Shown one piece after another: positions 1-64,000 of a stretch of 64,000 nucleotides of DNA. Position numbers and translations under genes: made by a program. Positions within the stretch are counted from its first letter, which is position 1. Every line of letters starts with the position of its first letter. Under the pieces are notes generated by a model. It ran no database searches, was not told the origin of the DNA, and saw only the letters and a list, made by a program, of their open reading frames with translations. This stretch comes from Rhodospirillales bacterium 24-66-33. Lineage in GTDB: Bacteria > Pseudomonadota > Alphaproteobacteria > Reyranellales > Reyranellaceae. The stretch spans positions 1-64,000 of the forward strand of contig NCHQ01000005.1 of NCBI GenBank assembly GCA_002281855.1. Reading direction: 5' to 3'.

Positions 1-2
1 CC

Positions 3-83
3 GCCGCCGCAGATGCGCTGCTAACCTTCAAGCCAATCGAATGTGAAAACTTCTTCTCACATGCAGGCTATGGCTTCGATTAA
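3..83 (+). pseudogene. Truncated C-terminal tail of an IS630-type transposase
   Basis: Twenty-six codons run from the window edge to a TAA at 81-83. They end in ENFFSHAGYGFD, which resembles the C-terminus common in one branch of IS630 transposases (a Cys/Asn-rich stretch, then HAGY). The rest lies outside the window, so it may be a whole gene cut by the window or a fragment. It lies 13 bp from the next IS630 and is not part of it. Confidence 0.55.
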
Positions 84-95
84 CGGGAATCTGCT

Positions 96-1226
96 CTAGT
101 GGACCGAATCTAACACTTGGTACCCTCTTCTGACAGCAGCGATGATCTTTTTTGGATCGGCGGTCCAGACGAACGGCTTTGGATCGTTGTTGGTTTCGGC
201 GACGAAGCGATTGATGGCGACCTGCAGGTCGGTGAGGGATCGGAAGACACCGCGTTTGAGCCTGCGCCGTGAGAGCTTTGCGAAGAAGCCTTCGACGGCG
301 TTGAGCCAGGACGCCGATGTCGGGGTGAAGTGGAAACTCCACCGTGGATGGCGGGCGAGCCATTGGCGCACTTTCGGATGCTTGTGGGTGGCGTAGTTGT
401 CGACGATGGCATGGATCGCCTTTCGCTTCGGCACCTGGGCCTCGACGGTGTTGAGGAAGCGGATGAACTCCTGGTGGCGATGACGCTGCATGTTGCGACC
501 GATGACGGTGCCGTCGAGGACATTGAGGGCGGCGAACAGCGTCGTCGTGCCGTGGCGCTTGTAGTCGTGGGTCATCGTCCCGGCGCGTCCCGGCTTCATA
601 GGCAGGCCCGGCTGGGTCCGGTCGAGCGCCTGGATCTGGCTCTTCTCGTCGACCGAGAGGACGACGGCGTGGGCGGGTGGATCGACGTAGAGGCCGACGA
701 TGTCGCGCAGCTTGGCGACGAACCGCGGATCGGTGGAGAGCTTGAACTGCTTGACCCGGTGCGGCTGAAGGCGGTGCTCGCGCCAGATGCGGTGAACGGA
801 ACTGGCGCTGATGTCGACGGCCTTCGCCATCATGGCCGCTGTCCATTTGGTTGCCTCGGCAGGAGGTTCGGTCTGGCTGAGCGCGACGACGCGCTCGGCG
901 ACGTTGGGGCCAAGGGCGGGGATGCGCGACGGCCGCGTCTTGTCACGCAGCAGGCCCTCATAGCCTTCCTGCATGAAGCGCTCCTGCCAGCGCCAGACAC
1001 AGGTCTTGGACTTGCCGGTCCGGCGCATGATCTCGTTGGTACCGACACCGGCTGCACTCAGCAGCACGATCTCAGCACGCCACACATGCTTGTGGGCGGC
1101 ATTGCGATCCCTCGCAAGCGCCGCCAGCCGCCGCCGGCCGGCCGGCTTGAGAGTGATGGATATTCCCGATCGCATGCGACAGACTCGCATGCATTTCCCG
1201 CAGGGGGAATCCTCTGCGGGACTCAA
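96..1226 (-). CDS. tnpA: IS630-family transposase (DDE), full length
   Basis: The 376-residue frame has an N-terminal helix-turn-helix region (about residues 35-150, with GKSKTCVWRWQERF) followed by the IS630 DDE domain. The acidic residues are visible as D193 in [10 protein letters not shown]276 in VDNYATHK and E312 in LNAVEGFF, with the typical TPTSASWLN before the Glu. No frameshift or internal stop is present, so it may still be active. The upstream start is a TTG; the ATG giving MRSGISITL (residue 18) is a good alternative. The stop codon TAG is formed by the TA target dinucleotide plus the first base of the terminal repeat. Confidence 0.9.
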   Translation of the reverse strand: MSPAEDSPCGKCMRVCRMRSGISITLKPAGRRRLAALARDRNAAHKHVWRAEIVLLSAAGVGTNEIMRRTGKSKTCVWRWQERFMQEGYEGLLRDKTRPSRIPALGPNVAERVVALSQTEPPAEATKWTAAMMAKAVDISASSVHRIWREHRLQPHRVKQFKLSTDPRFVAKLRDIVGLYVDPPAHAVVLSVDEKSQIQALDRTQPGLPMKPGRAGTMTHDYKRHGTTTLFAALNVLDGTVIGRNMQRHRHQEFIRFLNTVEAQVPKRKAIHAIVDNYATHKHPKVRQWLARHPRWSFHFTPTSASWLNAVEGFFAKLSRRRLKRGVFRSLTDLQVAINRFVAETNNDPKPFVWTADPKKIIAAVRRGYQVLDSVH

Positions 1227-1246
1227 ATGTTAGACGCTGGCCACTA
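97..1246 (-). mobile_element. IS630-family insertion sequence, apparently intact (copy 1)
   Basis: The element is bounded by TA dinucleotides at 97-98 and 1245-1246, as expected for IS630 target duplication. Just inside are imperfect inverted repeats, GTGGACCGAATCTAAC at 99-114 and the complement of GTTAGACGCTGGCCAC at 1229-1244 (12 of 16 positions match). The transposase nearly fills the element. Its right edge abuts the end of an IS66 tnpB, so it inserted at the 3' edge of that gene. The left flank is unrelated to IS66, so the rest of the IS66 is lost. Confidence 0.85.
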
Positions 1247-1593
1247 GCCTAATATCTCCGGCCGCCACGTGTGCTGGGGATGGCGCCAGTCGATCCCTTC
1301 GAGCAGGTAGCCAAGCGGCCCCGGCGTGAACACCACCACACCATCGTGCGTCGACGGCCAGATGAAGCGTCCCTTCTCCAGCCGCTTAGCGTAGAGCGAG
1401 GGGCCCAGCCCGTCGTACCAGAAAATCTTGATCAGCTTGCCGCTCTTGCCCCGAAAGACATATAGATCGCCCGCGTGCGGATCGCGCCGCAGCGCTTGCT
1501 GGATGCGCAACGCCAACGAGTTCATGCCGCAGCGCATATCCGTGTGACCGGCCGCAATACAAACCCGTACGCCTGATGAAAAACCGGGATCAT
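1244..1593 (-). pseudogene. tnpB: IS66 tnpB (accessory protein), frameshifted near the start
   Basis: The C-terminal 97 codons match the IS66 TnpB family: RCGMNSLALRIQQAL, YVFRGKSGKLIKIFWYDG, then a GRFIWPS-type motif and the GYLLEGIDWR...WRPE ending. The true ATG is at 1593, overlapping the tnpA stop (ATGA), and begins MIPVF. The reading frame is lost about six codons later in a run of five T residues; adding one T restores SSGVRVCIAAGHTDMR. The defect is therefore a single-base contraction in a homopolymer. The 3' end is cut at the IS630 boundary, where a TAG closes the frame. IS66 tnpC is absent. Confidence 0.85.
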
Positions 1594-1985
1594 CGCCGAG
1601 ACAGGACCTTGATCACACGAGCCAACGCTACTCGTCAACCGTCCGATCCACTATCACTCGCTCTCCGCCGGCGAACACGATCTCCATCTGGCCCCCGGCC
1701 CCCGGCCCCCGGCCCCCGGCGACGGTGGCGCCGAAGCCTGCACAGGCGCAGCTCCTATCACGGCCGGTACGAAAGCCATCGGATCTTCAGCTAACGCTGA
1801 TATGCAGGTGCCCATCTCGCGCCGCCAGGTGAATAGCAGGTTGGCGTTCAGACCGTGGCGCCGTGCCACTGCCGAGAGACCGATGCGCCATGCTCAAACG
1901 TCTCCGCCACGATCTGCCGCTTCCCATCCTCAGACCGCACACGGCGGCGGCGTTTACTCTCGTTGCCCGACCTCGAAACTGACAT
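1590..1985 (-). pseudogene. tnpA: IS66 tnpA (Orf1 helix-turn-helix protein), multiply frameshifted
   Basis: Reading from an ATG at 1985 gives MSVSRSGNESKRRRRVRSED followed by GKRQIVAETFEHGASVS. After a one-base slip it continues AVARRHGLNANLLFTWRREMG, the helix-turn-helix core of IS66 Orf1. A further slip lies in the GC-rich heptamer repeat at 1691-1718, after which MEIVFAGGERVIVDRTVDE appears. One more slip leads to ALARVIKVLSRR and a TGA at 1590-1592 that overlaps the tnpB start. At least three indels make it non-functional, although gene order and spacing are still those of IS66. Confidence 0.8.
1691..1718. repeat. Four tandem copies of the heptamer GCCCCCG
   Basis: Four perfect head-to-tail copies of GCCCCCG lie inside the IS66 tnpA remnant, exactly where the frame changes. 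Each seven-base copy shifts the frame by one, so expansion of this repeat probably helped to inactivate tnpA. Confidence 0.9.
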
Positions 1986-2313
1986 CTACGATCATGTCCA
2001 CTTGCTCTCCGTGGACACGATCACCGCATCGACGGGAGACCCTAATCTCGGACTTCATACCTCAATCGTACAGGCGGTCCTCGGCGGCTTGCAATTACCC
2101 ATAAATAACGACGAGAGGGGTTGCGTGGAAAGAATCGTGTGTGATTCTGTGTCGAGCACCAAGCGTTGTGTCGGTGGTGCAGCATGTCGGTTCGAGCGGC
2201 AGAATTGGTCGACGAGACGGGAGAATGGAGCTCGCGTGAAGTAGATGAAGAGGCCTTCCAGGTTGTGCGCCTTGGTCGGCGGTGCGCGGAGCTGGTCCGC
2301 CGTCTTGGCGCTA

Positions 2314-3500
2314 GTGTCCCGACTCTGAAGTTCGGGGGACTCAAAGTCGACTCAGTTGTAGGCCACTCTCAGGTTTTGGGGAGGGCTTGCAATGGGTGGT
2401 CGGCGTTTGCCCGCTTTGGAGCTGAGTGATGGCGAGCGATTTGAGCTGAAGGCACTGACGTCGCGGCGCAAGACCGGACAGGCAGTAGCGTTGCGGGCGC
2501 GGATCGTTCTGGCGTGCGCGCAAGGCGCGGAGAACCGGGAGGTCGCCGCCCGGCTTGCAGTCGACAAAGACACCGTCGGTAAATGGCGCCGGCGGTTCAT
2601 CGAGCATCGGATCGATGGGCTTCTCGACGCGCCTCGCTCCGGAGCACCGCGCACGATCGAGGATGCGCGCATCGAAGCAGTCATCGTCAAGACACTCGAG
2701 AGCACGCCCAAGGACGCCACGCACTGGAGCTCGCGCGGCATGGCCAAGGCCTCAGGCCTGTCGATTTCGAGCGTACAGCGCATCTGGCGGGCTTTCGGCC
2801 TGCAGCCACACCGGCTGGAGACGTTCAAGCTGTCGACCGATCCCGACTTCGTCGCCAAGGTGCGCGATGTCGTCGGCCTCTATGTCTCCCCGCCCGAGCA
2901 CGCCATCGTGCTGTGCGTCGACGAAAAGTCGCAGATCCAGGCCCTCGACCGCAGCCAGCCAATGCTGCCGATGCGGCCCGGTCAGCCGGCGCGCAGGAGC
3001 CACGATTACAAACGCCACGGCACGACCTCGCTGTTCGCCGCCCTCGACATCGCAACCGGCCAGGTGATCGGCAAGTGCTTCGCCCGCCATCGGGCGGCCG
3101 AGTTCCGCAAGTTCCTCGACGAGATCGAAGCCAACGTGCCTCACAAGCTCGATGTCCACTTGGTCATGGACAACTACGCCACCCACAAGACGCCGCTGAT
3201 CCGCAACTGCTTGCCAGGCGACCGCGCTGGCACGTCCACCTCACGCCGACCAGCGCCTCCTGGCTCAACCAGGTCGAGCGCTTCTTCGCTCTCATCACCG
3301 AGCGCAAGATCAGGCGTGGAATCTATCGCAGTGTCGCCGCCTTGCGCGCCGACATCAGGTCCTTCCTCGAGCACCACAACGCCGATCCCAAACCCTTCAA
3401 GTGGACTAAGTCCGCCGACCACATCCTGGCTTCAATCGAGCGCTTCTGCCTAAGAACCAGTCCCCCACAAAAAAGCAGGCGAACTTCTGAACCAGGACAA
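2314..3500 (+). mobile_element. IS630-family insertion sequence (copy 2) inside the IS4 element
   Basis: TA dinucleotides at 2312-2313 and 3501-3502 bound the element. Inside them the ends are imperfect inverted repeats: GTGTCCCGACTCTGAAGTTCG on the left against the complement of the right end, TTGTCCTGGTTCAGAAGTTCG, with the inner eight bases identical. Excision of the element and one TA rejoins the IS4 codons as CTT GGC GCT AGC GTC (LGASV), which confirms the boundaries. Confidence 0.88.
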
Positions 3501-3503
3501 TAG
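2392..3503 (+). pseudogene. tnpA: IS630-family transposase with one frameshift
   Basis: The N-terminal frame runs from 2392 ([20 protein letters not shown]) through the helix-turn-helix and the first two DDE acids ([17 protein letters not shown]). Near 3213 one G is missing in the codons for LARRP. The frame then moves +1 and the rest ([20 protein letters not shown], including the third acid) is read to TAG at 3501-3503. It is related to copy 1 (same motif order) but clearly a different subtype. As in copy 1, the stop is supplied by the TA target site. Confidence 0.88.
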
Positions 3504-3772
3504 CGTCGGCAGCCCTATCCCCTTGGCGTGTCAGGATTGGGCCAATACAAAGGCAGCCTACCGATTCCTGGCCAACCCGAAGGTTGACGAAGGAGATATT
3601 CTTGGCGGCCATTTTGCCGCTACGCGGCAGCGCTATGATCTGACTGCTAATTCCGGAGCAAGCCGCCCGGTATTCCGGAATGATGGCGCCCCCCTGTTCC
3701 GATTAATTGCCGCCCAGGGTTCCGATCAGTCCTCGCCCACCATTCCGGGATGATGCCGCCCGGGAGGTGGGG

Positions 3773-4974
3773 TTGACGGAAGGCCTCCGCTGGCTGTGCG
3801 TAAGGTCCGCTTCTTTGGCTTTGGCTGAGGAGTGGATCGATGCCAGCAGGGAGGGTTGCCGTGGCGACAAGCTGTTCGTGGATTACGCCGGTGACAGGGC
3901 ACCGGTGGTGATCGACCGGCTGACCGGCGAGATCCGGGAAGCCTGGATCTTCGTCGCCGTCCTGGGCGCCTCGAACTTCACCTATGCCGAGGCGACCTGG
4001 ACGCAGGGGCTGGCGGAATGGATCGGTGCCCATACCAGGGCCTTCGAGGCGATCGGCGGCGTGCCGAACCTGATCGTGCCCGACAACGCCAAGACCGCCG
4101 TGATCAAGGCCTGCCTCGATCGAACCTATACCGAGATGGCGGCGCATTACGACACCGCCATCCTCCCGACGCGGCCACGCAAGCCGCGCGACAAGGCCAA
4201 GGTCGAAGCCGCCGTGCTCATCATGGAGCGTTGGATTCTAGGACGGCTGCGTAACCAGCGATTCTACAGCCTGGCGGCGCTCAACCAGGCGATCGGCGCG
4301 CTGCTGGTCCGCCTCAACGATCAGCGACCGATCCGCCGCCTCGGCGTGACGCGGCGACAGCTCCTCGAGAGAACTCGACCGCCCGCGGCTCAAGCCCTTG
4401 CCGGTCGAGGTCTACGTCTTCGCCGAGTGGCGGCTCCGGCGCGTCGGCATCGATTATCACGTCGATATCGATCGGCATTACTACAGCGTGCCCTACCGCT
4501 TCGCCCGCGATGCCGTCGAGGTGCGGGTGACCGGGCGAACCGTCGAGGTAGTCGCCAGGGCGAGCGGATCGCCGCCCATCTGCGCTCCAGCGGCGATTGC
4601 AAGCACACCACCGTGCAAGAGCACATGCCATCCAGTCATCGGCGCTACGCCGACTGGACGATCGACCGCATCCGGCGCGATGCCGCCGCAATCGGACCGG
4701 CGACCGGAGCCCTCTGCGAGCTGATCCTGGAGCAGCGCTCGCACCCCGAACAGGGCTTCCGCGCCTGTCTCGGCATCGTCCGCCTGGTCAAGCCGTTCGG
4801 CGCCAGCGCGTCGAAGCGGCGGCAACGCGGGCACTCGATATCGGTGCCCGAACCTACGGATCGATCAAGTCCATCCTCGACAACAATCTCGATCGCCACG
4901 TCGCTCAACAGCGCGCCGCCGACGGCGTGACGATCCTCCACTCCAACATCCGCGGCCCGCGCTATTACCATTGA
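3773..4974 (+). pseudogene. istA: IS21 istA transposase, N-terminally deleted and frameshifted
   Basis: The recognisable part starts near 3840 ([20 protein letters not shown]) and covers the integrase-like core ([59 protein letters not shown]). The helix-turn-helix region of about 150 residues that normally precedes it is missing. Three single-base frameshifts follow: +1 near 4371 (before ELDRP), -1 near 4560 (before RGERIAAHL) and -1 near 4802 (before [10 protein letters not shown]). It ends HSNIRGPRYYH and stops at 4974. A TTG at 3773 with GGGAGG in front could start the shortened frame. Confidence 0.85.
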
Positions 4975-4983
4975 GGAGACAAC

Positions 4984-5729
4984 ATGCTCAGCCATCCCAC
5001 TCTCGATCAGCTCCACCAGTTGGGGCTGTTCGGCATGGCAAAGGCCTTCGGTGAGGCCGAGATGTCCGACGAGGCCGCCGCGCTAGCCCATCCGGAATGG
5101 TTCGCCATCCTACTCGATCGCGAGGTCACCTACCGGCACGACAAGAAGCTCACGGCCAGGCTTCGCTACGCCCGGCTGCGCCAGCAGGCCCTCGTCGAGG
5201 ATGTCGATTATTGCGCCACCCGTGGCCTCGATCGCGCGCTCTTCCAAAAACTCGTCGTCGGCGATTGGATCGATGCCCATGACAGCCTGATCATTTGCGG
5301 CCCAACCGGCGTCGGCAAGAGTTGGCTGGCCTGCGCGCTGGGCCACAAGGCCTGCCGCGATAACCGATCGGTCCTCTACCAGCGCGTCCCCAAGCTGTTC
5401 AGCGATCTAGCGCTCGCCCGCGGCGACGGCCGCTATGCCCGCATCGTGCGTGACCTCGGCGGCGTCCAGCTCCTCATCCTCGACGACTGGGGCCTCGAGC
5501 CGCTCGACGCCCAGGCCCGCCACGACCTGCTCGAGATCCTCGGGGAACGCTACGGACGACGATCCACCATCATCACCAGCCAGCTCCCCGTCGAGAGCTG
5601 GTCGCCGTGATCGGCGACCCGACCTACGCCGACGCCATTCTCGACCGTCTCGTCCACAACGCCCAACGCCTCAATCTATCTGGCGACAGCCTGAGGCGAA
5701 CCCGAACAAAATCAGTCCCCAAGAGTTGA
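4984..5729 (+). pseudogene. istB: IS21 istB ATPase helper, frameshifted near the C-terminus
   Basis: The first 205 codons are a good IstB: LGLFGMAKAFGEAE near the start, Walker A GPTGVGKSW at about residues 105-113, and Walker B LLILDDWGL. The frame is lost near 5600 (SQLPVESWSP then a stop). The normal ending, VIGDPTYADAILDRLVHNAQ then RLNLSGDSLRRT, is found in the next frame to a TGA at 5727-5729. IstB normally assists IstA in target capture. The ATG lies 9 bp after the istA stop. Confidence 0.88.
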
Positions 5730-7255
5730 CCGAACCAACCGCTCAGTGCCAAACATCACCAGCCAGCGAGCCTCCACGCCCTGCGCGACATCATGTCGGA
5801 ACACCGGGCGCCATCAAATCGGAGCGGCTGGGCGGCTTCATCGGAATCGGCAATCTGACGGATGGTCCGATCCTTCTGGTGCAGGACACGACAGAGTTCA
5901 ATTATCAGCGCCGCAATCCAGGGGCGATCGGCTTCACCAAGAGCGTCAACAGTGGGCGAGACAAAGAGGGACGGCTACGGCATCACCAAGTCTGCGGGAT
6001 CCTGATGCATACGAGCCTCGCGGTGACGACCGAGGGGCTTCCCCTGGGACTGGCGGCAGTGAAGTTCTGGAGCCGGGACAAGTTCAAGGGCACAGCGCAG
6101 CTCAAGCGTCGGATCAATCCGACGCGGGTGCCGATCGAGACGAAGGAAAGCATCCGCTAGCTCGACAATCTGCGTCAGTCGATTGAGTTGCTGGGGCGAC
6201 CTGATCGCTGCATCCATGTCGGCGACCGTGAGAGCGATATCTACGAGCTCTATTGCCTCAGTCGCGAGCTTGGCAGTCACTTCGTCGTTCGCACTGTTGT
6301 TGATCGCCTCGCCGGTGACGGCAATCACACGGTGGCTACGGAGATGCGACGAGCGAAGGTGGCGTGCCGGCATGTAATCGAGGTTCGCGACGAGAACGAT
6401 ACCGTTGCACGGGTTGCTCTCGAGATCCGCTTCCGCCGGATCCACGTCTTGCCACCGATTGGCAAACAGAAACGCTACCCTGCTCTTGATCTCACCATCA
6501 TCCACGCGACCGAGGTTGATCCGCCGGCCGGACGTAAGCCGATCCACTGGAAGTTTCTGACAGATCTCGAGGTGGAGAGCGCCGAGCAGGCGATCGAGAA
6601 GATCGGCTGGTATGCTCTGTGCTGGAAGATCGAGGTCTTCCACAAGGTCCTCAAATCCGGCTGTCGTGCCGAAGACGCCAAGCTGCGGACTGCCGATCGC
6701 CTGGCCAATCTCATCGCCGTATTCTGCATCGTCAGCTGGCGGGTCATGTGGCTCACCATGTTCGGCAGAACCGCTTCTGCAGTCCGCCCGGCGCTCATCC
6801 GGACTAGGCAGGAGATCACACTTCTCGACCGAGTGGTTGCTGGTTCAGCTGGCCGCAACACCCAGCCTGGAACACTGGGCTTCTATCTGATTAAGCTCGC
6901 GCGCTTCGGTGGTTATCTGGCTCGCGCCTCCGATCCGCCGCCAGGCAACGTCGTCATCTGGCGCGGGCTGCGCAGACTCGCCGATATCCAACTCGCAATC
7001 ATGGCACCATGAAAACCGTGGGTAATCGGAAGCCTCGGCGGAGGGGTACTCTGTAGCCTGGGTTGCCGCCTATTGCCTTTGCTCAACGTGGTCGTCAGCC
7101 CGCGCCGTTCGACCACTTCCGCGCTAGACACTTTGACGGTTGCTTGCGATGGAACGACACTACTGCTGTCAGATCATCCATCGTTTGGACTTTCTGACTG
7201 GTTTGGATGGGCCCGCACTTTCTGCGACTAGCCTATTTCGCGCTGATGGTTGAAT

Positions 7256-8701
7256 TCAGGCAGCGAGATCGAAGTCCGCGAGGTCGGGCGAGTTCATCTC
7301 CTTACGGAAGCGATCGAAGCTCCAGGGCCACAGAGCGGGATTGCCATTGCGGTCGAGGTACCAGCTCCGGCAGCCGCTTACCCAGACCGTGTTTTTCATG
7401 GCCTCGCGGAGTGCATCGTTGAAACGGCGAGTCGCCTCCTCTTTCGGCATTACAGCGCGGCATTTCCCGTCAAGCACCAAATCTACGAGCTGCAGTATGA
7501 AGTTAAGCTGAATTTCGGAGATTAGGATTACCGAGAAATTGCCGATTGGGCTGTTGGGACCGACCAGCATGAAGAAGTTAGGGAAGCCGGGTACTGCCAC
7601 CGATCGGTAAGCCTCATTGGCCTGTGCCCAGGCGTCGGTGAGACGTCGGCCGCTCTCGCCTACTACTTCCATCGGCCGCAGGAAGGCATGTCCGTCGAAG
7701 CCGGTCGCTAAGATGAGCACGTCCTGCTTATGCAGCACACCGTCCTTCGCCCGCACGCCATCTGCCTCGATGCGGTCGATGCCGTCGGTCACCAGGGCGA
7801 CATTGGGTTTCTGCATCGCGGGATAGAACGTGTCCGACATGATCAGCCGCTTGCAGGCGGCGCGATAGTTGGGTGTCAGGCGCCGCCGCAGCTCGGGATC
7901 AGCCACGTTCGCCTCGAGGTTGGTTCGGCAGGCTTCCTCGATCTTCCGCAGCTCGTCCTGGTCGCCGATGACAGCACGCGCGAAGGTATCAGCGAAGCGC
8001 GCCGACCAGAAATTGTATGATTGCTGCAGCCGCTCCGGGGAGGTGCGGTACATCGCCTTCTCGTCCTCACTATAGGCGGGGTTGGCGAGCGGTAGAATCC
8101 ACTGCGCGGTGCGCTGAAAGAGCGTCAATTTCGACACGGTATCCGTCAGAGCCGGAACGATCTGAACCGCCGTCGAGCCGGTACCGATGATCCCGATCCG
8201 CTTGCCCTCGAGCGGCACGGAATGATCCCAGCGCGCGGAATGGAAGCAGGTGCCCTCGAAATCGCCGAGTCCCGGGATGTCGGGATAGGTCGGGTGATGC
8301 AGCACCCCGGTGGCACAAATTAGGAAATCCACGACATCGGTGGCGCCGCCCTTGATCGAGAGATGCCAGCGCCCGTCGCGATACTCCGCGCGTACGATCT
8401 CGCTGTTGAACCGGAAGTGGCTGTCGAGTTCGTACTTCTTCGCCACGCCCTCGAAGTAACCCCGGATCTCTGCGCCTGGCGAGAAGCGGTGCGACCAGTC
8501 GGCCTTCAGCTCGAAGGAATAGGCATAGACGTGGCTCGGCACGTCGCACGATAGGCCGGGATAAGTGTTGTCCCGCCAGGTACCGCCCAACCCGCCGGCC
8601 TTCTCGTAGATCGCGAAGTCCCGGATGTCGCGCTGTTTGAGCTTGATGGCCGTCAGGATGCCCGACATGCCCGCACCGATGATAGCGAAACGCTTGCTCA
8701 C
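7256..8701 (-). CDS. Flavin-containing (Baeyer-Villiger type) monooxygenase
   Basis: This 481-residue protein has two Rossmann motifs, GAGMSG (residues 9-14, FAD) and GTGSTA (about 173-178, NADPH). Between them is the type I Baeyer-Villiger fingerprint FxGxxxHxxxW as FEGTCFHSARW (148-158). The early GGTW motif (residues 39-42) is also typical. Such enzymes insert one oxygen into ketones or oxidise soft heteroatoms using NADPH and O2. The gene ends a three-gene minus-strand run (LLM oxidoreductase, SDR, this) behind the divergent promoter near 10.75 kb. The substrate is unknown; a cyclic ketone would suit the neighbours. The IS4 scar ends about 210 bp beyond its stop. Confidence 0.88.
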   Translation of the reverse strand: MSKRFAIIGAGMSGILTAIKLKQRDIRDFAIYEKAGGLGGTWRDNTYPGLSCDVPSHVYAYSFELKADWSHRFSPGAEIRGYFEGVAKKYELDSHFRFNSEIVRAEYRDGRWHLSIKGGATDVVDFLICATGVLHHPTYPDIPGLGDFEGTCFHSARWDHSVPLEGKRIGIIGTGSTAVQIVPALTDTVSKLTLFQRTAQWILPLANPAYSEDEKAMYRTSPERLQQSYNFWSARFADTFARAVIGDQDELRKIEEACRTNLEANVADPELRRRLTPNYRAACKRLIMSDTFYPAMQKPNVALVTDGIDRIEADGVRAKDGVLHKQDVLILATGFDGHAFLRPMEVVGESGRRLTDAWAQANEAYRSVAVPGFPNFFMLVGPNSPIGNFSVILISEIQLNFILQLVDLVLDGKCRAVMPKEEATRRFNDALREAMKNTVWVSGCRSWYLDRNGNPALWPWSFDRFRKEMNSPDLADFDLAA

Positions 8702-8716
8702 ACTGCCACCTCTAAT

Positions 8717-9511
8717 TCAGCCTGGGGTTGCATAGCCGCCGCTCACGCTCAACACTTGTCCGGAGATATGTCCAGCCATGCCGGGTGAGGCGAAGAACAG
8801 CACTGCATTCGCAATGTCGTCGGCTCGCCCAACCTTGCCGAGGGGAATCATTTTTCTAGCTTTCTCCACTTGATCATCGGAAAAGAAGGCGTCACGGCCG
8901 ACCCATAGGCTGTTCGTGCCAATCTCTTCAGCGGCTGTCGGCAAGATCAGGCCGGGAGCTACAACATTGCACCGGATGCCGTGGCGGCCGTACTCCTTTG
9001 CAATTGCCTTCATGGTATTTACGCCGGCCTTCGCTGCTCCATAGACCGTTTCGCGAGGCTCGCCAAAGCTGGCATCCGAGCTGACAGAGACAATCGCGCC
9101 CCCACCGGCGTCGATAAGCCGAGGCAATGCAGCTTGGGTACACAGGATCGTCGATACTAAATTGATCTCGATCAGTCGCCGCCAGTGCATCGTCGACTGT
9201 CTAGCGAACGCTGACGGGCGGTCCCATCCGACGTTGTTGACCAAGACATCGAGGCGTCCGTGTTCGGCCATCGTGCGCTCGACGAGCGCAGTTACGTCTT
9301 CGTCCTTTGTCACGTCCGCTGCTTGGAAGCTGATCCGCCCCTTGCCTTGCTTGGTGGCGTCCTTCAGTGTTCGCTGTGCCTGCTCTTCGTCGATGTCGGC
9401 AAAGACGATATTGGCGTCTTCCCGGGCCAAGGCAAACACGATGGCGCGCCCAATGTTGGACGCGCCTCCCGTGACCAGCACGGATTTGCGACCGAGACCT
9501 GTCTCGACCAT
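8717..9511 (-). CDS. Short-chain dehydrogenase/reductase
   Basis: This 264-residue classical SDR has the cofactor motif TGGASNIG (near residue 15), NNVG in the core, an active-site Ser in SVSSDAS and YGAAKAG as the YxxxK pair. It ends in the usual GHISGQVLSVSGGYATPG. The frame is open further upstream, but the ATG at 9511 (MVETGLGRKSVLVTGG) is chosen. It lies 4 bp after the stop of the LLM gene, and earlier starts would overlap that gene. Its likely role is oxidation of a hydroxyl to the ketone used by the adjacent Baeyer-Villiger monooxygenase, inferred from gene order only. Confidence 0.88.
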   Translation of the reverse strand: MVETGLGRKSVLVTGGASNIGRAIVFALAREDANIVFADIDEEQAQRTLKDATKQGKGRISFQAADVTKDEDVTALVERTMAEHGRLDVLVNNVGWDRPSAFARQSTMHWRRLIEINLVSTILCTQAALPRLIDAGGGAIVSVSSDASFGEPRETVYGAAKAGVNTMKAIAKEYGRHGIRCNVVAPGLILPTAAEEIGTNSLWVGRDAFFSDDQVEKARKMIPLGKVGRADDIANAVLFFASPGMAGHISGQVLSVSGGYATPG

Positions 9512-9515
9512 TTGG

Positions 9516-10688
9516 CTACTCAGCTGCGATCGCCAGGGGCGTTCCAACCGATGCACCCACGTCAAGTGCCTGGAGTCGGGGAAGAACATCTTTCGCGAAG
9601 AGGCGCATGTTCGCTTCAGCCGCGTCATGGGGCATCCCGCCAAAGCTGAATATGCCTATGAAGCCGGCGCAATCGGTGAGGTGCTGATACTGAAGCATTT
9701 GGTCGTAGACCTGCTGTGGCGTCCCACGTACCTGCAGGTCCGCAAGGAAATTCACAAAGGCATCGACGCCGTGCTTTCGTATGTTCTTCGCCAGAGCGCC
9801 GTAGTACTCGTATCCATTGATGTCTGCGAGACCTTCATTGTGAAACTCATAATGATCGAGCGCTGAGCGGCTGTAGCCACGAGTGTACTTTTCATGCATT
9901 GCCTCCGCGGCTGTTGCATCCTCGTTACAACAAATGAAGCAAGCGACTATCGGCTTCGGCGGTTTTGCGTTGTCGTGAATTTCCCGATATATTTCACGAT
10001 ACGCGTTCAGCTCGGCGATCGTCTTGTCCCAAGGTTTCTGCGCGATAATCAAAAGACCGACGCCTAACCGGGCCATGATACGGGCAGACTCTGGAGATAC
10101 CGCTGAAGCGTACACGCGTCCCTTGAAGCTGGTGTGAGGAGTGGGTCGAACCGCCGTCCTTGGTTGACGGTAAAGTTGGCCTGCGCTCTCGATCCAGCCT
10201 GTTTCCAAGGCGTTTAGAATCGCCTCAGAGTATTCCACAAAACGCTGACGGGACTCGCCCATAGGCGCACGAAAGCCATCGAATTCGATGCGCCCAAGTC
10301 CCCGCCCGATGCCCAGAATTGCCCTGCCGTCGGAAACGTGATCAAGAACGGAGACTTCTTCGGCCAGGCGAACTGGATCGTGCCAGGGAAGCACCATGAC
10401 CATGGATCCAAGTTTAACGCGTTTGGTGCGGCCAGCCATGTAGGTTAGGAACTGCGCAACGTTTGGGCACATTGTGTAGTGGTCAAAGTGATGCTCGGCA
10501 GCCCAGATCGAATCGAAGCCAAGGGGTTCAGCGAGATCTGCCATCGACACTTCATGACGGTAGACCTCACGGTCTGTCAGACCCGACAGGTTCTGAAAGA
10601 ATGTGCTCATTCCGACATGCATCGCGGTGTTTCCTTGGATGTGGGGCAATAGGTCAACGAAGAAAAGCTTCACCGTCCGTAGCGCCAT
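9516..10688 (-). CDS. LLM-class (luciferase-like) flavin-dependent oxidoreductase
   Basis: The 390 residues follow the bacterial-luciferase TIM barrel: GFDSIWAAEHHFDHY near residue 60, LGSMVMVLPWHDPVRLAEE and DHVSDGRAILGIGRGLGR in the first half. An FMNH2- or F420-type flavin cofactor is expected, and the reaction may be a monooxygenation or reduction. It is the first gene of the minus-strand operon and diverges from the amidohydrolase at 10818, with an 18-bp dyad between them. The internal ATG at 10622 (MHVGMSTFF) is an alternative start. Confidence 0.85.
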   Translation of the reverse strand: MALRTVKLFFVDLLPHIQGNTAMHVGMSTFFQNLSGLTDREVYRHEVSMADLAEPLGFDSIWAAEHHFDHYTMCPNVAQFLTYMAGRTKRVKLGSMVMVLPWHDPVRLAEEVSVLDHVSDGRAILGIGRGLGRIEFDGFRAPMGESRQRFVEYSEAILNALETGWIESAGQLYRQPRTAVRPTPHTSFKGRVYASAVSPESARIMARLGVGLLIIAQKPWDKTIAELNAYREIYREIHDNAKPPKPIVACFICCNEDATAAEAMHEKYTRGYSRSALDHYEFHNEGLADINGYEYYGALAKNIRKHGVDAFVNFLADLQVRGTPQQVYDQMLQYQHLTDCAGFIGIFSFGGMPHDAAEANMRLFAKDVLPRLQALDVGASVGTPLAIAAE

Positions 10689-10740
10689 CGGAAGTTCACT
10701 CTGGAAGCGGCTGGAAGACGCTGATTTGATGCTTGACTAT

Positions 10741-10758
10741 TTCTATCATTAATTAGAA
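10741..10758. promoter_or_regulatory. Candidate operator (site A) of the shared 18-bp dyad
   Basis: TTCTATCATTAATTAGAA fits TTCKAAT-N4-ATTMGAA with mismatches only in the inner left arm. It sits centrally between the divergent LLM gene (start 10688) and amidohydrolase (start 10818), about 55-60 bp from each, a position suited to controlling both promoters. Confidence 0.6.
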
Positions 10759-10817
10759 TTTACGCTGCGTGCAATGCCAATCCTGGCAGTCGGCCAGTAC
10801 AGTGAGGGGTGCGCGGC

Positions 10818-12515
10818 ATGACCTACGATCTGAAGATTGTCGGCGGCAGCATTGTAGATGGCACGGGGCGGGAGCGATTCCGTGGCGATATCGGCGTAAA
10901 GGATGGCCGGATTGTCGCTATCGGCGAGGCAACTGGAAACAGTGAACAGACAATCGATGCCGACGGATTAGTCGTGGCACCTGGCTTTGTTGACATTCAC
11001 ACCCACTATGATGCTCAGATCATGTGGGACCGGATGCTCAGCATTTCGCCTTGGCATGGCGTTACCACCGTCGTGATGGGCAACTGCGGCTTTGGCGTTG
11101 CGCCGACGCGGCCGGGTCACCGCAATTTGATTCTTCGAACCTTGGAAAAAGTCGAGGGCATGAGCGTCGAGGCGTTAGAGGCTGGGCTTGGGCCGAATTG
11201 GCCCTTTGAATCGTTTCCCCAGTACCTCGACGCGATTGAGCGCCGAGGCAGTGCGATCAATGTCGGCGTTCTCATCGGTCATACACCCGTGCGTTTTTAC
11301 GTCATGGGGGAAGAAGCTGTCGAACGGCCGGCGCGGCCCGAGGAACTAGTGCGTATGCGTGAACTGGTTCGGGAAGCGCTTGTCGCCGGGGCAGTCGGAT
11401 TCGCCACTTCGAAGGCTTCAACCCACGTGGGCTACGACGGCAAGCCGGTTCCGAGCCGGGCCGCGGAAGTATCGGAGATAATTTCACTAGCCAAGGTGTT
11501 AGGTGAGGTAGGCAGCGGAATATTCCAAGCGACCGTTGGTAAAGAACTGTTCTTGGAGGAATTCGCAGAAATTACGCGGGCGACCGGTCGTCCTGTCACC
11601 TGGACGGCATTGCTCACAGGGCTGTCGCTCGGAGCGGGCGATCACCGAGAACAGCTTCGTCGATCTGAGGAGTTGGCGGCGGAAGGATTGCCAATCTTCC
11701 CGCAAGTAACGCCTCGCGCGCTTATGTTTGATTACCAGCTCAAGCAACCTTTTCTTTTCGAGCCGATGTCCTTGTTCAAGCCAGTTGCTGCGGCAGATCA
11801 AGAAGGCAAGCGGCGCATCTATGCCGATCCCATCTTTCGAAATGCTTTCGCCGACTTGATGGAGCGGAGCGCAAGAGTGGCTTTCCGGTCAGCGTTTGCA
11901 AAGACGATCATTTCGCAGTTCAGCCCCGACCCGAAGTTGGAAGAACGGCTGTTGGTAGAGGTTTCACGAGAACGAAAAGTCAAACCAACTGATTTGCTAC
12001 TAGATCTCGCGCTGGCAACAAATCTGGATGCGCGCTTCCGTATGCCTGTAGCAAATCATGACGAAGCCGAAGTTGAAGGATTGTTGAAGAGTGCTTGTAC
12101 CGTGATCGGCTTGTCGGACGCTGGCGCTCATGCAAGTCAGCTCTGCGATGCCTGCTTGCCGACCTATTTGCTTGGCCATTGGGTTCGTGAAAAAGCGGCA
12201 TTTTCGCTGGAAGAGGCCGTGCGAATGCTAACCAGTCGTCCGGCCGAAGTATTTGGGCTTTCAGATCGCGGCTTGATTGCTTTGGGCAAGCCTGCGGATC
12301 TTGTAGTGTTTGATCCGGTGACAGTCGGTAGTGGCAAGGTTCGGCGGGTCTTTGACCTTCCGAGCGGCGCCGACCGTCTTGTTTCCGACGCTGCGGGTGT
12401 TGAGGCCGTAGTTGTGAACGGTACGGTCGTCAGGCAATTCAATCGGGACCTCTTGAACCACTCGACGTCAGTAATGCCGGGACGTCTATTGCGGCGTGGT
12501 CGAGCAGACGCGTAA
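10818..12515 (+). CDS. Amidohydrolase, N-acyl-D-amino-acid deacylase family
   Basis: This protein of 565 residues starts with the small beta domain (YDLKIVGGSIVDGTGRERFR) and then the metal-binding HTHYDAQ (H61, H63) in VAPGFVDIHTHYDAQ. GNCGFGVAP follows, and a SDAGAH motif late in the barrel. This layout is that of the COG3653 D-aminoacylase/dihydroorotase-like group, which is often of unknown substrate in catabolic clusters. A GTG at 10809 is an alternative start. It is the first plus-strand gene after site A. An IS3 element begins 14 bp after its stop, so any distal operon genes may have been separated from it. Confidence 0.85.
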   Translation: MTYDLKIVGGSIVDGTGRERFRGDIGVKDGRIVAIGEATGNSEQTIDADGLVVAPGFVDIHTHYDAQIMWDRMLSISPWHGVTTVVMGNCGFGVAPTRPGHRNLILRTLEKVEGMSVEALEAGLGPNWPFESFPQYLDAIERRGSAINVGVLIGHTPVRFYVMGEEAVERPARPEELVRMRELVREALVAGAVGFATSKASTHVGYDGKPVPSRAAEVSEIISLAKVLGEVGSGIFQATVGKELFLEEFAEITRATGRPVTWTALLTGLSLGAGDHREQLRRSEELAAEGLPIFPQVTPRALMFDYQLKQPFLFEPMSLFKPVAAADQEGKRRIYADPIFRNAFADLMERSARVAFRSAFAKTIISQFSPDPKLEERLLVEVSRERKVKPTDLLLDLALATNLDARFRMPVANHDEAEVEGLLKSACTVIGLSDAGAHASQLCDACLPTYLLGHWVREKAAFSLEEAVRMLTSRPAEVFGLSDRGLIALGKPADLVVFDPVTVGSGKVRRVFDLPSGADRLVSDAAGVEAVVVNGTVVRQFNRDLLNHSTSVMPGRLLRRGRADA

Positions 12516-12591
12516 AGGGTGAAGGGGTTGACCTGAGCCCCTGAATCACCTCCAGAAAAGGGTAGAGTCCGTCTTCGAGGGGAGACGGCAG

Positions 12592-12858
12592 ATGAAGAAG
12601 GCACGGTTCACGGAAGAACAGATCATCGGGGTTCTGCGGGAGCATGAGGCGGGTTCTGCGACGACAGATGTGTGTCGCAAGCACGGGATCAGCAGCGCGA
12701 CATTCTACAAGTGGAAGGCGAAATACGGCGGCCTGGAGGTGTCGGAAGCCAGGCGGCTGCGTTCGCTGGAGGACGAGAACCGTCGGCTGAAGAAGCTGCT
12801 GGCGGAGACGATGCTGGACGTGGCGATGCTGAAGGATATCGCTTCAAAAAAATGGTGA
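12592..12858 (+). CDS. IS3-family OrfA (transposase N-terminal part)
   Basis: The 88-residue protein has the IS3 OrfA pattern: MKKARFTEEQIIGVLREHEA, a helix-turn-helix with CRKHGISSATFYKWKAKYGG, then the leucine-zipper-like LEDENRRLKKLLAE. It overlaps orfB by 7 bp. It ends AAA AAA TGG TGA, so a -1 slip on the A7 run would make the OrfAB fusion. Confidence 0.9.
   Translation: MKKARFTEEQIIGVLREHEAGSATTDVCRKHGISSATFYKWKAKYGGLEVSEARRLRSLEDENRRLKKLLAETMLDVAMLKDIASKKW
12846..12852 (+). promoter_or_regulatory. A7 slippery site for programmed -1 frameshift
   Basis: The run A-AAA-AAA ends the orfA frame just before its stop and overlaps the orfB ATG. A -1 shift here is the usual way IS3 elements make the fused transposase. 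Confidence 0.75.
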
Positions 12859-13706
12859 CGCCCGCGGCGAAGCGAGAGGCTGCGGCGCACCTGTGCAACG
12901 TGCATGGGGTGAGCCAGCGGCGGGCGTGCCGCGCGATCGGGGTGGACCGGGCCCTGGTCCGCTACCAAAGTCATCGACCGGACGACAAGGCTGTCCGCAC
13001 GCGCTTGCGCGAGTTGGCGGCGGTGCGCCGTCGCTTTGGCTGGCGCCGGCTGCAGGTTCTGCTGTCGCGCGAGGGCGTTCACATGAACCACAAGAAGCTG
13101 CGCCGGCTGTACATCGAGGAGCGTCTGCAGGTTCGTCGGCGGATCGGACGCAAGCGGGCTGCAGTGACGCGGGTTCCGCTGATGGCGGCGCGAGCCCCGA
13201 ACCAGCGCTGGTCGATGGACTTCGTCCACGACGCGCTGAGTGACGGCCGCCGGTTCCGGATCCTGGCAGTCGTCGACGACTACACTTGGGAGAATCTGTG
13301 CCTGGTGGCCGACACCTCGCTGCCGAGCGGTCGAGTGATCCGCGAGTTGGAGGCCGTGATCGCGCGGCGAGGGCTGCCCCGGCAATGCGTCTCGGACAAT
13401 GGTCCCGAGTTCAACGGCCTGGCGATGCTCGGCTGATCGCAAGGCTTGGGGCTCGAATGGCACTACATCGATCCAGGCAAGCCGCAGCAGAATGCCTTCA
13501 TCGAAAGCTTCAATGGCCGCCTGCGCGATGAGTTCCTGAACGAAACGCTGTTCACCACGCTCGCCCAGGCGCGGGTCGAGCTCGAGGAATGGCGGCGCGA
13601 CTACAACACCGAACGGCCCCACAGCGCTCTCGGCAATCTGACGCCGATCGCCTACGCGGCTCGCAACGCCTCTGTTCCGCAACAGGCCGGGGCGCAGCTT
13701 ACCTGA
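12852..13706 (+). pseudogene. IS3-family OrfB (integrase domain) with internal stop
   Basis: OrfB starts MVTPAAKREAAAHL and shows HTH_21 (RRACRAIGVDRALVRYQS) and the rve integrase core. The DDE residues are D in RWSMDFVHDAL, D in VSDNGPEF, and E in [14 protein letters not shown]. One in-frame TGA at 13435-13437 breaks the protein at [15 protein letters not shown]; most relatives have Trp here, so TGG to TGA is the likely change. All catalytic residues are otherwise present. Confidence 0.88.
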
Positions 13707-13972
13707 GGGCTTCGCGCCCCGGCCTGTTGCAACACCGGACCTCACAGGTCCAAATGACGAACGGACTCTACTCCCGACTGGATGAAAGTTGGGGCTCAGG
13801 TCATCGGCCTTAACGAGGGTGGCGCGCGCAAGTCATATCGCGATACCAAGCATTACAAGAGGCGCAAGCGCTGGCTATCGTGACATTCTATTGCGCATCG
13901 TGAAAATATTGTACGACGGGACCCTTGAACGCGAAGTGCCAGGTCAATGCAAGATACCGTGGGCCCAATCGC

Positions 13973-14647
13973 TCAGGAACGAGCGCGCCGCCCTCTCGAG
14001 GAGCTTTCGAGCTGATCATCGCTCAATCCAACACCCTTTAAGACGACTTCGCAAAATTTCCGAGCTAGCTCGGGAATAGGCATACGGTCTGATCGATACC
14101 ATGTAACCGCCCAGTTCATTGAACCGAGAAGCATCAAACGCAGAATGGTCAGGTCCACATTCTTGCGAATCTCTCCTGAGCGCTGTCCTTCGGAAAGAAG
14201 CTGCCCCCAGTATTCGCCATAAGCGGTACGAAGCTTCCGATTCTGGCGTTTCACAGCCGGGGGCGCCTGCTCGAACACGCGTATGTTCGCCGATGTATAG
14301 TCGCCTTGCTGCAAAAGCATCGTAAGGTGAGCCGTCACCGCGGCCTCGAGCTTTTCGCTGAATGCAGAGGAAGCGGGCAGGGACCCGATGGCGAGACGGG
14401 CAGCGGAAAACACTCGAGTTATACCTACATCGAGCACTTCCTGCAGGATGTCGTCCTTTGACTCGAAGTAATAGTAGATGCTACCGCCTTGCATTCCTGC
14501 AGTCATCGCAATGTCGTTAATGGTCGTCCCAGCATATCCGTTGAGACTGAATGCACGTGCTGCTGCATCAAGGATGCGCTGCTTGGTGATCGCCGATTTC
14601 GGATGGGACACACGACGAGACCGGGCCGATACTCGTTGACTCACCAA
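13973..14647 (-). CDS. TetR/AcrR-family transcriptional regulator
   Basis: The protein has 224 residues. The N-terminal helix-turn-helix is clear: TKQRILDAAARAFSLNGYAG, TTINDIAMTAGMQGGSIYYY and FESKDDILQEV (about residues 22-72). The C-terminal ligand/dimer domain ends with a basic tail, SSSRGRRARS. It diverges from the oxidoreductase pseudogene and acyl-CoA dehydrogenase operon starting at 15056. An 18-bp dyad (site B) in the shared intergenic region recurs at six other promoters here, making this the best local candidate for its repressor. The link is by position; no binding data. Confidence 0.9.
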   Translation of the reverse strand: MVSQRVSARSRRVSHPKSAITKQRILDAAARAFSLNGYAGTTINDIAMTAGMQGGSIYYYFESKDDILQEVLDVGITRVFSAARLAIGSLPASSAFSEKLEAAVTAHLTMLLQQGDYTSANIRVFEQAPPAVKRQNRKLRTAYGEYWGQLLSEGQRSGEIRKNVDLTILRLMLLGSMNWAVTWYRSDRMPIPELARKFCEVVLKGVGLSDDQLESSSRGRRARS

Positions 14648-15055
14648 AAACCCCCATTTGGAGCCAGCATGGATTGGCTCAAACGCAACAAGACCGCGGC
14701 ATTTTCCGCGGGATTAGGCTGCAGATGCACCATTTTAGAAACGTCATAATACCCATGTGCGGCTTGAATGATAAGACCGCCATTGTTGCGATGGTACAAA
14801 ACATTGGCAGCACAATTAGGACGTCCTGCTCTTGACTCACTGATATGGCGTGCCTAGCGTTACTAATGATCATTCGAAATTAGCGTACTTTTGGGATTTC
14901 GACTTCCGCGTGTCTCAAGCTATGTAGATCCTCAAACCTACTATTCCATCATGTGACGGTGGCCAAGTAGAGATCTGCAAGTTGACCCCTCTGAGAACAC
15001 ATCACGATTCGAATCCTAGAGGTACAAACGTCTTTCAGGTGAGGAATCGACCTAC
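14648..15055. other. Intergenic region between tetR and the 15-kb operon
   Basis: This is 408 bp without a supported gene. It contains operator site B (14861-14878) and is locally AT-richer than its neighbours, as expected for a divergent promoter. AGGTGAGGA just before 15056 is a plausible ribosome binding site. No RNA gene was recognised. Confidence 0.6.
14861..14878. promoter_or_regulatory. Candidate operator (site B) near the TetR gene
   Basis: TACTAATGATCATTCGAA fits the dyad TTCKAAT-N4-ATTMGAA with one mismatch in the left arm. It lies about 215 bp from the TetR start and 178 bp from the plus-strand gene start at 15056. Confidence 0.6.
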
Positions 15056-15545
15056 ATGATCAAACGTTTCCATGTTCTTTATGTCGGACAGATCGATCTC
15101 GACAATGTCGGTCTCCAAGGGGCACCTGCGAACGACCGTCGCTATTCCAGCCAGCGACTGAGCGAAGTTTTTGCAACCGCACGCGAGCAGCCAGGAGGAG
15201 GCGATCCGCCGTGTCGAGCCGGCACATGACGAGCGCTACAAGTGGTTCGCGCCGTTCGGGTTCGTACGCTATGCCGATGAGCAGGGCCGCACTTGGGGCA
15301 CTCCGGGCGCGCCTTCGACGATCCCCTCGATCCGCGACGGCGTGAAGCAAAAGGCTTGGTTCTGTGGCCCGCCGGCCGAGGTCATCGAGGGGATCAAGTC
15401 GATCGAAGCCAAGTACCCCGGGCTCGAGGATTTCATGATCCACTGGGCCGAAGGATTGTCGCCGGCCGAGTTCAAGGACCAGCTGCGTTGGTTCGCGCGC
15501 GATGTCATGCCGGCGTTCGGGGAAGCGAGACTTGCTGCGGAGTAG
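15056..15545 (+). pseudogene. LLM-class flavin oxidoreductase with large internal deletion
   Basis: The N-terminal block from ATG 15056 (MIKRFHVLYVGQIDLDNVGL...NDRRYSSQRLSEVF) is typical of a luciferase-like oxidoreductase start. Near 15190 the frame changes, and the remaining 115 or so residues (EEAIRRVEPAHDERYKWFAP to WFARDVMPAFGEARLAAE) are the C-terminal end of the same family (WAEGLSPAEFKDQLRWFARD). Roughly 200-250 residues of the barrel are missing. The gene keeps a good ribosome site and the operator region, so the promoter may still drive the genes downstream. Confidence 0.78.
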
Positions 15546-15707
15546 CGCGACACAGGGAAGGGCACCATGCAGCGCCGCGTTCCCGCCGTCCCTGGATAGC
15601 ATCTCGCCTTCATGGCGCCCTCGCGAACGTGAGTTCATTGCGGAACGTCGGGGGCACGGTCTTGCGACCGGGATGCCTGCTCGGTCGACAATTGTGACGT
15701 CGATTAC

Positions 15708-16862
15708 ATGGTTTATTGCCTGACAGACGAACAGCGCCAAGTGCAGGAACTCGTGCGACGCGTGGCGCGCGAGCGAATTGCGGCGCGCGCCCAAGAGATC
15801 GACGCCAAAGGCGAGTACCCGCAGGACATGTTTGATCTGCTACGTGAGCTTGGCTTGTTCACGTTGCCGTTTCCGGTGGACTACGGTGGCATGAATAGCG
15901 TGCTGGCTGCTTGCTTGGCCATCGAGGAACTCGGCCGCGTCTGCTACAACACTGCCTATTTATTGTTGGTTCAATGGGTGCCGTTTGGTGCAATCCTGGT
16001 GGGTGGCGACGACGCGCAGAAGCAGCGATATCTACCGGGCTTGGCGACGGGAGAACTCCGCGGTGCGATCTCGGTCACCGAATCTCAGAGTGGCTCTGAT
16101 GTCGCTGGTATCAGGACGCGCGCGAAACGCGACGGGGCAGGGTATCGGCTAACCGGCTCCAAGATCTGGTGCACAAACGCCGGTGTTGCGGACTTCGTGA
16201 TTGTCGCTGTGAAGACAGGTGAGTTGGATGCACCCGGCAGCATCAACTTGTTCATCGTGCCGAAAGGCACACCCGGCTTTACGGTCGGCCGCCAGGAGGA
16301 CAAGCTCGGCGCGCGCGGTGTCCCTTCCCATGCGTTGTACTTTGAGGACGCCTACGTTCCGGAAGAAAACCGGCTCGGCGTGGAAGGCAAAGGCTTCAAG
16401 ATTGTAATGGAGACCTTTAACCACTCTCGGCCGATCATCGGTGCCCGCGGCGTCGGCTTGGCTCAAGGTGCCATGGATCATGCCATCAATTTTGTCCGCG
16501 ATCGGCGTGCGTTTGGCCAACAAGTTGGTGACTTTCAGGGCGTGCGCTGGATGATCGCCGACATGGCGATACAGATCGAGGCGTCGCGCCAGTTGGTTTA
16601 CCGAGCAGCATCGGCCGTCGACTCTGGCCTCGGCGGTAGTGCTCTAGCGACCATGGCAGCAATCGCGAAGTGCCACGCCAGTGATACCGCGATGCGCGTT
16701 GCCACCGATGCTGTACAACTTTTCAGCGCGGCCGGTATTTCCAACGAATTTCCAGTCAACCGTTACTTTAGAGACGCCAAGGTGCTGCAGATCGTCGAAG
16801 GCACCAACCAGATCCAGTGCAATATCATTGCGCGCAACGTCATGAGCCAAGCGCCAGAGTAA
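15708..16862 (+). CDS. Acyl-CoA dehydrogenase
   Basis: This has 384 residues and the complete family layout: N-terminal helices (LTDEQRQVQELVRRVARERI), the FAD/substrate strand ISVTESQSGSDVAGI near residue 125, and the middle beta domain. DRRAFGQQVGDFQGVRWMIADM and the catalytic VEGTNQIQ (Glu before GTN) lie near the C-terminus. It should introduce a 2,3-double bond into an acyl-CoA, passing electrons to ETF. It precedes the alcohol dehydrogenase by 73 bp and follows the decayed oxidoreductase, probably as one operon. Confidence 0.92.
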   Translation: MVYCLTDEQRQVQELVRRVARERIAARAQEIDAKGEYPQDMFDLLRELGLFTLPFPVDYGGMNSVLAACLAIEELGRVCYNTAYLLLVQWVPFGAILVGGDDAQKQRYLPGLATGELRGAISVTESQSGSDVAGIRTRAKRDGAGYRLTGSKIWCTNAGVADFVIVAVKTGELDAPGSINLFIVPKGTPGFTVGRQEDKLGARGVPSHALYFEDAYVPEENRLGVEGKGFKIVMETFNHSRPIIGARGVGLAQGAMDHAINFVRDRRAFGQQVGDFQGVRWMIADMAIQIEASRQLVYRAASAVDSGLGGSALATMAAIAKCHASDTAMRVATDAVQLFSAAGISNEFPVNRYFRDAKVLQIVEGTNQIQCNIIARNVMSQAPE

Positions 16863-16935
16863 CGAAGCTTCGATGCACGGGCGGTGATCGTCGATGACGC
16901 GCACGGAACAAAGACAAGCGATATGGAGGAGCGAA

Positions 16936-18021
16936 ATGAAAGCCCAAGCTGCCGTCATGTACGCCGTCAATGAACCGTTAAGGATCGAAGAAGTACTCCT
17001 CGACGAGCCGGCGCGCGGCGAGGTGCTGATTCGTACCGCCTTTGCAGGCGTCTGTCATAGTGACCTGCACTACATCGAGGGGCTCTATACGCGTCCGTGC
17101 CCGTGTGTTCTGGGCCACGAATCGGCCGGTGTCGTTGAGGCGGTCGGCGATGACGTGAGCTACGTGAGGCCAGGTGATCACGTGATCACCTGCATCTCGA
17201 CGTTCTGCGGCGAGTGCGAGTACTGCATGACCGGCCGGTTGTCCCTCTGCCTCAGCCCTAGCACGCGCCGCGATCCGAGGGGGCCACAGCGAATGATGCT
17301 GAAGGGGACGCCACTCCAGCACACCAGCAATCTTTCGTCGTTCGCCGAATATATGCTGGTACACGAACGTTCAGTCGTGAAAATCCGCACCGACATGCCG
17401 CTGGACCGGGCAGCGGTGATTGGATGTGCAGTGATGACCGGCGCGGGGGCGGTATTTCGAACCGCAAAGGTCGAACCCGGATCGACGGTCGCGGTGATCG
17501 GTCTGGGTGGCATCGGCCTGTCGGCCGTCAACGGTGCCGCGATCGCCGGCGCTGGCCGCATATTCGCGATCGACAAGGTCGCTTCCAAACTCGACTTGGC
17601 GAAGGAATTCGGCGCCACAGATGTGGTGGACGCCAGCGCTACCGATCCCATCAAGGCCATTCGCGAGATGACCGGTGGCGGCGTGGAATACTCGTTCGAG
17701 TGTGTTGGCTCGAAGACGACTGTTGAGCAGGCATTCCGCATGTTGCGGCGCGGGGGCACCGCGACCGTCATTGGGATGATGCCGCTCGGCACCCGGTTTG
17801 AGGTCTCCGGCGCGGAGCTGCTTGGCGAGAAGCGTATCCAGGGCTCCGCCATGGGATCCAACAAGTTTCGTATCGATATGCCGCGGCTGGTCGACTTCTA
17901 TTTGCGTGGCGATCTGAAGCTCGACAAGCTCATCTCGGGACGTATCCAGCTCGCCGGCATCAACAATGCATTCATGCAGCTCAAGACAGGCGAAGTGGCG
18001 CGGACAGTCATTGAATTTTGA
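16936..18021 (+). CDS. Zinc-dependent alcohol dehydrogenase (MDR superfamily)
   Basis: The 361-residue protein has catalytic zinc ligands in GVCHSDLHY and GHESAGVVE, a structural-zinc loop CGECEYCMTGRLSLC, and the NAD(H) Rossmann motif GLGGIGLSAVNGA. It resembles class III/aryl-alcohol type NAD-dependent dehydrogenases. The ATG at 16936 is preferred because GGAGG lies just upstream; a longer frame from 16894 lacks that. It probably oxidises a primary or cyclic alcohol to aldehyde or ketone within this catabolic operon. Confidence 0.92.
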   Translation: MKAQAAVMYAVNEPLRIEEVLLDEPARGEVLIRTAFAGVCHSDLHYIEGLYTRPCPCVLGHESAGVVEAVGDDVSYVRPGDHVITCISTFCGECEYCMTGRLSLCLSPSTRRDPRGPQRMMLKGTPLQHTSNLSSFAEYMLVHERSVVKIRTDMPLDRAAVIGCAVMTGAGAVFRTAKVEPGSTVAVIGLGGIGLSAVNGAAIAGAGRIFAIDKVASKLDLAKEFGATDVVDASATDPIKAIREMTGGGVEYSFECVGSKTTVEQAFRMLRRGGTATVIGMMPLGTRFEVSGAELLGEKRIQGSAMGSNKFRIDMPRLVDFYLRGDLKLDKLISGRIQLAGINNAFMQLKTGEVARTVIEF

Positions 18022-18041
18022 GGCAGCGCGCGCCAAACTAG

Positions 18042-18929
18042 TCAATCATGGCCGGGGTGTGTATGATGGGGGGAGGATACTTTAGGCGGGCAGTGAATTT
18101 CCAAGAACCCAAGAACTGCTTCTGAGAAGTGATCGTTCTGATCGCCGACCACCATATGTCCCGCATTTACAACATTCGAATAGCTCGCATTTGGAACAAG
18201 CGTCAGAAATGCTTTGGTAACCTCTTCGCTTACGAGGTCGCTCATACCCCCTCGGATCAGGTGGACCGGGCAGCCAATGCGCCGAGCTGCGTTTTCCAGT
18301 CGGTCAAATCGCCGCTCTTGCTCTGGAGGCTGCACATTCGTGATGAAACGTGGATCCCAATGCCATCGGTAGCGACCGTCGGGTCCGAGCCGTAGGTTCT
18401 TGGCGAGACCGTTCAGGTTTCGGCGTCGCTGGCGATTGGGCAGATAGGCGGCAATGACGTCGGCCGCTTCATCGATTGATTCGAAACCGTTCTGAGCGTG
18501 AGCGGTCATGAAGCCCACGACACGATTTATCCCCGCCATCTCCATTCTTGGCGTGACATCAACCAACGTCAGACTGGAAAAGGTCCCCGGCGTTTTCTCG
18601 CCTTCAGCAACAAGAGCGGCGAGCCCACCGAGGGAGGCGCCGACTACCGCCGGCGGCCGACCGAGATGTCGAGCAACTGCGATTAAATCGGCGGCAAATG
18701 CGTCTAATTCGTAGCGTCCATGTTCTGACCAATCGCTGTCACCATGTCCACGTAGGTCAAGCGCGACTGCGCGATAGCCTCGCGCGGACAACGATTTCAT
18801 AGTGTTGCCCCAAGCATGTCGCGTCTGGCCACCACCGTGCGCAAGCAGGATCGTCGGCTGGTCAATATTTCCAGCAACACTGGCGGCAAGCCGATTTCCA
18901 TCAGCGCCCACCAAACTCAATTCATTCAT
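18042..18929 (-). CDS. Alpha/beta hydrolase
   Basis: The 295 residues show an alpha/beta-hydrolase fold: oxyanion region AHGGGQTRHAW near residue 30, LDLRGHGDS, nucleophile elbow GASLGG, the cap, and VVNAGHMVVGD with the catalytic His. A closely similar protein, with the same LVDVTPR and RWHWDP segments, is encoded at the right end of the window (63268 onward). The nearby ATG giving MNELSLVGADGN is used. Substrate is unknown; ester, lactone or C-C hydrolysis are all possible. It converges on the alcohol dehydrogenase and lies downstream of the carboxymuconolactone-decarboxylase-like gene. Confidence 0.88.
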   Translation of the reverse strand: MNELSLVGADGNRLAASVAGNIDQPTILLAHGGGQTRHAWGNTMKSLSARGYRAVALDLRGHGDSDWSEHGRYELDAFAADLIAVARHLGRPPAVVGASLGGLAALVAEGEKTPGTFSSLTLVDVTPRMEMAGINRVVGFMTAHAQNGFESIDEAADVIAAYLPNRQRRRNLNGLAKNLRLGPDGRYRWHWDPRFITNVQPPEQERRFDRLENAARRIGCPVHLIRGGMSDLVSEEVTKAFLTLVPNASYSNVVNAGHMVVGDQNDHFSEAVLGFLEIHCPPKVSSPHHTHPGHD

Positions 18930-19028
18930 TGACGTCTCCTGCACACACAAAACCAGTTCAACGCCAGAGCGACATGCTGAGGCAGAGGCATACGTTCGCA
19001 GTGGCTAGGCCATAAGCGCATGCTTGCC

Positions 19029-19604
19029 TCAAGCATCGCCCCCTTGGGGGATCCTGCCGTCGGGCGGCCAGTCCTTGACGCCGTCCTCCAAAGGGATTTC
19101 GACGCTTCGAAGAAGCTGCGAGAACATGTTCCAGTTTCCAATCGCGATGACCATCTCTAGCAACTGCTCCGGGCTGCCGACATGACGCACGCACTCAGCC
19201 CACACGGAATCCGAGATCTTGCCGCGCTCCAGCGTATCGTCGACCGCGGCCAGCACCGCCCGGTCCGCTGCACCGAGACGCGTCGACAAACGCCAGTCGC
19301 GGACAGCGATGACGTCCTCAGGCGGCAGCCCGACGCGTTCCGCGAAATGCCAGTGCTGCGTCCATTCGTACTTGGCGCCTGTCGTCCATCCGATACGCAT
19401 GATCAGGAGCTCGCGTAGACGGACATCGAGCTTGTTTCCAGTGAAGAGCAGCGTGGTCAGCAAGTGATTGACTGCAGACGCGAGCTGCGGATGACGCAAC
19501 AGCGTCCGATAAACACTGAGGCCGGCCATCGACTCTCGAATGCCACACTCCTTGGCGGCAGCCTTGGCTTGCTCGACTGACAGCATCTCAATGCGCGTGA
19601 CCAT
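19029..19604 (-). CDS. Carboxymuconolactone decarboxylase (AhpD-like) family protein
   Basis: The 191-residue protein has the family core LRELLIMRIGWTTGAKYEWTQ followed by HWHFAERVGLP. Motif E/W/H (YEWTQHWHFA) marks the carboxymuconolactone-decarboxylase branch rather than the CxxC AhpD peroxidase branch. Family members are decarboxylases, peroxidase helpers or of unknown role. It stands between the P450/ferredoxin pair and the hydrolase on the same strand, so a common catabolic role is likely, but the reaction cannot be read from sequence. Confidence 0.85.
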   Translation of the reverse strand: MVTRIEMLSVEQAKAAAKECGIRESMAGLSVYRTLLRHPQLASAVNHLLTTLLFTGNKLDVRLRELLIMRIGWTTGAKYEWTQHWHFAERVGLPPEDVIAVRDWRLSTRLGAADRAVLAAVDDTLERGKISDSVWAECVRHVGSPEQLLEMVIAIGNWNMFSQLLRSVEIPLEDGVKDWPPDGRIPQGGDA

Positions 19605-19932
19605 TTGGCCTTCCTTTCAGTTTCAAATTGCCGCGTCGACAGACAAAACGCCTCAGGAAATCTTGCCGCTTGTTCCCATCAGAATCATGGAAGTATGGCA
19701 TCCAATCCTGCGTCGCCACCCAACTGCGATGGCCCCACTCCCGCTGCGCGCCCATTGCCATCTGTGATGGCGCACGCCACCGGTGCCTCGAGCCGTTATC
19801 GTAAGGGGTGCGCATGCGGAGAGGCGAACGCAACCCCGCACCAGAAACCTTCGGGCAGATCCAATCCGGTGAGGAGCGTGCGGTGTCGCACAAAGCGCAG
19901 ACGTCAGGGGACGTGCGAGACCAACAACACTG
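19605..19932. other. Intergenic region, nothing recognised
   Basis: This is 328 bp between the P450 stop and the carboxymuconolactone-decarboxylase-like gene. No protein similarity, dyad operator or hairpin was recognised. It may hold a promoter for the two downstream minus-strand genes. Confidence 0.5.
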
Positions 19933-21162
19933 TCATCGGAAGACCACAGGAAGTTTCCGAGGACCGCGTACCGGGCCGTGCGACCAGGTTACGGAGGCGG
20001 GGTCGGCGAGCTCGAAGTCAGGAATACGCGCCAGCCATTCCTCCAGCGCTACCGTAATCTCCATGCGGGCGAGATTTGAACCGATGCACCGATGGATTCC
20101 CAGTCCAAAGGCGGCATGTCGGTTTTCGGCCCGATCGATCAGGACACGATCAGCCTGTGGAAAGACCTCTGGGTCACGATTGGCCGCCGGAAAGGACAAC
20201 AACACCATTTCGCGTTCCTTGAACGGGCAGCCGCCAACTGTTGTCTCCTTGGCGACTTGGCGAGCCATCGTCACCGGGGCATAGGCCCGCAGAAACTCTT
20301 CTACCGCAAGCGGCATGAGTGCAGGCTCGCTGACCAGCCGACGACGGTCATCACGGTGCTGGGCCAGATGCCATAGGCAGGAGCCGATGGCACTCCAGGT
20401 CGTATCGATGCCGGCAATCAGCAAAAGACGAAGCGTACCGATTATGTGCTCGTCAGAAAGGGGCTGATCCTCCATTTGTGCGCCAAGCAAGAAAGTGATC
20501 AGGTCCTCTCCAGGGATGGAACGACGGTTAGAGATCTGCACTCTGAAATAATCGTCCATCTCCGCGAGTGCTTGAGTGAAGGAGGCGTTTTCCGCGATTC
20601 CTTCGTGCAGCAGCAGGTGAATCCAGCGCCGGAACTTCTCGCCGTCTCCCTCCGGCAATCCGAGCATATGTGCAATGACGGCAACGGGAACATGCTGTGC
20701 ATAGTCGGTTGCCGCGTCGCAATGGCCATTCGATGCGAAGCGATCAATCAAGTTGCCACATATCGCTCGCGTCTTTGCCTCCAGGCGGCCAATTGCATCC
20801 GGGGTGAACGCGGGCAGCAGGAGCATTCGCGCCGGCCGATGATACGGTGGATCCGAGGTGATCGGTGGCGAAGCCAATGTCGACGCCCCAGGCGGGGATT
20901 TCGGCTTCCCGGAATCAGTTGGCACACGAGGTGGCATTTCACGAACGACCACACGGCGTGAAGAGAAGTGCTCCGTATCATATGCGATCGCCCGGATATC
21001 GGCGTAGCGGCTGGGAAAGTAGACGCCGTTGTATCGTTCAGTATGCGCGACAGGGCATTGCCGACGCAACTCATCCCAGATCTGATAGGGTTCGGTGACC
21101 CAACGTGGGTCCAGGTGATCGAAGTCTTTGGCCCAATCTGAGACAGGCGGGCGATCGGTCAT
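19933..21162 (-). CDS. Cytochrome P450
   Basis: The 409-residue soluble bacterial P450 has the I-helix AGIDTTWSAIG, K-helix EEFLRAY (ExxR), and heme-binding FGLGIHRCIGSNLAR with the thiolate Cys. No membrane anchor is present. DPPYHRPARMLLLPAF is the usual region between helices B and C. It hydroxylates or otherwise oxidises a substrate with electrons from a small ferredoxin, which is encoded immediately upstream (16-bp gap). A hydroxylase for a cyclic hydrocarbon or terpenoid acid is a reasonable guess from the surrounding pathway. Confidence 0.95.
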   Translation of the reverse strand: MTDRPPVSDWAKDFDHLDPRWVTEPYQIWDELRRQCPVAHTERYNGVYFPSRYADIRAIAYDTEHFSSRRVVVREMPPRVPTDSGKPKSPPGASTLASPPITSDPPYHRPARMLLLPAFTPDAIGRLEAKTRAICGNLIDRFASNGHCDAATDYAQHVPVAVIAHMLGLPEGDGEKFRRWIHLLLHEGIAENASFTQALAEMDDYFRVQISNRRSIPGEDLITFLLGAQMEDQPLSDEHIIGTLRLLLIAGIDTTWSAIGSCLWHLAQHRDDRRRLVSEPALMPLAVEEFLRAYAPVTMARQVAKETTVGGCPFKEREMVLLSFPAANRDPEVFPQADRVLIDRAENRHAAFGLGIHRCIGSNLARMEITVALEEWLARIPDFELADPASVTWSHGPVRGPRKLPVVFR

Positions 21163-21177
21163 GGTGAACTCCTTTAG

Positions 21178-21393
21178 TTAAGCCTGCGCCACCTTGATCG
21201 CGAATTCGGGGCAGTTGGCTTCCGCAAGCCGCGCCTTATCCTCGAGGCCGGGAGGGACCGTGCCATCGCCGACTGCGCGCGCGTGGCCGAGTTCATCGAG
21301 CTCGAACAATCTCGGTGCTATCGCCTTGCATCGGTTGTGTCCCTGACATCGCTCCGGGTCGACGATGATTTGAAGGACTTTATGCTCGGGCAT
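21178..21393 (-). CDS. Small [3Fe-4S]-type ferredoxin, P450 partner
   Basis: This 71-residue protein starts at MPEHKVLQIIVDPERCQGHN. The cluster ligands appear as CQGHNRC...NCPEFAI: the second position of the usual CxxCxxC is His, typical of P450-linked 3Fe-4S ferredoxins. An in-frame extension to 21477 exists but looks non-coding. It is the first gene of the minus-strand P450 operon, 119 bp from operator site C. Confidence 0.9.
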   Translation of the reverse strand: MPEHKVLQIIVDPERCQGHNRCKAIAPRLFELDELGHARAVGDGTVPPGLEDKARLAEANCPEFAIKVAQA

Positions 21394-21960
21394 ACCTGAA
21401 GCCCTCCCTGCGCAGTTTCCGAACGCGTCCGCTGTGCAATTGATGGATAGTCCGTCGCCTGCGCCATAATCGACCAACTGGCCAATTCGTCGGTAATCAG
21501 CAAGCGCAATCCTCTAATGGACGTTAGAAGTTCAGGCAAGGGTAGTCAATCGGTGCAACGGACCGTCCCAAGTGACCCGACCATTGTGGGAAGCCCAACA
21601 TTGCTCTCTCAGGTTTGGACATGGCGTCGCGCTCGCAAGAATACCGCCACTCTGCCGTGCGCAGGAACTTGTCGTGCATTGGCGGAGATCCTTGCGGCGC
21701 AGTCCAGGCAAGAATGTCGCTGCCAGTGGCCTGTGGAGGTCGCGGACCCCTTTGGGAACGGGAGCAGGTGTTTCGGCCTCGCCGTTCGGGAGGGGCAGAC
21801 CGCTTGACTCATCGGTAGCAGCCGCCTAGGTTTCTAACGGATATTTGAAAGTCCCCGGGCACAATCGCCTCGCCAAACGCGTGGAGCGGTCGGGGAAGGG
21901 CGCGCGGATTGGCTGTCGGTTCTATCGCCCGACTTGGCGAATTTATCTTTCGGGAGGCTC
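21394..21960. other. Divergent intergenic region between the ferredoxin and badH-like operons
   Basis: This is 567 bp. It holds operator site C (21512-21529) about 119 bp upstream of the ferredoxin start. The part from about 21560 to 21900 contains open frames without recognisable similarity. TTTCGGGAGGCTC before 21961 is a good ribosome site for the SDR. Confidence 0.55.
21512..21529. promoter_or_regulatory. Candidate operator (site C) of the shared 18-bp dyad
   Basis: CTCTAATGGACGTTAGAA matches TTCKAAT-N4-ATTMGAA at all but two arm positions. It lies between the divergent ferredoxin/P450 and SDR/BadI-like operons. Confidence 0.6.
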
Positions 21961-22728
21961 ATGGCCGGGATGCGCGGATTAAGAGACAAGCCTGTCATTG
22001 TCACGGGCGGCGCCAGCGGCATTGGCCGCGCGATCGCCGGGCGTCTCGCGGCCGAAGGTGCCGTCGTCGGCATCTTCGACATCAACGGCCAAGCGGCCGA
22101 AGCTGCGGCCAGTGCACTTCGCGAAAGTGGTGGTCGAGCTTCCGGTTACGAGGTCGACATCGTCGACTACGAGGTGGTTGCGCGGTCTGTCGATGCGTTT
22201 GAGGCGGCCTCTGGCCCGATCGGCGGGCTGGTGAACAACGCCGGCTGGGACAAGGCAGTGCGCTTTGTGGACAGCGACCGGGACCTCTGGCGTAAGGTGA
22301 TCGACATCAATCTCTGGGGGCCGCTCAACGTCACACACGTCGTGCTGAAAAAGATGGTCAAGCATGGCAAAGGCCACGTTGTCAGTATTGCCTCCGACGC
22401 GGGTCGGGTCGGCTCCTCGGGCGAAGCTGTCTATTCGGCCTGCAAGGGCGGCATTGCAGCGTTCGGCAAGACATTGGCGCGGGAAGTGGCACGTCAGGGG
22501 ATCGTGTTCAACACGGTCTGCCCAGGACCGACCGACACGCCCCTGTTTGCGACTGTCAGCGAATCTGCGGCGGGGCTTGCCGAGGCCCTGAAGAAGGCGA
22601 TCCCGCTCCGTCGCCTGGGGCAGCCGGACGACTATCCCGGCATCGTCTGCTTCCTGCTGAGCGACGACGCCAGCTTCATCACCGGCCAGACCATCAGCGT
22701 CTCCGGTGGCCTCACGATGCATGGGTAA
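21961..22728 (+). CDS. badH: SDR, 2-hydroxycyclohexanecarboxyl-CoA dehydrogenase-like (BadH type)
   Basis: The 255-residue SDR has cofactor motif TGGASGIG, NNAGWDKAV, IASDAGRVGSSGEAVYSACK (catalytic Ser and YxxxK) and VCPGPTDTPLF. The RVGSSGEAVY and CPGPTDT stretches recall BadH-type enzymes that oxidise 2-hydroxycyclohexanecarboxyl-CoA to the 2-keto form. Support for this comes from the next gene, a BadI-like hydrolase four bases downstream that acts on that product. The ATG at 21961 follows a GGGAGG ribosome site. The exact ring substrate remains open. Confidence 0.72.
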   Translation: MAGMRGLRDKPVIVTGGASGIGRAIAGRLAAEGAVVGIFDINGQAAEAAASALRESGGRASGYEVDIVDYEVVARSVDAFEAASGPIGGLVNNAGWDKAVRFVDSDRDLWRKVIDINLWGPLNVTHVVLKKMVKHGKGHVVSIASDAGRVGSSGEAVYSACKGGIAAFGKTLAREVARQGIVFNTVCPGPTDTPLFATVSESAAGLAEALKKAIPLRRLGQPDDYPGIVCFLLSDDASFITGQTISVSGGLTMHG

Positions 22729-22732
22729 TTCG

Positions 22733-23524
22733 ATGGACTATCAGGACATTCTCTACGCTCAGGCCGACCACGTCGCCACGATCACGATCAATCGGCCAAA
22801 GGTCTACAATGCGTTTCGCCCGCGCACCGTGGTGGAACTCCTCGACGCCTTTCTGAAGGCGGGCTGGGATGACGACGTCGGCGCCATCGTCCTGACCGGA
22901 GCCGGCGACAAGGCCTTCTGCACCGGCGGCGACCAGTCCGATCACAGCGGCCAGTACGGCGACGGGTCGACGCGTGGCTCGGTCGGCATGCCGGTCGAGG
23001 AGCTGCACAGCGTCATCCGCGATGTGCCGAAGCCGGTGATCGCCAAGGTGCGCGGTTACGCGATCGGCGGCGGCAATGTTCTGGCCACGCTCTGCGATCT
23101 CACTATCGCTGGCGAAGGTGCCATCTTCGGTCAGGTCGGACCAAAGATGGGCTCGGTCGATCCCGGGTTCGGCACCGCTTATCTCGCGCGCGTGGTCGGC
23201 GAGAAGAAGGCGCGAGAGATTTGGTACATGTGCCGGCGCTACACGGCGCGCCAGGCGATGGACATGGGGCTGGTCAACGCCGTCGTGTCCGACGACAAGC
23301 TCGATGCCGAAGTCGAGGCGTGGTGTGCCGAACTGGTGCAGCGCAGCCCCACGGCGATAGCCATCGCCAAGAAGTCCTTCAACGCCGACAGCGAAAACAT
23401 TCGCGGCATCGGCGGTCTTGGGATGCAGGCCCTGCGCCTTTACTACGCGAGTGCCGAATCCCAGGAGGGGGTCAAGGCGCTCAACGAGAAGCGCCCGCCA
23501 CGCTTCAGGGACTTCCTCAAGTAA
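22733..23524 (+). CDS. badI: 2-ketocyclohexanecarboxyl-CoA hydrolase-like protein (BadI/MenB group)
   Basis: This crotonase-fold protein has 263 residues. The segments AFCTGGDQSDHSGQYGDGST, VPKPVIAKVRGYAIGGGNVL, IFGQVGPKMGSVDPGFGTAY and KKAREIWYMCRRYTARQAMD are those of BadI, the ring-opening hydrolase that turns 2-ketocyclohexanecarboxyl-CoA into pimeloyl-CoA. They are shared with MenB, but no menaquinone genes are near. It is directly downstream of the BadH-like SDR and just before an acyl-CoA dehydrogenase. The ATG at 22733 is used. Confidence 0.82.
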   Translation: MDYQDILYAQADHVATITINRPKVYNAFRPRTVVELLDAFLKAGWDDDVGAIVLTGAGDKAFCTGGDQSDHSGQYGDGSTRGSVGMPVEELHSVIRDVPKPVIAKVRGYAIGGGNVLATLCDLTIAGEGAIFGQVGPKMGSVDPGFGTAYLARVVGEKKAREIWYMCRRYTARQAMDMGLVNAVVSDDKLDAEVEAWCAELVQRSPTAIAIAKKSFNADSENIRGIGGLGMQALRLYYASAESQEGVKALNEKRPPRFRDFLK

Positions 23525-23534
23525 GGGCCGACGG

Positions 23535-24689
23535 TTGGACTTTTCCTTTACCCTCGAACAGCAGCAGATTGGCGAGACCGCTCGGCGTTTTGGCGTCGAA
23601 AAGCTCGCGCCGGGGTATGCCGCGCGCGAGCAGCAGGGCCACATTGCGCCATCGCTGATACGGGAGATGGGTGCCGTCGGACTGATTGGTGTCGATCTGC
23701 CGGAGGCGTTCGGCGGGCTCGGCGCGGACGGCGTCACGGCCGGGCTGGTGATCGAAGGCATTGCTGCAGCCGACCTTGGCGTCGCCTATGTGCAGCTTCT
23801 CGGGTCTTTGATGGGGTCGATCCTGGCGCGCCATGGACCGCCTGAGATCGCGAGCGACGTCGTGCCGAGGATTTGCCGGGGTGAGACTTTGGTGGCGCTG
23901 GGCCTGACCGAGCCGCGCGGCGGTTCCGATGCTGCAAACCTCCAGCTCAAGGCGCGCCGCGACAACGAAGGCTATGTGCTCGACGGCGAAAAGACCTCGA
24001 TTTCGATGATCGAACAGGCGGAGTCGATTGTGGTCTTCGCCCGAACCGGCGCGGCCGACTCCGGGGCTCGCGGCGTGACGGCCTTCCACGTGCCGCTCGA
24101 CCTTCCCGGCATCAGTCGTTCCAGCTTCAACGACGTGGGGTCGAAGGTTGTCGGTCGCGGCTCGGTCTTCTTCCAGGACGTCAAGGTGCCAGATAAATGG
24201 CGCATCGGCGGTGAAGGCGAAGGCTTCCGTACGGTCATGCAAGGCTTCGACTACAGCCGCGCGCTGATTGGCCTGCAAGTGCTGGCGCCGGCCCGCGCGT
24301 CGCTCGAGGAAACCTGGCGGTACGTCACCGAACGCCAAGCCTTCGGCCATCCGCTGGCACGCTATCAAGGCGTGACGGAGCCCCTGGCCGAGGCGGAGAC
24401 GCTGCTCACCGCCGCCAGGCTCCTTTGCTATCGGACGCTGTGGCTGCGCGATCAGGGCATGCCCCACACGTCGGAGGCGGCGATGTGCAAATGGTGGGCC
24501 CCGAAGACAGCCTTTCAGACCATTCACCGGTGCCTGCTGACGCACGGTCATTCCGGCTACACGATGGATCTGCCACACCAACAGCGCCTGCGCGACGTGA
24601 TGGGCCTGCAAATCGGCGACGGCACCGAGCAGATCCAGAAGATGATCATCGCGCGCGAGAAGATCGGGCGCGTCGCGGTGCCTTACTAG
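23535..24689 (+). CDS. Acyl-CoA dehydrogenase, possible cyclohexanecarboxyl-CoA dehydrogenase
   Basis: The 384-residue protein reads from a TTG (DFSFTLEQQQIGETARRFG). GLTEPRGGSDAANLQLKARR is the FAD/substrate segment, and RQAFGHPLARYQGVTEPLAE is the usual helix. At the C-terminal catalytic position most relatives have xEGTxxIQ; here it is IGDGTEQIQKMIIARE, with Asp in place of Glu. It follows the BadI-like gene by 10 bp and precedes a hydratase. A role in oxidising an alicyclic acyl-CoA (AliB-like) would complete the local module. Substrate is inferred from context. Confidence 0.85.
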   Translation: MDFSFTLEQQQIGETARRFGVEKLAPGYAAREQQGHIAPSLIREMGAVGLIGVDLPEAFGGLGADGVTAGLVIEGIAAADLGVAYVQLLGSLMGSILARHGPPEIASDVVPRICRGETLVALGLTEPRGGSDAANLQLKARRDNEGYVLDGEKTSISMIEQAESIVVFARTGAADSGARGVTAFHVPLDLPGISRSSFNDVGSKVVGRGSVFFQDVKVPDKWRIGGEGEGFRTVMQGFDYSRALIGLQVLAPARASLEETWRYVTERQAFGHPLARYQGVTEPLAEAETLLTAARLLCYRTLWLRDQGMPHTSEAAMCKWWAPKTAFQTIHRCLLTHGHSGYTMDLPHQQRLRDVMGLQIGDGTEQIQKMIIAREKIGRVAVPY

Positions 24690-24702
24690 CTGGAGGATGC
24701 CG

Positions 24703-25485
24703 ATGACCGCCGCACCTCCTGTCCTCGTAGACCTGCAAGCCCAGGTCGGCGTGATGACGCTGAACCGGCCCGAGAAATTCAATTGCATTTCGCGAGGTCT
24801 GGCGGATGGCCTGTGTGCCGGCGTTCGGTCTTTGGAAGCGAATCCTGCATGTCGAGTTGTACTGCTGAAAGCCAATGGCAAGCATTTCTGCACTGGCGCC
24901 GATCTCGATGAGGTTCTCGAGGCGCGCGCTTCGCGGGCTTCACTCCAGAGCTTCCTGGCTGCGGGACACGAAGCCCTCACTGCCCTTGAACGTTCGCGCC
25001 TGCCGGTCATCGCTGCGGTACACGGCTTGTGCTTGGCCGGCGGGCTTGAGCTCTCGATGGCATGTGATGTCGTGTTCGCCGCCAGTTCGGCGCGTTTTGG
25101 TGACCAGCATTCGCGGTATGGACTCATTCCCGGATGGGGTGGCACGCAGCGCCTGCCCCGCCTGGTCGGCCTGCGTCGAGCGCTTCACCTGATGTACAGC
25201 GCGGAGTGGCTGGATGCGGCAGCGGCGCGCGAATGGGGCCTTGTGAATCTTGTGGTTGACGATGACGCGCTCATTGACCGGGCCATGGTCTATGCGCAGA
25301 CATTGGCAACACGCAATCCCGAGTCCATGGCGGCAATGAAGTCGCTCGCCCGCGCTGGCCTCGACGAATCACTAGCGGAGGGACTGGCGCGCGAGTCCGC
25401 GTGCGTCGTCGACGCACTCCGCTCGGAGAACGTCTCGGAAGGGTTGGCGGCGTTTGGCGCGCGTCGGGAGCCGAAATTCAAATAG
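24703..25485 (+). CDS. Enoyl-CoA hydratase/isomerase family protein
   Basis: The 260-residue crotonase has HFCTGADLDEVLEA, VIAAVHGLCLAGGLELSMAC (oxyanion hole) and FGDQHSRYGLIPGWGGTQRL (catalytic loop). GGAGG lies just before; the ATG at 24703 gives better spacing than that at 24697. In a BadH/BadI block the missing step is hydration of cyclohex-1-enecarboxyl-CoA (BadK role), and this gene would supply it. A general beta-oxidation hydratase is the alternative. Confidence 0.88.
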   Translation: MTAAPPVLVDLQAQVGVMTLNRPEKFNCISRGLADGLCAGVRSLEANPACRVVLLKANGKHFCTGADLDEVLEARASRASLQSFLAAGHEALTALERSRLPVIAAVHGLCLAGGLELSMACDVVFAASSARFGDQHSRYGLIPGWGGTQRLPRLVGLRRALHLMYSAEWLDAAAAREWGLVNLVVDDDALIDRAMVYAQTLATRNPESMAAMKSLARAGLDESLAEGLARESACVVDALRSENVSEGLAAFGARREPKFK

Positions 25486-25525
25486 CGGCGACACGCCGCC
25501 TGTCTGTGGTTTGGGAGAAACGGTC

Positions 25526-26692
25526 ATGGAACACGCAACACAGGTTGAGCTGGGCCGCACTCTATTCACGTACATCGACAAGGGCGAGCAGGCGCGTAGC
25601 GCGACGCCTTTTGCCAATCCGGTACGAGACTATATCTGTCGCGATCAGGCGGCGCGTGAAGGCGATGTTCTGTTCCGCGACCATCCTCTCCTCCTCGGCA
25701 TGACCGCCGACCTGCCGAAGCCCGGTGACTTTTTCACCAACGATTTCACGGGTCGCCCGATTCTCGTGGTCCGCGGCAAGGACGGCAAGGTCAACGCGTT
25801 CCTCAACGTGTGCCGCCATCGTGGCGCCAAGCTGGCGACCGCGGATCTTGCCCAAGGCTGTGCGCAAGCCGGCGGGTCCTTCACGTGTCCCTATCATGGA
25901 TGGGCCTACGGCCTCGACGGACGTTTGCTCGGCGTTCGGGAAGCCGAAGCGTTCGGCGAAGTCGAGCGCTCCACGCGCGGCTTGCGACGCCTGGCGGCGG
26001 TCGAACGCGACGGCTTTATCTGGGTGCGACCGGGTGGCGAGGAGCCCTTCGACCCCGACGCGCTGCTGGGTGACCTCGCGCCGGAGATCGCGGCCTATGG
26101 CTTTGAGCGCTACAGCCACTACGAGACGCGCACGCTGCGGCGAGCGATGAACTGGAAGCTCGTCATCGGTACGTTCCTGGAGGGCTACCATATCAAGGTT
26201 TTGCATCGGGATACGATCGCGCCGCTGCTTCTGGGCGCACAAACATCCTTCGATCCCTATGGCCGGCACGTCCGAATGGCGGTGCCGCGACCTGGCTTCG
26301 AGACGCTGCGCAAAACGCCGGAACGCGAGTGGGACGTGTTGAAGCATGTTGCCATCGTCTACGAGTTGTTCCCCAACGCCGTGCTGGTCTGGCAGGGGGA
26401 CCATATGGAAACGTGGCGCGTCTTCCCCGGCAAGACTCCGGACGAGAGCGTGATGCATGCGTCTCTTTACATCCCCGAGCCGGCGCTCACCGACAAGGCG
26501 AAGCGCCATTGGGATCGCAACATGAAGCTCCTGCTCGATACGGTGGAGAAGGAGGATTTCCCGCTGGGTGAGGACATGCAGCGTGGCTTCCATTCTGGCG
26601 CGCAGGACCATCTGTTGTTCGGCCGCAATGAGCCCGCGTTGGCACATTTCCATCGCTCGGTTCATGAGGTGCTTGGGCTGCAGGAAGCATGA
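25526..26692 (+). CDS. Rieske non-heme iron oxygenase, alpha subunit
   Basis: This protein has 388 residues. The Rieske [2Fe-2S] motif is VCRHRGAKL...FTCPYHGWAYGLDGRL (CxH and CxxH, about residues 85-120). The mononuclear iron site is in the C-terminal domain, seen as GTFLEGYHIKVLHRDT with the two His. No reductase or beta subunit gene is nearby, so electrons must come from elsewhere, possibly shared with the P450 chain. It hydroxylates or demethylates an aromatic or alicyclic acid; the substrate is unknown. A GGGAGA-like ribosome site precedes the ATG. Confidence 0.92.
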   Translation: MEHATQVELGRTLFTYIDKGEQARSATPFANPVRDYICRDQAAREGDVLFRDHPLLLGMTADLPKPGDFFTNDFTGRPILVVRGKDGKVNAFLNVCRHRGAKLATADLAQGCAQAGGSFTCPYHGWAYGLDGRLLGVREAEAFGEVERSTRGLRRLAAVERDGFIWVRPGGEEPFDPDALLGDLAPEIAAYGFERYSHYETRTLRRAMNWKLVIGTFLEGYHIKVLHRDTIAPLLLGAQTSFDPYGRHVRMAVPRPGFETLRKTPEREWDVLKHVAIVYELFPNAVLVWQGDHMETWRVFPGKTPDESVMHASLYIPEPALTDKAKRHWDRNMKLLLDTVEKEDFPLGEDMQRGFHSGAQDHLLFGRNEPALAHFHRSVHEVLGLQEA

Positions 26693-26797
26693 GGCCCGCT
26701 TGGGCCATATGCGCAGCTAACTCCATGGAAAGGCGTCCGCTTCAATTGCTTGAAACCGATCGTCGATTGATCAGCTGAATTACGTGAGGAGATGACT

Positions 26798-27898
26798 ATG
26801 AAACAGCTTCCGATTTCCGCAGATTCGCATATCACCGAGCCGCCGGAGTGCTATCGCGAGCATATCGAAGCCGCCTACCGGGACCGTGCACCCCATGTCG
26901 TGCGCGATCCAAAGTACGGCGACATCTACGTCGTTGAAGGTATGAAGCAGACCATCCCGATGGGTTTGGTTGCAGCGGCCGGCGTCGAGCCCAGCAGCCT
27001 CCGCATCGGCGGTGCGCGTTTTGAGGACCTGCATCGCGGCGGGTGGGATCCGGCCGCCCGTCTTGTCGACCAGGACAAGGATGGCGTTGGCGCGGAGATC
27101 ATTTATCCGACCGTCGGCATGGTCCTCTGCAACCATCCCGACCAGGATTACAAGAAGGCCTGCTTCGACGCCTACAATCGCTGGCTCCAGCAGTACACGG
27201 CCCATGCCCCCGACCGGCTGATCGGCATCGGTCAAACGGGAATCCGCACCATCAAGGAAGGCATCGCCGATCTCGAACGCATCAAGGCCATGGGATTCAA
27301 GGGCGTCATGATGCCGGGCAATCCCGGCGAGCTCGACTATGACAACCCGTCCTACGATGCCCTTTGGGAAGCCGCCGTCGCTCTAGACATTCCGTTGTCG
27401 TGGCACATCCTCACATCGAGCAGCGACAGCATAAATCAGCACCGTGGTCCGAAGATCAACGGGTTCCTGTCGATCATCCGCGGCTGTCAGGACATCATGG
27501 GCATGCTGATATTCAGCGGCGTCTTTGCCCGTCATCCCAAGCTCAAGGTGGTGTGTGTCGAAGCAGACGCCGGCTGGGCGCCACATTTCATGTACCGCAT
27601 GGATCACGCCTACAAGCGCCACCGCTACTGGATGAAGGGTCAGGAGCTGCCGCGTCTGCCGTCGGAATATTTCCGCGACAACATCAGCCTGACGTTCCAG
27701 GACGACTACGTCGCATTCAAGCTTGCCGACATGCTAGCACCTCAACAACTGATGTGGGCCAACGACTTCCCGCATAGCGATTCGACGTGGCCGTGGAGCA
27801 AGGACGTGATCGCGGAACAGACCGCCCATCTCGACGCGGGACAGCGTCAGCGGATCCTGCACGACAACGTGGCGGCGCTCTACAAGCTCGCGGCCTAG
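26798..27898 (+). CDS. Amidohydrolase, ACMSD/gamma-resorcylate decarboxylase-like family
   Basis: The 366-residue protein begins with the metal motif SADSHITEPPECY. GFKGVMMPGNP and LSWHILTS lie mid-barrel, VVCVEADAGWAPHFMYRMDH next, and MWANDFPHSDSTWPWS near the end. This is the amidohydrolase_2 pattern of nonoxidative decarboxylases and hydrolases (ACMSD-like). A second member of the same family lies three genes on (30063). GAGGAG precedes the start. It could decarboxylate or hydrate an oxygenated intermediate; the reaction is not determined by sequence. Confidence 0.86.
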   Translation: MKQLPISADSHITEPPECYREHIEAAYRDRAPHVVRDPKYGDIYVVEGMKQTIPMGLVAAAGVEPSSLRIGGARFEDLHRGGWDPAARLVDQDKDGVGAEIIYPTVGMVLCNHPDQDYKKACFDAYNRWLQQYTAHAPDRLIGIGQTGIRTIKEGIADLERIKAMGFKGVMMPGNPGELDYDNPSYDALWEAAVALDIPLSWHILTSSSDSINQHRGPKINGFLSIIRGCQDIMGMLIFSGVFARHPKLKVVCVEADAGWAPHFMYRMDHAYKRHRYWMKGQELPRLPSEYFRDNISLTFQDDYVAFKLADMLAPQQLMWANDFPHSDSTWPWSKDVIAEQTAHLDAGQRQRILHDNVAALYKLAA

Positions 27899-27971
27899 CC
27901 GTCGGCAGTTTCGTGTGCTGAGTGACGACATTGACTACCGGCAAATCACTTCCGAGCCGTGAGGGATCAAC

Positions 27972-29111
27972 ATGAAGTTCAGCCTGTTCATCTATTGCAC
28001 GGTCGGCCGACGGGCTGAACTTGAAACCGGGATGGCCGGCCGCAAACCGGAGCTTTACCAGCGCATGCTGGACGAGATCGCGGAGTATGCGCGCTTTGCC
28101 GACGATGCCGGGTATTTCGGCTTCGGCCATCCCGAACATCATCTGCAGATCGAGGGCTTCGAGATCTCCAACGACCCGCGGCTGATGGGAATGTGGATTG
28201 GCCAGCACACGAAGAGGCTGCGGGTCATCACATGCGGCTTCGTATCGACCACACACAATCCGCTGCGCGTCGCCGAGGACATCGCCACCATGGACCACAT
28301 GCTGGGCGGCCGCTTCGGTGTCGGCCTGGTGCGTGGTTATCAGGCCCGTTGGGTTGAGAATTTCAAGGTGCGCGAGGATCTCCACGCTGTCGGTCCATGG
28401 AACAAGGACTCGCCGGCAGACGAAGCCAACCGCGAATATTTCAGCGAGTTCGTCGACGTCGTGGTCAAGGCTCTGACGCACGATACTTTTAGCCATCGCG
28501 GCAGGTACTGGAACTTTCCACCCGTGGGCATGGTCAATCCGCATCCGCATGGCGTCTACACGACCTATGGGCAGGGCGTTGGCCTCGACATGCACATCAA
28601 CGAGGTCGGCATCGCACCGCGTCCGCTGCAGACGCCGCACCCGCCCCTCTATGGCGGCTTCGCGGCCTCAATGCGCACCGCGCTGTTCTGGGCGAAGTAC
28701 GGCGGCAAGCCGATCGTCTTGACGGACAAACTCGACTTCTACAGCCAGCTCAATCGCGCCTATCACGACGAGGCTGCGAAACACGGCCGAGCCGTCAAGC
28801 CCGGCCACGCGACGGCCTGGGGCGGCATCTTCATTTGTGCGCCGACCGACGCCGAAGCGCACGCACAGCTCGAGGACATGCGGTGGTTTTGGGACCAATG
28901 GGCCACCCCGTTCGGGCAGGGCCTGCCCGAGTTGCTCGTCGGCTCGCCGGACACCATCTCACGTCGGCTGGAGGCGGTTCAGAAGGCCGTGCCCGGCCAG
29001 GACGAGATCGTGCTGCTGATACCTCAGGGGCTGCACGATCGCGGTCAGATACTGCGATCGCTGGAGCTGATGGCGACGAAGGTCATGCCGCGCTTCGCGG
29101 ACGCGACTTGA
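27972..29111 (+). CDS. LLM-class (luciferase-like) flavin-dependent oxidoreductase
   Basis: The 379-residue luciferase-like barrel has FGFGHPEHHLQIEGFEISND, LRVITCGFVSTTHNPLRVAE, and MDHMLGGRFGVGLVRGYQAR. It is longer at the middle than the protein at 9516 and not closely similar to it. The ATG follows GTGAGGGATCAAC. It lies between an ACMSD-like amidohydrolase and an SDR, all co-directional, so it is part of the long 21.96-34.6 kb operon or operons. Likely flavin-dependent oxygenation of a pathway intermediate. Confidence 0.87.
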   Translation: MKFSLFIYCTVGRRAELETGMAGRKPELYQRMLDEIAEYARFADDAGYFGFGHPEHHLQIEGFEISNDPRLMGMWIGQHTKRLRVITCGFVSTTHNPLRVAEDIATMDHMLGGRFGVGLVRGYQARWVENFKVREDLHAVGPWNKDSPADEANREYFSEFVDVVVKALTHDTFSHRGRYWNFPPVGMVNPHPHGVYTTYGQGVGLDMHINEVGIAPRPLQTPHPPLYGGFAASMRTALFWAKYGGKPIVLTDKLDFYSQLNRAYHDEAAKHGRAVKPGHATAWGGIFICAPTDAEAHAQLEDMRWFWDQWATPFGQGLPELLVGSPDTISRRLEAVQKAVPGQDEIVLLIPQGLHDRGQILRSLELMATKVMPRFADAT

Positions 29112-29136
29112 TCATGCCGGCGAAACGTTGGCACCC

Positions 29137-30009
29137 ATGACCGATCCAGTATCCGCCGGCGAACGCCGGTTCGGCTTCACCGATGCTGAACTCATCGCGC
29201 ATCCCACCGTGTTCGGGCCCGACTTGTTCAAGGGCAAGGTGATCGTGGTTTCGGGCGGTGGCAGCGGCATCGGCAAGGCGATCGCCATACTCTTCGCCAG
29301 GCTCGGCTCGAATCTCGTCCTTTGCGGCCGCAAGCCCGAGAAGCTCGAAGCCACAGTCGCATTACTGCGTGACCTGGGCACTGATGTCGACGCCACGGCG
29401 ATGAGCATTCGCGAACCGGAGGAAGTTGAATCGCTCATGGAGCGCGTATGGTCGCGCCATGATCGGCTCGACGTCCTCGTCAACAACGCCGGTGGACAGT
29501 TCGCACAACCGGCTATCGATTTCAGCGTCAAGGGCTGGAAGGCTGTCATCGACACGAATCTTAACGGCACTTGGTACATGATGCAGGCCGCCGCGCGACG
29601 CTGGCGCGATCATGCTCAAGCGGGCAACATTGTGAACGTCACGGCCACCGTCGGACGCGGATTGCCTCACATGGCACATTCGACTGCGGCGCGCGCCGGG
29701 GTCATCTACCTGTCGAAGACGGTCGCTGTGGAATGGGCGCCTCTGGGCATCCGGGTTAACTGCCTCGGAGTCGGCGCCGTAGAGAGCAGCGGCTTCGAGC
29801 AGTACACCGAGGAGGGCCGGAAAACCTTTTACGAAAGTAATCCCATGCGCCGTCCAGGCGATGTCTGGGATGTCGTCGAAGGCTGCGTCTATCTGGCCGG
29901 ACCTTCGGGCAAGTTCATTACCGGTGAAGTCCTCACCATCGACGGCGGGCAGCAGATGTGGGGCGACTTCTGGTCGGCCGGCCGACCGGATTACTTCAAG
30001 ATCGGCTAG
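29137..30009 (+). CDS. Short-chain dehydrogenase/reductase (2,4-dienoyl-CoA reductase-like)
   Basis: This protein of 290 residues has the cofactor motif SGGGSGIGKAIA, NNAGGQFAQPAIDFS, and NVTATVGRGLPHMAHSTAAR in place of the classical Ser-Tyr-Lys. It ends GEVLTIDGGQQMWGDFW. The NNAGGQF motif and lack of the YxxxK Tyr recall peroxisomal-type 2,4-dienoyl-CoA/trans-2-enoyl-CoA reductases, so a reductive step on an unsaturated CoA ester is possible. Start at ATG 29137; the longer frame to 29128 adds three residues. It follows the LLM gene by 25 bp. Confidence 0.82.
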   Translation: MTDPVSAGERRFGFTDAELIAHPTVFGPDLFKGKVIVVSGGGSGIGKAIAILFARLGSNLVLCGRKPEKLEATVALLRDLGTDVDATAMSIREPEEVESLMERVWSRHDRLDVLVNNAGGQFAQPAIDFSVKGWKAVIDTNLNGTWYMMQAAARRWRDHAQAGNIVNVTATVGRGLPHMAHSTAARAGVIYLSKTVAVEWAPLGIRVNCLGVGAVESSGFEQYTEEGRKTFYESNPMRRPGDVWDVVEGCVYLAGPSGKFITGEVLTIDGGQQMWGDFWSAGRPDYFKIG

Positions 30010-30062
30010 TCACCTGTGGCTTGGATTGTGGTCTTGCCCGAAATGTACCGAGGGAGACAGTC

Positions 30063-31262
30063 ATGAACGAGATCGTGGTCAACGCCCCCAACCGCTGGCG
30101 GCTCGAAACCCCTGGTACCGATGGCTGGGTGCGGACCGCAAGACCGGATGCAACGCGCAAGTACTTCTTGGTCTCCGCGGATTGCCATGCCAACGAGCCA
30201 GCAGATCTGTGGCTCAAGCGAATGGACCCAAAGTACCATGAGCGGCTACCGCGCGTGGTGACCGACAAGGACGGCGGGCAGTGGCGCGTATCTGAAGGTT
30301 ACCGACCGGATCGGCTGCGGCTTGCCACTTTGGAAGGCGAAGACTCGGCGCGCAACAAGGCTGGTGCAGACGCCGCGGGGCGCATCGCCGATCACATCCG
30401 AGACGGCGTCGACGTGGAGCTGATGTTCCCAAACAAGGGCCTCGCTATGTGGGCCACGCCCGACGCTGAGTTCGCAATGGCGCAATGCCGAGCCTGGAAC
30501 GACTGGGCATGGGAGATGTTCGCCCCGCACCAGGATCACATCGTTGTCGCAGGTGCGATCGCGACCGGTGATCTCGAAGGATCGATCGCCGAGGTTCAGC
30601 GTTTGGCGAAGCTTGGTTTTCGTTGCCTCACTCTACCGTGCAAGCCGGTTTGGGGTGCGCACGACGTTAACCACGCAAACTACAACCTGCCACATTTCGA
30701 CCGGCTATGGGCGGCTGTCCAGGACGCCGACCTGCCGATCACGTTCCACGTCTCGACCGGACGTGATCCGCGGGCTTCGCGTGGCAATGGAGGTGCTGTC
30801 GTCAACTACGTGTCTCACTCGCTGTCGCCGACGATCGAGCCTGTGGCAAATCTCTGCGCCTCCGGCGTGCTCGAGAGATTTAAAGGACTACGCTTCGCGA
30901 CCATCGAAGCCGGAATCGGCTGGGTGCCGTGGCTGTTGGGGGCGATGGACGAAGCGTATAAGAAGCATCACTTCTGGGTCCGACCCAAGCTGCAGGGTCT
31001 ACCCAGCGACTACTACCGAGCCCACGGATTCTCCTCGTTCCAGGAGGATAAGGCCGGTCTCGATCTGGCCGAGTCGCATGGTCTTTCTAATAACTTCATG
31101 TGGGCAAACGATTATCCGCACCACGAGGGTACATGGCCGCATTCGGCAGAGGCAATCGAGCGCACCATGGGGCAGCTATCAGATACCAGCCGGGCCAAGA
31201 TCCTCGGTCTCAACGCGGCACGTTTCCTCAAGCTCGACCTGCCAGCACGCTATAGGGCCTGA
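30063..31262 (+). CDS. Amidohydrolase, ACMSD-like family (second copy)
   Basis: The 399-residue protein has the metal motif VSADCHANEPADLW, GFRCLTLPCKP, ITFHVSTGRD, FATIEAGIGWVPWLLGAMDE and MWANDYPHHEGTWPHS. It is of the same family as the protein at 26798 (same order of motifs) but is diverged. Two such enzymes in one operon suggest two distinct decarboxylation or hydrolysis steps, or a hetero-oligomer. A GGGAGACAGTC ribosome site precedes the ATG. Confidence 0.86.
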   Translation: MNEIVVNAPNRWRLETPGTDGWVRTARPDATRKYFLVSADCHANEPADLWLKRMDPKYHERLPRVVTDKDGGQWRVSEGYRPDRLRLATLEGEDSARNKAGADAAGRIADHIRDGVDVELMFPNKGLAMWATPDAEFAMAQCRAWNDWAWEMFAPHQDHIVVAGAIATGDLEGSIAEVQRLAKLGFRCLTLPCKPVWGAHDVNHANYNLPHFDRLWAAVQDADLPITFHVSTGRDPRASRGNGGAVVNYVSHSLSPTIEPVANLCASGVLERFKGLRFATIEAGIGWVPWLLGAMDEAYKKHHFWVRPKLQGLPSDYYRAHGFSSFQEDKAGLDLAESHGLSNNFMWANDYPHHEGTWPHSAEAIERTMGQLSDTSRAKILGLNAARFLKLDLPARYRA

Positions 31263-31318
31263 CATCGTGGCAATGGACGATGCGTGCGAGAGCGGCTAGG
31301 ACCCGAAAGGACCGCGAA

Positions 31319-32503
31319 ATGACCGAGCGCACGTTACGCGGCAAGGTTGCCATCGTCGGTATCGGCGAGACTACCTATTACAAACATGGCAAGTCGCCAG
31401 ATCCCGAATTCATGCTGGCGCTGAAAGCGATCCTCGCCGCCTGTGCTGATGCCGGGATTGATCCGCGGAAGATCGATGGTTTCGCCTCCTACAGCAACGA
31501 TCGCAATGATCCGTCGCGTCTCGCCGCAGCGCTAGGTTTGCCGCAGCTTCGCTTTTCCAACATGCAGTGGGGCGGTGGGGGCGGGGGTGGCTCAGGCGCC
31601 GTCGCAAATGCGGCCGCTGCCGTTGCCACCGGCGTGGCGGACTGCGTCGTCGTCTTCCGGGCCCTGGCGCAAGGCCAGTTCCAGCGCTTTGGCGCGGCAC
31701 CGCCGGGCGGTACGGCCTCCGGCGAGGCAGCGCTCAACGCGCCCTATGGCGTGATGTCGCCTGCCCAGCGCTACGCCATGCGCGCTATGCGCTTCATCCA
31801 CGAGAACAGGATCGAGCCCGGCGCTCAACGCGCCATCGCATTGGCGTCGTATCATCACGCTCAGCGTAATCCGCGTGCAGTAATGTATGGTAAGCCGCTC
31901 ACGGCTGAGGCGTACGATGCGTCGCGTTGGATCGTCGAGCCGTGGCGGCTGTTCGACTGCTGCATGGAAAACGATGGCGCCGCAGCGCTGATCGTTGTGC
32001 CGGCGGAACAGGCGCGCAACTTCGCCAAGAACCCGGCGTATCTTCTGGCGGCGGCGCAGGGCTCGGAATACCGCAACGGGGCGCGCTGTCACAACGCGCC
32101 GCTCTATGCGACGTCCAGCTTTACTACGGTCGCGCCGAATCTCTACGCCATGGCACGTCTGCAACCCGCGGATGTCGACGTGGTGCAGAGCTACGAAAAC
32201 TTCACCGGCGGCGTGCTGATGAGCCTGGTTGAGCACGGCTTCTTCACCGCCGAGGAGGCCAACGACTTCCTCATCCCCGAGAACCTGCTGGCGCCTGGTG
32301 GCAAGCTGCCGCTCAACACCAGCGGTGGCAACCTCGCCGAGTGCTATATGCATGGGCTCGAGCTGCAAGTGGAGGCGGTGCGGCAGATCCGCAACGAGTC
32401 GACGACGCAAGTGCCCGATGCGCAGGTGTCGATGGTGATCTCCGGCCCGATGGTGACACCAGTATCGAGCATGATCCTGGGCAGCGAGGAGACGCTCCAA
32501 TGA
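31319..32503 (+). CDS. Thiolase-fold protein (SCP-x/Ltp2-like), lacking the nucleophilic Cys
   Basis: The 394 residues run VAIVGIGETTYYKHGKSPDP at the start, SRWIVEPWRLFDCCMENDGA in the middle, and LNTSGGNLAECYMHGLELQV near the end. Thiolases normally carry their nucleophilic Cys where this protein has MQWGGGGGGGSGAVANAAAA, so simple thiolysis is unlikely. Ltp2-like members of this fold that lost the Cys act as retro-aldolases in steroid side-chain degradation and pair with a DUF35 protein. A DUF35 gene overlaps the stop here. ATG 31319 is used. Confidence 0.87.
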   Translation: MTERTLRGKVAIVGIGETTYYKHGKSPDPEFMLALKAILAACADAGIDPRKIDGFASYSNDRNDPSRLAAALGLPQLRFSNMQWGGGGGGGSGAVANAAAAVATGVADCVVVFRALAQGQFQRFGAAPPGGTASGEAALNAPYGVMSPAQRYAMRAMRFIHENRIEPGAQRAIALASYHHAQRNPRAVMYGKPLTAEAYDASRWIVEPWRLFDCCMENDGAAALIVVPAEQARNFAKNPAYLLAAAQGSEYRNGARCHNAPLYATSSFTTVAPNLYAMARLQPADVDVVQSYENFTGGVLMSLVEHGFFTAEEANDFLIPENLLAPGGKLPLNTSGGNLAECYMHGLELQVEAVRQIRNESTTQVPDAQVSMVISGPMVTPVSSMILGSEETLQ

Positions 32504-32952
32504 CCACCGCGACTTACTTGCGGCCGGGCCTGCCGAGCCCGGTGGCCGAGAACGACGGGCTGGATGCGCCCTACTGGGAAGGTACGCGGCGCGGTGAGCT
32601 GATGGCTCAGCGCTGCAAGGCCTGCGGCAATTGGCAATGGGGACCGGAATGGATCTGCCACAGATGCCTGTCATTCGATGTGGGATGGCAGAAAGTCGAA
32701 GGACGCGGGCGGATTTATAGCTGGGAGCGGCCGTGGCATCCGGTGCATCCCGCACTCAAGGATCAGGGGCCATATATCGTCGTCCTGGTTGAGTTGCCCC
32801 ACGCTGCCGGCATCCGAATGTTGGGCAACTTGGTCGGCGATCCGCGTCAGGAGGTTCGTATCGATGCCGAGGTCGAGGCCATGTTCGAGCCGCACGACGA
32901 TGCCAAGCCACCCTTTACTTTGGTCCATTGGAAGGCCATCGGGTCAGGTTGA
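32500..32952 (+). CDS. DUF35 OB-fold, zinc-ribbon partner protein
   Basis: The 150-residue protein has a rubredoxin-like zinc ribbon CKACGNWQWGPEWICHRC (residues 38-55) followed by the OB fold (GRGRIYSWERPWHPVHP, PYIVVLVELPHAAGIRMLGN). The start ATGA overlaps the stop of the thiolase-fold gene, the usual arrangement of these partners. DUF35 proteins bind CoA esters and form complexes with SCP-x/Ltp2 type enzymes, activating them. Confidence 0.9.
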   Translation: MTTATYLRPGLPSPVAENDGLDAPYWEGTRRGELMAQRCKACGNWQWGPEWICHRCLSFDVGWQKVEGRGRIYSWERPWHPVHPALKDQGPYIVVLVELPHAAGIRMLGNLVGDPRQEVRIDAEVEAMFEPHDDAKPPFTLVHWKAIGSG

Positions 32953-32984
32953 AACGGGCTCCATATTTGAGGAGAAGTGACGCG

Positions 32985-34106
32985 ATGTTGCCCAAGAAAA
33001 CGATGGCCATGGTTCAAACGGGTCCGCGCCAGTTGGAGCGCCGTGACCTGCCCATTCCACCAATCAGCGCCGACAGCGCGATCCTCAGAATCGAGGCCTG
33101 CGGCATCTGCGGTAGCGACCACGAGCAATATGAAGGCGTGCTGAACACACCTTATCCGGTGGTTCCAGGTCATGAGCCCCTGGGGATCATCGAGGCGATT
33201 GGCGATACTGCGGCGAAGCGCTGGCGCGTCGACGTCGGCGACCGTGTCTGCGTCGAGACGATGCTGTCCTGCCACTGCTGCAATACATGCCTTGGCGGGC
33301 ATTATCATTTGTGTGACCGGCGGCAAATCTATTCGTATATCCCGCTCTCCGTGGCACCTGGAATCTGGGGTGCATATTCCCAGTACATGTATCTTGCGCC
33401 CAATGCGATCGTTCATAGGATCGACAAGTCCTTGCCGCCGGAAATCGCGGTCATGTTCAATCCCCTTGGCGCCGGGTTTCGTTGGGCGGTCGAACTGCCG
33501 GGCACGAGCGTCGGTGATACGGTGATGATCTTGGGGCCTGGTCAGCGTGGGTTAGCCAGCGTAGTGGCCGCACGCCATGCTGGGGCGGCCACGATTATTG
33601 TCACGGGACTGGCTGCAGATGCCAAAAAGCTGGCCGTCGCACGTGCCTTCGGTGCTGACTACACGATCGACGTGGACAATGAAGATCCCAAGCAGCGTGT
33701 CCGCGAGATCACGGCCGGCAGGGGCGTGGATATAGTCGTTGACGTCACCTCTTACGCCACCCAGCCGGTACGCGGTGCGCTCGACTACGTGCGTCGCGGC
33801 GGGACGATCGTGCTAGCCGGGGTGAAGGGATTCACCATGCAGGACGGCAAGAGGCGTCAGAAGACCGTACCCGACTTCGTTTCCGACATGATCGTCTGGA
33901 AGGAGATTACCATCAAGGGCGCCATCGGTGTTCTCAGTTCAGGCTATCGCAAGGCGATCGATCTCATCGAAAGTCGCAAGGTACCGCTCGCGCTTATGCA
34001 CACACATGATTTTGCATTAGAAGATGCGGATCTGGCGATCCGTACGCTCGCCCGTCAGGTAGATGGCGAAGGATCGATCCACTCTTGCCTGATCCCCCCA
34101 TCTTGA
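32985..34106 (+). CDS. Zinc-binding alcohol dehydrogenase (threonine/sorbitol-dehydrogenase-like)
   Basis: This MDR-family protein has 373 residues. CGICGSDHEQYEG and GHEPLGIIEAIGD supply catalytic zinc ligands. The structural-zinc loop is altered to CHCCNTCLGGHYHLC but keeps four Cys. The nucleotide motif is GPGQRGLASVVAARHAGA, with GQRG where GxGxxG is usual. It is distinct from the ADH at 16936. GGAGAAGTG precedes the ATG. It probably oxidises a secondary alcohol of the pathway. Confidence 0.88.
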   Translation: MLPKKTMAMVQTGPRQLERRDLPIPPISADSAILRIEACGICGSDHEQYEGVLNTPYPVVPGHEPLGIIEAIGDTAAKRWRVDVGDRVCVETMLSCHCCNTCLGGHYHLCDRRQIYSYIPLSVAPGIWGAYSQYMYLAPNAIVHRIDKSLPPEIAVMFNPLGAGFRWAVELPGTSVGDTVMILGPGQRGLASVVAARHAGAATIIVTGLAADAKKLAVARAFGADYTIDVDNEDPKQRVREITAGRGVDIVVDVTSYATQPVRGALDYVRRGGTIVLAGVKGFTMQDGKRRQKTVPDFVSDMIVWKEITIKGAIGVLSSGYRKAIDLIESRKVPLALMHTHDFALEDADLAIRTLARQVDGEGSIHSCLIPPS

Positions 34107-34141
34107 CGTTAGCGCTGAACCACAACCGGAAAAGAAGCATC

Positions 34142-34600
34142 ATGGATCTACCGCCGCAGCTCCCGCCCTTCGATCAAGAGGTGGCCCGCCGCTTCCTCGA
34201 CTCGACCGTACCTTCATCCGGCCTCCCGGAGTTCCTGGGTTTGCGTACCACGCTGGTCGAGCCGGGCAGGCTGCGCGTGGAACTGTCGGTGGCTCCGAAG
34301 CTGTTGACGCGCTTCGGCAATATGCATGGCGGCGTGCTCTCGGCGTTGTGCGACCATGCACTCGGGCTAGTATGCTACCCTCACATGCAATCTGGCCAGT
34401 GGGCGGCCACCACGGAGTTCAAGTTGAACCTCCTTACGCCGGTCTCCTCCGGTACCGTGGTCGCAGAGGCGCGTATCATCGCCATGACCCGTTCTACCGC
34501 GGTGGTGCGGATCGATATCGAGAACGACGGACGAGCCTGTGGCGCTGCTCAGGGCACAGTTCTGATCATGCAGCCGAGGCCACCGAAGTCCCAGGACTGA
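34142..34600 (+). CDS. Hotdog-fold acyl-CoA thioesterase (PaaI family)
   Basis: The 152-residue protein has the hotdog signature TRFGNMHGGVLSALCDHALG and WAATTEFKLNLLTPVSSGTV. PaaI-type thioesterases release free acid from (often aromatic) acyl-CoA and relieve CoA trapping. It is the last gene of the long plus-strand run and converges on the MaoC-like gene. ATG 34142 is preferred to a longer frame that overlaps the ADH. Confidence 0.88.
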   Translation: MDLPPQLPPFDQEVARRFLDSTVPSSGLPEFLGLRTTLVEPGRLRVELSVAPKLLTRFGNMHGGVLSALCDHALGLVCYPHMQSGQWAATTEFKLNLLTPVSSGTVVAEARIIAMTRSTAVVRIDIENDGRACGAAQGTVLIMQPRPPKSQD

Positions 34601-34668
34601 CATAGAACTCGCCGTTTGGACGACGACCAACAGCGGCGTGCGCCAACGGAGCACAAGGCGCGATGGCT

Positions 34669-35124
34669 TCAGCCGCGGCCCGCCATCATGCGGATCGCAC
34701 TATAGGTTATCACTACTTCGTTTCGCTGGTTGACGATGTTGTTGGTCGTCGTGACAATTCCCCGGTTCCCCTTACTCGTTGGCCGGATGGCTGTCACTTC
34801 CACTTCACCGTGAATGGTATCGCCGACATTGGTCGGAGCATGCACCTTTATGGTCGATTCCAGCATTGCGAGGCCGGTATGCTGCATCGTGGCCTGAACC
34901 AAGAGGCCTTCGATGAAACAGTAGCAGAGGGCGCCTGGCACAGGACGGCCCGCTATCGCACCGTGTTGTTCGCCAAACGTCACGTCGGTGAAGATCATCT
35001 CGACCATACCTGTCGCATTGATGAAATTCACCAGATCAGCCTCGGTGATGGTGCGATTGATGGTGCGGAATTTCTGGCCGACCTTCAGGTCAGTCCAGAA
35101 CAGTCCCAGGCCGACGTAGTCCAT
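34669..35124 (-). CDS. MaoC-like hydratase / hotdog protein
   Basis: The 151-residue protein starts [20 protein letters not shown], then TITEADLVNFINATGM, GRPVPGALCYCFIEGLLVQA and the ending SAIRMMAGRG. The T-E-D-v-x-F element and following hydratase-like helix are those of MaoC dehydratases. An upstream region and first 30 codons nearly the same as this gene's recur at 39.4 kb as a broken copy. Operator site D is 91 bp upstream. It likely hydrates an enoyl-CoA. It is convergent with the thioesterase. Confidence 0.85.
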   Translation of the reverse strand: MDYVGLGLFWTDLKVGQKFRTINRTITEADLVNFINATGMVEMIFTDVTFGEQHGAIAGRPVPGALCYCFIEGLLVQATMQHTGLAMLESTIKVHAPTNVGDTIHGEVEVTAIRPTSKGNRGIVTTTNNIVNQRNEVVITYSAIRMMAGRG

Positions 35125-35701
35125 GCGATCTCCCAAATGCCACAGCAAGGATAGCGGCGACGGTTACCTTTACTCTCCCCTGAATGAGCGTATTTTGGCA
35201 TACTTCGCGGCATGTTCTAATGTTAATTCGAATTCGGTAGCTATTGTTTCTCATATGAGCGCATGTCGGTCGTCGCGGCCAGCCCTTGCTGTGCGGCCTC
35301 GCCGGGTGCCGCCTCGAGATAGACAAAGCGGTCGGCGAGGCGCTGCTCGCTGAGATGCTGCCGGACACGACGTCCATACAGCAGATGCGAGGGATGGTGG
35401 ACCTCGACCTCTGGCCCGATATGGTACAATCACCGGATGATTGCGCTGACCCGAAAGAATGCCCGGTTTGCCGGGCTCCGATGGCGGTTCATCGTCCCTC
35501 GCAAGCGTGGTCGCGATGAGCCCTCTCCTTCCTCCTTCCTCACTCCAGAGCGCTTGCTTAATGCGGCTGATTCAGTTCCAGATGACTGGTGTCAATTCGA
35601 ATTTGTAGCGAAGACCGGCTACCGGCCGCGACTTCAACCTGCTGTCGTTCTCAGGCAGGCTCAAATTGAGAATGGGCTTCAGCTGAACTGTTGATCGAAT
35701 T
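35125..35701. other. Intergenic region between maoC-like and emrB genes
   Basis: This is 577 bp. Operator site D lies at 35215-35232. The remainder contains short frames on both strands (for instance 85 codons at 35437-35694, plus) without recognised similarity. A fragment on the minus strand (35241-35429) may be gene debris. A second spaced half-site ATTCGAA occurs near 35600 but lacks the matching arm. Confidence 0.5.
35215..35232. promoter_or_regulatory. Candidate operator (site D) upstream of the MaoC-like gene
   Basis: TTCTAATGTTAATTCGAA matches the consensus dyad with both outer arms exact. It lies 91 bp upstream of the MaoC-like start. The duplicated upstream region near 40.75 kb keeps a matching site (E). 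Confidence 0.68.
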
Positions 35702-37213
35702 CTATGCCCGGCGGATCGATGTTGGCGTACGCAGCAAGGCGATCAGCGGCAGGCCGATGAAGCCGATTACCGCCATGAGCTGGAAGTTGTTGAGAAAGGC
35801 GATCATCAACCCCTGTCGAGCCAGTTCGAGATCGAGCATCGCAATCCCGGCCACGCCGGAAGGTAACCACGGCATGCTCGCTCCGGGGTCGTGGAACCAG
35901 GTCGAATATGCGGTGAGGCGCTCGCCGAGCTCGCCGCGGTTGACCACCGCGAAATGCTCGAGCATGCCAACCGAAATCGCGATACCGATACTGCCTCCGA
36001 AGTTGCGGAAGAGGCTGTAAAGCCCGGTCGCCTGGAGGCGTAGTTGACCAGGAAGGGTGATAAAGGCCAGCGCGCTGCTGCTCGCGAAAACGAAACCAAG
36101 TCCACCTCCTTGCAGCAGGCCTGTCCACGTCACCGACCAGTCGTCAACGTTCATGTCGAATCCCGACGTCTCCCACATTGAGATCATGGCCATGCTCATG
36201 CCAAGCGACATCAGTATTCTGGCATCGATGCGCCCAGACATGCGGCCTGCGATGATCATGGTGACCATCATGCCGACCCCCCGTGGCGCGAGCAGAATTC
36301 CCGTATCCAGGACCGTCATGCCGCGCAACTGCTGGAGGAACAGGGGGAGCAATACCATGCTACCGAGAAACACCATTCCGACCACCAGCATGAGCGTAGT
36401 GCAAAGTGTAAAATTGAGGTCCTTGAAAACCTTGAGAGAAACCAGCGAATTCTCGGACGTAGCCAGGTGGACGATGAAAACGTAGAACGCCGCAGCGGCA
36501 ATCGAGGCTTCGACGACGGTCTCTTCCGATTCGAACCAGCCATTTCTCTCGCCGCGATCGAGAAACAGCTGGAGCGCCCCCACTGCGATCGCGAATGCCA
36601 CGAATCCGAACCAGTCGAAGCGAGCCGGCTTCTTCGGCGATTCGCCGAGAAAAACCGTGATACCGAGAAACGCCAGGGCTCCCAGCGGCAGGTTGATGTA
36701 GAACACCCAGCGCCAGCTGTAGGAATCGGTCAACCAGCCGCCGATGATGGGACCCAGCACGGGCCCCACCATCACGCCCACCCCCCAGATTGACATCGCC
36801 GAAGCATGCCGTTCGGGCGGGTACGTATCGAGCAATATTGCCTGCGAGAGTGGCACCATCGCGGCGCCACATGCGCCCTGCAAGACGCGATAGACGACCA
36901 TTTCCGGTAGCGACCCGGCAGCGCCGCAGGCCATAGAGCTTATCGTGAACCCGCAGATGCAGCTGAGAAAGACGCGGCGCCGGCCGAACCTTTGTGCCAG
37001 AAAGCCGATCGGCAGCGTCATGATCGCCATTGCCGCCACGAACGAAGTCACTGTCCACGACACCTGATCGCGAGTCGCGTTCAGACTTCCCTGCATGTGT
37101 GGCAGCGCGACGTTGGCAATCGTGCTATCAAGGGCATAGATGGTTGTCGCGAGCATGACCGATGCCGTGATGCCGGCCCGGCTGACGTGCGGTCCAGGGG
37201 CCGCGTCTTTCAC
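35702..37213 (-). CDS. emrB: MFS drug:H+ antiporter, EmrB/QacA (DHA2, 14-TM) family
   Basis: This inner-membrane transporter has 503 residues. The N-terminal LDSTIANVALPHM is the DHA2 motif; QRFGRRRVFLSC is the loop 2-3 motif A; GVGVMVGPVLGPIIGGWLTD is antiporter motif C. Its ATG overlaps the emrA stop by 4 bp. With the MFP it forms a tripartite pump needing an outer-membrane factor, which is not in the window. The MarR gene at the front of the operon suggests induction by a toxic phenolic or aromatic compound. Confidence 0.93.
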   Translation of the reverse strand: MKDAAPGPHVSRAGITASVMLATTIYALDSTIANVALPHMQGSLNATRDQVSWTVTSFVAAMAIMTLPIGFLAQRFGRRRVFLSCICGFTISSMACGAAGSLPEMVVYRVLQGACGAAMVPLSQAILLDTYPPERHASAMSIWGVGVMVGPVLGPIIGGWLTDSYSWRWVFYINLPLGALAFLGITVFLGESPKKPARFDWFGFVAFAIAVGALQLFLDRGERNGWFESEETVVEASIAAAAFYVFIVHLATSENSLVSLKVFKDLNFTLCTTLMLVVGMVFLGSMVLLPLFLQQLRGMTVLDTGILLAPRGVGMMVTMIIAGRMSGRIDARILMSLGMSMAMISMWETSGFDMNVDDWSVTWTGLLQGGGLGFVFASSSALAFITLPGQLRLQATGLYSLFRNFGGSIGIAISVGMLEHFAVVNRGELGERLTAYSTWFHDPGASMPWLPSGVAGIAMLDLELARQGLMIAFLNNFQLMAVIGFIGLPLIALLRTPTSIRRA

Positions 37214-38316
37214 TCACTGCCATCCGCACGCCCTATTGCTCGGGCAACCAGATTAGGCAAAGGACGATTATACCCGGTGTCGATCGTTACTTGCGCGCTC
37301 ATACCTGCCCGCAACGACGGAAGCGAGCGTGTTTCCAGAAGTCGGATACGAACAGGAATCCGCTGAACGATCTTGACCCAGTTGCCGCTGGCATTCTGAG
37401 GTGGAATGAGGGCGAATTCCGCTCCCGTCGCAGCTCCAATGCTATGAACCTCGGCTGACAGCTTGACGCCGGAGAAGGTGTCGACGGTCGCTTCTACGCG
37501 CTGCCCGGCCACGACGCGGGTGAGATCTGTTTCCTTGAAGTTCGCTTCGATCCACTTCTCGCTCATCGAGATAACCGAGAACAGCGAAATTCCGGGGCGG
37601 ATATGGTCCCCAGGCCGAATTGAATCGACTCGCGACACGATGCCGTCGACCGGCGAGAATATCTTCGTGCGCTGCAGCGCAACCCGTGCCTCGTCTATCA
37701 TGGCCTGAGCTTGCTTGACGGATGGATGTTCATCGGCGGGAGCTTGCTCGTCGCCGCCAAGTTCTACAACCAGGCGCCCGATCTCCTGTCGAACGATCGC
37801 CATCTGTTGACGGGCGCCGTCCATCCGGTTCTTGGCTTCGTCGAGCTTGGCTGCGCTAACGACGCTTCTTGCGGCAAGCGTCGCGCCACGATCGTGTTCG
37901 CGCTCAGCATAGCTCGCCATGATAGTCGCCAGTTCCAGTTCCGCGCGCTTTTGCCGGATTTGGGCGCGCAAGGAATCGAGTCGAGCGATCACGGACGCGC
38001 GCTCGGCCTCAGCTCGCGACAATGCAATCCGGTATAGTTCATCGTCTATTGCCAGAAGCGGCTGCCCCGCGCGGACGGCTTCATTCTCGCCCACGAGCAC
38101 AGAGGCGATTCGTCCCGAAACCTCGGCCGAGATGGTCGTCTTTGCCGCTCTTACATAGGCATTGTCGGTCGAAACGTAGCGCGCGCCGTAGATGTACCAG
38201 TATCCGCCGCCTCCTAAGCCGACCAAAGGTACCAGCGCGAGGAGAAGGACCCGGGTCCGGCTTCGCGAAAGTCTGCGAGGACGGATCGCTATCGTCGGGG
38301 GCGGGTCGTCGCTCAT
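37210..38316 (-). CDS. emrA: HlyD/EmrA-type membrane fusion protein
   Basis: The 368-residue periplasmic adaptor has one N-terminal membrane segment (RTRVLLLALVPLVGLGGGGY), lipoyl-like halves (VSTDNAYVRAAKTTISAEVS and KIFSPVDGIVSRVDSIRPGD), a long coiled-coil hairpin (SRAEAERASVIARL onward) and a beta-barrel end. Overlaps of 4 bp with both marR and emrB show one operon. Confidence 0.93.
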   Translation of the reverse strand: MSDDPPPTIAIRPRRLSRSRTRVLLLALVPLVGLGGGGYWYIYGARYVSTDNAYVRAAKTTISAEVSGRIASVLVGENEAVRAGQPLLAIDDELYRIALSRAEAERASVIARLDSLRAQIRQKRAELELATIMASYAEREHDRGATLAARSVVSAAKLDEAKNRMDGARQQMAIVRQEIGRLVVELGGDEQAPADEHPSVKQAQAMIDEARVALQRTKIFSPVDGIVSRVDSIRPGDHIRPGISLFSVISMSEKWIEANFKETDLTRVVAGQRVEATVDTFSGVKLSAEVHSIGAATGAEFALIPPQNASGNWVKIVQRIPVRIRLLETRSLPSLRAGMSAQVTIDTGYNRPLPNLVARAIGRADGSE

Positions 38317-38813
38317 TCTGGCTGCGGCTGTCCCGCCGGTCGATGGCCGTCCCTGCTGGCCTTTGACATGTTGAGGCGAGCGACCGCAAGCGCTCTCAGC
38401 AGCGTCGATCGTTCCTCCGGGCGAAGGCCGGTCATCGCAAGCTCACGGGTCTCTCTCGCCAAATGTTCCATGCGGGCGATCAGCGGCCGGGCCTTGCGCG
38501 TGGCAAACAGACGCCACGCGCGCCGGTCCTGTGCGTCCGCACGACGCTCGATCAATTCCGAACGCACGAGGCCGTCCAGTACGCGGCTGACAGAGATCGG
38601 CCGCATTTCTATGATCTCGGCGAGATCGGCAGCGCGTAATCCTGGCTTGCGTGCTACGTGCACGAGAAGGCGCCAGCTCGATTGCCCCAACCCGCTCCAT
38701 GCCATCTGGGCGGCGAAGTGGCGACGCATCAGTCGCGCCACGTCGTAGACCAGCATGCCCATGGTTTGGGTGGGATCATCCGGCTCGGCAGCAAGCATCG
38801 GCGACGATATCAT
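38313..38813 (-). CDS. MarR-family transcriptional regulator
   Basis: The 166 residues have a winged helix-turn-helix: GQSSWRLLVHVARKPGLRAA, DLAEIIEMRPISVSRVLDGL, then VRSELIERRADAQDRRAW as the wing. ATG 38813 is chosen (MISSPMLAAEPDD); the frame is open further upstream but lacks family features. First gene of marR-emrA-emrB. A dyad in the promoter is described separately. Confidence 0.92.
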   Translation of the reverse strand: MISSPMLAAEPDDPTQTMGMLVYDVARLMRRHFAAQMAWSGLGQSSWRLLVHVARKPGLRAADLAEIIEMRPISVSRVLDGLVRSELIERRADAQDRRAWRLFATRKARPLIARMEHLARETRELAMTGLRPEERSTLLRALAVARLNMSKASRDGHRPAGQPQPE

Positions 38814-38817
38814 TAGT

Positions 38818-38836
38818 AAGTAAGTTAAGCTTATTT
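38818..38836. promoter_or_regulatory. Candidate MarR operator upstream of marR-emrAB
   Basis: AAGTAAGTTAAGCTTATTT is an inverted repeat with arms AAGTAAG and CTTATTT (six of seven pairing) and a 5-bp centre. It starts 5 bp upstream of the marR ATG. Position and size fit autorepression by MarR. It is unlike the 18-bp dyad of the catabolic promoters. Confidence 0.55.
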
Positions 38837-38949
38837 GTTTGCGAACGCAAGTCGATAGGACGGAAAGAGTCTCGACGCGTTGATCGAGAGCGGCGCTGTC
38901 AGATGCGCAGGAGCGGCGCCTTGCGAATCGCGCGCGTTCGCAGAGCGTC

Positions 38950-39272
38950 AACCAGCGGGCTGCCGCCGCGGCGCTCTACCAGCAAGCAAAGGTATTTCGT
39001 CTTAAAGGGGAGTTCGTGGCGGCCGAGGAGGCGTATCGAGGCCCGAGCCAGCCGCGCTTGGAACCCCAACCGGGCTTGGCGCTGTTGCGCTTCGTACAGG
39101 GACGCTCCGACGAGGCCACCGCCGCCATTCGTCGCGTCGCAAGCACGATGGTTGGCCGGTTGAAAGCGCCTGCCGAGAGCTGGAGGATATTGCCCGGAGC
39201 TTCGATACGGGGATGCCAGGCGCGATTGCCGCGCAGGCGTGCGGAGCGGTAGTCCTCGCCGAAGCCGAGTAA
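38950..39272 (+). pseudogene. Remnant of the TPR region of a LuxR-type regulator
   Basis: A plus-strand frame reads QRAAAAALYQQAKVFRLKGE, FVAAEEAYRGPSQP, LEPQPGLALLRFVQGRSDEA and TAAIRRVAST, typical of the tetratricopeptide part of large LuxR regulators. After a frame change it continues ESACRELEDIARSFDTGM to a TAA at 39270-39272. N-terminal and DNA-binding parts are absent and several indels occur, so this is a fossil, not a gene. Confidence 0.7.
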
Positions 39273-39414
39273 ACGCGCTACCCCGCGACCCGGCGGCCAT
39301 CAGGACGGAAAGTCTCAGTTCATAACTACTCTCCCAACTTGTTACGTCGATTGACCCGTCATTCGACGGAGTCCGCTTCCTCTCAATGAACGGATCAACC
39401 AGACTCTCATCAGC

Positions 39415-39506
39415 GCTTCAGCTTCGGCGATGGTGCGATTGATGGTACGAAACTTCTGGCCGACCTTGAGGTCAGTTCAGAACAGTTCGAGGCAGACGTG
39501 GTCCAT
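39415..39506 (-). pseudogene. Broken 5' end of a second MaoC-like gene
   Basis: From ATG 39506 the minus strand reads [19 protein letters not shown] then TINRTIAEAEA, clearly the same start as the MaoC gene at 35124. A TGA occurs where the other copy has Trp. Similarity ends near 39415 and also covers about 50 bp upstream of the ATG. An IS256 copy then separates it from its operator (site E). Confidence 0.82.
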
Positions 39507-39550
39507 GCCATCTCCCAGATGGCGCAGCAAGGCTCGCGGCGACGGTTACC

Positions 39551-40660
39551 TTGACTCTCTCAGAGTGGATCGGGGCGCTGACCGGAGCGGCCCATGGCGA
39601 GAAGAGCCCGAACCGGCTGGCGCAGCGCAACGGCTATCGCGACCGCGACTGGGAGACCCGGGCGGGTACGGTCGAGCTGCGCATCCCGAAGTTACGCAAG
39701 GGCAGCTACTTCCCGGGCTTCCTGGAACCGCGCCGAATGGCCGAGAAGGCGCTCACCGCCGTCATCCAGGAGGCCTACATCCAAGGCATCTCGACCCGTT
39801 CTGTCGACGAGCTGGTCAAGGCGATGGGCATGAGCGGCATCTCCAAGAGCCAGGTCTCACGGCTGTGCGAGGAGATTGACCAGCGGGTGAAGGCCTTCCT
39901 CGACCGGCCGATCGAAGGGGATTGGCCGTATCTGTGGATCGACGCGACCTACGTGAAGGTCCGCCAGGCCGGCCGCATCGTCTCGGTCGCCGTCATCGTG
40001 GCCGTCGGGGTCAATGCCGATGGCCGGCGCGAGGTGCTGGGTATGGATATCGGCCCGTCCGAGGCCGAGACCTTCTGGACCGCCTTCCTGCGCAAGCTCG
40101 CCCGCCGTGGGTTACGCGGCGTCAAGCTCGTCGTCTCCGACGCCCACGAGGGTATCAAGGCCGCCATCTCCCGGATCTTCACCGCCACCTGGCAGCGCTG
40201 TCGCGTTCACTTCATGCGCAACGCCCTGGCGCATGCCGGCAGGAGTGGCCGGCGTGTCGTCTCTGCGTTCATCGCAACAGCCTTCGCCCAGGACGACGCC
40301 GAGCAGGCCAAGGCCCAATGGCGCCGTGTCGCCGATCAACTAAGACCGAAAGTCCCCAAGCTTGCTGCCTTGATGGATCAGGCCGAGCCCGACGTGCTGG
40401 CCTACATGAGCTTCCCGCCCCAGCACCGCACCAAGCTGCACAGCACCAATCCGCTGGAGCGATTGAATGGCGAGATCAAGCGACGCACCGAGGTCGTCGG
40501 CATCTTCCCCAACGAAGCCGCCATCACCCGCCTCGTCGGAGCCATTCTGCTCGAACAGAACGACGAGTGGGCCGTCCAGCGCGCCCGCTACATCACGCTG
40601 GAAAGTATCTCACCCGTCGGCAATGATCCCATTGTCGGCCTGCCCATCGCGGCTGACTGA
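39551..40660 (+). CDS. tnpA: IS256-family transposase, N-terminally truncated
   Basis: The 369 residues include [40 protein letters not shown], the DDE acids in [13 protein letters not shown] and [11 protein letters not shown], and [16 protein letters not shown] (third acid). Relatives begin about 35-45 residues earlier, and the same family at 60.9 kb keeps that start (MTADMMDLHTLVE). Here the frame begins from a TTG in the maoC-like upstream DNA, so the native start was lost. It is inserted between the maoC fragment and its operator site E. Confidence 0.88.
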
Positions 40661-41009
40661 CCGATCCGGCTCCGGCTCGGAATCGTCGTACTGGCTGAAC
40701 GTCAGATACACCACGCCTCGGGGCACGATCGCCGCGCATCGCCGCGCGGCATATTCTAATGTAAAGTCGAATTCGGCGGTAATGATTTCGTATGCGCACG
40801 GAACCAGAATTGAATGTTGCGCACGCGGAAATTCTAATGGATGTTCAATAACAAGCAGAGCAGACTAGTGCTGGAGGGAGCGACGGCCAAGTTGCGCGAG
40901 AAATCCGGTTTCGAGGAAATTCTAGCTCGGATTGAACGCGGCCCGTTCATGGTGGTCCCAGCCCATCGTCAAGCATTGCCAATGCGGCAAACCTTGGCGG
41001 TCTTAGAAG
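40661..41009. other. Non-coding region carrying stranded operators
   Basis: This is 349 bp. From about 40743 it resembles the region upstream of the intact MaoC gene (GGCATATTCTAATG against GGCATGTTCTAATG). It holds operator site E (40754-40771), and a weaker look-alike TTCTAATGGATGTTCAAT at 40832-40849. A frame from ATG 40841 (MFNNKQSRLVLEGATAKLRE) is not recognised. Confidence 0.55.
40754..40771. promoter_or_regulatory. Candidate operator (site E), stranded by IS256
   Basis: TTCTAATGTAAAGTCGAA matches the dyad in nearly all arm positions. It is orthologous in position to site D but now lies more than 1.2 kb from the maoC fragment because IS256 sits between. Confidence 0.62.
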
Positions 41010-41177
41010 ACGTTCATGCTCTTCACCAAGGTCGACTCCTGGTTCATGGGTATCAACACGAACGTGCCAGGCAAGCAGAAGCGCACCTTCCTATTGTACT
41101 CGGGGGGTGCCCCAGCTTACCGCGAGAAATGCGACGAGGTGACTGCGCGAGGCTACGAAGGGTTCATCCTGACATAA
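41010..41177 (+). pseudogene. C-terminal fragment of a Baeyer-Villiger monooxygenase
   Basis: The frame reads TFMLFTKVDSWFMGINTNVP, GKQKRTFLLYSGGAPAYREK and CDEVTARGYEGFILT before a TAA. These are the last 55 residues of cyclohexanone-monooxygenase-like enzymes (DSWYMG...NVPGKxR, YREKCDEVAANGYEGF). The rest of the gene is missing. It is a different subtype from the intact enzyme at 49290, which ends in another way. Confidence 0.78.
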
Positions 41178-41242
41178 GCCCGCATACCCGGATGAACCTC
41201 CCGAACTTGATCGCGCTGATTCCAATTGAGCTATAAGATTCG

Positions 41243-42472
41243 GTGTCATATCTCATTGGATCGTTGATGGCGCGACCAGCAGGTGAATCGTATTCCGATG
41301 CTCTCCGGCTGGATTTCGACCGCCGCCTCAAGCTGGAGTTCCACGGTTCCAGCGTCACCTCCGATGCCGGACTGCTGGCCTATCGCGAGTTCGATGACGC
41401 ACTCGGCCTGATGGCCATCACGGAGCAACATCTGGTTGACGGCCGCACGGGGCGGAACGGTCGGCATGATCTTGTCGGCATGTTGCGCCAGTCGGTGTTC
41501 GGTCGTCTTGCCGGATACGAGGACGTCAAACGACGCCGACCGGCTGGGGCGTGATCCTGCGATGCGCTGGATCGTCGGCGGCAAGGCTGTCGAGCACGAA
41601 GCGGCTTCGACCAGTCTGATGGGGCGGTTCGAGGCCGAGTGGCTGGCGAGCGACGAGAACCTCGCCGCGCTCATCGATCTGCCGGGGCGGTGGATCGACC
41701 GCGTTCGTGGCCGCGGCTCGCCAGAGACCATCGTGCTTGATATGGATTCGAGCGTCAGTCCGACCCATGGCGAACAGGAAGGTACAGCCTACAACGGCCA
41801 CTTCGCCTGTACCTGCTATCATCCGCTGTTCGTGTTCAACCAGTTCGGCGCCCTCGAACGCTGTGCGCTGCGCCCGGGCAAAGTCCCTTCGGCGAACGGC
41901 TGGAAGAGTGTGCTCGAACCGGTCGTGGCCCGTTACTGGGAGCGCGGCCTCCGCCGCTACTTCCGCGACGATGCCGCCTTCGCCAACCCCGAGGTCTACG
42001 AGTTCCTGGAGGCCGAAGACTATAAGTACGCGATCCGGCTGCCCGCCAACCACATCCTGCAGGACAAGATCAGCTATCTGCTGAAACGCCCGGTCGGGCG
42101 TCCGCCGCATCATGTGCGTCAGTACTACGCCAACTTCCGCGTCGGCTTCATCGTGACGAACATGAGCCGCCCGGGCAAGAACGCGATCGTGTGGACGCGG
42201 CTGTCATGCTGCGCGTTCGCCGCCAACGCGGTACGTCTTCAGTTACACGCCTTAGTCTACACGCTGGCCTTCATGCGGACGCTGGCCCTGCCCGAGGCGG
42301 TCGCGCAGTGGTCGCTGACCACTCTGTGCGAGAAGCTGATCAAGATCGGGGGCCAAGGTCGTGCGGCACGACCCGCCGTCTTCCAGATGGCCGAGGTCGC
42401 AGTGCCGAAGCAACTGTTGAGGACATCCTGCGGCTGATCGAAGGACTGCGACCAGGACCGGCCCCAGCGTAG
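41243..42472 (+). pseudogene. tnpA: IS1380-family transposase, frameshifted and internally deleted
   Basis: The start reads ARPAGESYSDALRLDFDRRL, LEFHGSSVTSDAGLLAYREF, typical of IS1380. One extra A near 41528 breaks EDVNDADRL. The second frame holds VLDMDSSVSPTHGEQEGTAY and RADAAFANPEVYEFLEAE-like segments. Between VTNMSRP and GKNAIVWTRLSC the family normally has an Asn-Arg-Gly-Glu-Trp-rich region, which is deleted here. Paired compensating slips near 42350 and a lost base near 42417 follow. It ends LIEGLRPGPAPA at 42472. Confidence 0.85.
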
Positions 42473-42759
42473 GGCTGGGACGGTCGGACGCGTCAACACC
42501 ACGGGAGGAGTGTGTCCGGATGACGGGGAAAAGGGTGAAGTGGTGATCAAACGCCGTTTTGGGCGTCGGGTGCCGCGAAAACGCCCCGAAGCATGGCTCA
42601 GCCCGCCTGCGGCTTGAGGGGACCTCGCCGCGTGCTACAGTCAAGGCTGCTTCGGAGGTCATCTGTGGAATGTTGGCTGAGTTCGTATAGTGCCATGGCG
42701 GCTCCCCCTCGGTCGAAAGGGGGACGTTAAAGCCGGGCGACAGGGAAGGGAATGAGTCA
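42473..42759. other. Promoter region of the RND efflux operon
   Basis: This is 287 bp after the IS1380 remnant. The left part probably still belongs to the IS end (AAACGCCGTTTTGGGCGT and GAAAACGCCCC form a small repeat). The ribosome site GGGAAGGGA precedes 42760. No regulator gene is adjacent. Confidence 0.45.
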
Positions 42760-43941
42760 ATGATAGCGCGCTGGACGGGGCGTATCGTTGCGATCGCCGT
42801 CGTCGTCGCGATCGTGGGCGCCGCGGTCTTCTGGTGGAACCGGCCCAAGCCTGCGCCGGCGGCCACGGCACCACCGACGCCACAGGTCGGCGTGGTCGAG
42901 GTGAAGGCCGCCGACGTGGCGCTCCCGCTCGACTTTTCCGGCCGCGTCGCAGGCTTTCGCGTCGTCGAGATCCGCGCCCAGGTGAGCGGCGTGCTGCTGA
43001 AGCGCGAGTACCAGGAAGGCGCCGTCGTCGATGTCGGCCAGGTCCTGTTCCGGATCGATCCGCGCACCTATGAGGCGGCGCTGGCCCGGGCCAACGCCCA
43101 GGCGGCCCAGGCCAGGGCGACGGCGATCCAGGCCGAGGAGAATTTCAAACGCCAGGAGGGCCTGGCGGCGCAGAGGGTCGCCACGCAAAAGGCCTACGAG
43201 GACGCGGTCGCCGTCCGCGACCAGGCGCGTGCGGCGGTGCTGTCGACCGAGGCCGACGTGCTGACGGCCAAGCTCAACATCGAATTCACCACCATCAAGG
43301 CGCCGGCGAAGGGGCCGACCAGCCTGGTGTCGCCGGCCGAGGGCACGCTGATCCAGGCGCAGCAGACCCTGCTCACCACCATCACCCAGCTCGACCCGGC
43401 CTACGTCAACTTCACCTTCACCGACTCCGAGCTGCGCCGGCTGCAGGAGATCGACAAGTCGCCGGAGGAGCTATTCGATTCCAAGAACGTCAAGGTCGAG
43501 CTGCAGTTCGGCGACGGCGCGGTCTACCCGCTGGCCGGCACGGTCGACTCGCGCTCGCGCACCGTCGATCCGCGCACCGGCACCATCCTGACGCGCGCCA
43601 TCTTCCCCAACCGTGACGGTGCCCTGCTGCCCGGCCAGTTCATGCGCGTGAAGATGACGGGCATCGTCATGCCCAACGCCATCGTGATCCCCAAGGTCGC
43701 CATCTCCCAGGGGCCGCTCGGGCCGTTCGTCTATGTCATCGAGAAGGATAACGTGGCGCGGGCGCGGCAGATCCGCATTTACCGCGAGCTGCCCGGCGGC
43801 TACATCGTGCGCAAGGGCCTGGCGGCGGGCGACCGCATCGTGGTCGACGGCGTGATCCGCGTGCGGCCGGGCAACGTCGTCAACCCGGTGCCGTTCAAGC
43901 CTTCCGCCGAGGCGCCGCCCGCCGAGGCCGGTAAGCAATGA
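42760..43941 (+). CDS. RND efflux periplasmic adaptor (AcrA/MexA family)
   Basis: The protein has 393 residues. An N-terminal membrane segment ([18 protein letters not shown]) replaces the lipoprotein Cys of AcrA. The lipoyl halves ([20 protein letters not shown] and [20 protein letters not shown]) enclose an alpha hairpin; the beta-barrel and membrane-proximal domains follow ([20 protein letters not shown]). Its stop overlaps the permease ATG (ATGA). Confidence 0.93.
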
Positions 43942-46900
43942 TCTCGAAATTCTTCATCGACCGGCCGGTCTTCGCGTCCGTCCTGTCGATCGTGATCGTG
44001 CTTGCGGGCCTGGTGGCGATGCGCGTGCTACCGATTTCGCAGTATCCGCAGATCGTGCCGCCCGAGGTCGTGGTCTCGGCGACCTATCCCGGCGCCACCG
44101 CCGAAACCGTCGCCGCCACGGTGGCCGCGCCGCTCGAGCAGCAGATCAACGGCGTCGAGCGCATGATCTACATGCAATCGACCTCGACCGGCTCGGGGAC
44201 GATGAGCCTCACCGTCACCTTCGAGATCGGCACCAATCCCGACCAGAACGCCATCAACGTCAATAACCGCGTGCAGCGCGCCCTGCCGCTGCTGCCGGGC
44301 GAGGTCAGCCGCCAGGGCCTGGTGGTGCAGAAGCGCTCGACCTCGATCCTGCAGGTTCTCACCATGTCGTCGCCGGACAACCGCTACGACACGATCTACA
44401 TCAGCAACTATGCCCTGGTGAACGTGCTCGACGAGCTGCGCCGCCTGCCGGGCGTCGGCGACGCATCGCTGTTCGGCGCCTCGGACTATTCGATGCGCAT
44501 CTGGCTCAGGCCGGACAAGCTTGCCCAGTACAATCTCACGCCCGCCGACGTCGCCGGTGTGGTGCGCGAGCAGAACCAGCAGTTCGCCGCGGGCCGCTTC
44601 GGCGAGGAGCCGATGAACAAGCCGCAGGTCTTCACCTACTCGGTGACGACGCCGCCGCGCCTGGTCGACCGCACCCAGTTCGAGGACATCATCATCCGCT
44701 CGGAGGAGAATGGCGGGGCGCTCCGCCTAAAGGACGTGGCGCGTGTCGAGCTGGGAGCGCTGACCTACGGCTTCTCCGGCACCTTCAACGGCTCGCCGGC
44801 GGTGCCGATCGCGGTCTACCTGCAGCCCGGCGCCAACGCCATCCAGGTGGCGGCGACGGTGAAGGAGGCCATGGAGCGCATCTCCAAGCGCTTCCCGGTC
44901 GGCCTGCGCTACGACATTCCCTTCGACACCACGCGCTTCGTCGAGGTCTCGATCCAAGAGGTCGCCATCACCTTCGCCGAGGCGATTGCGCTTGTGGTGC
45001 TGGTGGTCTTCCTGTTCCTGCAGAGCGTGCGGGCGATGATCATCCCGGTCATCGCCATCCCGGTGTCGATCATCGGCACTTTCGCCGGCATGTACGTGCT
45101 GGGCTTCTCCATCAACCTGCTGACGCTGTTCGGCCTGGTGCTGGCGATCGGCATCGTCGTCGACGACGCCATCGTCGTCCTGGAGAACGTCGAGCGCATC
45201 ATGTCGACGGAAGGCAAGGGGCCGCGCGAGGCCGCCATCCAGGCCATGCAGGAGGTGACGGGCCCGGTCGTCGCCATCGTCCTGGTGCTGTGCGCGGTGT
45301 TCATCCCGGTGTCGTTCCTGGGCGGCCTGGCAGGCGAGCTCTACCGCCAGTTCGCCGTCACCATCGCCGTCTCCGTGGTGATTTCGGGCATCGTTGCCCT
45401 GACCTTGACGCCAGCGCTGGCGGCGTTGCTGCTGAAGCCCACGCACGGCCCGCCTTGGCGGCCGTTCGCCTGGTTCAACCGCTTCTTCGCCTGGTTGACG
45501 GCACGCTACACCGCCGGCGTGGGCTTCCTGCTGCGCCGGACGGTGCTGGGCTGCGTGGGCTTCGTCCTCGTGCTGGGCGCGGTGTTCGCCCTGTTCCAGC
45601 GCATCCCGGGCAGCCTGGTGCCGGCCGAGGACCAGGGCTACGTGTTCATGGTGACGGTGCTGCCGCCGGCCGCCGCCATCTCGCGCACCCGCGAGGTCAC
45701 CAAGGAAGCGACGGCGGCGCTGATGAAGAACCCGGCAGTGGCCAATGTCGTCACCTTCTCCGGCTTCGACCTCTTGTCGCGTGCGCTCAAAACCAACTCG
45801 GGCATCTCCTTCGTCACCTTGAAGGACTGGTCGCAACGCACCGATCCCAAGGAGGATGCGCGCAACCTCGCGCCGGCGCTCGCGGCCATCAACGCCAACT
45901 TCAAGGACGGCATCGTCATCGGCTTCAACCCGCCGCCGATCCTGGGCATCAGCGTCACCGGCGGCTTCGAGTTCTTCCTGCAGGATCGTTCGGGCGGCTC
46001 CCTGAGCGCCCTTTCCGCGGCGACCAACAAGGTGGTGGCCGCGGCCAACCAGCGGCCCGAGCTGCGTGGCGTGCAGACCACCTTCACGGCATCGGTGCCA
46101 CAGTACCGTACCGACGTCAATCGCGACAAGGCGCGCGCGCTCGGCATCCCGATCAACGTCATCTTCGAGACCATGCAGAGCTCGTTCGGCAGCCTCTACG
46201 TCAACGACTTCTCGCTGTACGGCCGCACCTATCGCGTCAGCCTGTCGTCGGAGGCCGACTTCCGCGAATCGCCCGACGACCTGCGCCATGTCTTCGTGCG
46301 CTCCGACACCGGCGCCATGGTGCCGCTGAACGAGCTGGTGACCTTCACCCGCATCATGGGCCCCGACACGGTCGACCGCTTCAACATCTTCCCGGCGGCC
46401 AAGATCCTGGGCGGCCCGGCGCCGGGCTACTCGTCGGGCCAGGCGATCGCCGCCATGCAGGACGTCGTCGCCAAGACGTTGCCGGCTGACTTCACCATCG
46501 GTTGGATCGGCTCGGCCTACCAGGAGCTGGCGACCCGCGGATCGGGGCAGCTGGGCTTCGTCTTCGGCCTGATCATGGTGTTCCTGATCCTGGCCGCGCA
46601 GTACGAGCGCTGGTCGCTGCCGCTCGCGGTGCTGACCGCCGTGCCCTTCGCCGTGCTGGGTGCGCTGCTGGCGATCTGGCTGCGCGGCCTGGATAACGAC
46701 GTCTATTTCCAGATCGGCCTGGTGACGCTGATCGGGCTCGCCGCCAAGAACGCCATCCTGATCGTCGAGTTCGCCTCGCAGCGCCATCGGCAGGGGCACT
46801 CGGTCTACGATGCCGCCATCGAGGCGGCGCGGCTGCGCTTCCGGCCGATCATTATGACCTCGCTCGCCTTCATCCTGGGCGTGCTGCCGCTGGCAATCAG

Positions 46901-47051
46901 CACCGGCGCAGGCTCGGCCAGCCGCCATTCGATCGGCACCGGCGTGATCGGCGGCATGATCGCGGCGACCTTTGTGGCCATCCTGTTCGTGCCGCTGTTC
47001 TTCAGGCTGCTGACACGGCGGAAAGCCGAGCCACGCGACGGCGCTGAATGA
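43938..47051 (+). CDS. RND multidrug efflux permease (AcrB/MexB, HAE1 family)
   Basis: At 1037 residues it is full length. It starts [20 protein letters not shown]. The proton-relay pair is seen in [16 protein letters not shown] of TM4. Two large periplasmic loops, and the repeated second half ([14 protein letters not shown] in TM10), are present. Coupled to the adaptor at 42760, it exports hydrophobic drugs, detergents or solvents. No outer-membrane channel gene is nearby, so it must use one encoded elsewhere. A strong hairpin just after the stop may terminate the operon. Confidence 0.95.
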
Positions 47052-47437
47052 GCGTCTCGCCGGACCGCGGGCCTCCAAGCCCGCTCATGTCATCGTCTCG
47101 GAAAACGAAAATGCGGGCTTGGAGCCCCGCGGTCCGGCAAAAGATGACCGAGGCTTATCGGCCGCGAAACGCCCGGTCGATCTGCTATAAGGTGGAGTGC
47201 GGGACGGAGCGCCGCGGCATGAGCATATGAGCCGGGAGGCGGGCTAGAACGCTCGGCCGGTACGCAGATACCAAATTGGACGCATCAAAGAGTCCGACCG
47301 ATGGATACCGAACACACCGTCTCGGCCTCGGGGCGCTTGATTTGGAGTTTTCAAGGGTCCTCTAAGTGGTCGTCCGTGAACAAACGGCTACGCGGCACGG
47401 ATCCATTAGCCCCAATGATAACGCGAGGCGTTGTGGG
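47052..47437. other. Intergenic region after the RND operon
   Basis: This is 386 bp. It begins with a large hairpin (47059-47138). The remaining sequence to the pseudogene cluster shows no recognised gene. Confidence 0.5.
47059..47138. terminator. Large near-perfect hairpin (26-bp stem) after the RND operon
   Basis: Arms 47059-47084 and 47113-47138 are complementary over 26 positions with one mismatch (start GCCGGACCGCGGGCC, centre CCAAGCCCGC), with a 28-nt loop. It lies 8 bp after the permease stop. No U-run follows, so it could be a terminator or a mobile REP-type palindrome that also stabilises mRNA. Confidence 0.6.
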
Positions 47438-47640
47438 TCAAAGCTCGACGGTCTGCAGCCACTTCCGAGCTTCGTGCAAACTTCGGAACAACTTCACGGG
47501 CCTGTCACCTTTGGTGACGTCCGCAAAGACGTCGGCAAAGCCTGGCAATCAGGGTTGATCACGAAGGCGACAGGGCCCCGCGCTGCCGAGCCGAGAGTCT
47601 CGCGGAGCATTACCGAGATTCGTTCGACTTGCTCCCGCAC
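47438..47640 (-). pseudogene. C-terminal fragment, STAS/SpoIIAA-like hypothetical protein
   Basis: The minus strand reads VREQVERISVMLRETLGSAA then GPVAFVINPD, then in another frame QAFADVFADVTKGDRPVKLF and RSLHEARKWLQTVEL to TGA at 47438-47440. The ...LFRSLHEARKWL ending resembles small STAS-like proteins. The assignment is tentative, and a frameshift is certain if the two halves belong together. Confidence 0.45.
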
Positions 47641-47903
47641 CGACGATTTCGCGAAGGTTGAATTTCTGCACCTTGCCACTTGGCGTCTTCGGCGAGGCGT
47701 GAGGAGTTCGAGGTGTTCAGGCCAATAGTTTTTGCTACCGGTTTCTCCGCCATGAGGTGTGACAGATCAACCAAGGTCAGTGACATGCCCTCGCGTAACA
47801 ACTCGAAGGCACAGGCTCGCTCACCCACCCATTCATTGGGCAATCCGACGATCGCTACTTCCTGGGCCCCGGGATGGTGATTCGCAGAGATCGCCATCTT
47901 CAT
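47640..47903 (-). pseudogene. C-terminal domain fragment of an acyl-CoA synthetase
   Basis: The minus strand reads HHPGAQEVAIVGLPNEWVGE, RACAFELLREGMSLTLVDLS then VAK, then in other frames YWPEHLELL and PKTPSGKVQKFNLREIVGA. These are the AMP-binding C-terminal domain, including the catalytic Lys of PKTPSGK. Two frameshifts are needed, and the N-terminal adenylation domain is missing. A long-lost ligase for the cluster is a plausible origin. Confidence 0.78.
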
Positions 47904-47929
47904 GGTGGATCCTCACCTACTTGGCATTG

Positions 47930-48906
47930 TGGGAATGAATTGCAGCCCTGCGGCACCGGAGCGCTCCGCGAAAACGGTGGGCGCCTTCGCCCTTTCGGCA
48001 TAGACCGATGCCTTCGAACTGCAGCAGGCAGGAAATCGAGAAGCAGTCGTAGATCTCGGCAATATCGGCGTCCTTCGGGGCGATGCCAGCGGATGCAAAC
48101 GCGCGTCGATCGGCTTCGGCCGCGCCCGGCATTGCGGTTAGGCAGGAACCCTGTGTGAACACCGAGTCGCCGGTTACGGGCGCCGAGGCAAACCCCGTTC
48201 CGAGCACTCAGACCGGCCGCATCGAACAATCGCGTGCGCGATCCATGGCCGTCATCACGAAGGCGCCGGCCCCGTCGGTAATCAAGCAGCACTCCGCCGC
48301 CCGAAGCGGGTCTGCGATCATGCGCGAGTTGAGGTACTGCTCGAGCGTCAGGGAGTCGCGAAGCTGGCCGCGGTCGTTGAGGAGGGTGTGTTGCCGGTGC
48401 GACACGGCCAAAGCGCCTAGCTGGCGCTCGGTGAGACCGTAGTCGTGCATATAGCGCCGCGCCCAGAGGGCAAAATAGATCGGCTGCGCGTTGAAGCCGT
48501 AGGGCTTCTCGAATACCTGCTTTGCGGGGTAAAGGTCGTGGAAAGCATAGGGCCCCTCGGTGTGAGCGCCCCAATCGACGCCGAAGTAGCAGACAACGAC
48601 GTTGGCGAGGCCTGATGCAGTCGCGTGCTGCGCGAGCTGGGGCGCACAGACGATTCCCGCGCTGCCCATCGCACCGGAAGCTGCGAAACAGTTCGATGCG
48701 CCGGGCTGAGCAGCGAGGTAGTCGTAAGGGGCTTCCGTCGGCATGATCACCGCGTCGGTGACCAAACCGTCAATCTCCTTTGGGGAGATTCCCGCGCCGT
48801 CGAGGGCGGCCAGCACGGCGTCGACGACCATTGCGCGCAGACTGCGGCCTGAACGACGCACTGGCGGGGTCTCGCCGATGCCGACGATCGCGATTACGCG
48901 GGTCAT
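47930..48906 (-). pseudogene. Thiolase-fold (SCP-x-like) pseudogene
   Basis: The start is MTRVIAIVGIGETPPVRRSG, then IDGLVTDAVIMPTEAPYDYL and GLTERQLGALAVSHRQHTLL. An in-frame TGA at 48208-48210 separates CSMRPV from VLGTGFASAPVTGDSV. A further frameshift lies near 47990 (GYCRKGEGA to TVFAERSGA). The final 100 or so residues are absent. It is a second, diverged member of the same family as the intact gene at 31319. Confidence 0.8.
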
Positions 48907-49065
48907 TTCCGTGCCCCTCGATTCATCCTTAAGCCCGATCCTGCCGCAGCCAGCGCTCGACTTCGTGGCGCTGGATCAATAGACGGCGTGGGGATCGGCG
49001 ATGAAGTCGGGATGTCTCAGATCAGGGTCTGTCGCCATACATCCCTCGTCGACCCAAACAATTAA

Positions 49066-49083
49066 TTCTAACTTGCATTCGAA
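49066..49083. promoter_or_regulatory. Candidate operator (site F)
   Basis: TTCTAACTTGCATTCGAA fits the shared dyad with one inner-arm mismatch. It lies 160 bp upstream of the thiolase pseudogene start. Confidence 0.62.
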
Positions 49084-49165
49084 TAGATAATCGAGTCAAA
49101 TCAATCGGCGCCCGAGGAAAGTCCTCTTTCGCTGTGACATCCGTCTCCAGCCTATCGACGATACT

Positions 49166-49183
49166 TTCGAATGAAAATTCGAA
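49166..49183. promoter_or_regulatory. Candidate operator (site G), perfect dyad
   Basis: TTCGAATGAAAATTCGAA is a perfect inverted repeat (7-bp arms TTCGAAT and ATTCGAA around GAAA), the best member of the set. It lies 107 bp upstream of the monooxygenase start and exactly 100 bp from site F. Confidence 0.7.
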
Positions 49184-49289
49184 TATCATGCCTATAGTGC
49201 AACTTGAGAGAGAGAACGTTTTTGGGTCTAGATGAGGCAGCATCGCTCCTGCCGAGCTAACGGGTCCCGACCAGACGAAGGAGGAGAGA

Positions 49290-50927
49290 ATGGATACGGT
49301 GACAGCGGTCGGGCACGAGGCACGAACGGGCGCCCGCCCAGAGTTCGACGCGGTCGTCATCGGCGCAGGGGTCGCCGGTCTCTATCAGCTTTATATGTTG
49401 CGCGAGCTCGGCTTGCGGGTCCGCACCTTCGAAACCGGCAGCGCGGTCGGCGGCACCTGGTACTGGAACCGTTATCCGGGCGCGCGCTTCGACTCGGAAA
49501 GCTGGACGTACGGCTACTCGTTCTCGAAGGAGCTCCTCGAGGAATGGGCGTGGGAAGAGCACTTTTCCGCCCAGCCCCACACCGAACGCTATCTCAACCA
49601 CGTCGCCGACAAGTTCGACCTGCAGCGCGACATCCAATTCAACAGCCGCGTCGTCGCCGCGCACTGGCGCGAGGAGACGCGCAGCTGGGAGCTTGTGCTG
49701 GAGAGCGGCGCGCGCCATTCGACGCGCTTTCTCGTCACCGCGATCGGCGTTCTCTCGGCGGCCGTGATGCCGACCATTCCCGGCATCGACAGCTTCACGG
49801 GCCAGTCGTGCCACACCCAGCGCTGGCCGAAGGACGGCATTGAGTTCGCCGGCAAGCGGGTCGGCATCATCGGTACCGGTGCAACCGCGGTGCAGACGAT
49901 CCAGACGATCGCCAAGACGGTCGGTCACCTGACCGTGTTTCAGCGCACCCCGAACTGGTGCTTTCCGCTGAACAACAGCAAGATCACCCCGGAGGAGATG
50001 CGCGACATCCGCGCCCGCTACCCCGAGATCCTGGCGCGCTGCCGCGAGACGCCGGGTTGCTACGTTCACGGCCCGGATCCGCGCAAGACACTGGAGGTGC
50101 CCCCCGAGGACCGCGAAGCCTTCTGGGAAAAGCTATACCGCACGCCGGGTTTCGGCCAATGGCAGGCGAATTTCAGCGATATGCTGATCGACCGCGAGGC
50201 CAACGCACTCGCCTCCGAGTTTGCCGCGCGCAAGATCCGCGAACGGGTCAACGATCCCGTCGTCGCCGAAAAGCTGATCCCTAAGGACCATGGTTTCGGC
50301 ACGCGCCGGATCCCCCTCGAAAGCGGCTATTACGACGTTTACAACCAGCCCAACGTCGAGCTTGTCGACGTTAACGAGACGCCGATAGAGCGCATCACCC
50401 CGCACGGCATCCGGACGTCGGAGCGGGAGCGCGAGTTCGACATCATCATCTACGCGACTGGCTTTGATGCCATTACCGGTGCCTTCGACCGAATCGATAT
50501 CAGCGGCGTCGACGGCGTGCGGCTCAAGGAGGCGTGGAAGGACGGCCCCCAGACCTATCTCGGCGTCTTCGTGGCGGGGTTTCCGAATTTCTTGATGGCG
50601 ATGGGTCCGCACGCCGGGCTCAGCAATTATACGCGCACCGCCGAATACAGCGTCGAGTGGGTCACCGGCGTGATCCGGTTTGCGACCGAGCGAGGACTGA
50701 AGCGAATCGAGGCCACGCCCTCCGCCGTCGACGAATGGACCAATCACGTCCTAGCCCTCGGCCAAGGTCAGCTGATGAATGAAGTCGGCTCTTGGATGAC
50801 GGGTGTTAACCGCAATGTAGCGGGCAGACAACAGCCTCGGATCATGCGCTACAGTGGCGGTCACCCTGCATATCGCCAGTACTGTGACGCCGTCGCTGCG
50901 GAGGGCTACCGGAAACTTGGCTATTGA
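49290..50927 (+). CDS. Baeyer-Villiger monooxygenase (cyclohexanone monooxygenase-like)
   Basis: The protein has 545 residues. FAD motif GAGVAG (25-30), GGTWYWNRYPGARFDSES, type I fingerprint FTGQSCHTQRWP (169-180) and NADPH motif GTGATA (near 193) are all present, with the late DxxIYATGFD. Length and sequence fit the cyclohexanone/cyclopentanone group, which turns cyclic ketones into lactones with NADPH and O2. It has its own operator pair. The nearby C-terminal BVMO fragment at 41010 is another gene. An IS630 scar lies about 150 bp beyond the stop. Confidence 0.92.
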   Translation: MDTVTAVGHEARTGARPEFDAVVIGAGVAGLYQLYMLRELGLRVRTFETGSAVGGTWYWNRYPGARFDSESWTYGYSFSKELLEEWAWEEHFSAQPHTERYLNHVADKFDLQRDIQFNSRVVAAHWREETRSWELVLESGARHSTRFLVTAIGVLSAAVMPTIPGIDSFTGQSCHTQRWPKDGIEFAGKRVGIIGTGATAVQTIQTIAKTVGHLTVFQRTPNWCFPLNNSKITPEEMRDIRARYPEILARCRETPGCYVHGPDPRKTLEVPPEDREAFWEKLYRTPGFGQWQANFSDMLIDREANALASEFAARKIRERVNDPVVAEKLIPKDHGFGTRRIPLESGYYDVYNQPNVELVDVNETPIERITPHGIRTSEREREFDIIIYATGFDAITGAFDRIDISGVDGVRLKEAWKDGPQTYLGVFVAGFPNFLMAMGPHAGLSNYTRTAEYSVEWVTGVIRFATERGLKRIEATPSAVDEWTNHVLALGQGQLMNEVGSWMTGVNRNVAGRQQPRIMRYSGGHPAYRQYCDAVAAEGYRKLGY

Positions 50928-51073
50928 GCCGAGCTCCCAGCGAGCGGGACATGCTTGCGCCAATTATATGTTGGCCGTCCGAAATGCCCAGTTACGACTG
51001 AATTGGCTCCTCCATGTCCCAACGCAAGGATGATCGCGATATTCATAAGCATGTATGGGAGCTTCCAATGCCA

Positions 51074-51311
51074 ACAGGTCCCGAGGCGAAAGACGATCCA
51101 TGCCATCGTCGACAACTATGCCACCCACAAGCATCCGAAAGTGCAGCAATGGCTCGCCCGCCATCCCCGGTGGACCGACCTTCAGGCCGCCATCAATCGC
51201 TTCGTCGCGGAAACCAACAACGACCCAAAGCCATTCGTCTGGACCGCCGGTCCAAAGAAGATCATTGCCGCCGTCAGAAGAGGGTACCAAGTGTTAGATT
51301 CGTTCCACTAG
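51074..51311 (+). pseudogene. IS630 transposase remnant with in-frame 105-bp deletion
   Basis: It matches the C-terminal third of the transposase at 96-1226: AIVDNYATHKHPKVQQWLAR, then directly TDLQAAINRFVAETNNDPKP and GYQVLDSFH. The 35 residues between (SFHFTP... to ...VFRSL), which include the third catalytic acid, are missing cleanly in frame. TAG at 51309-51311 again sits at the TA end of the element. The left part of the element is lost. Confidence 0.88.
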
Positions 51312-51346
51312 GTGATCTGCGTTGTGAGATAGCCGGGCTTTTGTGG

Positions 51347-51364
51347 TTTGAATTTTCTTTCAAA
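51347..51364. promoter_or_regulatory. Perfect palindrome upstream of the TRAP operon
   Basis: TTTGAATTTTCTTTCAAA has arms TTTGAA and TTCAAA around TTTTCT and lies about 60 bp before the TTG start of the DctQ gene. It may be an operator for the IclR protein of the same operon, or a weak variant of the other dyad. Confidence 0.4.
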
Positions 51365-51422
51365 ATACGGAAAAGATGTACAGTAAGCTGAATTGGTCGT
51401 AATGCGACATATAGGAGGACCC

Positions 51423-51932
51423 TTGGGCAAAGTGCTAGGTGCCTGCGAAAACGGCGGCAGATACCTCGGCATTGCCGCGACCGTGGCGATCATGGCGATC
51501 ATCGCGTGTGACGTGATCTTTCGTTATGCGTTCAACGCACCGCTCGCCTGGGCTTACGAATTCATCGGCCTCTACGTGATGGCGGCGCTGTTCTTCCTGC
51601 CGCTCGGCTACGTCCAACGCTGTCACGGCAACATCGCCGTCGATCTGTTCGTCAAGCTGCTGCCTGTGCCGGCGCGATCGGCCTTCAGCCGCCTGGGCAA
51701 CGTGCTCGCCGCCTGCGTCTTCGCGATCGCCTGCGGCGCCTTCGCCATGAAGGCCCTCGATGCCTTCGTGAGCGGCGACGAGATCATCGGTCCCTACATC
51801 TGGGTCACCTGGCCGATCTACACGATCGTCGCCGTCGGGCTCGGCCTGTTCGTGCTCCGCCTGCTGGTCCAGGTCTTCCAGTCGGACGCGACGCTCCAGC
51901 ACGATGCCGCCGAAGGGGACCACAGCGTATGA
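51423..51932 (+). CDS. dctQ: TRAP transporter small permease (DctQ family)
   Basis: The 169-residue protein has four predicted membrane segments (IAATVAIMAIIACDVIFRYA, EFIGLYVMAALFFLPLGYV, LGNVLAACVFAIACGAFAM and YTIVAVGLGLFVLRLLV). The FRYAFNAPLAWAYE motif is typical of DctQ. The start is uncertain: AGGAGG at 51413-51418 points to TTG 51423, while ATG 51402 is upstream of that site. It is translationally coupled to dctM (4-bp overlap). Confidence 0.85.
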   Translation: MGKVLGACENGGRYLGIAATVAIMAIIACDVIFRYAFNAPLAWAYEFIGLYVMAALFFLPLGYVQRCHGNIAVDLFVKLLPVPARSAFSRLGNVLAACVFAIACGAFAMKALDAFVSGDEIIGPYIWVTWPIYTIVAVGLGLFVLRLLVQVFQSDATLQHDAAEGDHSV

Positions 51933-53218
51933 GTCCCGTTCTGATCGCCTGTCTCCTGCTGGGCGGGCTGCTGCTGTTCGGCGTGCCCGTGGCCTTCTCG
52001 CTCGCGGTCGCCGGTGCGGTCGGCCTTTTCATGATCGGCGGCTGGGACAGCCTGGTCGGGATCCTCGAGACGACGACGCTGTCCAGCGTCAGCGCCTACG
52101 AACTCGTCTCGATCCCGATGTTCATCCTGATGGCGGAATTCGTGATCCTGAGCGGCATCGCCAACGGTCTGTTCGAGGCGGCGGCGCTGTGGGTCGGCCG
52201 CATACGCGGCGGCCTGGCGATGGCCACCGCCCTGGCCGGCGCCGGGTTCGGCGCGATCTCCGGGTCCAGCACCGCCTCCGCCGCCACGCTGGCCTCGACC
52301 AGCCTGCCCGCGATGCTGCGCCAGGGCTACGACCCCAGGCTGGCCAGCGGCGTCGTTGCGATCTCCGGCACCCTGGCGATGCTGATCCCGCCCAGCGTGG
52401 CACTGGTCCTTTACGGCGTCATCGCCGACATCAGCGTCGGCAAGCTGCTGATCGCCGGCGTCATCCCCGGCCTCATCGTGACGCTGGCCATCATGCTCAC
52501 CGTCTATGTGATCGTACTGTTCGATCCCAAGGCGGCCCCGACCGCGGTATCCGTTCCGTGGCGCGCGAAGCTCGCCTCGCTGAAGGAGCTGGGGCCGATG
52601 CTGCTGCTCTTCGGGCTGATCACGGTCTGTATCTATACCGGCCTGTCGACTCCGACCGAGGCCTCGGCGATCGGTGCCCTCGGGGCTCTCGGCCTCGCCG
52701 TGCGCAGCGGTAACTTCAGCCTCACCGCCTTCATGTCGGCCTGCTCCCGGTCGGCGCGGACGACCTGCATGATCCTTCTGATCATCGTCGGCGCGCATAT
52801 CTTCGGCTATTTCTTCACTTTGACTCGCACGACCTATTCGATCGTGACCTGGGTCTCGGCGCTGCCGCTCGATCCCTTCGTCATCCTGGCCATCATCCTG
52901 TTCGGCTACATCGTGCTTGGCTGCGTGATGGACCAGGCGGCCATCCTCATCCTGACGGTGCCGGTGGTGCTGCCGGTCATTAAGGCGCTGGGCTTCGACC
53001 CGGTCTGGTTCGGGGTCATGGTCGTCGTCACCGCCGAACTGGGCATGGTCACCCCGCCCGTTGGGCTCAACGTGTTCGTTGTCTCGAAAACGACGGGCAT
53101 GCCGCTCGGCACCGTGTTCCACGGCGTCTGGCCACACGTCGTCGCCCACATCCTCATCCTGGTCCTGCTGACGGTGGTTCCGGGACTGGTGATGTGGCTT
53201 CCGTCGAACATGCAGTGA
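51929..53218 (+). CDS. dctM: TRAP transporter large permease (DctM family)
   Basis: The 429-residue multi-spanning membrane protein has SIPMFILMAEFVILSGIANG, GAGFGAISGSSTASAATLAS and LIPPSVALVLYGVIADISVG, all conserved in DctM. It works with the DctQ and DctP proteins to import an organic acid using the sodium or proton gradient. Confidence 0.95.
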   Translation: MSPVLIACLLLGGLLLFGVPVAFSLAVAGAVGLFMIGGWDSLVGILETTTLSSVSAYELVSIPMFILMAEFVILSGIANGLFEAAALWVGRIRGGLAMATALAGAGFGAISGSSTASAATLASTSLPAMLRQGYDPRLASGVVAISGTLAMLIPPSVALVLYGVIADISVGKLLIAGVIPGLIVTLAIMLTVYVIVLFDPKAAPTAVSVPWRAKLASLKELGPMLLLFGLITVCIYTGLSTPTEASAIGALGALGLAVRSGNFSLTAFMSACSRSARTTCMILLIIVGAHIFGYFFTLTRTTYSIVTWVSALPLDPFVILAIILFGYIVLGCVMDQAAILILTVPVVLPVIKALGFDPVWFGVMVVVTAELGMVTPPVGLNVFVVSKTTGMPLGTVFHGVWPHVVAHILILVLLTVVPGLVMWLPSNMQ

Positions 53219-53238
53219 AAAAAGCAGGAGGAATGGAT

Positions 53239-54264
53239 ATGAAACTCGCGCACTTCGGCATGCCGCTACTGACGCTTGCAGCCATCGCCGGCTCGGCCGC
53301 GACGGCGTCGGCCCAGATCGTCATCAAGATCGCCGACTCGTTTCCGGCCGGCCACTACGTCGTGGAAAACATGACCAAGCCGTGGATGGAAGAGGTCACC
53401 AAGCAGACCGGCGGCAAGGTCAAGTTCGAGTACTATCCGGCCGAGCAGCTCGGCAAGGCCAAGGACATGCTGTCGCTGACGCAGAGCGGCGTGGCGGACA
53501 TGGCCTATGTCGTGCCGTCGTTCGTTCCCGACAAGATGCCGCTGTCGCCGGTGGCCGAGCTGCCGCTCGCAGAAGCGGTCGGCTGCAACGGCGCCATGGC
53601 CTATTACAACCTCGTCAACACGGACAGCCAGCTGCGCAAGCTCGACTTCGACGCCAACCGCGTCCGTCCGCTGCTGGTCCAGAACCTGCCGCCCTACCAG
53701 GTCTTCACGGCGAAGAAGATTTCGTCGTTGAAGGAGCTGCAGGGCATGAAGATCCGCGTCACGGGCTCGGCCAAGGCCGCCGTGATCCAACGCGTCGGCG
53801 CGGTGCCGGTGCAGATTCCGACGCCGGAAGTGCGCGAGGCGCTGTCGCGCGGCACGGTCGACGGCATCAACTTCGTCTACACCAGCCTGTTCCCGTACGA
53901 CCTGAACCCGCTGGTGAAGACCGGCACGACCGACGTGAATTTCGGTGGCTGGATCTCCAGTTACATCATCAGCGATCGCAAGTGGAAGTCCCTGCCGGCC
54001 GACGTCCAGCAGGTCATGGCAACGCTGGCAGAGAAGTATTCCCGCCAGAATTGCGAGAAGGTGATGGTCGACGACGTGCGCGACCGCGACCGCCTCGTGC
54101 AGGGCGGCATGACGCTGCTGCGCCTCACCGATGCCGAGAAAGCCGACTTCGAAGCCAAGACGCGCGACGTCGCCGACCAGTGGGCGGCCGACCTCGACAA
54201 GCGCGGCAAGGCCGGCAGCGTGGTCCTGAAGGAGTATCGCGACCAGCTCGCCAAGAAGAACTGA
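53239..54264 (+). CDS. dctP: TRAP transporter substrate-binding protein (DctP family)
   Basis: The 341 residues start with a Sec signal peptide (MKLAHFGMPLLTLAAIAGSA ending near ATASA-Q). IKIADSFPAGHYVVENMTKP and LGKAKDMLSLTQSGVADMAY follow, with the ligand-binding Arg in MKIRVTGSAKAAV. GGAGGA with 7-bp spacing favours ATG 53239 over 53233. The hairpin after the gene may protect its message, as the binding protein is usually needed in excess. Confidence 0.93.
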   Translation: MKLAHFGMPLLTLAAIAGSAATASAQIVIKIADSFPAGHYVVENMTKPWMEEVTKQTGGKVKFEYYPAEQLGKAKDMLSLTQSGVADMAYVVPSFVPDKMPLSPVAELPLAEAVGCNGAMAYYNLVNTDSQLRKLDFDANRVRPLLVQNLPPYQVFTAKKISSLKELQGMKIRVTGSAKAAVIQRVGAVPVQIPTPEVREALSRGTVDGINFVYTSLFPYDLNPLVKTGTTDVNFGGWISSYIISDRKWKSLPADVQQVMATLAEKYSRQNCEKVMVDDVRDRDRLVQGGMTLLRLTDAEKADFEAKTRDVADQWAADLDKRGKAGSVVLKEYRDQLAKKN

Positions 54265-54277
54265 CTGCGCATGGTAT

Positions 54278-54300
54278 CCCGGTCCCATGGCGGGACCGGG
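54278..54300. promoter_or_regulatory. Perfect 9-bp hairpin between dctP and the CoA-transferase gene
   Basis: CCCGGTCCC (54278-54286), loop ATGGC, GGGACCGGG (54292-54300), 13 bp after the dctP stop and 29 bp before the next ATG. No T-run follows. It may partly terminate transcription or shield the TRAP message from 3' decay. Confidence 0.6.
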
Positions 54301-54329
54301 AAGGCGTTCGCGTTTCCTGGGGTTTGACG

Positions 54330-55526
54330 ATGCCGCTTTCCGGCGTGAAGATTCTCGATCTGACGACGGTGCTCATGGGCCCGTACGCCACGCAGCTTCT
54401 GGGCGATTTCGGCGCCGACGTGACCAAGGTCGAGGCAGCGGGCGGCGATTCGGTGCGGGGCATCGGTCCCGGCCGCAATGACGGCATGGGTGCGGCCTTC
54501 CTGGCGGTCAACCGCAACAAGCGCAGCATCTCGATCGACCTCAAGCACGAGAGCGGCCGGCAATTGCTGCTCGACCTGGCGCGCACCGCCGACGTGCTGG
54601 TCTACAATCTGCGCCCTCACGTCATGGAGAAGCTCGGCCTCACCTACGAAGTCTTCGAGGCGATCAACCCGAAGCTGCTCTATGTCGGCGTCTACGGCTA
54701 TGGCCGCCATGGCCGCTACGCGAAGCGCCCGGCATACGACGACCTGATCCAGGCCATGACGGCCATCCCCTCGCTCTACGGACAGTCGACCGGCTCGGAT
54801 CCGCGCTATGTGCCGTTTCCCGTCGTCGACCGCTTCGTCGGTCTCTACGCGGCGATGACGATCGCGTCCGCGCTCTACGAGCGCACGCGTTCGGGCCGGG
54901 GCCAGCGGATCGACGTGCCCATGTTCGAGACCATGGCCAGCGTCGTGCTCGGCGACCATATCGGCGGCCATGCCTTCGTCCCGCCGATCGGTCCGCCGGG
55001 CTATGCGCGCCAGCTCTCGCGCAGCCGCCGCCCCTATCCGACCCGCGACGGGTACCTCGCGATCCTTCCCTACAACGACGAGCAGTGCCGCCGCTTCTTC
55101 CGGTCGGTCGACAAGCTCGAACTCTTCGAGAACGATCCCCGGTTCGCCGACATCGGGGCGCGCACGCGCAACATCGACGCGCTCTACGACATCGTCGCCG
55201 ACATCCTGACCACCCGCACCACCGACGAATGGTTGGACGTGATGGCCGAGGCGGACATCCCGGCCACCCCCCTCTACGGGCTGAGCGACGTGTTCGAGGA
55301 TCCCCACCTCCGGGAGGTCGGCTTCTTCCGCGAGCAGGAACATCCGACCGAGGGCCGCGTGCTGTCGATGCGCGTGCCGTCGGAATGGTCGCGGACGCCG
55401 CCGCAGCACGATCGACCGGCGCCGCGCATGGGCGCCGACTTCCAAGGCATCCTCACCGAGCTCGGCCTCTCCCCCGAGCGCATCGAGGCACTCACGTCTG
55501 CGGGCGTCGTAAAGGCGGGCAAATGA
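54330..55526 (+). CDS. CoA-transferase family III (CaiB/BaiF)
   Basis: The 398-residue protein starts MPLSGVKILDLTTVLMGPYA with GDFGADVTKVEAAGGDSVRG, the family nucleotide region. YDDLIQAMTA holds the catalytic Asp position of class III enzymes (usually GxDxxxQA). It would move CoA from a donor acyl-CoA to the acid imported by the TRAP system. It overlaps the next gene by 4 bp. Confidence 0.9.
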   Translation: MPLSGVKILDLTTVLMGPYATQLLGDFGADVTKVEAAGGDSVRGIGPGRNDGMGAAFLAVNRNKRSISIDLKHESGRQLLLDLARTADVLVYNLRPHVMEKLGLTYEVFEAINPKLLYVGVYGYGRHGRYAKRPAYDDLIQAMTAIPSLYGQSTGSDPRYVPFPVVDRFVGLYAAMTIASALYERTRSGRGQRIDVPMFETMASVVLGDHIGGHAFVPPIGPPGYARQLSRSRRPYPTRDGYLAILPYNDEQCRRFFRSVDKLELFENDPRFADIGARTRNIDALYDIVADILTTRTTDEWLDVMAEADIPATPLYGLSDVFEDPHLREVGFFREQEHPTEGRVLSMRVPSEWSRTPPQHDRPAPRMGADFQGILTELGLSPERIEALTSAGVVKAGK

Positions 55527-56671
55527 GCGGCAAGGGCGTTCTTTCCGGAGTCCGGATCGTCGAGTTCGCAGGCATCGGCCCGTCGCCGATGGCGGCCATG
55601 CTGCTGGCCGAGCTCGGGGCCGAGGTGCTGCGCGTCGACCGCACGACGAAGGTCCAGCTCGGCACGCACAAGCCGGAGCGCTTCAATCTCCTCTATCGCA
55701 GCCGGCGCACGATCGACGTCGACCTCAAAGCGGCGGAGGGCAAGGCGCTCGCGCTCGATCTTGTCGCCAAGGCCGATATCGTCCTGGAAGGGTTCCGCCC
55801 GGGCGTCATGGAGCGGCTGGGGCTCGGCCCCGACGATTGCTTCGCGCGTCGTCCCGGCCTCGTCTATGGCCGCGTCACCGGCTGGGGCCAGGAAGGGCCG
55901 CTCAGCGCCTATGCCGGCCACGATCTGAACTACGTCGCACTCTCGGGGGCGCTGCATGCCATCGGTGCGAAGGACGGTCCGCCGATCCCGCCGCTCAATC
56001 TGGTCGGGGATTTCGGCGGCGGTGCGCTCTACATCGCGATGGGTGTGCTGGCCGCGCTGGTTCAGGCCCGTGCGACCGGCAAGGGCCAGGTCGTGGATGC
56101 CGCGATGGTCGACGGCGCCTTGTCGCTGATGACGGTCTTCTACGGCGTCAACGCCGCGGGCCTGTTCTCGACCGAGCGCGGCACCAACGCGCTCGACGGC
56201 AGCGATCCCTACTACGCCGTCTATGCCTGCGCCGACGGAAAGTACCTCTCCGTGGCGCCGATCGAGACCCGCTTTCGCGAGGTCTTCTCGGACATCGCCG
56301 GACTGGAGTTGCGCGGCCATCCGGATCTCACGCCCACGACGGCCGAGGCCAAGGAGCGCGTGCGGCAGCTGATCGCGGCGAAGCTGCTCACCAGGACACG
56401 CGACGAATGGGCGGCGCTGTTCGCCGCCAGCGACGCCTGCGTGGCCCCCGTGCTCTCGGTCGAAGAAGCGCCGTCGCATCCCCATCTCGCGGCGCGCCGC
56501 TCCTTCACGACGCTGGACGGCATCGTCCAGCCGGTCCCCGCGCCGCGCATGCCGGGCAACGACAGGCCGGCGACGCTGGCGCGGCGGGACGATCCGGCCG
56601 GCGCGCTGGCCGACTGGGGAATCGATGCTGCCCGGGCCGAGGCGCTGAAAACCGCCGGCCTGCTGGCCTAG
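55523..56671 (+). CDS. CoA-transferase family III, alpha-methylacyl-CoA racemase-like
   Basis: The 382-residue protein of the CaiB/BaiF family has LSGVRIVEFAGIGPSPMAAM, GRVTGWGQEGPLSAYAGHDL and NLVGDFGGGALYIAMGVLAA. GHDLNY and GDFGGG carry the His/Asp positions typical of alpha-methylacyl-CoA racemase. A racemase next to acyl-CoA dehydrogenases fits a branched (2-methyl) acyl-CoA, whose S isomer only is oxidised. Confidence 0.87.
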   Translation: MSGKGVLSGVRIVEFAGIGPSPMAAMLLAELGAEVLRVDRTTKVQLGTHKPERFNLLYRSRRTIDVDLKAAEGKALALDLVAKADIVLEGFRPGVMERLGLGPDDCFARRPGLVYGRVTGWGQEGPLSAYAGHDLNYVALSGALHAIGAKDGPPIPPLNLVGDFGGGALYIAMGVLAALVQARATGKGQVVDAAMVDGALSLMTVFYGVNAAGLFSTERGTNALDGSDPYYAVYACADGKYLSVAPIETRFREVFSDIAGLELRGHPDLTPTTAEAKERVRQLIAAKLLTRTRDEWAALFAASDACVAPVLSVEEAPSHPHLAARRSFTTLDGIVQPVPAPRMPGNDRPATLARRDDPAGALADWGIDAARAEALKTAGLLA

Positions 56672-56679
56672 GAATCCCA

Positions 56680-57810
56680 ATGCTGCAGATTGCCTTTCCC
56701 CATCGCAACGCGGACCTCGACGCCTTCGGCGCGTTTCGCGAGCGCGTACGAGCCTTCCTCGATGCCGATCCCGCGGCCCGTGACCCGCGCGCCGATTGCT
56801 GGTCGCAGTTCGATGCCGCGTTCAGCCGCCGCCTCGCAGCGGAGGGATTTCTCGGACTGACCTGGCCGAAGAAATATGGTGGCGGCGAAAGATCGTCGCT
56901 CGAGCGCTTTGTCCTGCTGGAGGAACTGCTGGCCGCAGGCGCGCCCGTCGGCGCCCACTGGATTTCCGAGCGGCAGGTCGGGCCCCTGCTGCTGCGCTAC
57001 GGAACCGAGGCGCAGCGGACGGAATTCCTGCCGCGCATCGCCCGCGCCGAGCTCTTCTTCTGCATCGGCCTCAGCGAACCGGACAGCGGCTCCGATCTGG
57101 CGAGCCTGCGCACGACCGCGGTGTCCACGCCGGAAGGGTGGCGCGTGCGCGGCCGCAAGGTGTGGACGTCGAACGCCCACCGCAACCACTACATGATCCT
57201 GCTGTGCCGCACCGACCCGCAATCGCAGCGTCATGCGGGCCTGTCGCAGCTCATCGTCGACATGGCGTCGCCCGGCCTGACGCTGCGGCCGATCCCCAAC
57301 ATGTCGGGCGAGCACGAGTTCAACGAAGTGACCTTCGACGACGTGCTCGTGCCGGCCGACCGGCTGGTCGGCACGGCGGGCAACGGGTGGGAACAGGTGA
57401 CGAGCGAGCTCGCCTTCGAGCGCAGCGGCCCTGAGCGCTTCATGTCGTCCTTCATCCTGCTGCGGCATCTGGCGAAGACGGCGCATGCCTTGCCGGCCGA
57501 GAAGCTCGGCCTGCTGACGGCGCGGCTGCTCGGCCTGCGCGCCCTCTCGGTCTCCGTCGCCGCCATGCTGAACGACGGCAAGCTGCCCAACCTCGAAGCG
57601 GCGCTGGTGAAGGAGCTGGGCTCGCGCCTCGAACAGGATGTCGGCGAGGTTCTTCTCGACGGACTCGAGAGTGCGCCCAATCCGGGGAGCGCCGATACGC
57701 TGAACCGGCTGATCGCCCAGACGCTGCTCCACGCACCGTCCTATTCCATCCGCGGCGGCGCCCGCGAAATCCTGCGCGGCATCATCGCGCGCGGCCTGGG
57801 ATTACGCTGA
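56680..57810 (+). CDS. Acyl-CoA dehydrogenase, large-subunit type
   Basis: The 376-residue protein has the N-terminal FGAFRERVRAFLDADPAARD, GLTWPKKYGGGERSSLERFV, the FAD motif CIGLSEPDSGSDLASLRTTA, and W-TSN-type loop RKVWTSNAHRNHYM. The C-terminus is SIRGGAREILRGIIARGLGL; the xEG of single-chain enzymes is replaced by RGG. This end is usual in two-gene acyl-CoA dehydrogenases. The next gene is its likely small partner, overlapping by one base. Confidence 0.88.
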   Translation: MLQIAFPHRNADLDAFGAFRERVRAFLDADPAARDPRADCWSQFDAAFSRRLAAEGFLGLTWPKKYGGGERSSLERFVLLEELLAAGAPVGAHWISERQVGPLLLRYGTEAQRTEFLPRIARAELFFCIGLSEPDSGSDLASLRTTAVSTPEGWRVRGRKVWTSNAHRNHYMILLCRTDPQSQRHAGLSQLIVDMASPGLTLRPIPNMSGEHEFNEVTFDDVLVPADRLVGTAGNGWEQVTSELAFERSGPERFMSSFILLRHLAKTAHALPAEKLGLLTARLLGLRALSVSVAAMLNDGKLPNLEAALVKELGSRLEQDVGEVLLDGLESAPNPGSADTLNRLIAQTLLHAPSYSIRGGAREILRGIIARGLGLR

Positions 57811-58829
57811 TGATCGAAGACAATCCGGTCCATGCCTCGGCCCTGCGCGCCCTGGCGCCGATCTCGACGATCGGCAGAGGCAACGACGTCCCGGCGCCGG
57901 ATGCCTGGACAGGCCACTGGCCGACGCTCGAGCGGGATGGCTTCACCTTGCCCGCCGTGGCCGCCGAGCTCGGGGGCACCGGCGGCGAGCCGCCGGACGA
58001 GCTTGCCGTGATCCATGCCTGCGCCGCCGTGGCGGCGCGCTGTCCGCTGCCGGAGACGGCGGTGGCCGGTGCCTTGCTGGCCGCGGCGGGGCACGCCGTG
58101 CCGGCAGGTCCGCTCACTCTCGTTCCTCCCGCCGGCTGCGCCGGTCTCGCGCTGGTCGACGGCCTGCTCGAGGGCGTGGCGACCGGCGTGCCCTGGGCCG
58201 CACAGGTCGGCCACGCGCTGCTGCCTCTGTCGCAGGGACTCGCGCTCGTGACTCTGGAGGGCTGCGTCATCGAGGCCGGCCGCAATCTCGCGGGCGAGCC
58301 GCGCGACTCGGTGCGTTTCCACCGGCACCGTCCCGTGGCCGTATTGCCGGACGCGTCGGCGGATGCGCTGCTGCTGCGCGGCGCGCTGATGCGGTCGGTA
58401 CAGATCTGCGCGGCGGCCGAACAGGCGCTCAAGCTGGCCATCGGCTACACCACGACTCGCGTTCAGTTCGGCAAGCCGCTGGCCTCCTTCCAGGCCGTCC
58501 AGCACCAGATCGCGGGCGCTGCCAGCAAGCTGGCGGCCGCGCGGATCCTGCTCGACGCCGCCTACGATGCCCTGGCGAGCGGCGATGCAGGTCGCGAGAT
58601 TGCGGCGGCCCGGATCAATGCCTGCCTCGCGGGCGGCGAGTGCGCTTCGGTGGCCCATCAGGTGCACGGTGCGATGGGCTATGCCTGGGAATACGATCTG
58701 CATCGCCACACGTCGGCGATCCAGGCCTGGCGCGCCGAGTTCGGCCCGCTCACCTATTGGGCCGAGCGGCTGGGTGCCCAGGCCATGGCGGCACCGTCCG
58801 TCGATCTCTGGCAGTTCATCACCTCATGA
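57810..58829 (+). CDS. Acyl-CoA dehydrogenase, partner subunit
   Basis: The protein has 339 residues and is diverged in its N-terminal half (no clear FAD motif). The C-terminal helical domain is of the acyl-CoA dehydrogenase type (IGYTTTRVQFGKPLASFQAV, QVHGAMGYAWEYDLHRHTSA). It shares one base with the previous gene's stop (TGATG), indicating co-translation, as in heteromeric FadE-type dehydrogenases. Confidence 0.84.
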   Translation: MIEDNPVHASALRALAPISTIGRGNDVPAPDAWTGHWPTLERDGFTLPAVAAELGGTGGEPPDELAVIHACAAVAARCPLPETAVAGALLAAAGHAVPAGPLTLVPPAGCAGLALVDGLLEGVATGVPWAAQVGHALLPLSQGLALVTLEGCVIEAGRNLAGEPRDSVRFHRHRPVAVLPDASADALLLRGALMRSVQICAAAEQALKLAIGYTTTRVQFGKPLASFQAVQHQIAGAASKLAAARILLDAAYDALASGDAGREIAAARINACLAGGECASVAHQVHGAMGYAWEYDLHRHTSAIQAWRAEFGPLTYWAERLGAQAMAAPSVDLWQFITS

Positions 58830-59641
58830 AAGGGTCTGGAATGGAGCCGGCAGTCCTGGTCGAACGGGACGGCGGCATCGCCGTCGTTCGCCTGAACCGG
58901 CCGCAGCGCCGCAATGCCTTCACCGACGTCGCGATGATCGACGAGGTGGCGGACACCATCCGCACGCTCGATCGCGACCGGGAGGTGAAGTGCCTCGTGC
59001 TGACGGGCAACGGCTCGGCCTTCTCGGCCGGCGGCGACCTCAAGGCGATGCTCGACGGGACCTCCCTCGTCGACCGCGAGCGTCCCGAGGCGACGCGCAT
59101 GGCCTATCGCCGCGGCATCCAGCAACTGCCCGAGCTGTTCGAGGCGCTGGAGGTGCCGGTGATCGCGGCCGTCAACGGTCCGGCGATGGGCGCCGGCTGC
59201 GATCTTGCGATGATGTGCGACATCCGCATCGCCTCCGAGACCGCGCGTTTCGCCCAGACATTCGTCACCCTGGGTCTGGTGTCGGGTGATGGTGGCGCCT
59301 GGCTGCTACCGCGCACGATGAGCTTCGCCGACGCCTGCGAGCTGGCTTTCACCGGAGACACGATCGACGCGGCGCGAGCGCTTGAGATCGGTCTCGTCAG
59401 TCGTGTCGTCCCGCCGGAGAGGCTGATGGAGGAGACGATGTCGCTGGCCCGGCGCATCGCGCGTCATCCGGCCGACGGCGTGCGCATGACCAAGCGCCTG
59501 CTCAGGATGGGGCGCAACATGCAGATCAACCATCTGCTCGAAGTCTCGGCGGCGATGCAGGCGCTGGGGCACAATACGCCGGAACATCGCACGGCCCTGG
59601 TGGAGGCCTATGAGCGCATCTCGCGAAAGCCGACGCGCTAA
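58826..59641 (+). CDS. Enoyl-CoA hydratase/isomerase family protein
   Basis: This 271-residue crotonase has AFSAGGDLKAMLDG (oxyanion hole), PVIAAVNGPAMGAGCDLAMM, and FAQTFVTLGLVSGDGGAWLL. Start at ATG 58826, which overlaps the previous stop; ATG 58841 is an alternative. It is last in the operon and is convergent with the IclR gene, with a 4-bp overlap of stop codons. Confidence 0.9.
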   Translation: MKGSGMEPAVLVERDGGIAVVRLNRPQRRNAFTDVAMIDEVADTIRTLDRDREVKCLVLTGNGSAFSAGGDLKAMLDGTSLVDRERPEATRMAYRRGIQQLPELFEALEVPVIAAVNGPAMGAGCDLAMMCDIRIASETARFAQTFVTLGLVSGDGGAWLLPRTMSFADACELAFTGDTIDAARALEIGLVSRVVPPERLMEETMSLARRIARHPADGVRMTKRLLRMGRNMQINHLLEVSAAMQALGHNTPEHRTALVEAYERISRKPTR

Positions 59642-60411
59642 TTGCTACTGATCGCCTCGGCGGTGGCCTGCAGCCGTTCGAGGTTTTCCTTGAAGTTCGT
59701 CTTGATGCGCACGGTGGGGCCGGAGATCGCCAGCGCATAATGCTCGCCGCGCATCGTCAGCGGCACGCAAAGGGACGTCATGTCGGAGATGGTCTCTTCC
59801 GCATTCGTGTACCAGCCGCGGCGGCGGCTGACGGTCAGCTCCTTCCTGAGTTGGGCGGCGTCGGTAATGGTGTGCCTCGTGACTTTCTCCAGGATCACAT
59901 GGGATAAGAACTTCTCGAATTCGTCTTCGGTCAGGGAGCCGAGCAGAGCCTTGCCGATGGCTGTCGCATGCACGGGCCGCAGGTCGCCAACTTGCGGCAT
60001 ATAACGGGCCGGCCCCGAGGTCCCCTCCACTGCGAGCAGAATGACCTTGTTGCGGCAGAGCTTGCCGAACATTGCCGTCTCGCGCGACTCGTCGCATAAT
60101 TGGCGCACGGCGCTGCCGACCACCGACAGAACGGGATCTGCCTTTCTGATGTCCTCTGCTACGTCGCGTAGTCGTGCGGTGGGGTAGAAGCTGTTGCCGG
60201 GCGGCAAATTGAAAAGGTAACCCCTGGCCTCCAGAGTGCGGATGATCGAGAAGCAGCTCGACACCGGGACCTTCAGAGCCCGCGCTAGCTCTGACACGGT
60301 CATCGGCCGGCGAATGGTGGCGAAGGCCTCGAACAAGTCAATGGTGCGTGATGCAGCGCGGACGTTGATCCCGGTGGCCTTGCCGTCCTTGTCCTTCCTA
60401 CTTTCTTTCAA
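59638..60411 (-). CDS. IclR-family transcriptional regulator
   Basis: The 257-residue protein has a winged helix-turn-helix (AASRTIDLFEAFATIRRPMT, VSELARALKVPVSSCFSIIR) and effector domain (VHATAIGKALLGSLTEDEFE with the GKA segment). IclR proteins often control catabolic operons such as the one it converges on. The region 5' of it carries a TGCTGT / ACAGCA dyad that may be autoregulatory. Confidence 0.92.
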   Translation of the reverse strand: MKESRKDKDGKATGINVRAASRTIDLFEAFATIRRPMTVSELARALKVPVSSCFSIIRTLEARGYLFNLPPGNSFYPTARLRDVAEDIRKADPVLSVVGSAVRQLCDESRETAMFGKLCRNKVILLAVEGTSGPARYMPQVGDLRPVHATAIGKALLGSLTEDEFEKFLSHVILEKVTRHTITDAAQLRKELTVSRRRGWYTNAEETISDMTSLCVPLTMRGEHYALAISGPTVRIKTNFKENLERLQATAEAISSN

Positions 60412-60880
60412 TTGCTACCTCGAATGTGCTGTAGCAGAATGCCCGTGCCTGTAAAGCACAGCATTTGCGTCATTGCACGGCTGGTCGGGGACGAGAGTGC
60501 GTTGGTGGGTCGGCAAGCCGGCTTTTGATTCCGACTGATTTCTCCTTTAGGCGGACGGCATGCAGCCCGGTTATCCGATGCCGTTGAACTAGCTTGGCTT
60601 TCGCCATCTCCACGCTCGAGGCCGGTCGCGCTGGCGATCGCCCGGGCCTGATGCGGGTTGGACTGAGAACCCGTGCGCTCCGTCTTTCCGACGGATAAAG
60701 CGCCCTGATCCAGCGCCAAGAAGGTCGTGTCCCCGGTGGTGGTGTAGCTGATCGGAGCGAGGCCGCGAGCGAGCGCGCCCATGGGGTCGCTGTAGCGAGG
60801 GAGCGGCATTGCGCTGGTCACCGACGATTTCCAGTTAAGGTCGGGTTGCGACATCCAACTCTTGACCAAGGAAACCACCG
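60412..60880. other. Region upstream of iclR and before the IS256 remnant
   Basis: This is 469 bp. TGCTGT near 60428 and ACAGCA near 60460 form a loose dyad close to the iclR start. A minus-strand frame around 60640-60790 (YSDPMGALARGLAPISYTTT) has a coding look but no family was recognised; it may be gene debris. The last 60 bp before 60881 probably belong to the IS256 end. Confidence 0.45.
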
Positions 60881-61585
60881 ATGACCGCCGATATGATGGA
60901 CCTGCATACGCTCGTGGAGAAGGCCCCCGACGCCGACCCTCCTGCTCGAGATGATCGCTTTTGCCGCTGAACGGCTGATGGAGATCGAGGTCGTGGCGCT
61001 GACCGGCCCCGGCCATGGCGAGAAGAGCTCGACGCGGCTGGCGCAGCATAACGGCTATCGCGACCGCGATTGGGAGACCCGAGCCGGCACGGTCGAGCTG
61101 CGCTTCCCCAAGCGCGCGAAGGCAGCTACTTCCCGGGCTTCTTCGAGCCCACGCGCATGGCCGAGAAGGCGCTGAAGCGGTGATCCAGGAGGCCTACATC
61201 CAGGGCATCTCGACCCGCTCGGTCGATGATCTGGTCAAGGCCATGGGCATGACCGGCATCTCCACGAGCCAGGTGAGCCGGCTGTGCGAGGAGATCTACC
61301 AGCGGGTCAAGGCCTTCCTCGACCGGCCGATCGCGGGCGATTGGCCGTATCTGTTGATCGACGCGACCTACGTGAAGGTCCGCCAAGCCGGCCGCATCGT
61401 GTCGGTCGCCGTCATCGTCGCCGTCGGTGTCAACGCGGATGGCGGGCGCGAAGTGCTCGGCATGGACAAAGGCCATCGGAGGCGAGACCTTCTAGGCGTT
61501 CCTGCGCAAGCTTGCCCGGCGCGGCCTGCGCGAAGTCAAGCTGGTCGTCTCCGACGCCCACGAGGCCATTAAGGCGGCTGTCTCG
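60881..61585 (+). pseudogene. tnpA: IS256-family transposase, frameshifted and truncated
   Basis: It starts MTADMMDLHTLVEKAPDA, so the native N-terminus is kept (unlike the copy at 39551). Several single-base changes break it: before EMIAFAAERL, at RAKAATS (expected LRKGSYFPG), after EKAL, and near DKGHRRRDL. It stops at IKAAVS near 61585, where other DNA begins. The DDE region is only partly present. Confidence 0.85.
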
Positions 61586-61762
61586 GATAAGGTCCCCGGA
61601 AGCTATGAGGATTTCGCACGCCTGGTCGTGCCGGAGTTGCAGCGCCGTGGCATCTTTCGCCGCGAGTATCCTGGAGCGACGCTGCGCGACACGCTCGGTA
61701 TTCCGCGTCCTGCAGTCAATTCGTGGCGCCGCTTGCCGCTGATTGGAGCTCCGCCGCGCTAG
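61586..61762 (+). pseudogene. C-terminal fragment of an NtaA/DszA-type flavin monooxygenase
   Basis: The frame [40 protein letters not shown] ends at TAG 61760-61762. The EDF...[24 protein letters not shown] pattern is the conserved C-terminus of luciferase-like nitrilotriacetate/dibenzothiophene-sulfone monooxygenases. Only the last 58 residues remain, joined to the IS256 remnant. Confidence 0.78.
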
Positions 61763-62086
61763 GCTTTTTGGTTCCGGCGCCTGATGGCTTGGGGCGAATG
61801 CAAATCTCATCCGCCTCGAAGACGGACTTCTCTAGGGTCATCAAACTCTTGTCGGCTAGTAACTCTCAGGCGCGCCCGGATAGCCGGACCAAACTCTATT
61901 CGGCCGGCCTCACGAAGCGGCCGCTCGGCTGGAGCCGCAGGAGGGGCGTCTTCGCCATCCGGTAACGATCTCTTGCGCGCTAAGGCGGAGAACACAGCTG
62001 GCTCTGCTGTGTAGTACCGACAAACCCGTAGGCGCTACTGGCATGGGCAAGACTTGCAGGAGCACGTCCTGACCGCCCGCAAGCGC
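61763..62086. other. Intergenic region with a short hairpin
   Basis: This is 324 bp. ACACAGC (61992-61998) and GCTGTGT (62006-62012) can pair around a 7-nt loop, about 75 bp beyond the end of the exporter gene on the minus strand. It may be a weak terminator for that operon. No gene recognised. Confidence 0.4.
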
Positions 62087-63271
62087 TTAGAATGCGCTCT
62101 TCCGCACGATAAAGAATGAGACCTGGGAGATCGTCGCGGAGGCTAGCAGGATGAGGGCGACAGGAAGCGCCGTTCCGTCGTGCCAAAGCCCGACCAGCAG
62201 TGTGCAGAGCGCGCCGTAGCCCATCTGCATGCAGCCGTAGAGGCCGGAGGTGGCGCCGATCCGCTGCGGATCGACACTGAGCGTGCTCGCGGTCGCGGTC
62301 GGACTGGTGATGCCGGCGCCGAGCGCGAACAGCAGCATGGTGGCGAGGAGGGTCGGGACGCTCAGCGCGTGTGTGAGATGCAGCACCAGCAGGCCGGCCG
62401 CGCCGGCCATGCCGAGACTGGCGCCCAGGCGCAGCAGGCCCTTGATGCCGACACTGCGGGTCAGGCGGCTGGCCAGCCAGCTTCCCGCCGTGATGCCCGC
62501 CACGACGCCCATGTAGTAGAAGCCGATCTCTCCCGCCGGCCGGTGCAGCAGGTCCATGAACAGAAACGGCGACGCCGACAGGAAGGCGTAGAGGCTGGTC
62601 GACATGCAGGCGCCGCCGATGGCGTAGCCGCGAAAGTCCGCACGCGCCGCGAGCTGGCCGTAGACGGCGAGCAGCGCGTGGACCCCGGGCAGGGGCGAGC
62701 GGTGGTAGTTGGTTTCGGGGACCGCGACGACGGTGAGTACGAGAAGCACCGCCGCCGCGACGCTCAGCAACACGAAGATGCCGCGCCATCCCACAGCTTC
62801 GGAGACCAGCCCGCCCAGCAACGGCGCTATGGCGGGCGACACGGTCATGACCATGACCAGCAGCGCGAGTTGGCGTGCCGCCTGTTCAGGACTAGCGCCG
62901 TCGCGCGCCATGGCGCGGCCCAGAACCAGGCCGCCGCACGCGCCCAGCGCCTGCAGCACACGGGCGGCGATCAGCCAGTCTATCGCCGGCGCGAGCGCGC
63001 CCACGAGGCTCGACACCAGGAACAGCGCCAGCGAGAAGAGAAGGACGGGGCGGCGGCCGAAGCGGTCCGACAACGGTCCGTAGACGAGCTGGCCGCCGGC
63101 GATGCCAACCAGATAGACGGTGAGGGTGAGCTGCGCCGCCGACGCGGTAGTGCGCAAGTCGAGCGCCACGGCCGGCAAGGCCGGCACGAATATATGCATC
63201 GCCATCGTGCCGCTGCAGGCGATGGCCGCGATCACGATGCCACGCGGCCGCGGCGCGGCCTGGGCGGTCAT
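62087..63271 (-). CDS. MFS transporter, Bcr/CflA (drug resistance) family
   Basis: The 394-residue 12-TM protein has the N-terminal MHIFVPALPAVALDL, loop motif YGPLSDRFGRRPVLLFSLAL and SPAIAPLLGGLVSEAVGWRG (motif C). This is the Bcr/CflA branch of drug exporters. Its ATG overlaps the stop of the alpha/beta hydrolase by 4 bp, so the two are co-expressed. Confidence 0.92.
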   Translation of the reverse strand: MTAQAAPRPRGIVIAAIACSGTMAMHIFVPALPAVALDLRTTASAAQLTLTVYLVGIAGGQLVYGPLSDRFGRRPVLLFSLALFLVSSLVGALAPAIDWLIAARVLQALGACGGLVLGRAMARDGASPEQAARQLALLVMVMTVSPAIAPLLGGLVSEAVGWRGIFVLLSVAAAVLLVLTVVAVPETNYHRSPLPGVHALLAVYGQLAARADFRGYAIGGACMSTSLYAFLSASPFLFMDLLHRPAGEIGFYYMGVVAGITAGSWLASRLTRSVGIKGLLRLGASLGMAGAAGLLVLHLTHALSVPTLLATMLLFALGAGITSPTATASTLSVDPQRIGATSGLYGCMQMGYGALCTLLVGLWHDGTALPVALILLASATISQVSFFIVRKSAF

Positions 63272-64000
63272 GCGCCGGGCTGCGGCAGGCTGTCGAGAAA
63301 GGCCACGACCTGGTCGGTGAAAGGATCGTTCACGTCGCCCGCTACCATGTGCGAGGCGCCGTGCACGTCAACGTAGCGGGCGTTCGGGACCTTGGCCACG
63401 AACTCGCGTGCGATCTCCTCGGACACCAGCTCACTCGAACCGCCGCGCACCAGTAGCAGCGGCGCGTTCAGCCGCTGCGCCGCCCAGGTCATCCGCACCT
63501 CGCGGTCGCCATCGGTGCGCCGCGATACGTCGCGCACGAAGGCGGGATCCCAATGCCAGCGGAAACGGCCGTCGTCGCCCAGCCGCAGGTTCTTGCGCGG
63601 GCCGTCGAGGCGCTTGGGCCGCGGCCGATGGGGCAGATATTGCGCGATGGCGTCGGCAGCCTCTTCCAGCGTCGCGAAACCGTCGTCGATGCGCGCCGCC
63701 ATGAAGCCGCGGATGCGATCGACGCCGGCGGGATCGACGCGCGGCGTGACGTCGACCAGAACCAGCGCGCGGGCGATCGGCTGCGCGGCCTCGCCGGCGG
63801 CGACCAGGCTGGCGATGCCGCCGAGCGATGCGCCGATCAGCACGGGCTTGCGCGTAAAGCCGGCGGCCAGCGTCCGCACGTCCTCGGCGAAGCGCTCGAT
63901 GGGATAGCGCCCGTCGGGCGACCAGGCGCTCTCGCCATGGCCGCGAAGATCGGCTGCGACGGCGTAATAGCCGTGGCCGGCGAGCACCGCAGCCGTGCCC
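63268..64000 (-). CDS. Alpha/beta hydrolase, cut by the window end
   Basis: About 243 residues are visible, with the frame open to the edge (TAAVLAGHGYYAV at the edge). AADLRGHGES, nucleophile GASLGG, VRGGSSELVSEEIA and VHGASHMVAGDVND are present. It is a paralog of the hydrolase at 18042-18929 (same LVDVTPR, KNLRLG and RWHWDP segments), which suggests about 50 N-terminal residues lie outside. It is operon partner of the MFS exporter. Substrate unknown. Confidence 0.88.
   Translation of the reverse strand, partial: GTAAVLAGHGYYAVAADLRGHGESAWSPDGRYPIERFAEDVRTLAAGFTRKPVLIGASLGGIASLVAAGEAAQPIARALVLVDVTPRVDPAGVDRIRGFMAARIDDGFATLEEAADAIAQYLPHRPRPKRLDGPRKNLRLGDDGRFRWHWDPAFVRDVSRRTDGDREVRMTWAAQRLNAPLLLVRGGSSELVSEEIAREFVAKVPNARYVDVHGASHMVAGDVNDPFTDQVVAFLDSLPQPGA

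Follow-up and report, generated by a model that had tools for sequence, protein, structure and literature searches.

The window, a stretch of 64,000 nucleotides from the genome of Rhodospirillales bacterium 24-66-33 (contig NCHQ01000005.1), carries a TetR-family regulator gene, predicted ring-degradation operons and an 18-bp dyad repeated in the gaps of the cluster. The features are as follows, the dyads being given without strand.

10741..10758, dyad TTCTATCATTAATTAGAA, between the genes of an LLM monooxygenase (9516-10688, minus strand) and an amidohydrolase (10809-12515, plus strand)
13973..14644, minus strand, gene of a TetR-family regulator that is predicted to be the cluster's master repressor; start codon taken as GTG
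14861..14878, dyad TACTAATGATCATTCGAA, about 215 bp upstream of TetR and also upstream of a truncated LLM gene
19933..21477, minus strand, P450 and ferredoxin (Pfam), predicted target; the best PDB match of the P450 is P450cin
21512..21529, dyad CTCTAATGGACGTTAGAA, about 35 bp upstream of the ferredoxin/P450 genes (minus strand)
21832..21849, dyad TTCTAACGGATATTTGAA, upstream of the BadH-BadI-AliB-like operon (plus strand); absent from the initial annotation
21962..24689, plus strand, BadH-like dehydrogenase, BadI-like ring-opening hydrolase and AliB-like acyl-CoA dehydrogenase, predicted target operon
35215..35232, dyad TTCTAATGTTAATTCGAA, 67 bp upstream of a MaoC-like gene (34669-35148, minus strand)
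40754..40771, dyad TTCTAATGTAAAGTCGAA, upstream of a decayed gene remnant
40832..40849, weak dyad TTCTAATGGATGTTCAAT, matrix score 14.3, which overlaps the start of that remnant
49066..49083, dyad TTCTAACTTGCATTCGAA, upstream of a thiolase gene (minus strand)
49078..49095, weaker dyad TTCGAATAGATAATCGAG, matrix score 16.7, overlapping the 49066 site by 6 bp
49166..49183, dyad TTCGAATGAAAATTCGAA, 107 bp upstream of the OTEMO-like Baeyer-Villiger monooxygenase gene
49290..50927, plus strand, Baeyer-Villiger monooxygenase, predicted target; best PDB match OTEMO

The BadH-BadI-AliB-like operon possibly extends to about 34600. The decayed remnant downstream of 40754 has a tail resembling the C-terminus of a Baeyer-Villiger monooxygenase, and the overlap of 49066 with 49078 creates three consecutive half-sites. 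Some flanking sequence is common to sites 35215 and 40754. Scanning the gap 10689-10808 for promoters gave no sigma-70-like match.

The initial annotation had named seven of these dyads, those at 10741, 14861, 21512, 35215, 40754, 49066 and 49166, and all seven sequences were found where it had placed them. Its pattern TTCKAAT-N4-ATTMGAA was too strict for most of them: 35215 and 49166 fitted exactly, 14861, 40754 and 49066 with one mismatch, and 10741 and 21512 with two. The improved consensus is TTC(T/G/A)AAY-N4-RTT(A/C/T)GAA. A matrix scan of the window recovered an eighth strong site, 21832, of about the strength of 21512, together with 49078 and the weak 40832, so that the list of seven was incomplete; the two weaker sites may not be functional. 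In leave-one-out matrix scans every one of the eight strong sites ranked within the top eight window positions, and scores as high as theirs occurred 0-0.03 times per shuffled window (60 shuffles). Allowing up to three mismatches, the window contained 11 pattern matches against a mean of 2.9 and a maximum of 8 in 100 dinucleotide shuffles, none of which reached 11. By our own gene list all eight strong sites are entirely non-coding, as had been claimed for the seven, in a region (7256-50927) of which 13.8% is non-coding. The description of the sites as lying between divergent genes or just before catabolic genes needed correction at 40754, which precedes the decayed remnant and no intact catabolic gene.

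Pattern searches of the whole genome (6.12 Mb in 54 contigs, of which the window makes up 1%) showed that the motif is not equally frequent elsewhere. With up to two mismatches there were 16 matches, 9 in the window and 7 outside it, and the reversed control pattern gave 4; with up to one mismatch all five matches were inside the window. Five of the outside matches (L007, L008, L013, L014 and L015) were set aside as potentially coding, since they overlap open frames of at least 100 aa; of these, L014 and L015 resemble a different palindrome, TTCGCAT-N4-ATGCGAA. The others are L006, which lies outside the cluster, scores high and precedes a DeoR-type gene by 44 bp, and L228, the C46 match.

Among the window proteins scanned, the product of 13973 is the sole TetR-type regulator, and the dyad reported to flank its gene is the one at 14861-14878, a palindrome upstream of the regulator's own gene. 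The protein has PF00440 TetR_N and PF17932 TetR_C_24 domains. Its AlphaFold2 model (pLDDT 92.3) has a TetR fold and resembles PfmR, FadR, DarR, AibR and KstR2 in Foldseek and VIA-align comparisons; FadR of Bacillus, KstR2, PfmR and AibR appear to share the modelled fold at 18-25% sequence identity.

Orthologues of this TetR were found in nine other genomes of the family (70-99% identity, one partial), and the association of TetR with the dyad was followed in 75 family genomes and in other alphaproteobacterial families. Exact pattern matches were present in 10 of the 10 family genomes with the orthologue (30 sites) against 7 of the 65 without it (10 sites), and the reversed control pattern gave 5 sites across all 75. 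The Fisher p value of this association, 2e-8, ignores kinship, and the counts of sites and genomes are not independent because sites and genes are co-inherited. Three of the 10 sites from genomes lacking the orthologue are in G034, where only 87 bp separate the contig start from the ferredoxin gene and the TetR region is therefore not on that contig; that no TetR orthologue was found in G034 is probably due to this contig end.

The orthologous promoters of related genomes also proved to conserve the dyad. In five gap comparisons the dyads were 89-100% identical and the remainder of the gap 51-57%. The 10741 block was kept with one change in G022, G010 and G017. A counterpart of 14861 lies between TetR and the LLM gene in G022, G010, G006 and G048, and in G017, where TetR is 3.6 kb away, it still adjoins the LLM gene. 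Both 21512 and 21832 are conserved in G022, G010, G034, G017, G006 and G048. The 35215 site has counterparts in G022, G034, G017, G006, G048 and G024; in G010 it is lost and an adjacent dyad is present instead. Counterparts of 40754, with one base different, and of 40832 occur in G022. The 49066 site recurs in G022 and G024, including the overlap layout with 49078, and its adjoining genes vary among genomes, while TTCGAATGACAATTCGAA is the counterpart of 49166 in G022, G006, G048 and G017. The rearranged cluster of G005 has TetR between BadH and ferredoxin, flanked on both sides by dyads. The dyad is thus conserved as islands in the gaps and has been retained through rearrangement of the cluster.

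Upstream of distant TetR homologues, a matrix trained on the window detected the dyad at p<0.01 in 18 of 27 distinct loci and in none of 11 controls. Nine of the 27 failed this threshold (among them L205 at 0.012, L212 and L213 at 0.01 and L207 at 0.028), and L209, L214, L216, L221 and L027 clearly had no upstream dyad in the matrix test. An unguided dyad search returned TCTAAC-N4-GTTAGA in 22 of 26 loci, compared with at most 6 of 26 in 60 shuffled runs; its coding control was high too, at 15 of 26, but with a different word. Eight further family homologues (34-43% identity) had a dyad of 15.6-24.8 bits upstream in five cases (L029-L033), and no upstream dyad was found for the genus g5 homologues L025, L026 and L028 in the same identity range. 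In control locus L039 a 14.6-bit match was seen elsewhere in the 3.6 kb, beyond the upstream stretch tested. Judged from these sequences, the pairing of TetR and dyad appears strong and not universal. Residues 51-52 of the predicted recognition helix are MQ in the window TetR and TF in the dyad-less g5 homologues L025-L027, a difference suggestive of a link with dyad absence; no conclusion is drawn from it, as the dyad-poor L207, L209, L214, L216 and L221 have residues of the usual kind there. A chance origin of the dyads is ruled out by the window shuffles, the genome pattern counts, the matrix p values and the unguided search.

The proteins of the predicted target operon scored below the curated NCBIfam cut-offs: 311.6 bits against 431.2 for BadH (TIGR03206), 430.7 against 467.6 for BadI (TIGR03210) and 549.5 against 575.35 for AliB (TIGR03207). 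They are therefore taken as relatives of these equivalogs, with the substrate not settled by the sequence matches. From the domain matches the substrate is predicted to be an alicyclic, perhaps monoterpenoid-type, ring; it is the P450cin-like and OTEMO-like matches that hint at a monoterpenoid. Enzymes like BadH and BadI have been reported to take part in cleaving monoterpene rings (PMC4109377).

Since at least eight dyads occupy gaps of the cluster and the dyad tracks one TetR gene across genomes, the dyads are likely operators of that TetR, and the candidate TetR regulon put forward in the initial annotation is supported by the comparisons made here. In this reading, which is very probable, the TetR would keep its gene and the neighbouring operons for ring degradation repressed until freed from the DNA by a CoA thioester of the pathway. 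By analogy with the family, a TetR dimer would bind the 18-bp dyad and block RNA polymerase, and a CoA ester of the pathway would release it, as in FadR, KstR2 and MbdR. TetR 13973 would in this way control its own promoter through 14861 and the operons of the ring-breakdown island.

A rather unlikely alternative, and the best of those weighed, is that TetR binds the dyads but, instead of being a repressor relieved by a CoA ester, chiefly activates, or senses a free substrate, a terpenoid, or a nucleotide as DarR does. The folds nearest to the TetR model include DarR proteins whose structures were determined with cyclic nucleotides (30-33% identity), and site-to-start distances range between about 35 and about 215 bp, more widely than pure promoter occlusion would require.

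That the dyads serve a different regulator as operators, with TetR a mere neighbour in the cluster, is very improbable. The most plausible candidates, a MarR (38313-38951) and an IclR (59638-60411), are both encoded in the window, published Gram-negative bad-ali clusters are described as MarR-controlled (PMC9795900), and relatives of the MarR at 81-93% adjoin dyad-bearing clusters in G022, G034 and G005. However, among the dyad-bearing regions fetched, such relatives were missing from G010 and reached only 42-45% in G006, G048, G017 and G024, and the IclR had no match in the ten family regions compared, so that both are disfavoured as the cognate regulator. Moreover, at five distant loci without Bad-type neighbours in the 1.5-kb flanks (L210, L211, L217, L218 and L219) the dyad is still directly upstream of TetR. 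The BadR-type operator CAATN2ATTG does not occur in the window; the looser CAAN4TTG occurs 11 times, with none in the gap before the BadH-like gene (21478-21961) and one, 14797, in the TetR gap. Five distant BadI paralogue loci (62-71% identity) had no dyad at the BadH/BadI promoter, and among the matches listed a MarR gene lay within 3 kb at four of them, G074 being the remaining one. In G006, one BadI copy adjoins a MarR gene and has no promoter dyad, and another is in a TetR/dyad cluster.

A non-functional motif left by shared descent or spread as a mobile repeat with insertion sequences, to which transposase genes at several window positions and the partial flank likeness of 35215 and 40754 might point, is scarcely credible given that the 18 bp are kept while the flanks diverge, that sites are retained in rearranged clusters and that the dyad reappears upstream of distant TetR genes.

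Regulation by TetR, as favoured here, is of a kind already known. In the mycobacterial KstR regulon one TetR repressor has its palindrome at its own and many dispersed catabolic promoters, as predicted here, and one gap has two operator copies, as here (PMC1995591). By eye, however, the KstR operator TnnAACnnGTTnnA has 2 bp between AAC and GTT arms, compared with 4 bp between the TTCTAAY arms here, and KstR serves lipid and cholesterol genes of actinobacteria, unlike the present cluster. MbdR of Azoarcus sp. CIB is a Gram-negative TetR repressor whose 18-bp palindrome recurs at several promoters within a single ring-degradation cluster, and its CoA-ester inducer is akin to the one predicted here; its operator ATACN10GTAT is by eye not matched by the present sites and its pathway, of anaerobic 3-methylbenzoate, differs (PMC4424350). 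BadR of R. palustris and Aromatoleum governs BadH/BadI/AliB-type ring opening with a CoA-ester inducer, much like the role predicted for TetR, but belongs to the MarR family and has the operator CAAN4TTG, whereas here a TetR gene goes with a different operator (PMC9795900). According to the same source, a MarR-type badR is found in the clusters of Gram-negatives and a TetR-like gene in those of Gram-positives; the ring-opening cluster described here is Gram-negative but has a TetR gene as its partner. TetR-type genes also occur within the aliB-containing cyclohexanecarboxylate cluster chcpca of Rhodococcus aetherivorans BCP1 (PMC5906575), a Gram-positive host. The initial annotation knew of no such motif for this gene set, and no report of the motif or of this TetR was found among the best 2-20 matches per literature search (e.g. 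the best 20 of 881), a sample with subscription papers mostly outside it. Within these searches, the combination of regulator, operator and targets appears to be new.

Other alphaproteobacterial metagenome-assembled genomes include ones with a simple layout, in which TetR is divergent from a BadI/AliB operon and one dyad lies between them; in the family of the window the dyad is on more operons than this. On balance, we lean towards a history in which an alphaproteobacterial TetR lineage with the operator TTCTAAY-N4-RTTAGAA replaced the MarR-type BadR as the BadHI/AliB switch. In this history, the promoters of oxygenase, Baeyer-Villiger, thiolase and amidohydrolase genes would also have acquired the operator in Reyranella and related bacteria, and a terpenoid-like catabolic island that is scattered and has been rearranged repeatedly would have been united in a single CoA-ester-sensing regulon. 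If true, this would be an exception to the MarR rule published for Gram-negative bad-ali clusters (PMC9795900), and G006, with a MarR-linked and a TetR/dyad-linked BadI copy in one genome, would be a natural experiment. The operator may serve in searching the Alphaproteobacteria for more target genes, and the TetR protein may prove to be a sensor of alicyclic CoA esters. For the Reyranella-type bacteria, a large uncharacterised catabolic island would thereby acquire a testable regulator, operator and target set.

The initial annotation had proposed seven non-coding copies of a dyad at dispersed catabolic promoters. All seven were found at their positions, and the eight strong sites, one of them newly added, all lie outside coding DNA according to our own gene list. 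The dyad (TTCTAAY-N4-RTTAGAA type) and the genes concerned are as follows:

10741, 14861, 21512, 35215, 40754, 49066, 49166: strong dyads, initial annotation
21832: strong dyad, added here
49078: weaker dyad overlapping 49066, 16.7 bits
40832: weaker dyad, 14.3 bits
13973..14644, minus strand: TetR regulator gene
21962..24689, plus strand: BadH-, BadI- and AliB-like genes, predicted target operon

With a symmetric matrix trained on the eight strong sites, these held the top eight scores of the window (22.9 to 29.5 bits), ahead of 49078 and then 40832, and their leave-one-out scores stayed far above those of shuffled windows. Within a 304-kb contig the window takes up the first 64 kb; the genome measures 6.12 Mb and shares its genus with Reyranella aquatilis KCTC 52223 (G010). 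A pattern search of this genome at up to two mismatches returned 16 places, 9 of them in the window, and 4 for the reversed control pattern. Elsewhere in the genome, the site-like TTCATATGAACATTCGAA (L006:1501-1518, score 21.2) precedes a DeoR-type regulator gene by 44 bp. A distinct palindrome, TTCGCAT-N4-ATGCGAA, occurs twice on contig C36 (L014:1501-1518 and L015:1501-1518) and is perhaps another regulator's site.

Among 75 family genomes, a TetR orthologue was present in 10, the window's own included (70-100% identity, one partial). Exact TTCDAAYNNNNRTTHGAA sites numbered 40, of which 30 were in these ten genomes, and the reversed control gave 5. All ten genomes with the orthologue had an exact site, as against 7 of the 65 without; in one of the seven, G034, the same promoters carry it and the contig begins 87 bp from the ferredoxin gene. 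The suggested comparison of orthologous promoters placed most sites in the fetched regions at the same promoters despite changed gene order. TetR has the BadH operon and ferredoxin as its neighbours in G005, with one dyad to either side of it. In G017 the counterpart of 14861 remains beside the LLM-type monooxygenase (LLM) gene 3.6 kb away from TetR, and in G010 the 35215 site is lost and a neighbouring dyad is present. Five pairwise gap alignments showed 89-100% identity within sites against 51-57% outside. G033, which has no TetR orthologue, carries two overlapping exact dyads, making three half-sites, at L166:9204-9233.

Eight family homologues at 34-43% identity, examined separately, had the dyad in five cases (L029-L033), and it was not found at three homologues of genus g5 (L025, L026, L028). 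Paralogous TetR clusters (37-38% identical) in G017 and G040 (L172:774-9299 and L167:4765-9778) carry a variant dyad (TTCTAAA-N4-TTTAGAA type) in the neighbourhood of LLM, Rieske and SDR relatives.

A TetR was detected at E<=1e-38 in 23 of 385 class genomes, counting the window genome and one member of the family. Of 24 such loci beyond the family (L198-L221), 12 place the gene next to BadH, BadI or AliB relatives (1.5-kb flanks). The TetR of four alphaproteobacterial MAGs (L053-L056) is 47-48% identical; a single dyad occupies the divergent gap, and the genes across it are BadI, AliB, enoyl-CoA hydratase, SDR and Rieske relatives. Using the window-only matrix and 500 shuffles each, an upstream dyad at p<0.01 was found in 18 of 27 distinct loci (20 of 29 tested, less two duplicates between collections), and at none of the 11 loci whose TetRs are 27-36% identical. 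In a search blind to the window, the highest-ranking dyad was TCTAAC-N4-GTTAGA, present in 22 of 26 upstream regions; shuffled controls reached at most 6 of 26 in 60 shuffles, and a coding control gave a different word in 15 of 26.

The alternative that the dyad belongs to the ring-opening genes as such was weighed on BadI relatives. Among those with identities of at least 92%, dyads were present at all 10 loci, and G075, a family genome with BadI at 82% and TetR 48% identical, had a weak dyad (12.8). At 62-71% the dyad was absent from the BadH/BadI promoter in 5 of 5 loci, a 14.6 match in L197 lying downstream of BadI. A MarR_2 gene lies within 3 kb in four of these five loci. The word CAAN4TTG stands directly upstream of the MarR gene in three loci (L223, L225, L227); in L226 it precedes BadH, and none is close by in L224. 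One genome, G006, has both arrangements, TetR with the dyad and a MarR-linked BadI without a promoter dyad. This comparison argues that the dyad goes with TetR and not with ring-opening genes in general.

The TetR model, which is confident (pLDDT 92.3), has PfmR, DarR, FadR, AibR and KstR2 among its best fold matches. By analogy with these families, a TetR dimer on each dyad would likely repress transcription, and a CoA thioester would likely release it. The paired or overlapping sites 21512/21832 and 49066/49078/49166 may provide a separate operator for each arm of a divergent gap. No sigma-70-like match was found in the one gap scanned (10689-10808).

A TetR protein with palindromes at dispersed catabolic promoters is of a known kind, as KstR (PMC1995591) and MbdR (PMC4424350) show. 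No published report of the dyad operator was among the matches listed in literature searches. For bad-ali ring opening, PMC9795900 assigns a MarR-type BadR to Gram-negative clusters and a TetR-like gene to Gram-positive ones, PMC5906575 being a further source on the latter; the window cluster departs from this Gram-negative rule.

Transposase or IstB-type genes are dispersed in the window, consistent with a rearranged island:

96-5610: transposase/IstB-type genes
12672-13436: transposase/IstB-type genes
39551-42437: transposase/IstB-type genes
61015-61572: transposase/IstB-type genes

An in-frame TGA (48208-48210) interrupts the thiolase gene (48208-48906, running on to 47917), its counterpart being a single open frame in G006, G048, G017 and G024. 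Adjoining TetR, 15162-15545 is a C-terminal LLM fragment, full-length in G022, G006, G048 and G017 and shortened in G010. A decayed remnant (40830-41177), preceded by two dyads, matches a Baeyer-Villiger monooxygenase C-terminus in its final stretch (55% over 42 residues).

By Pfam and NCBIfam, the window encodes FMO-type and LLM-type monooxygenases, a P450 with ferredoxin, a Rieske oxygenase alpha subunit, acyl-CoA dehydrogenases, enoyl-CoA hydratase types, thiolases, a MaoC-like protein, SDRs, one amidohydrolase and amidohydrolase-2 proteins. The BadH-, BadI- and AliB-like genes are consecutive, and each scores under its curated NCBIfam cut-off. The best PDB matches of the P450 and of the Baeyer-Villiger enzyme at 49290 are P450cin and OTEMO, respectively. 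The predicted role of the island is the breakdown of an alicyclic ring, perhaps a monoterpenoid one.
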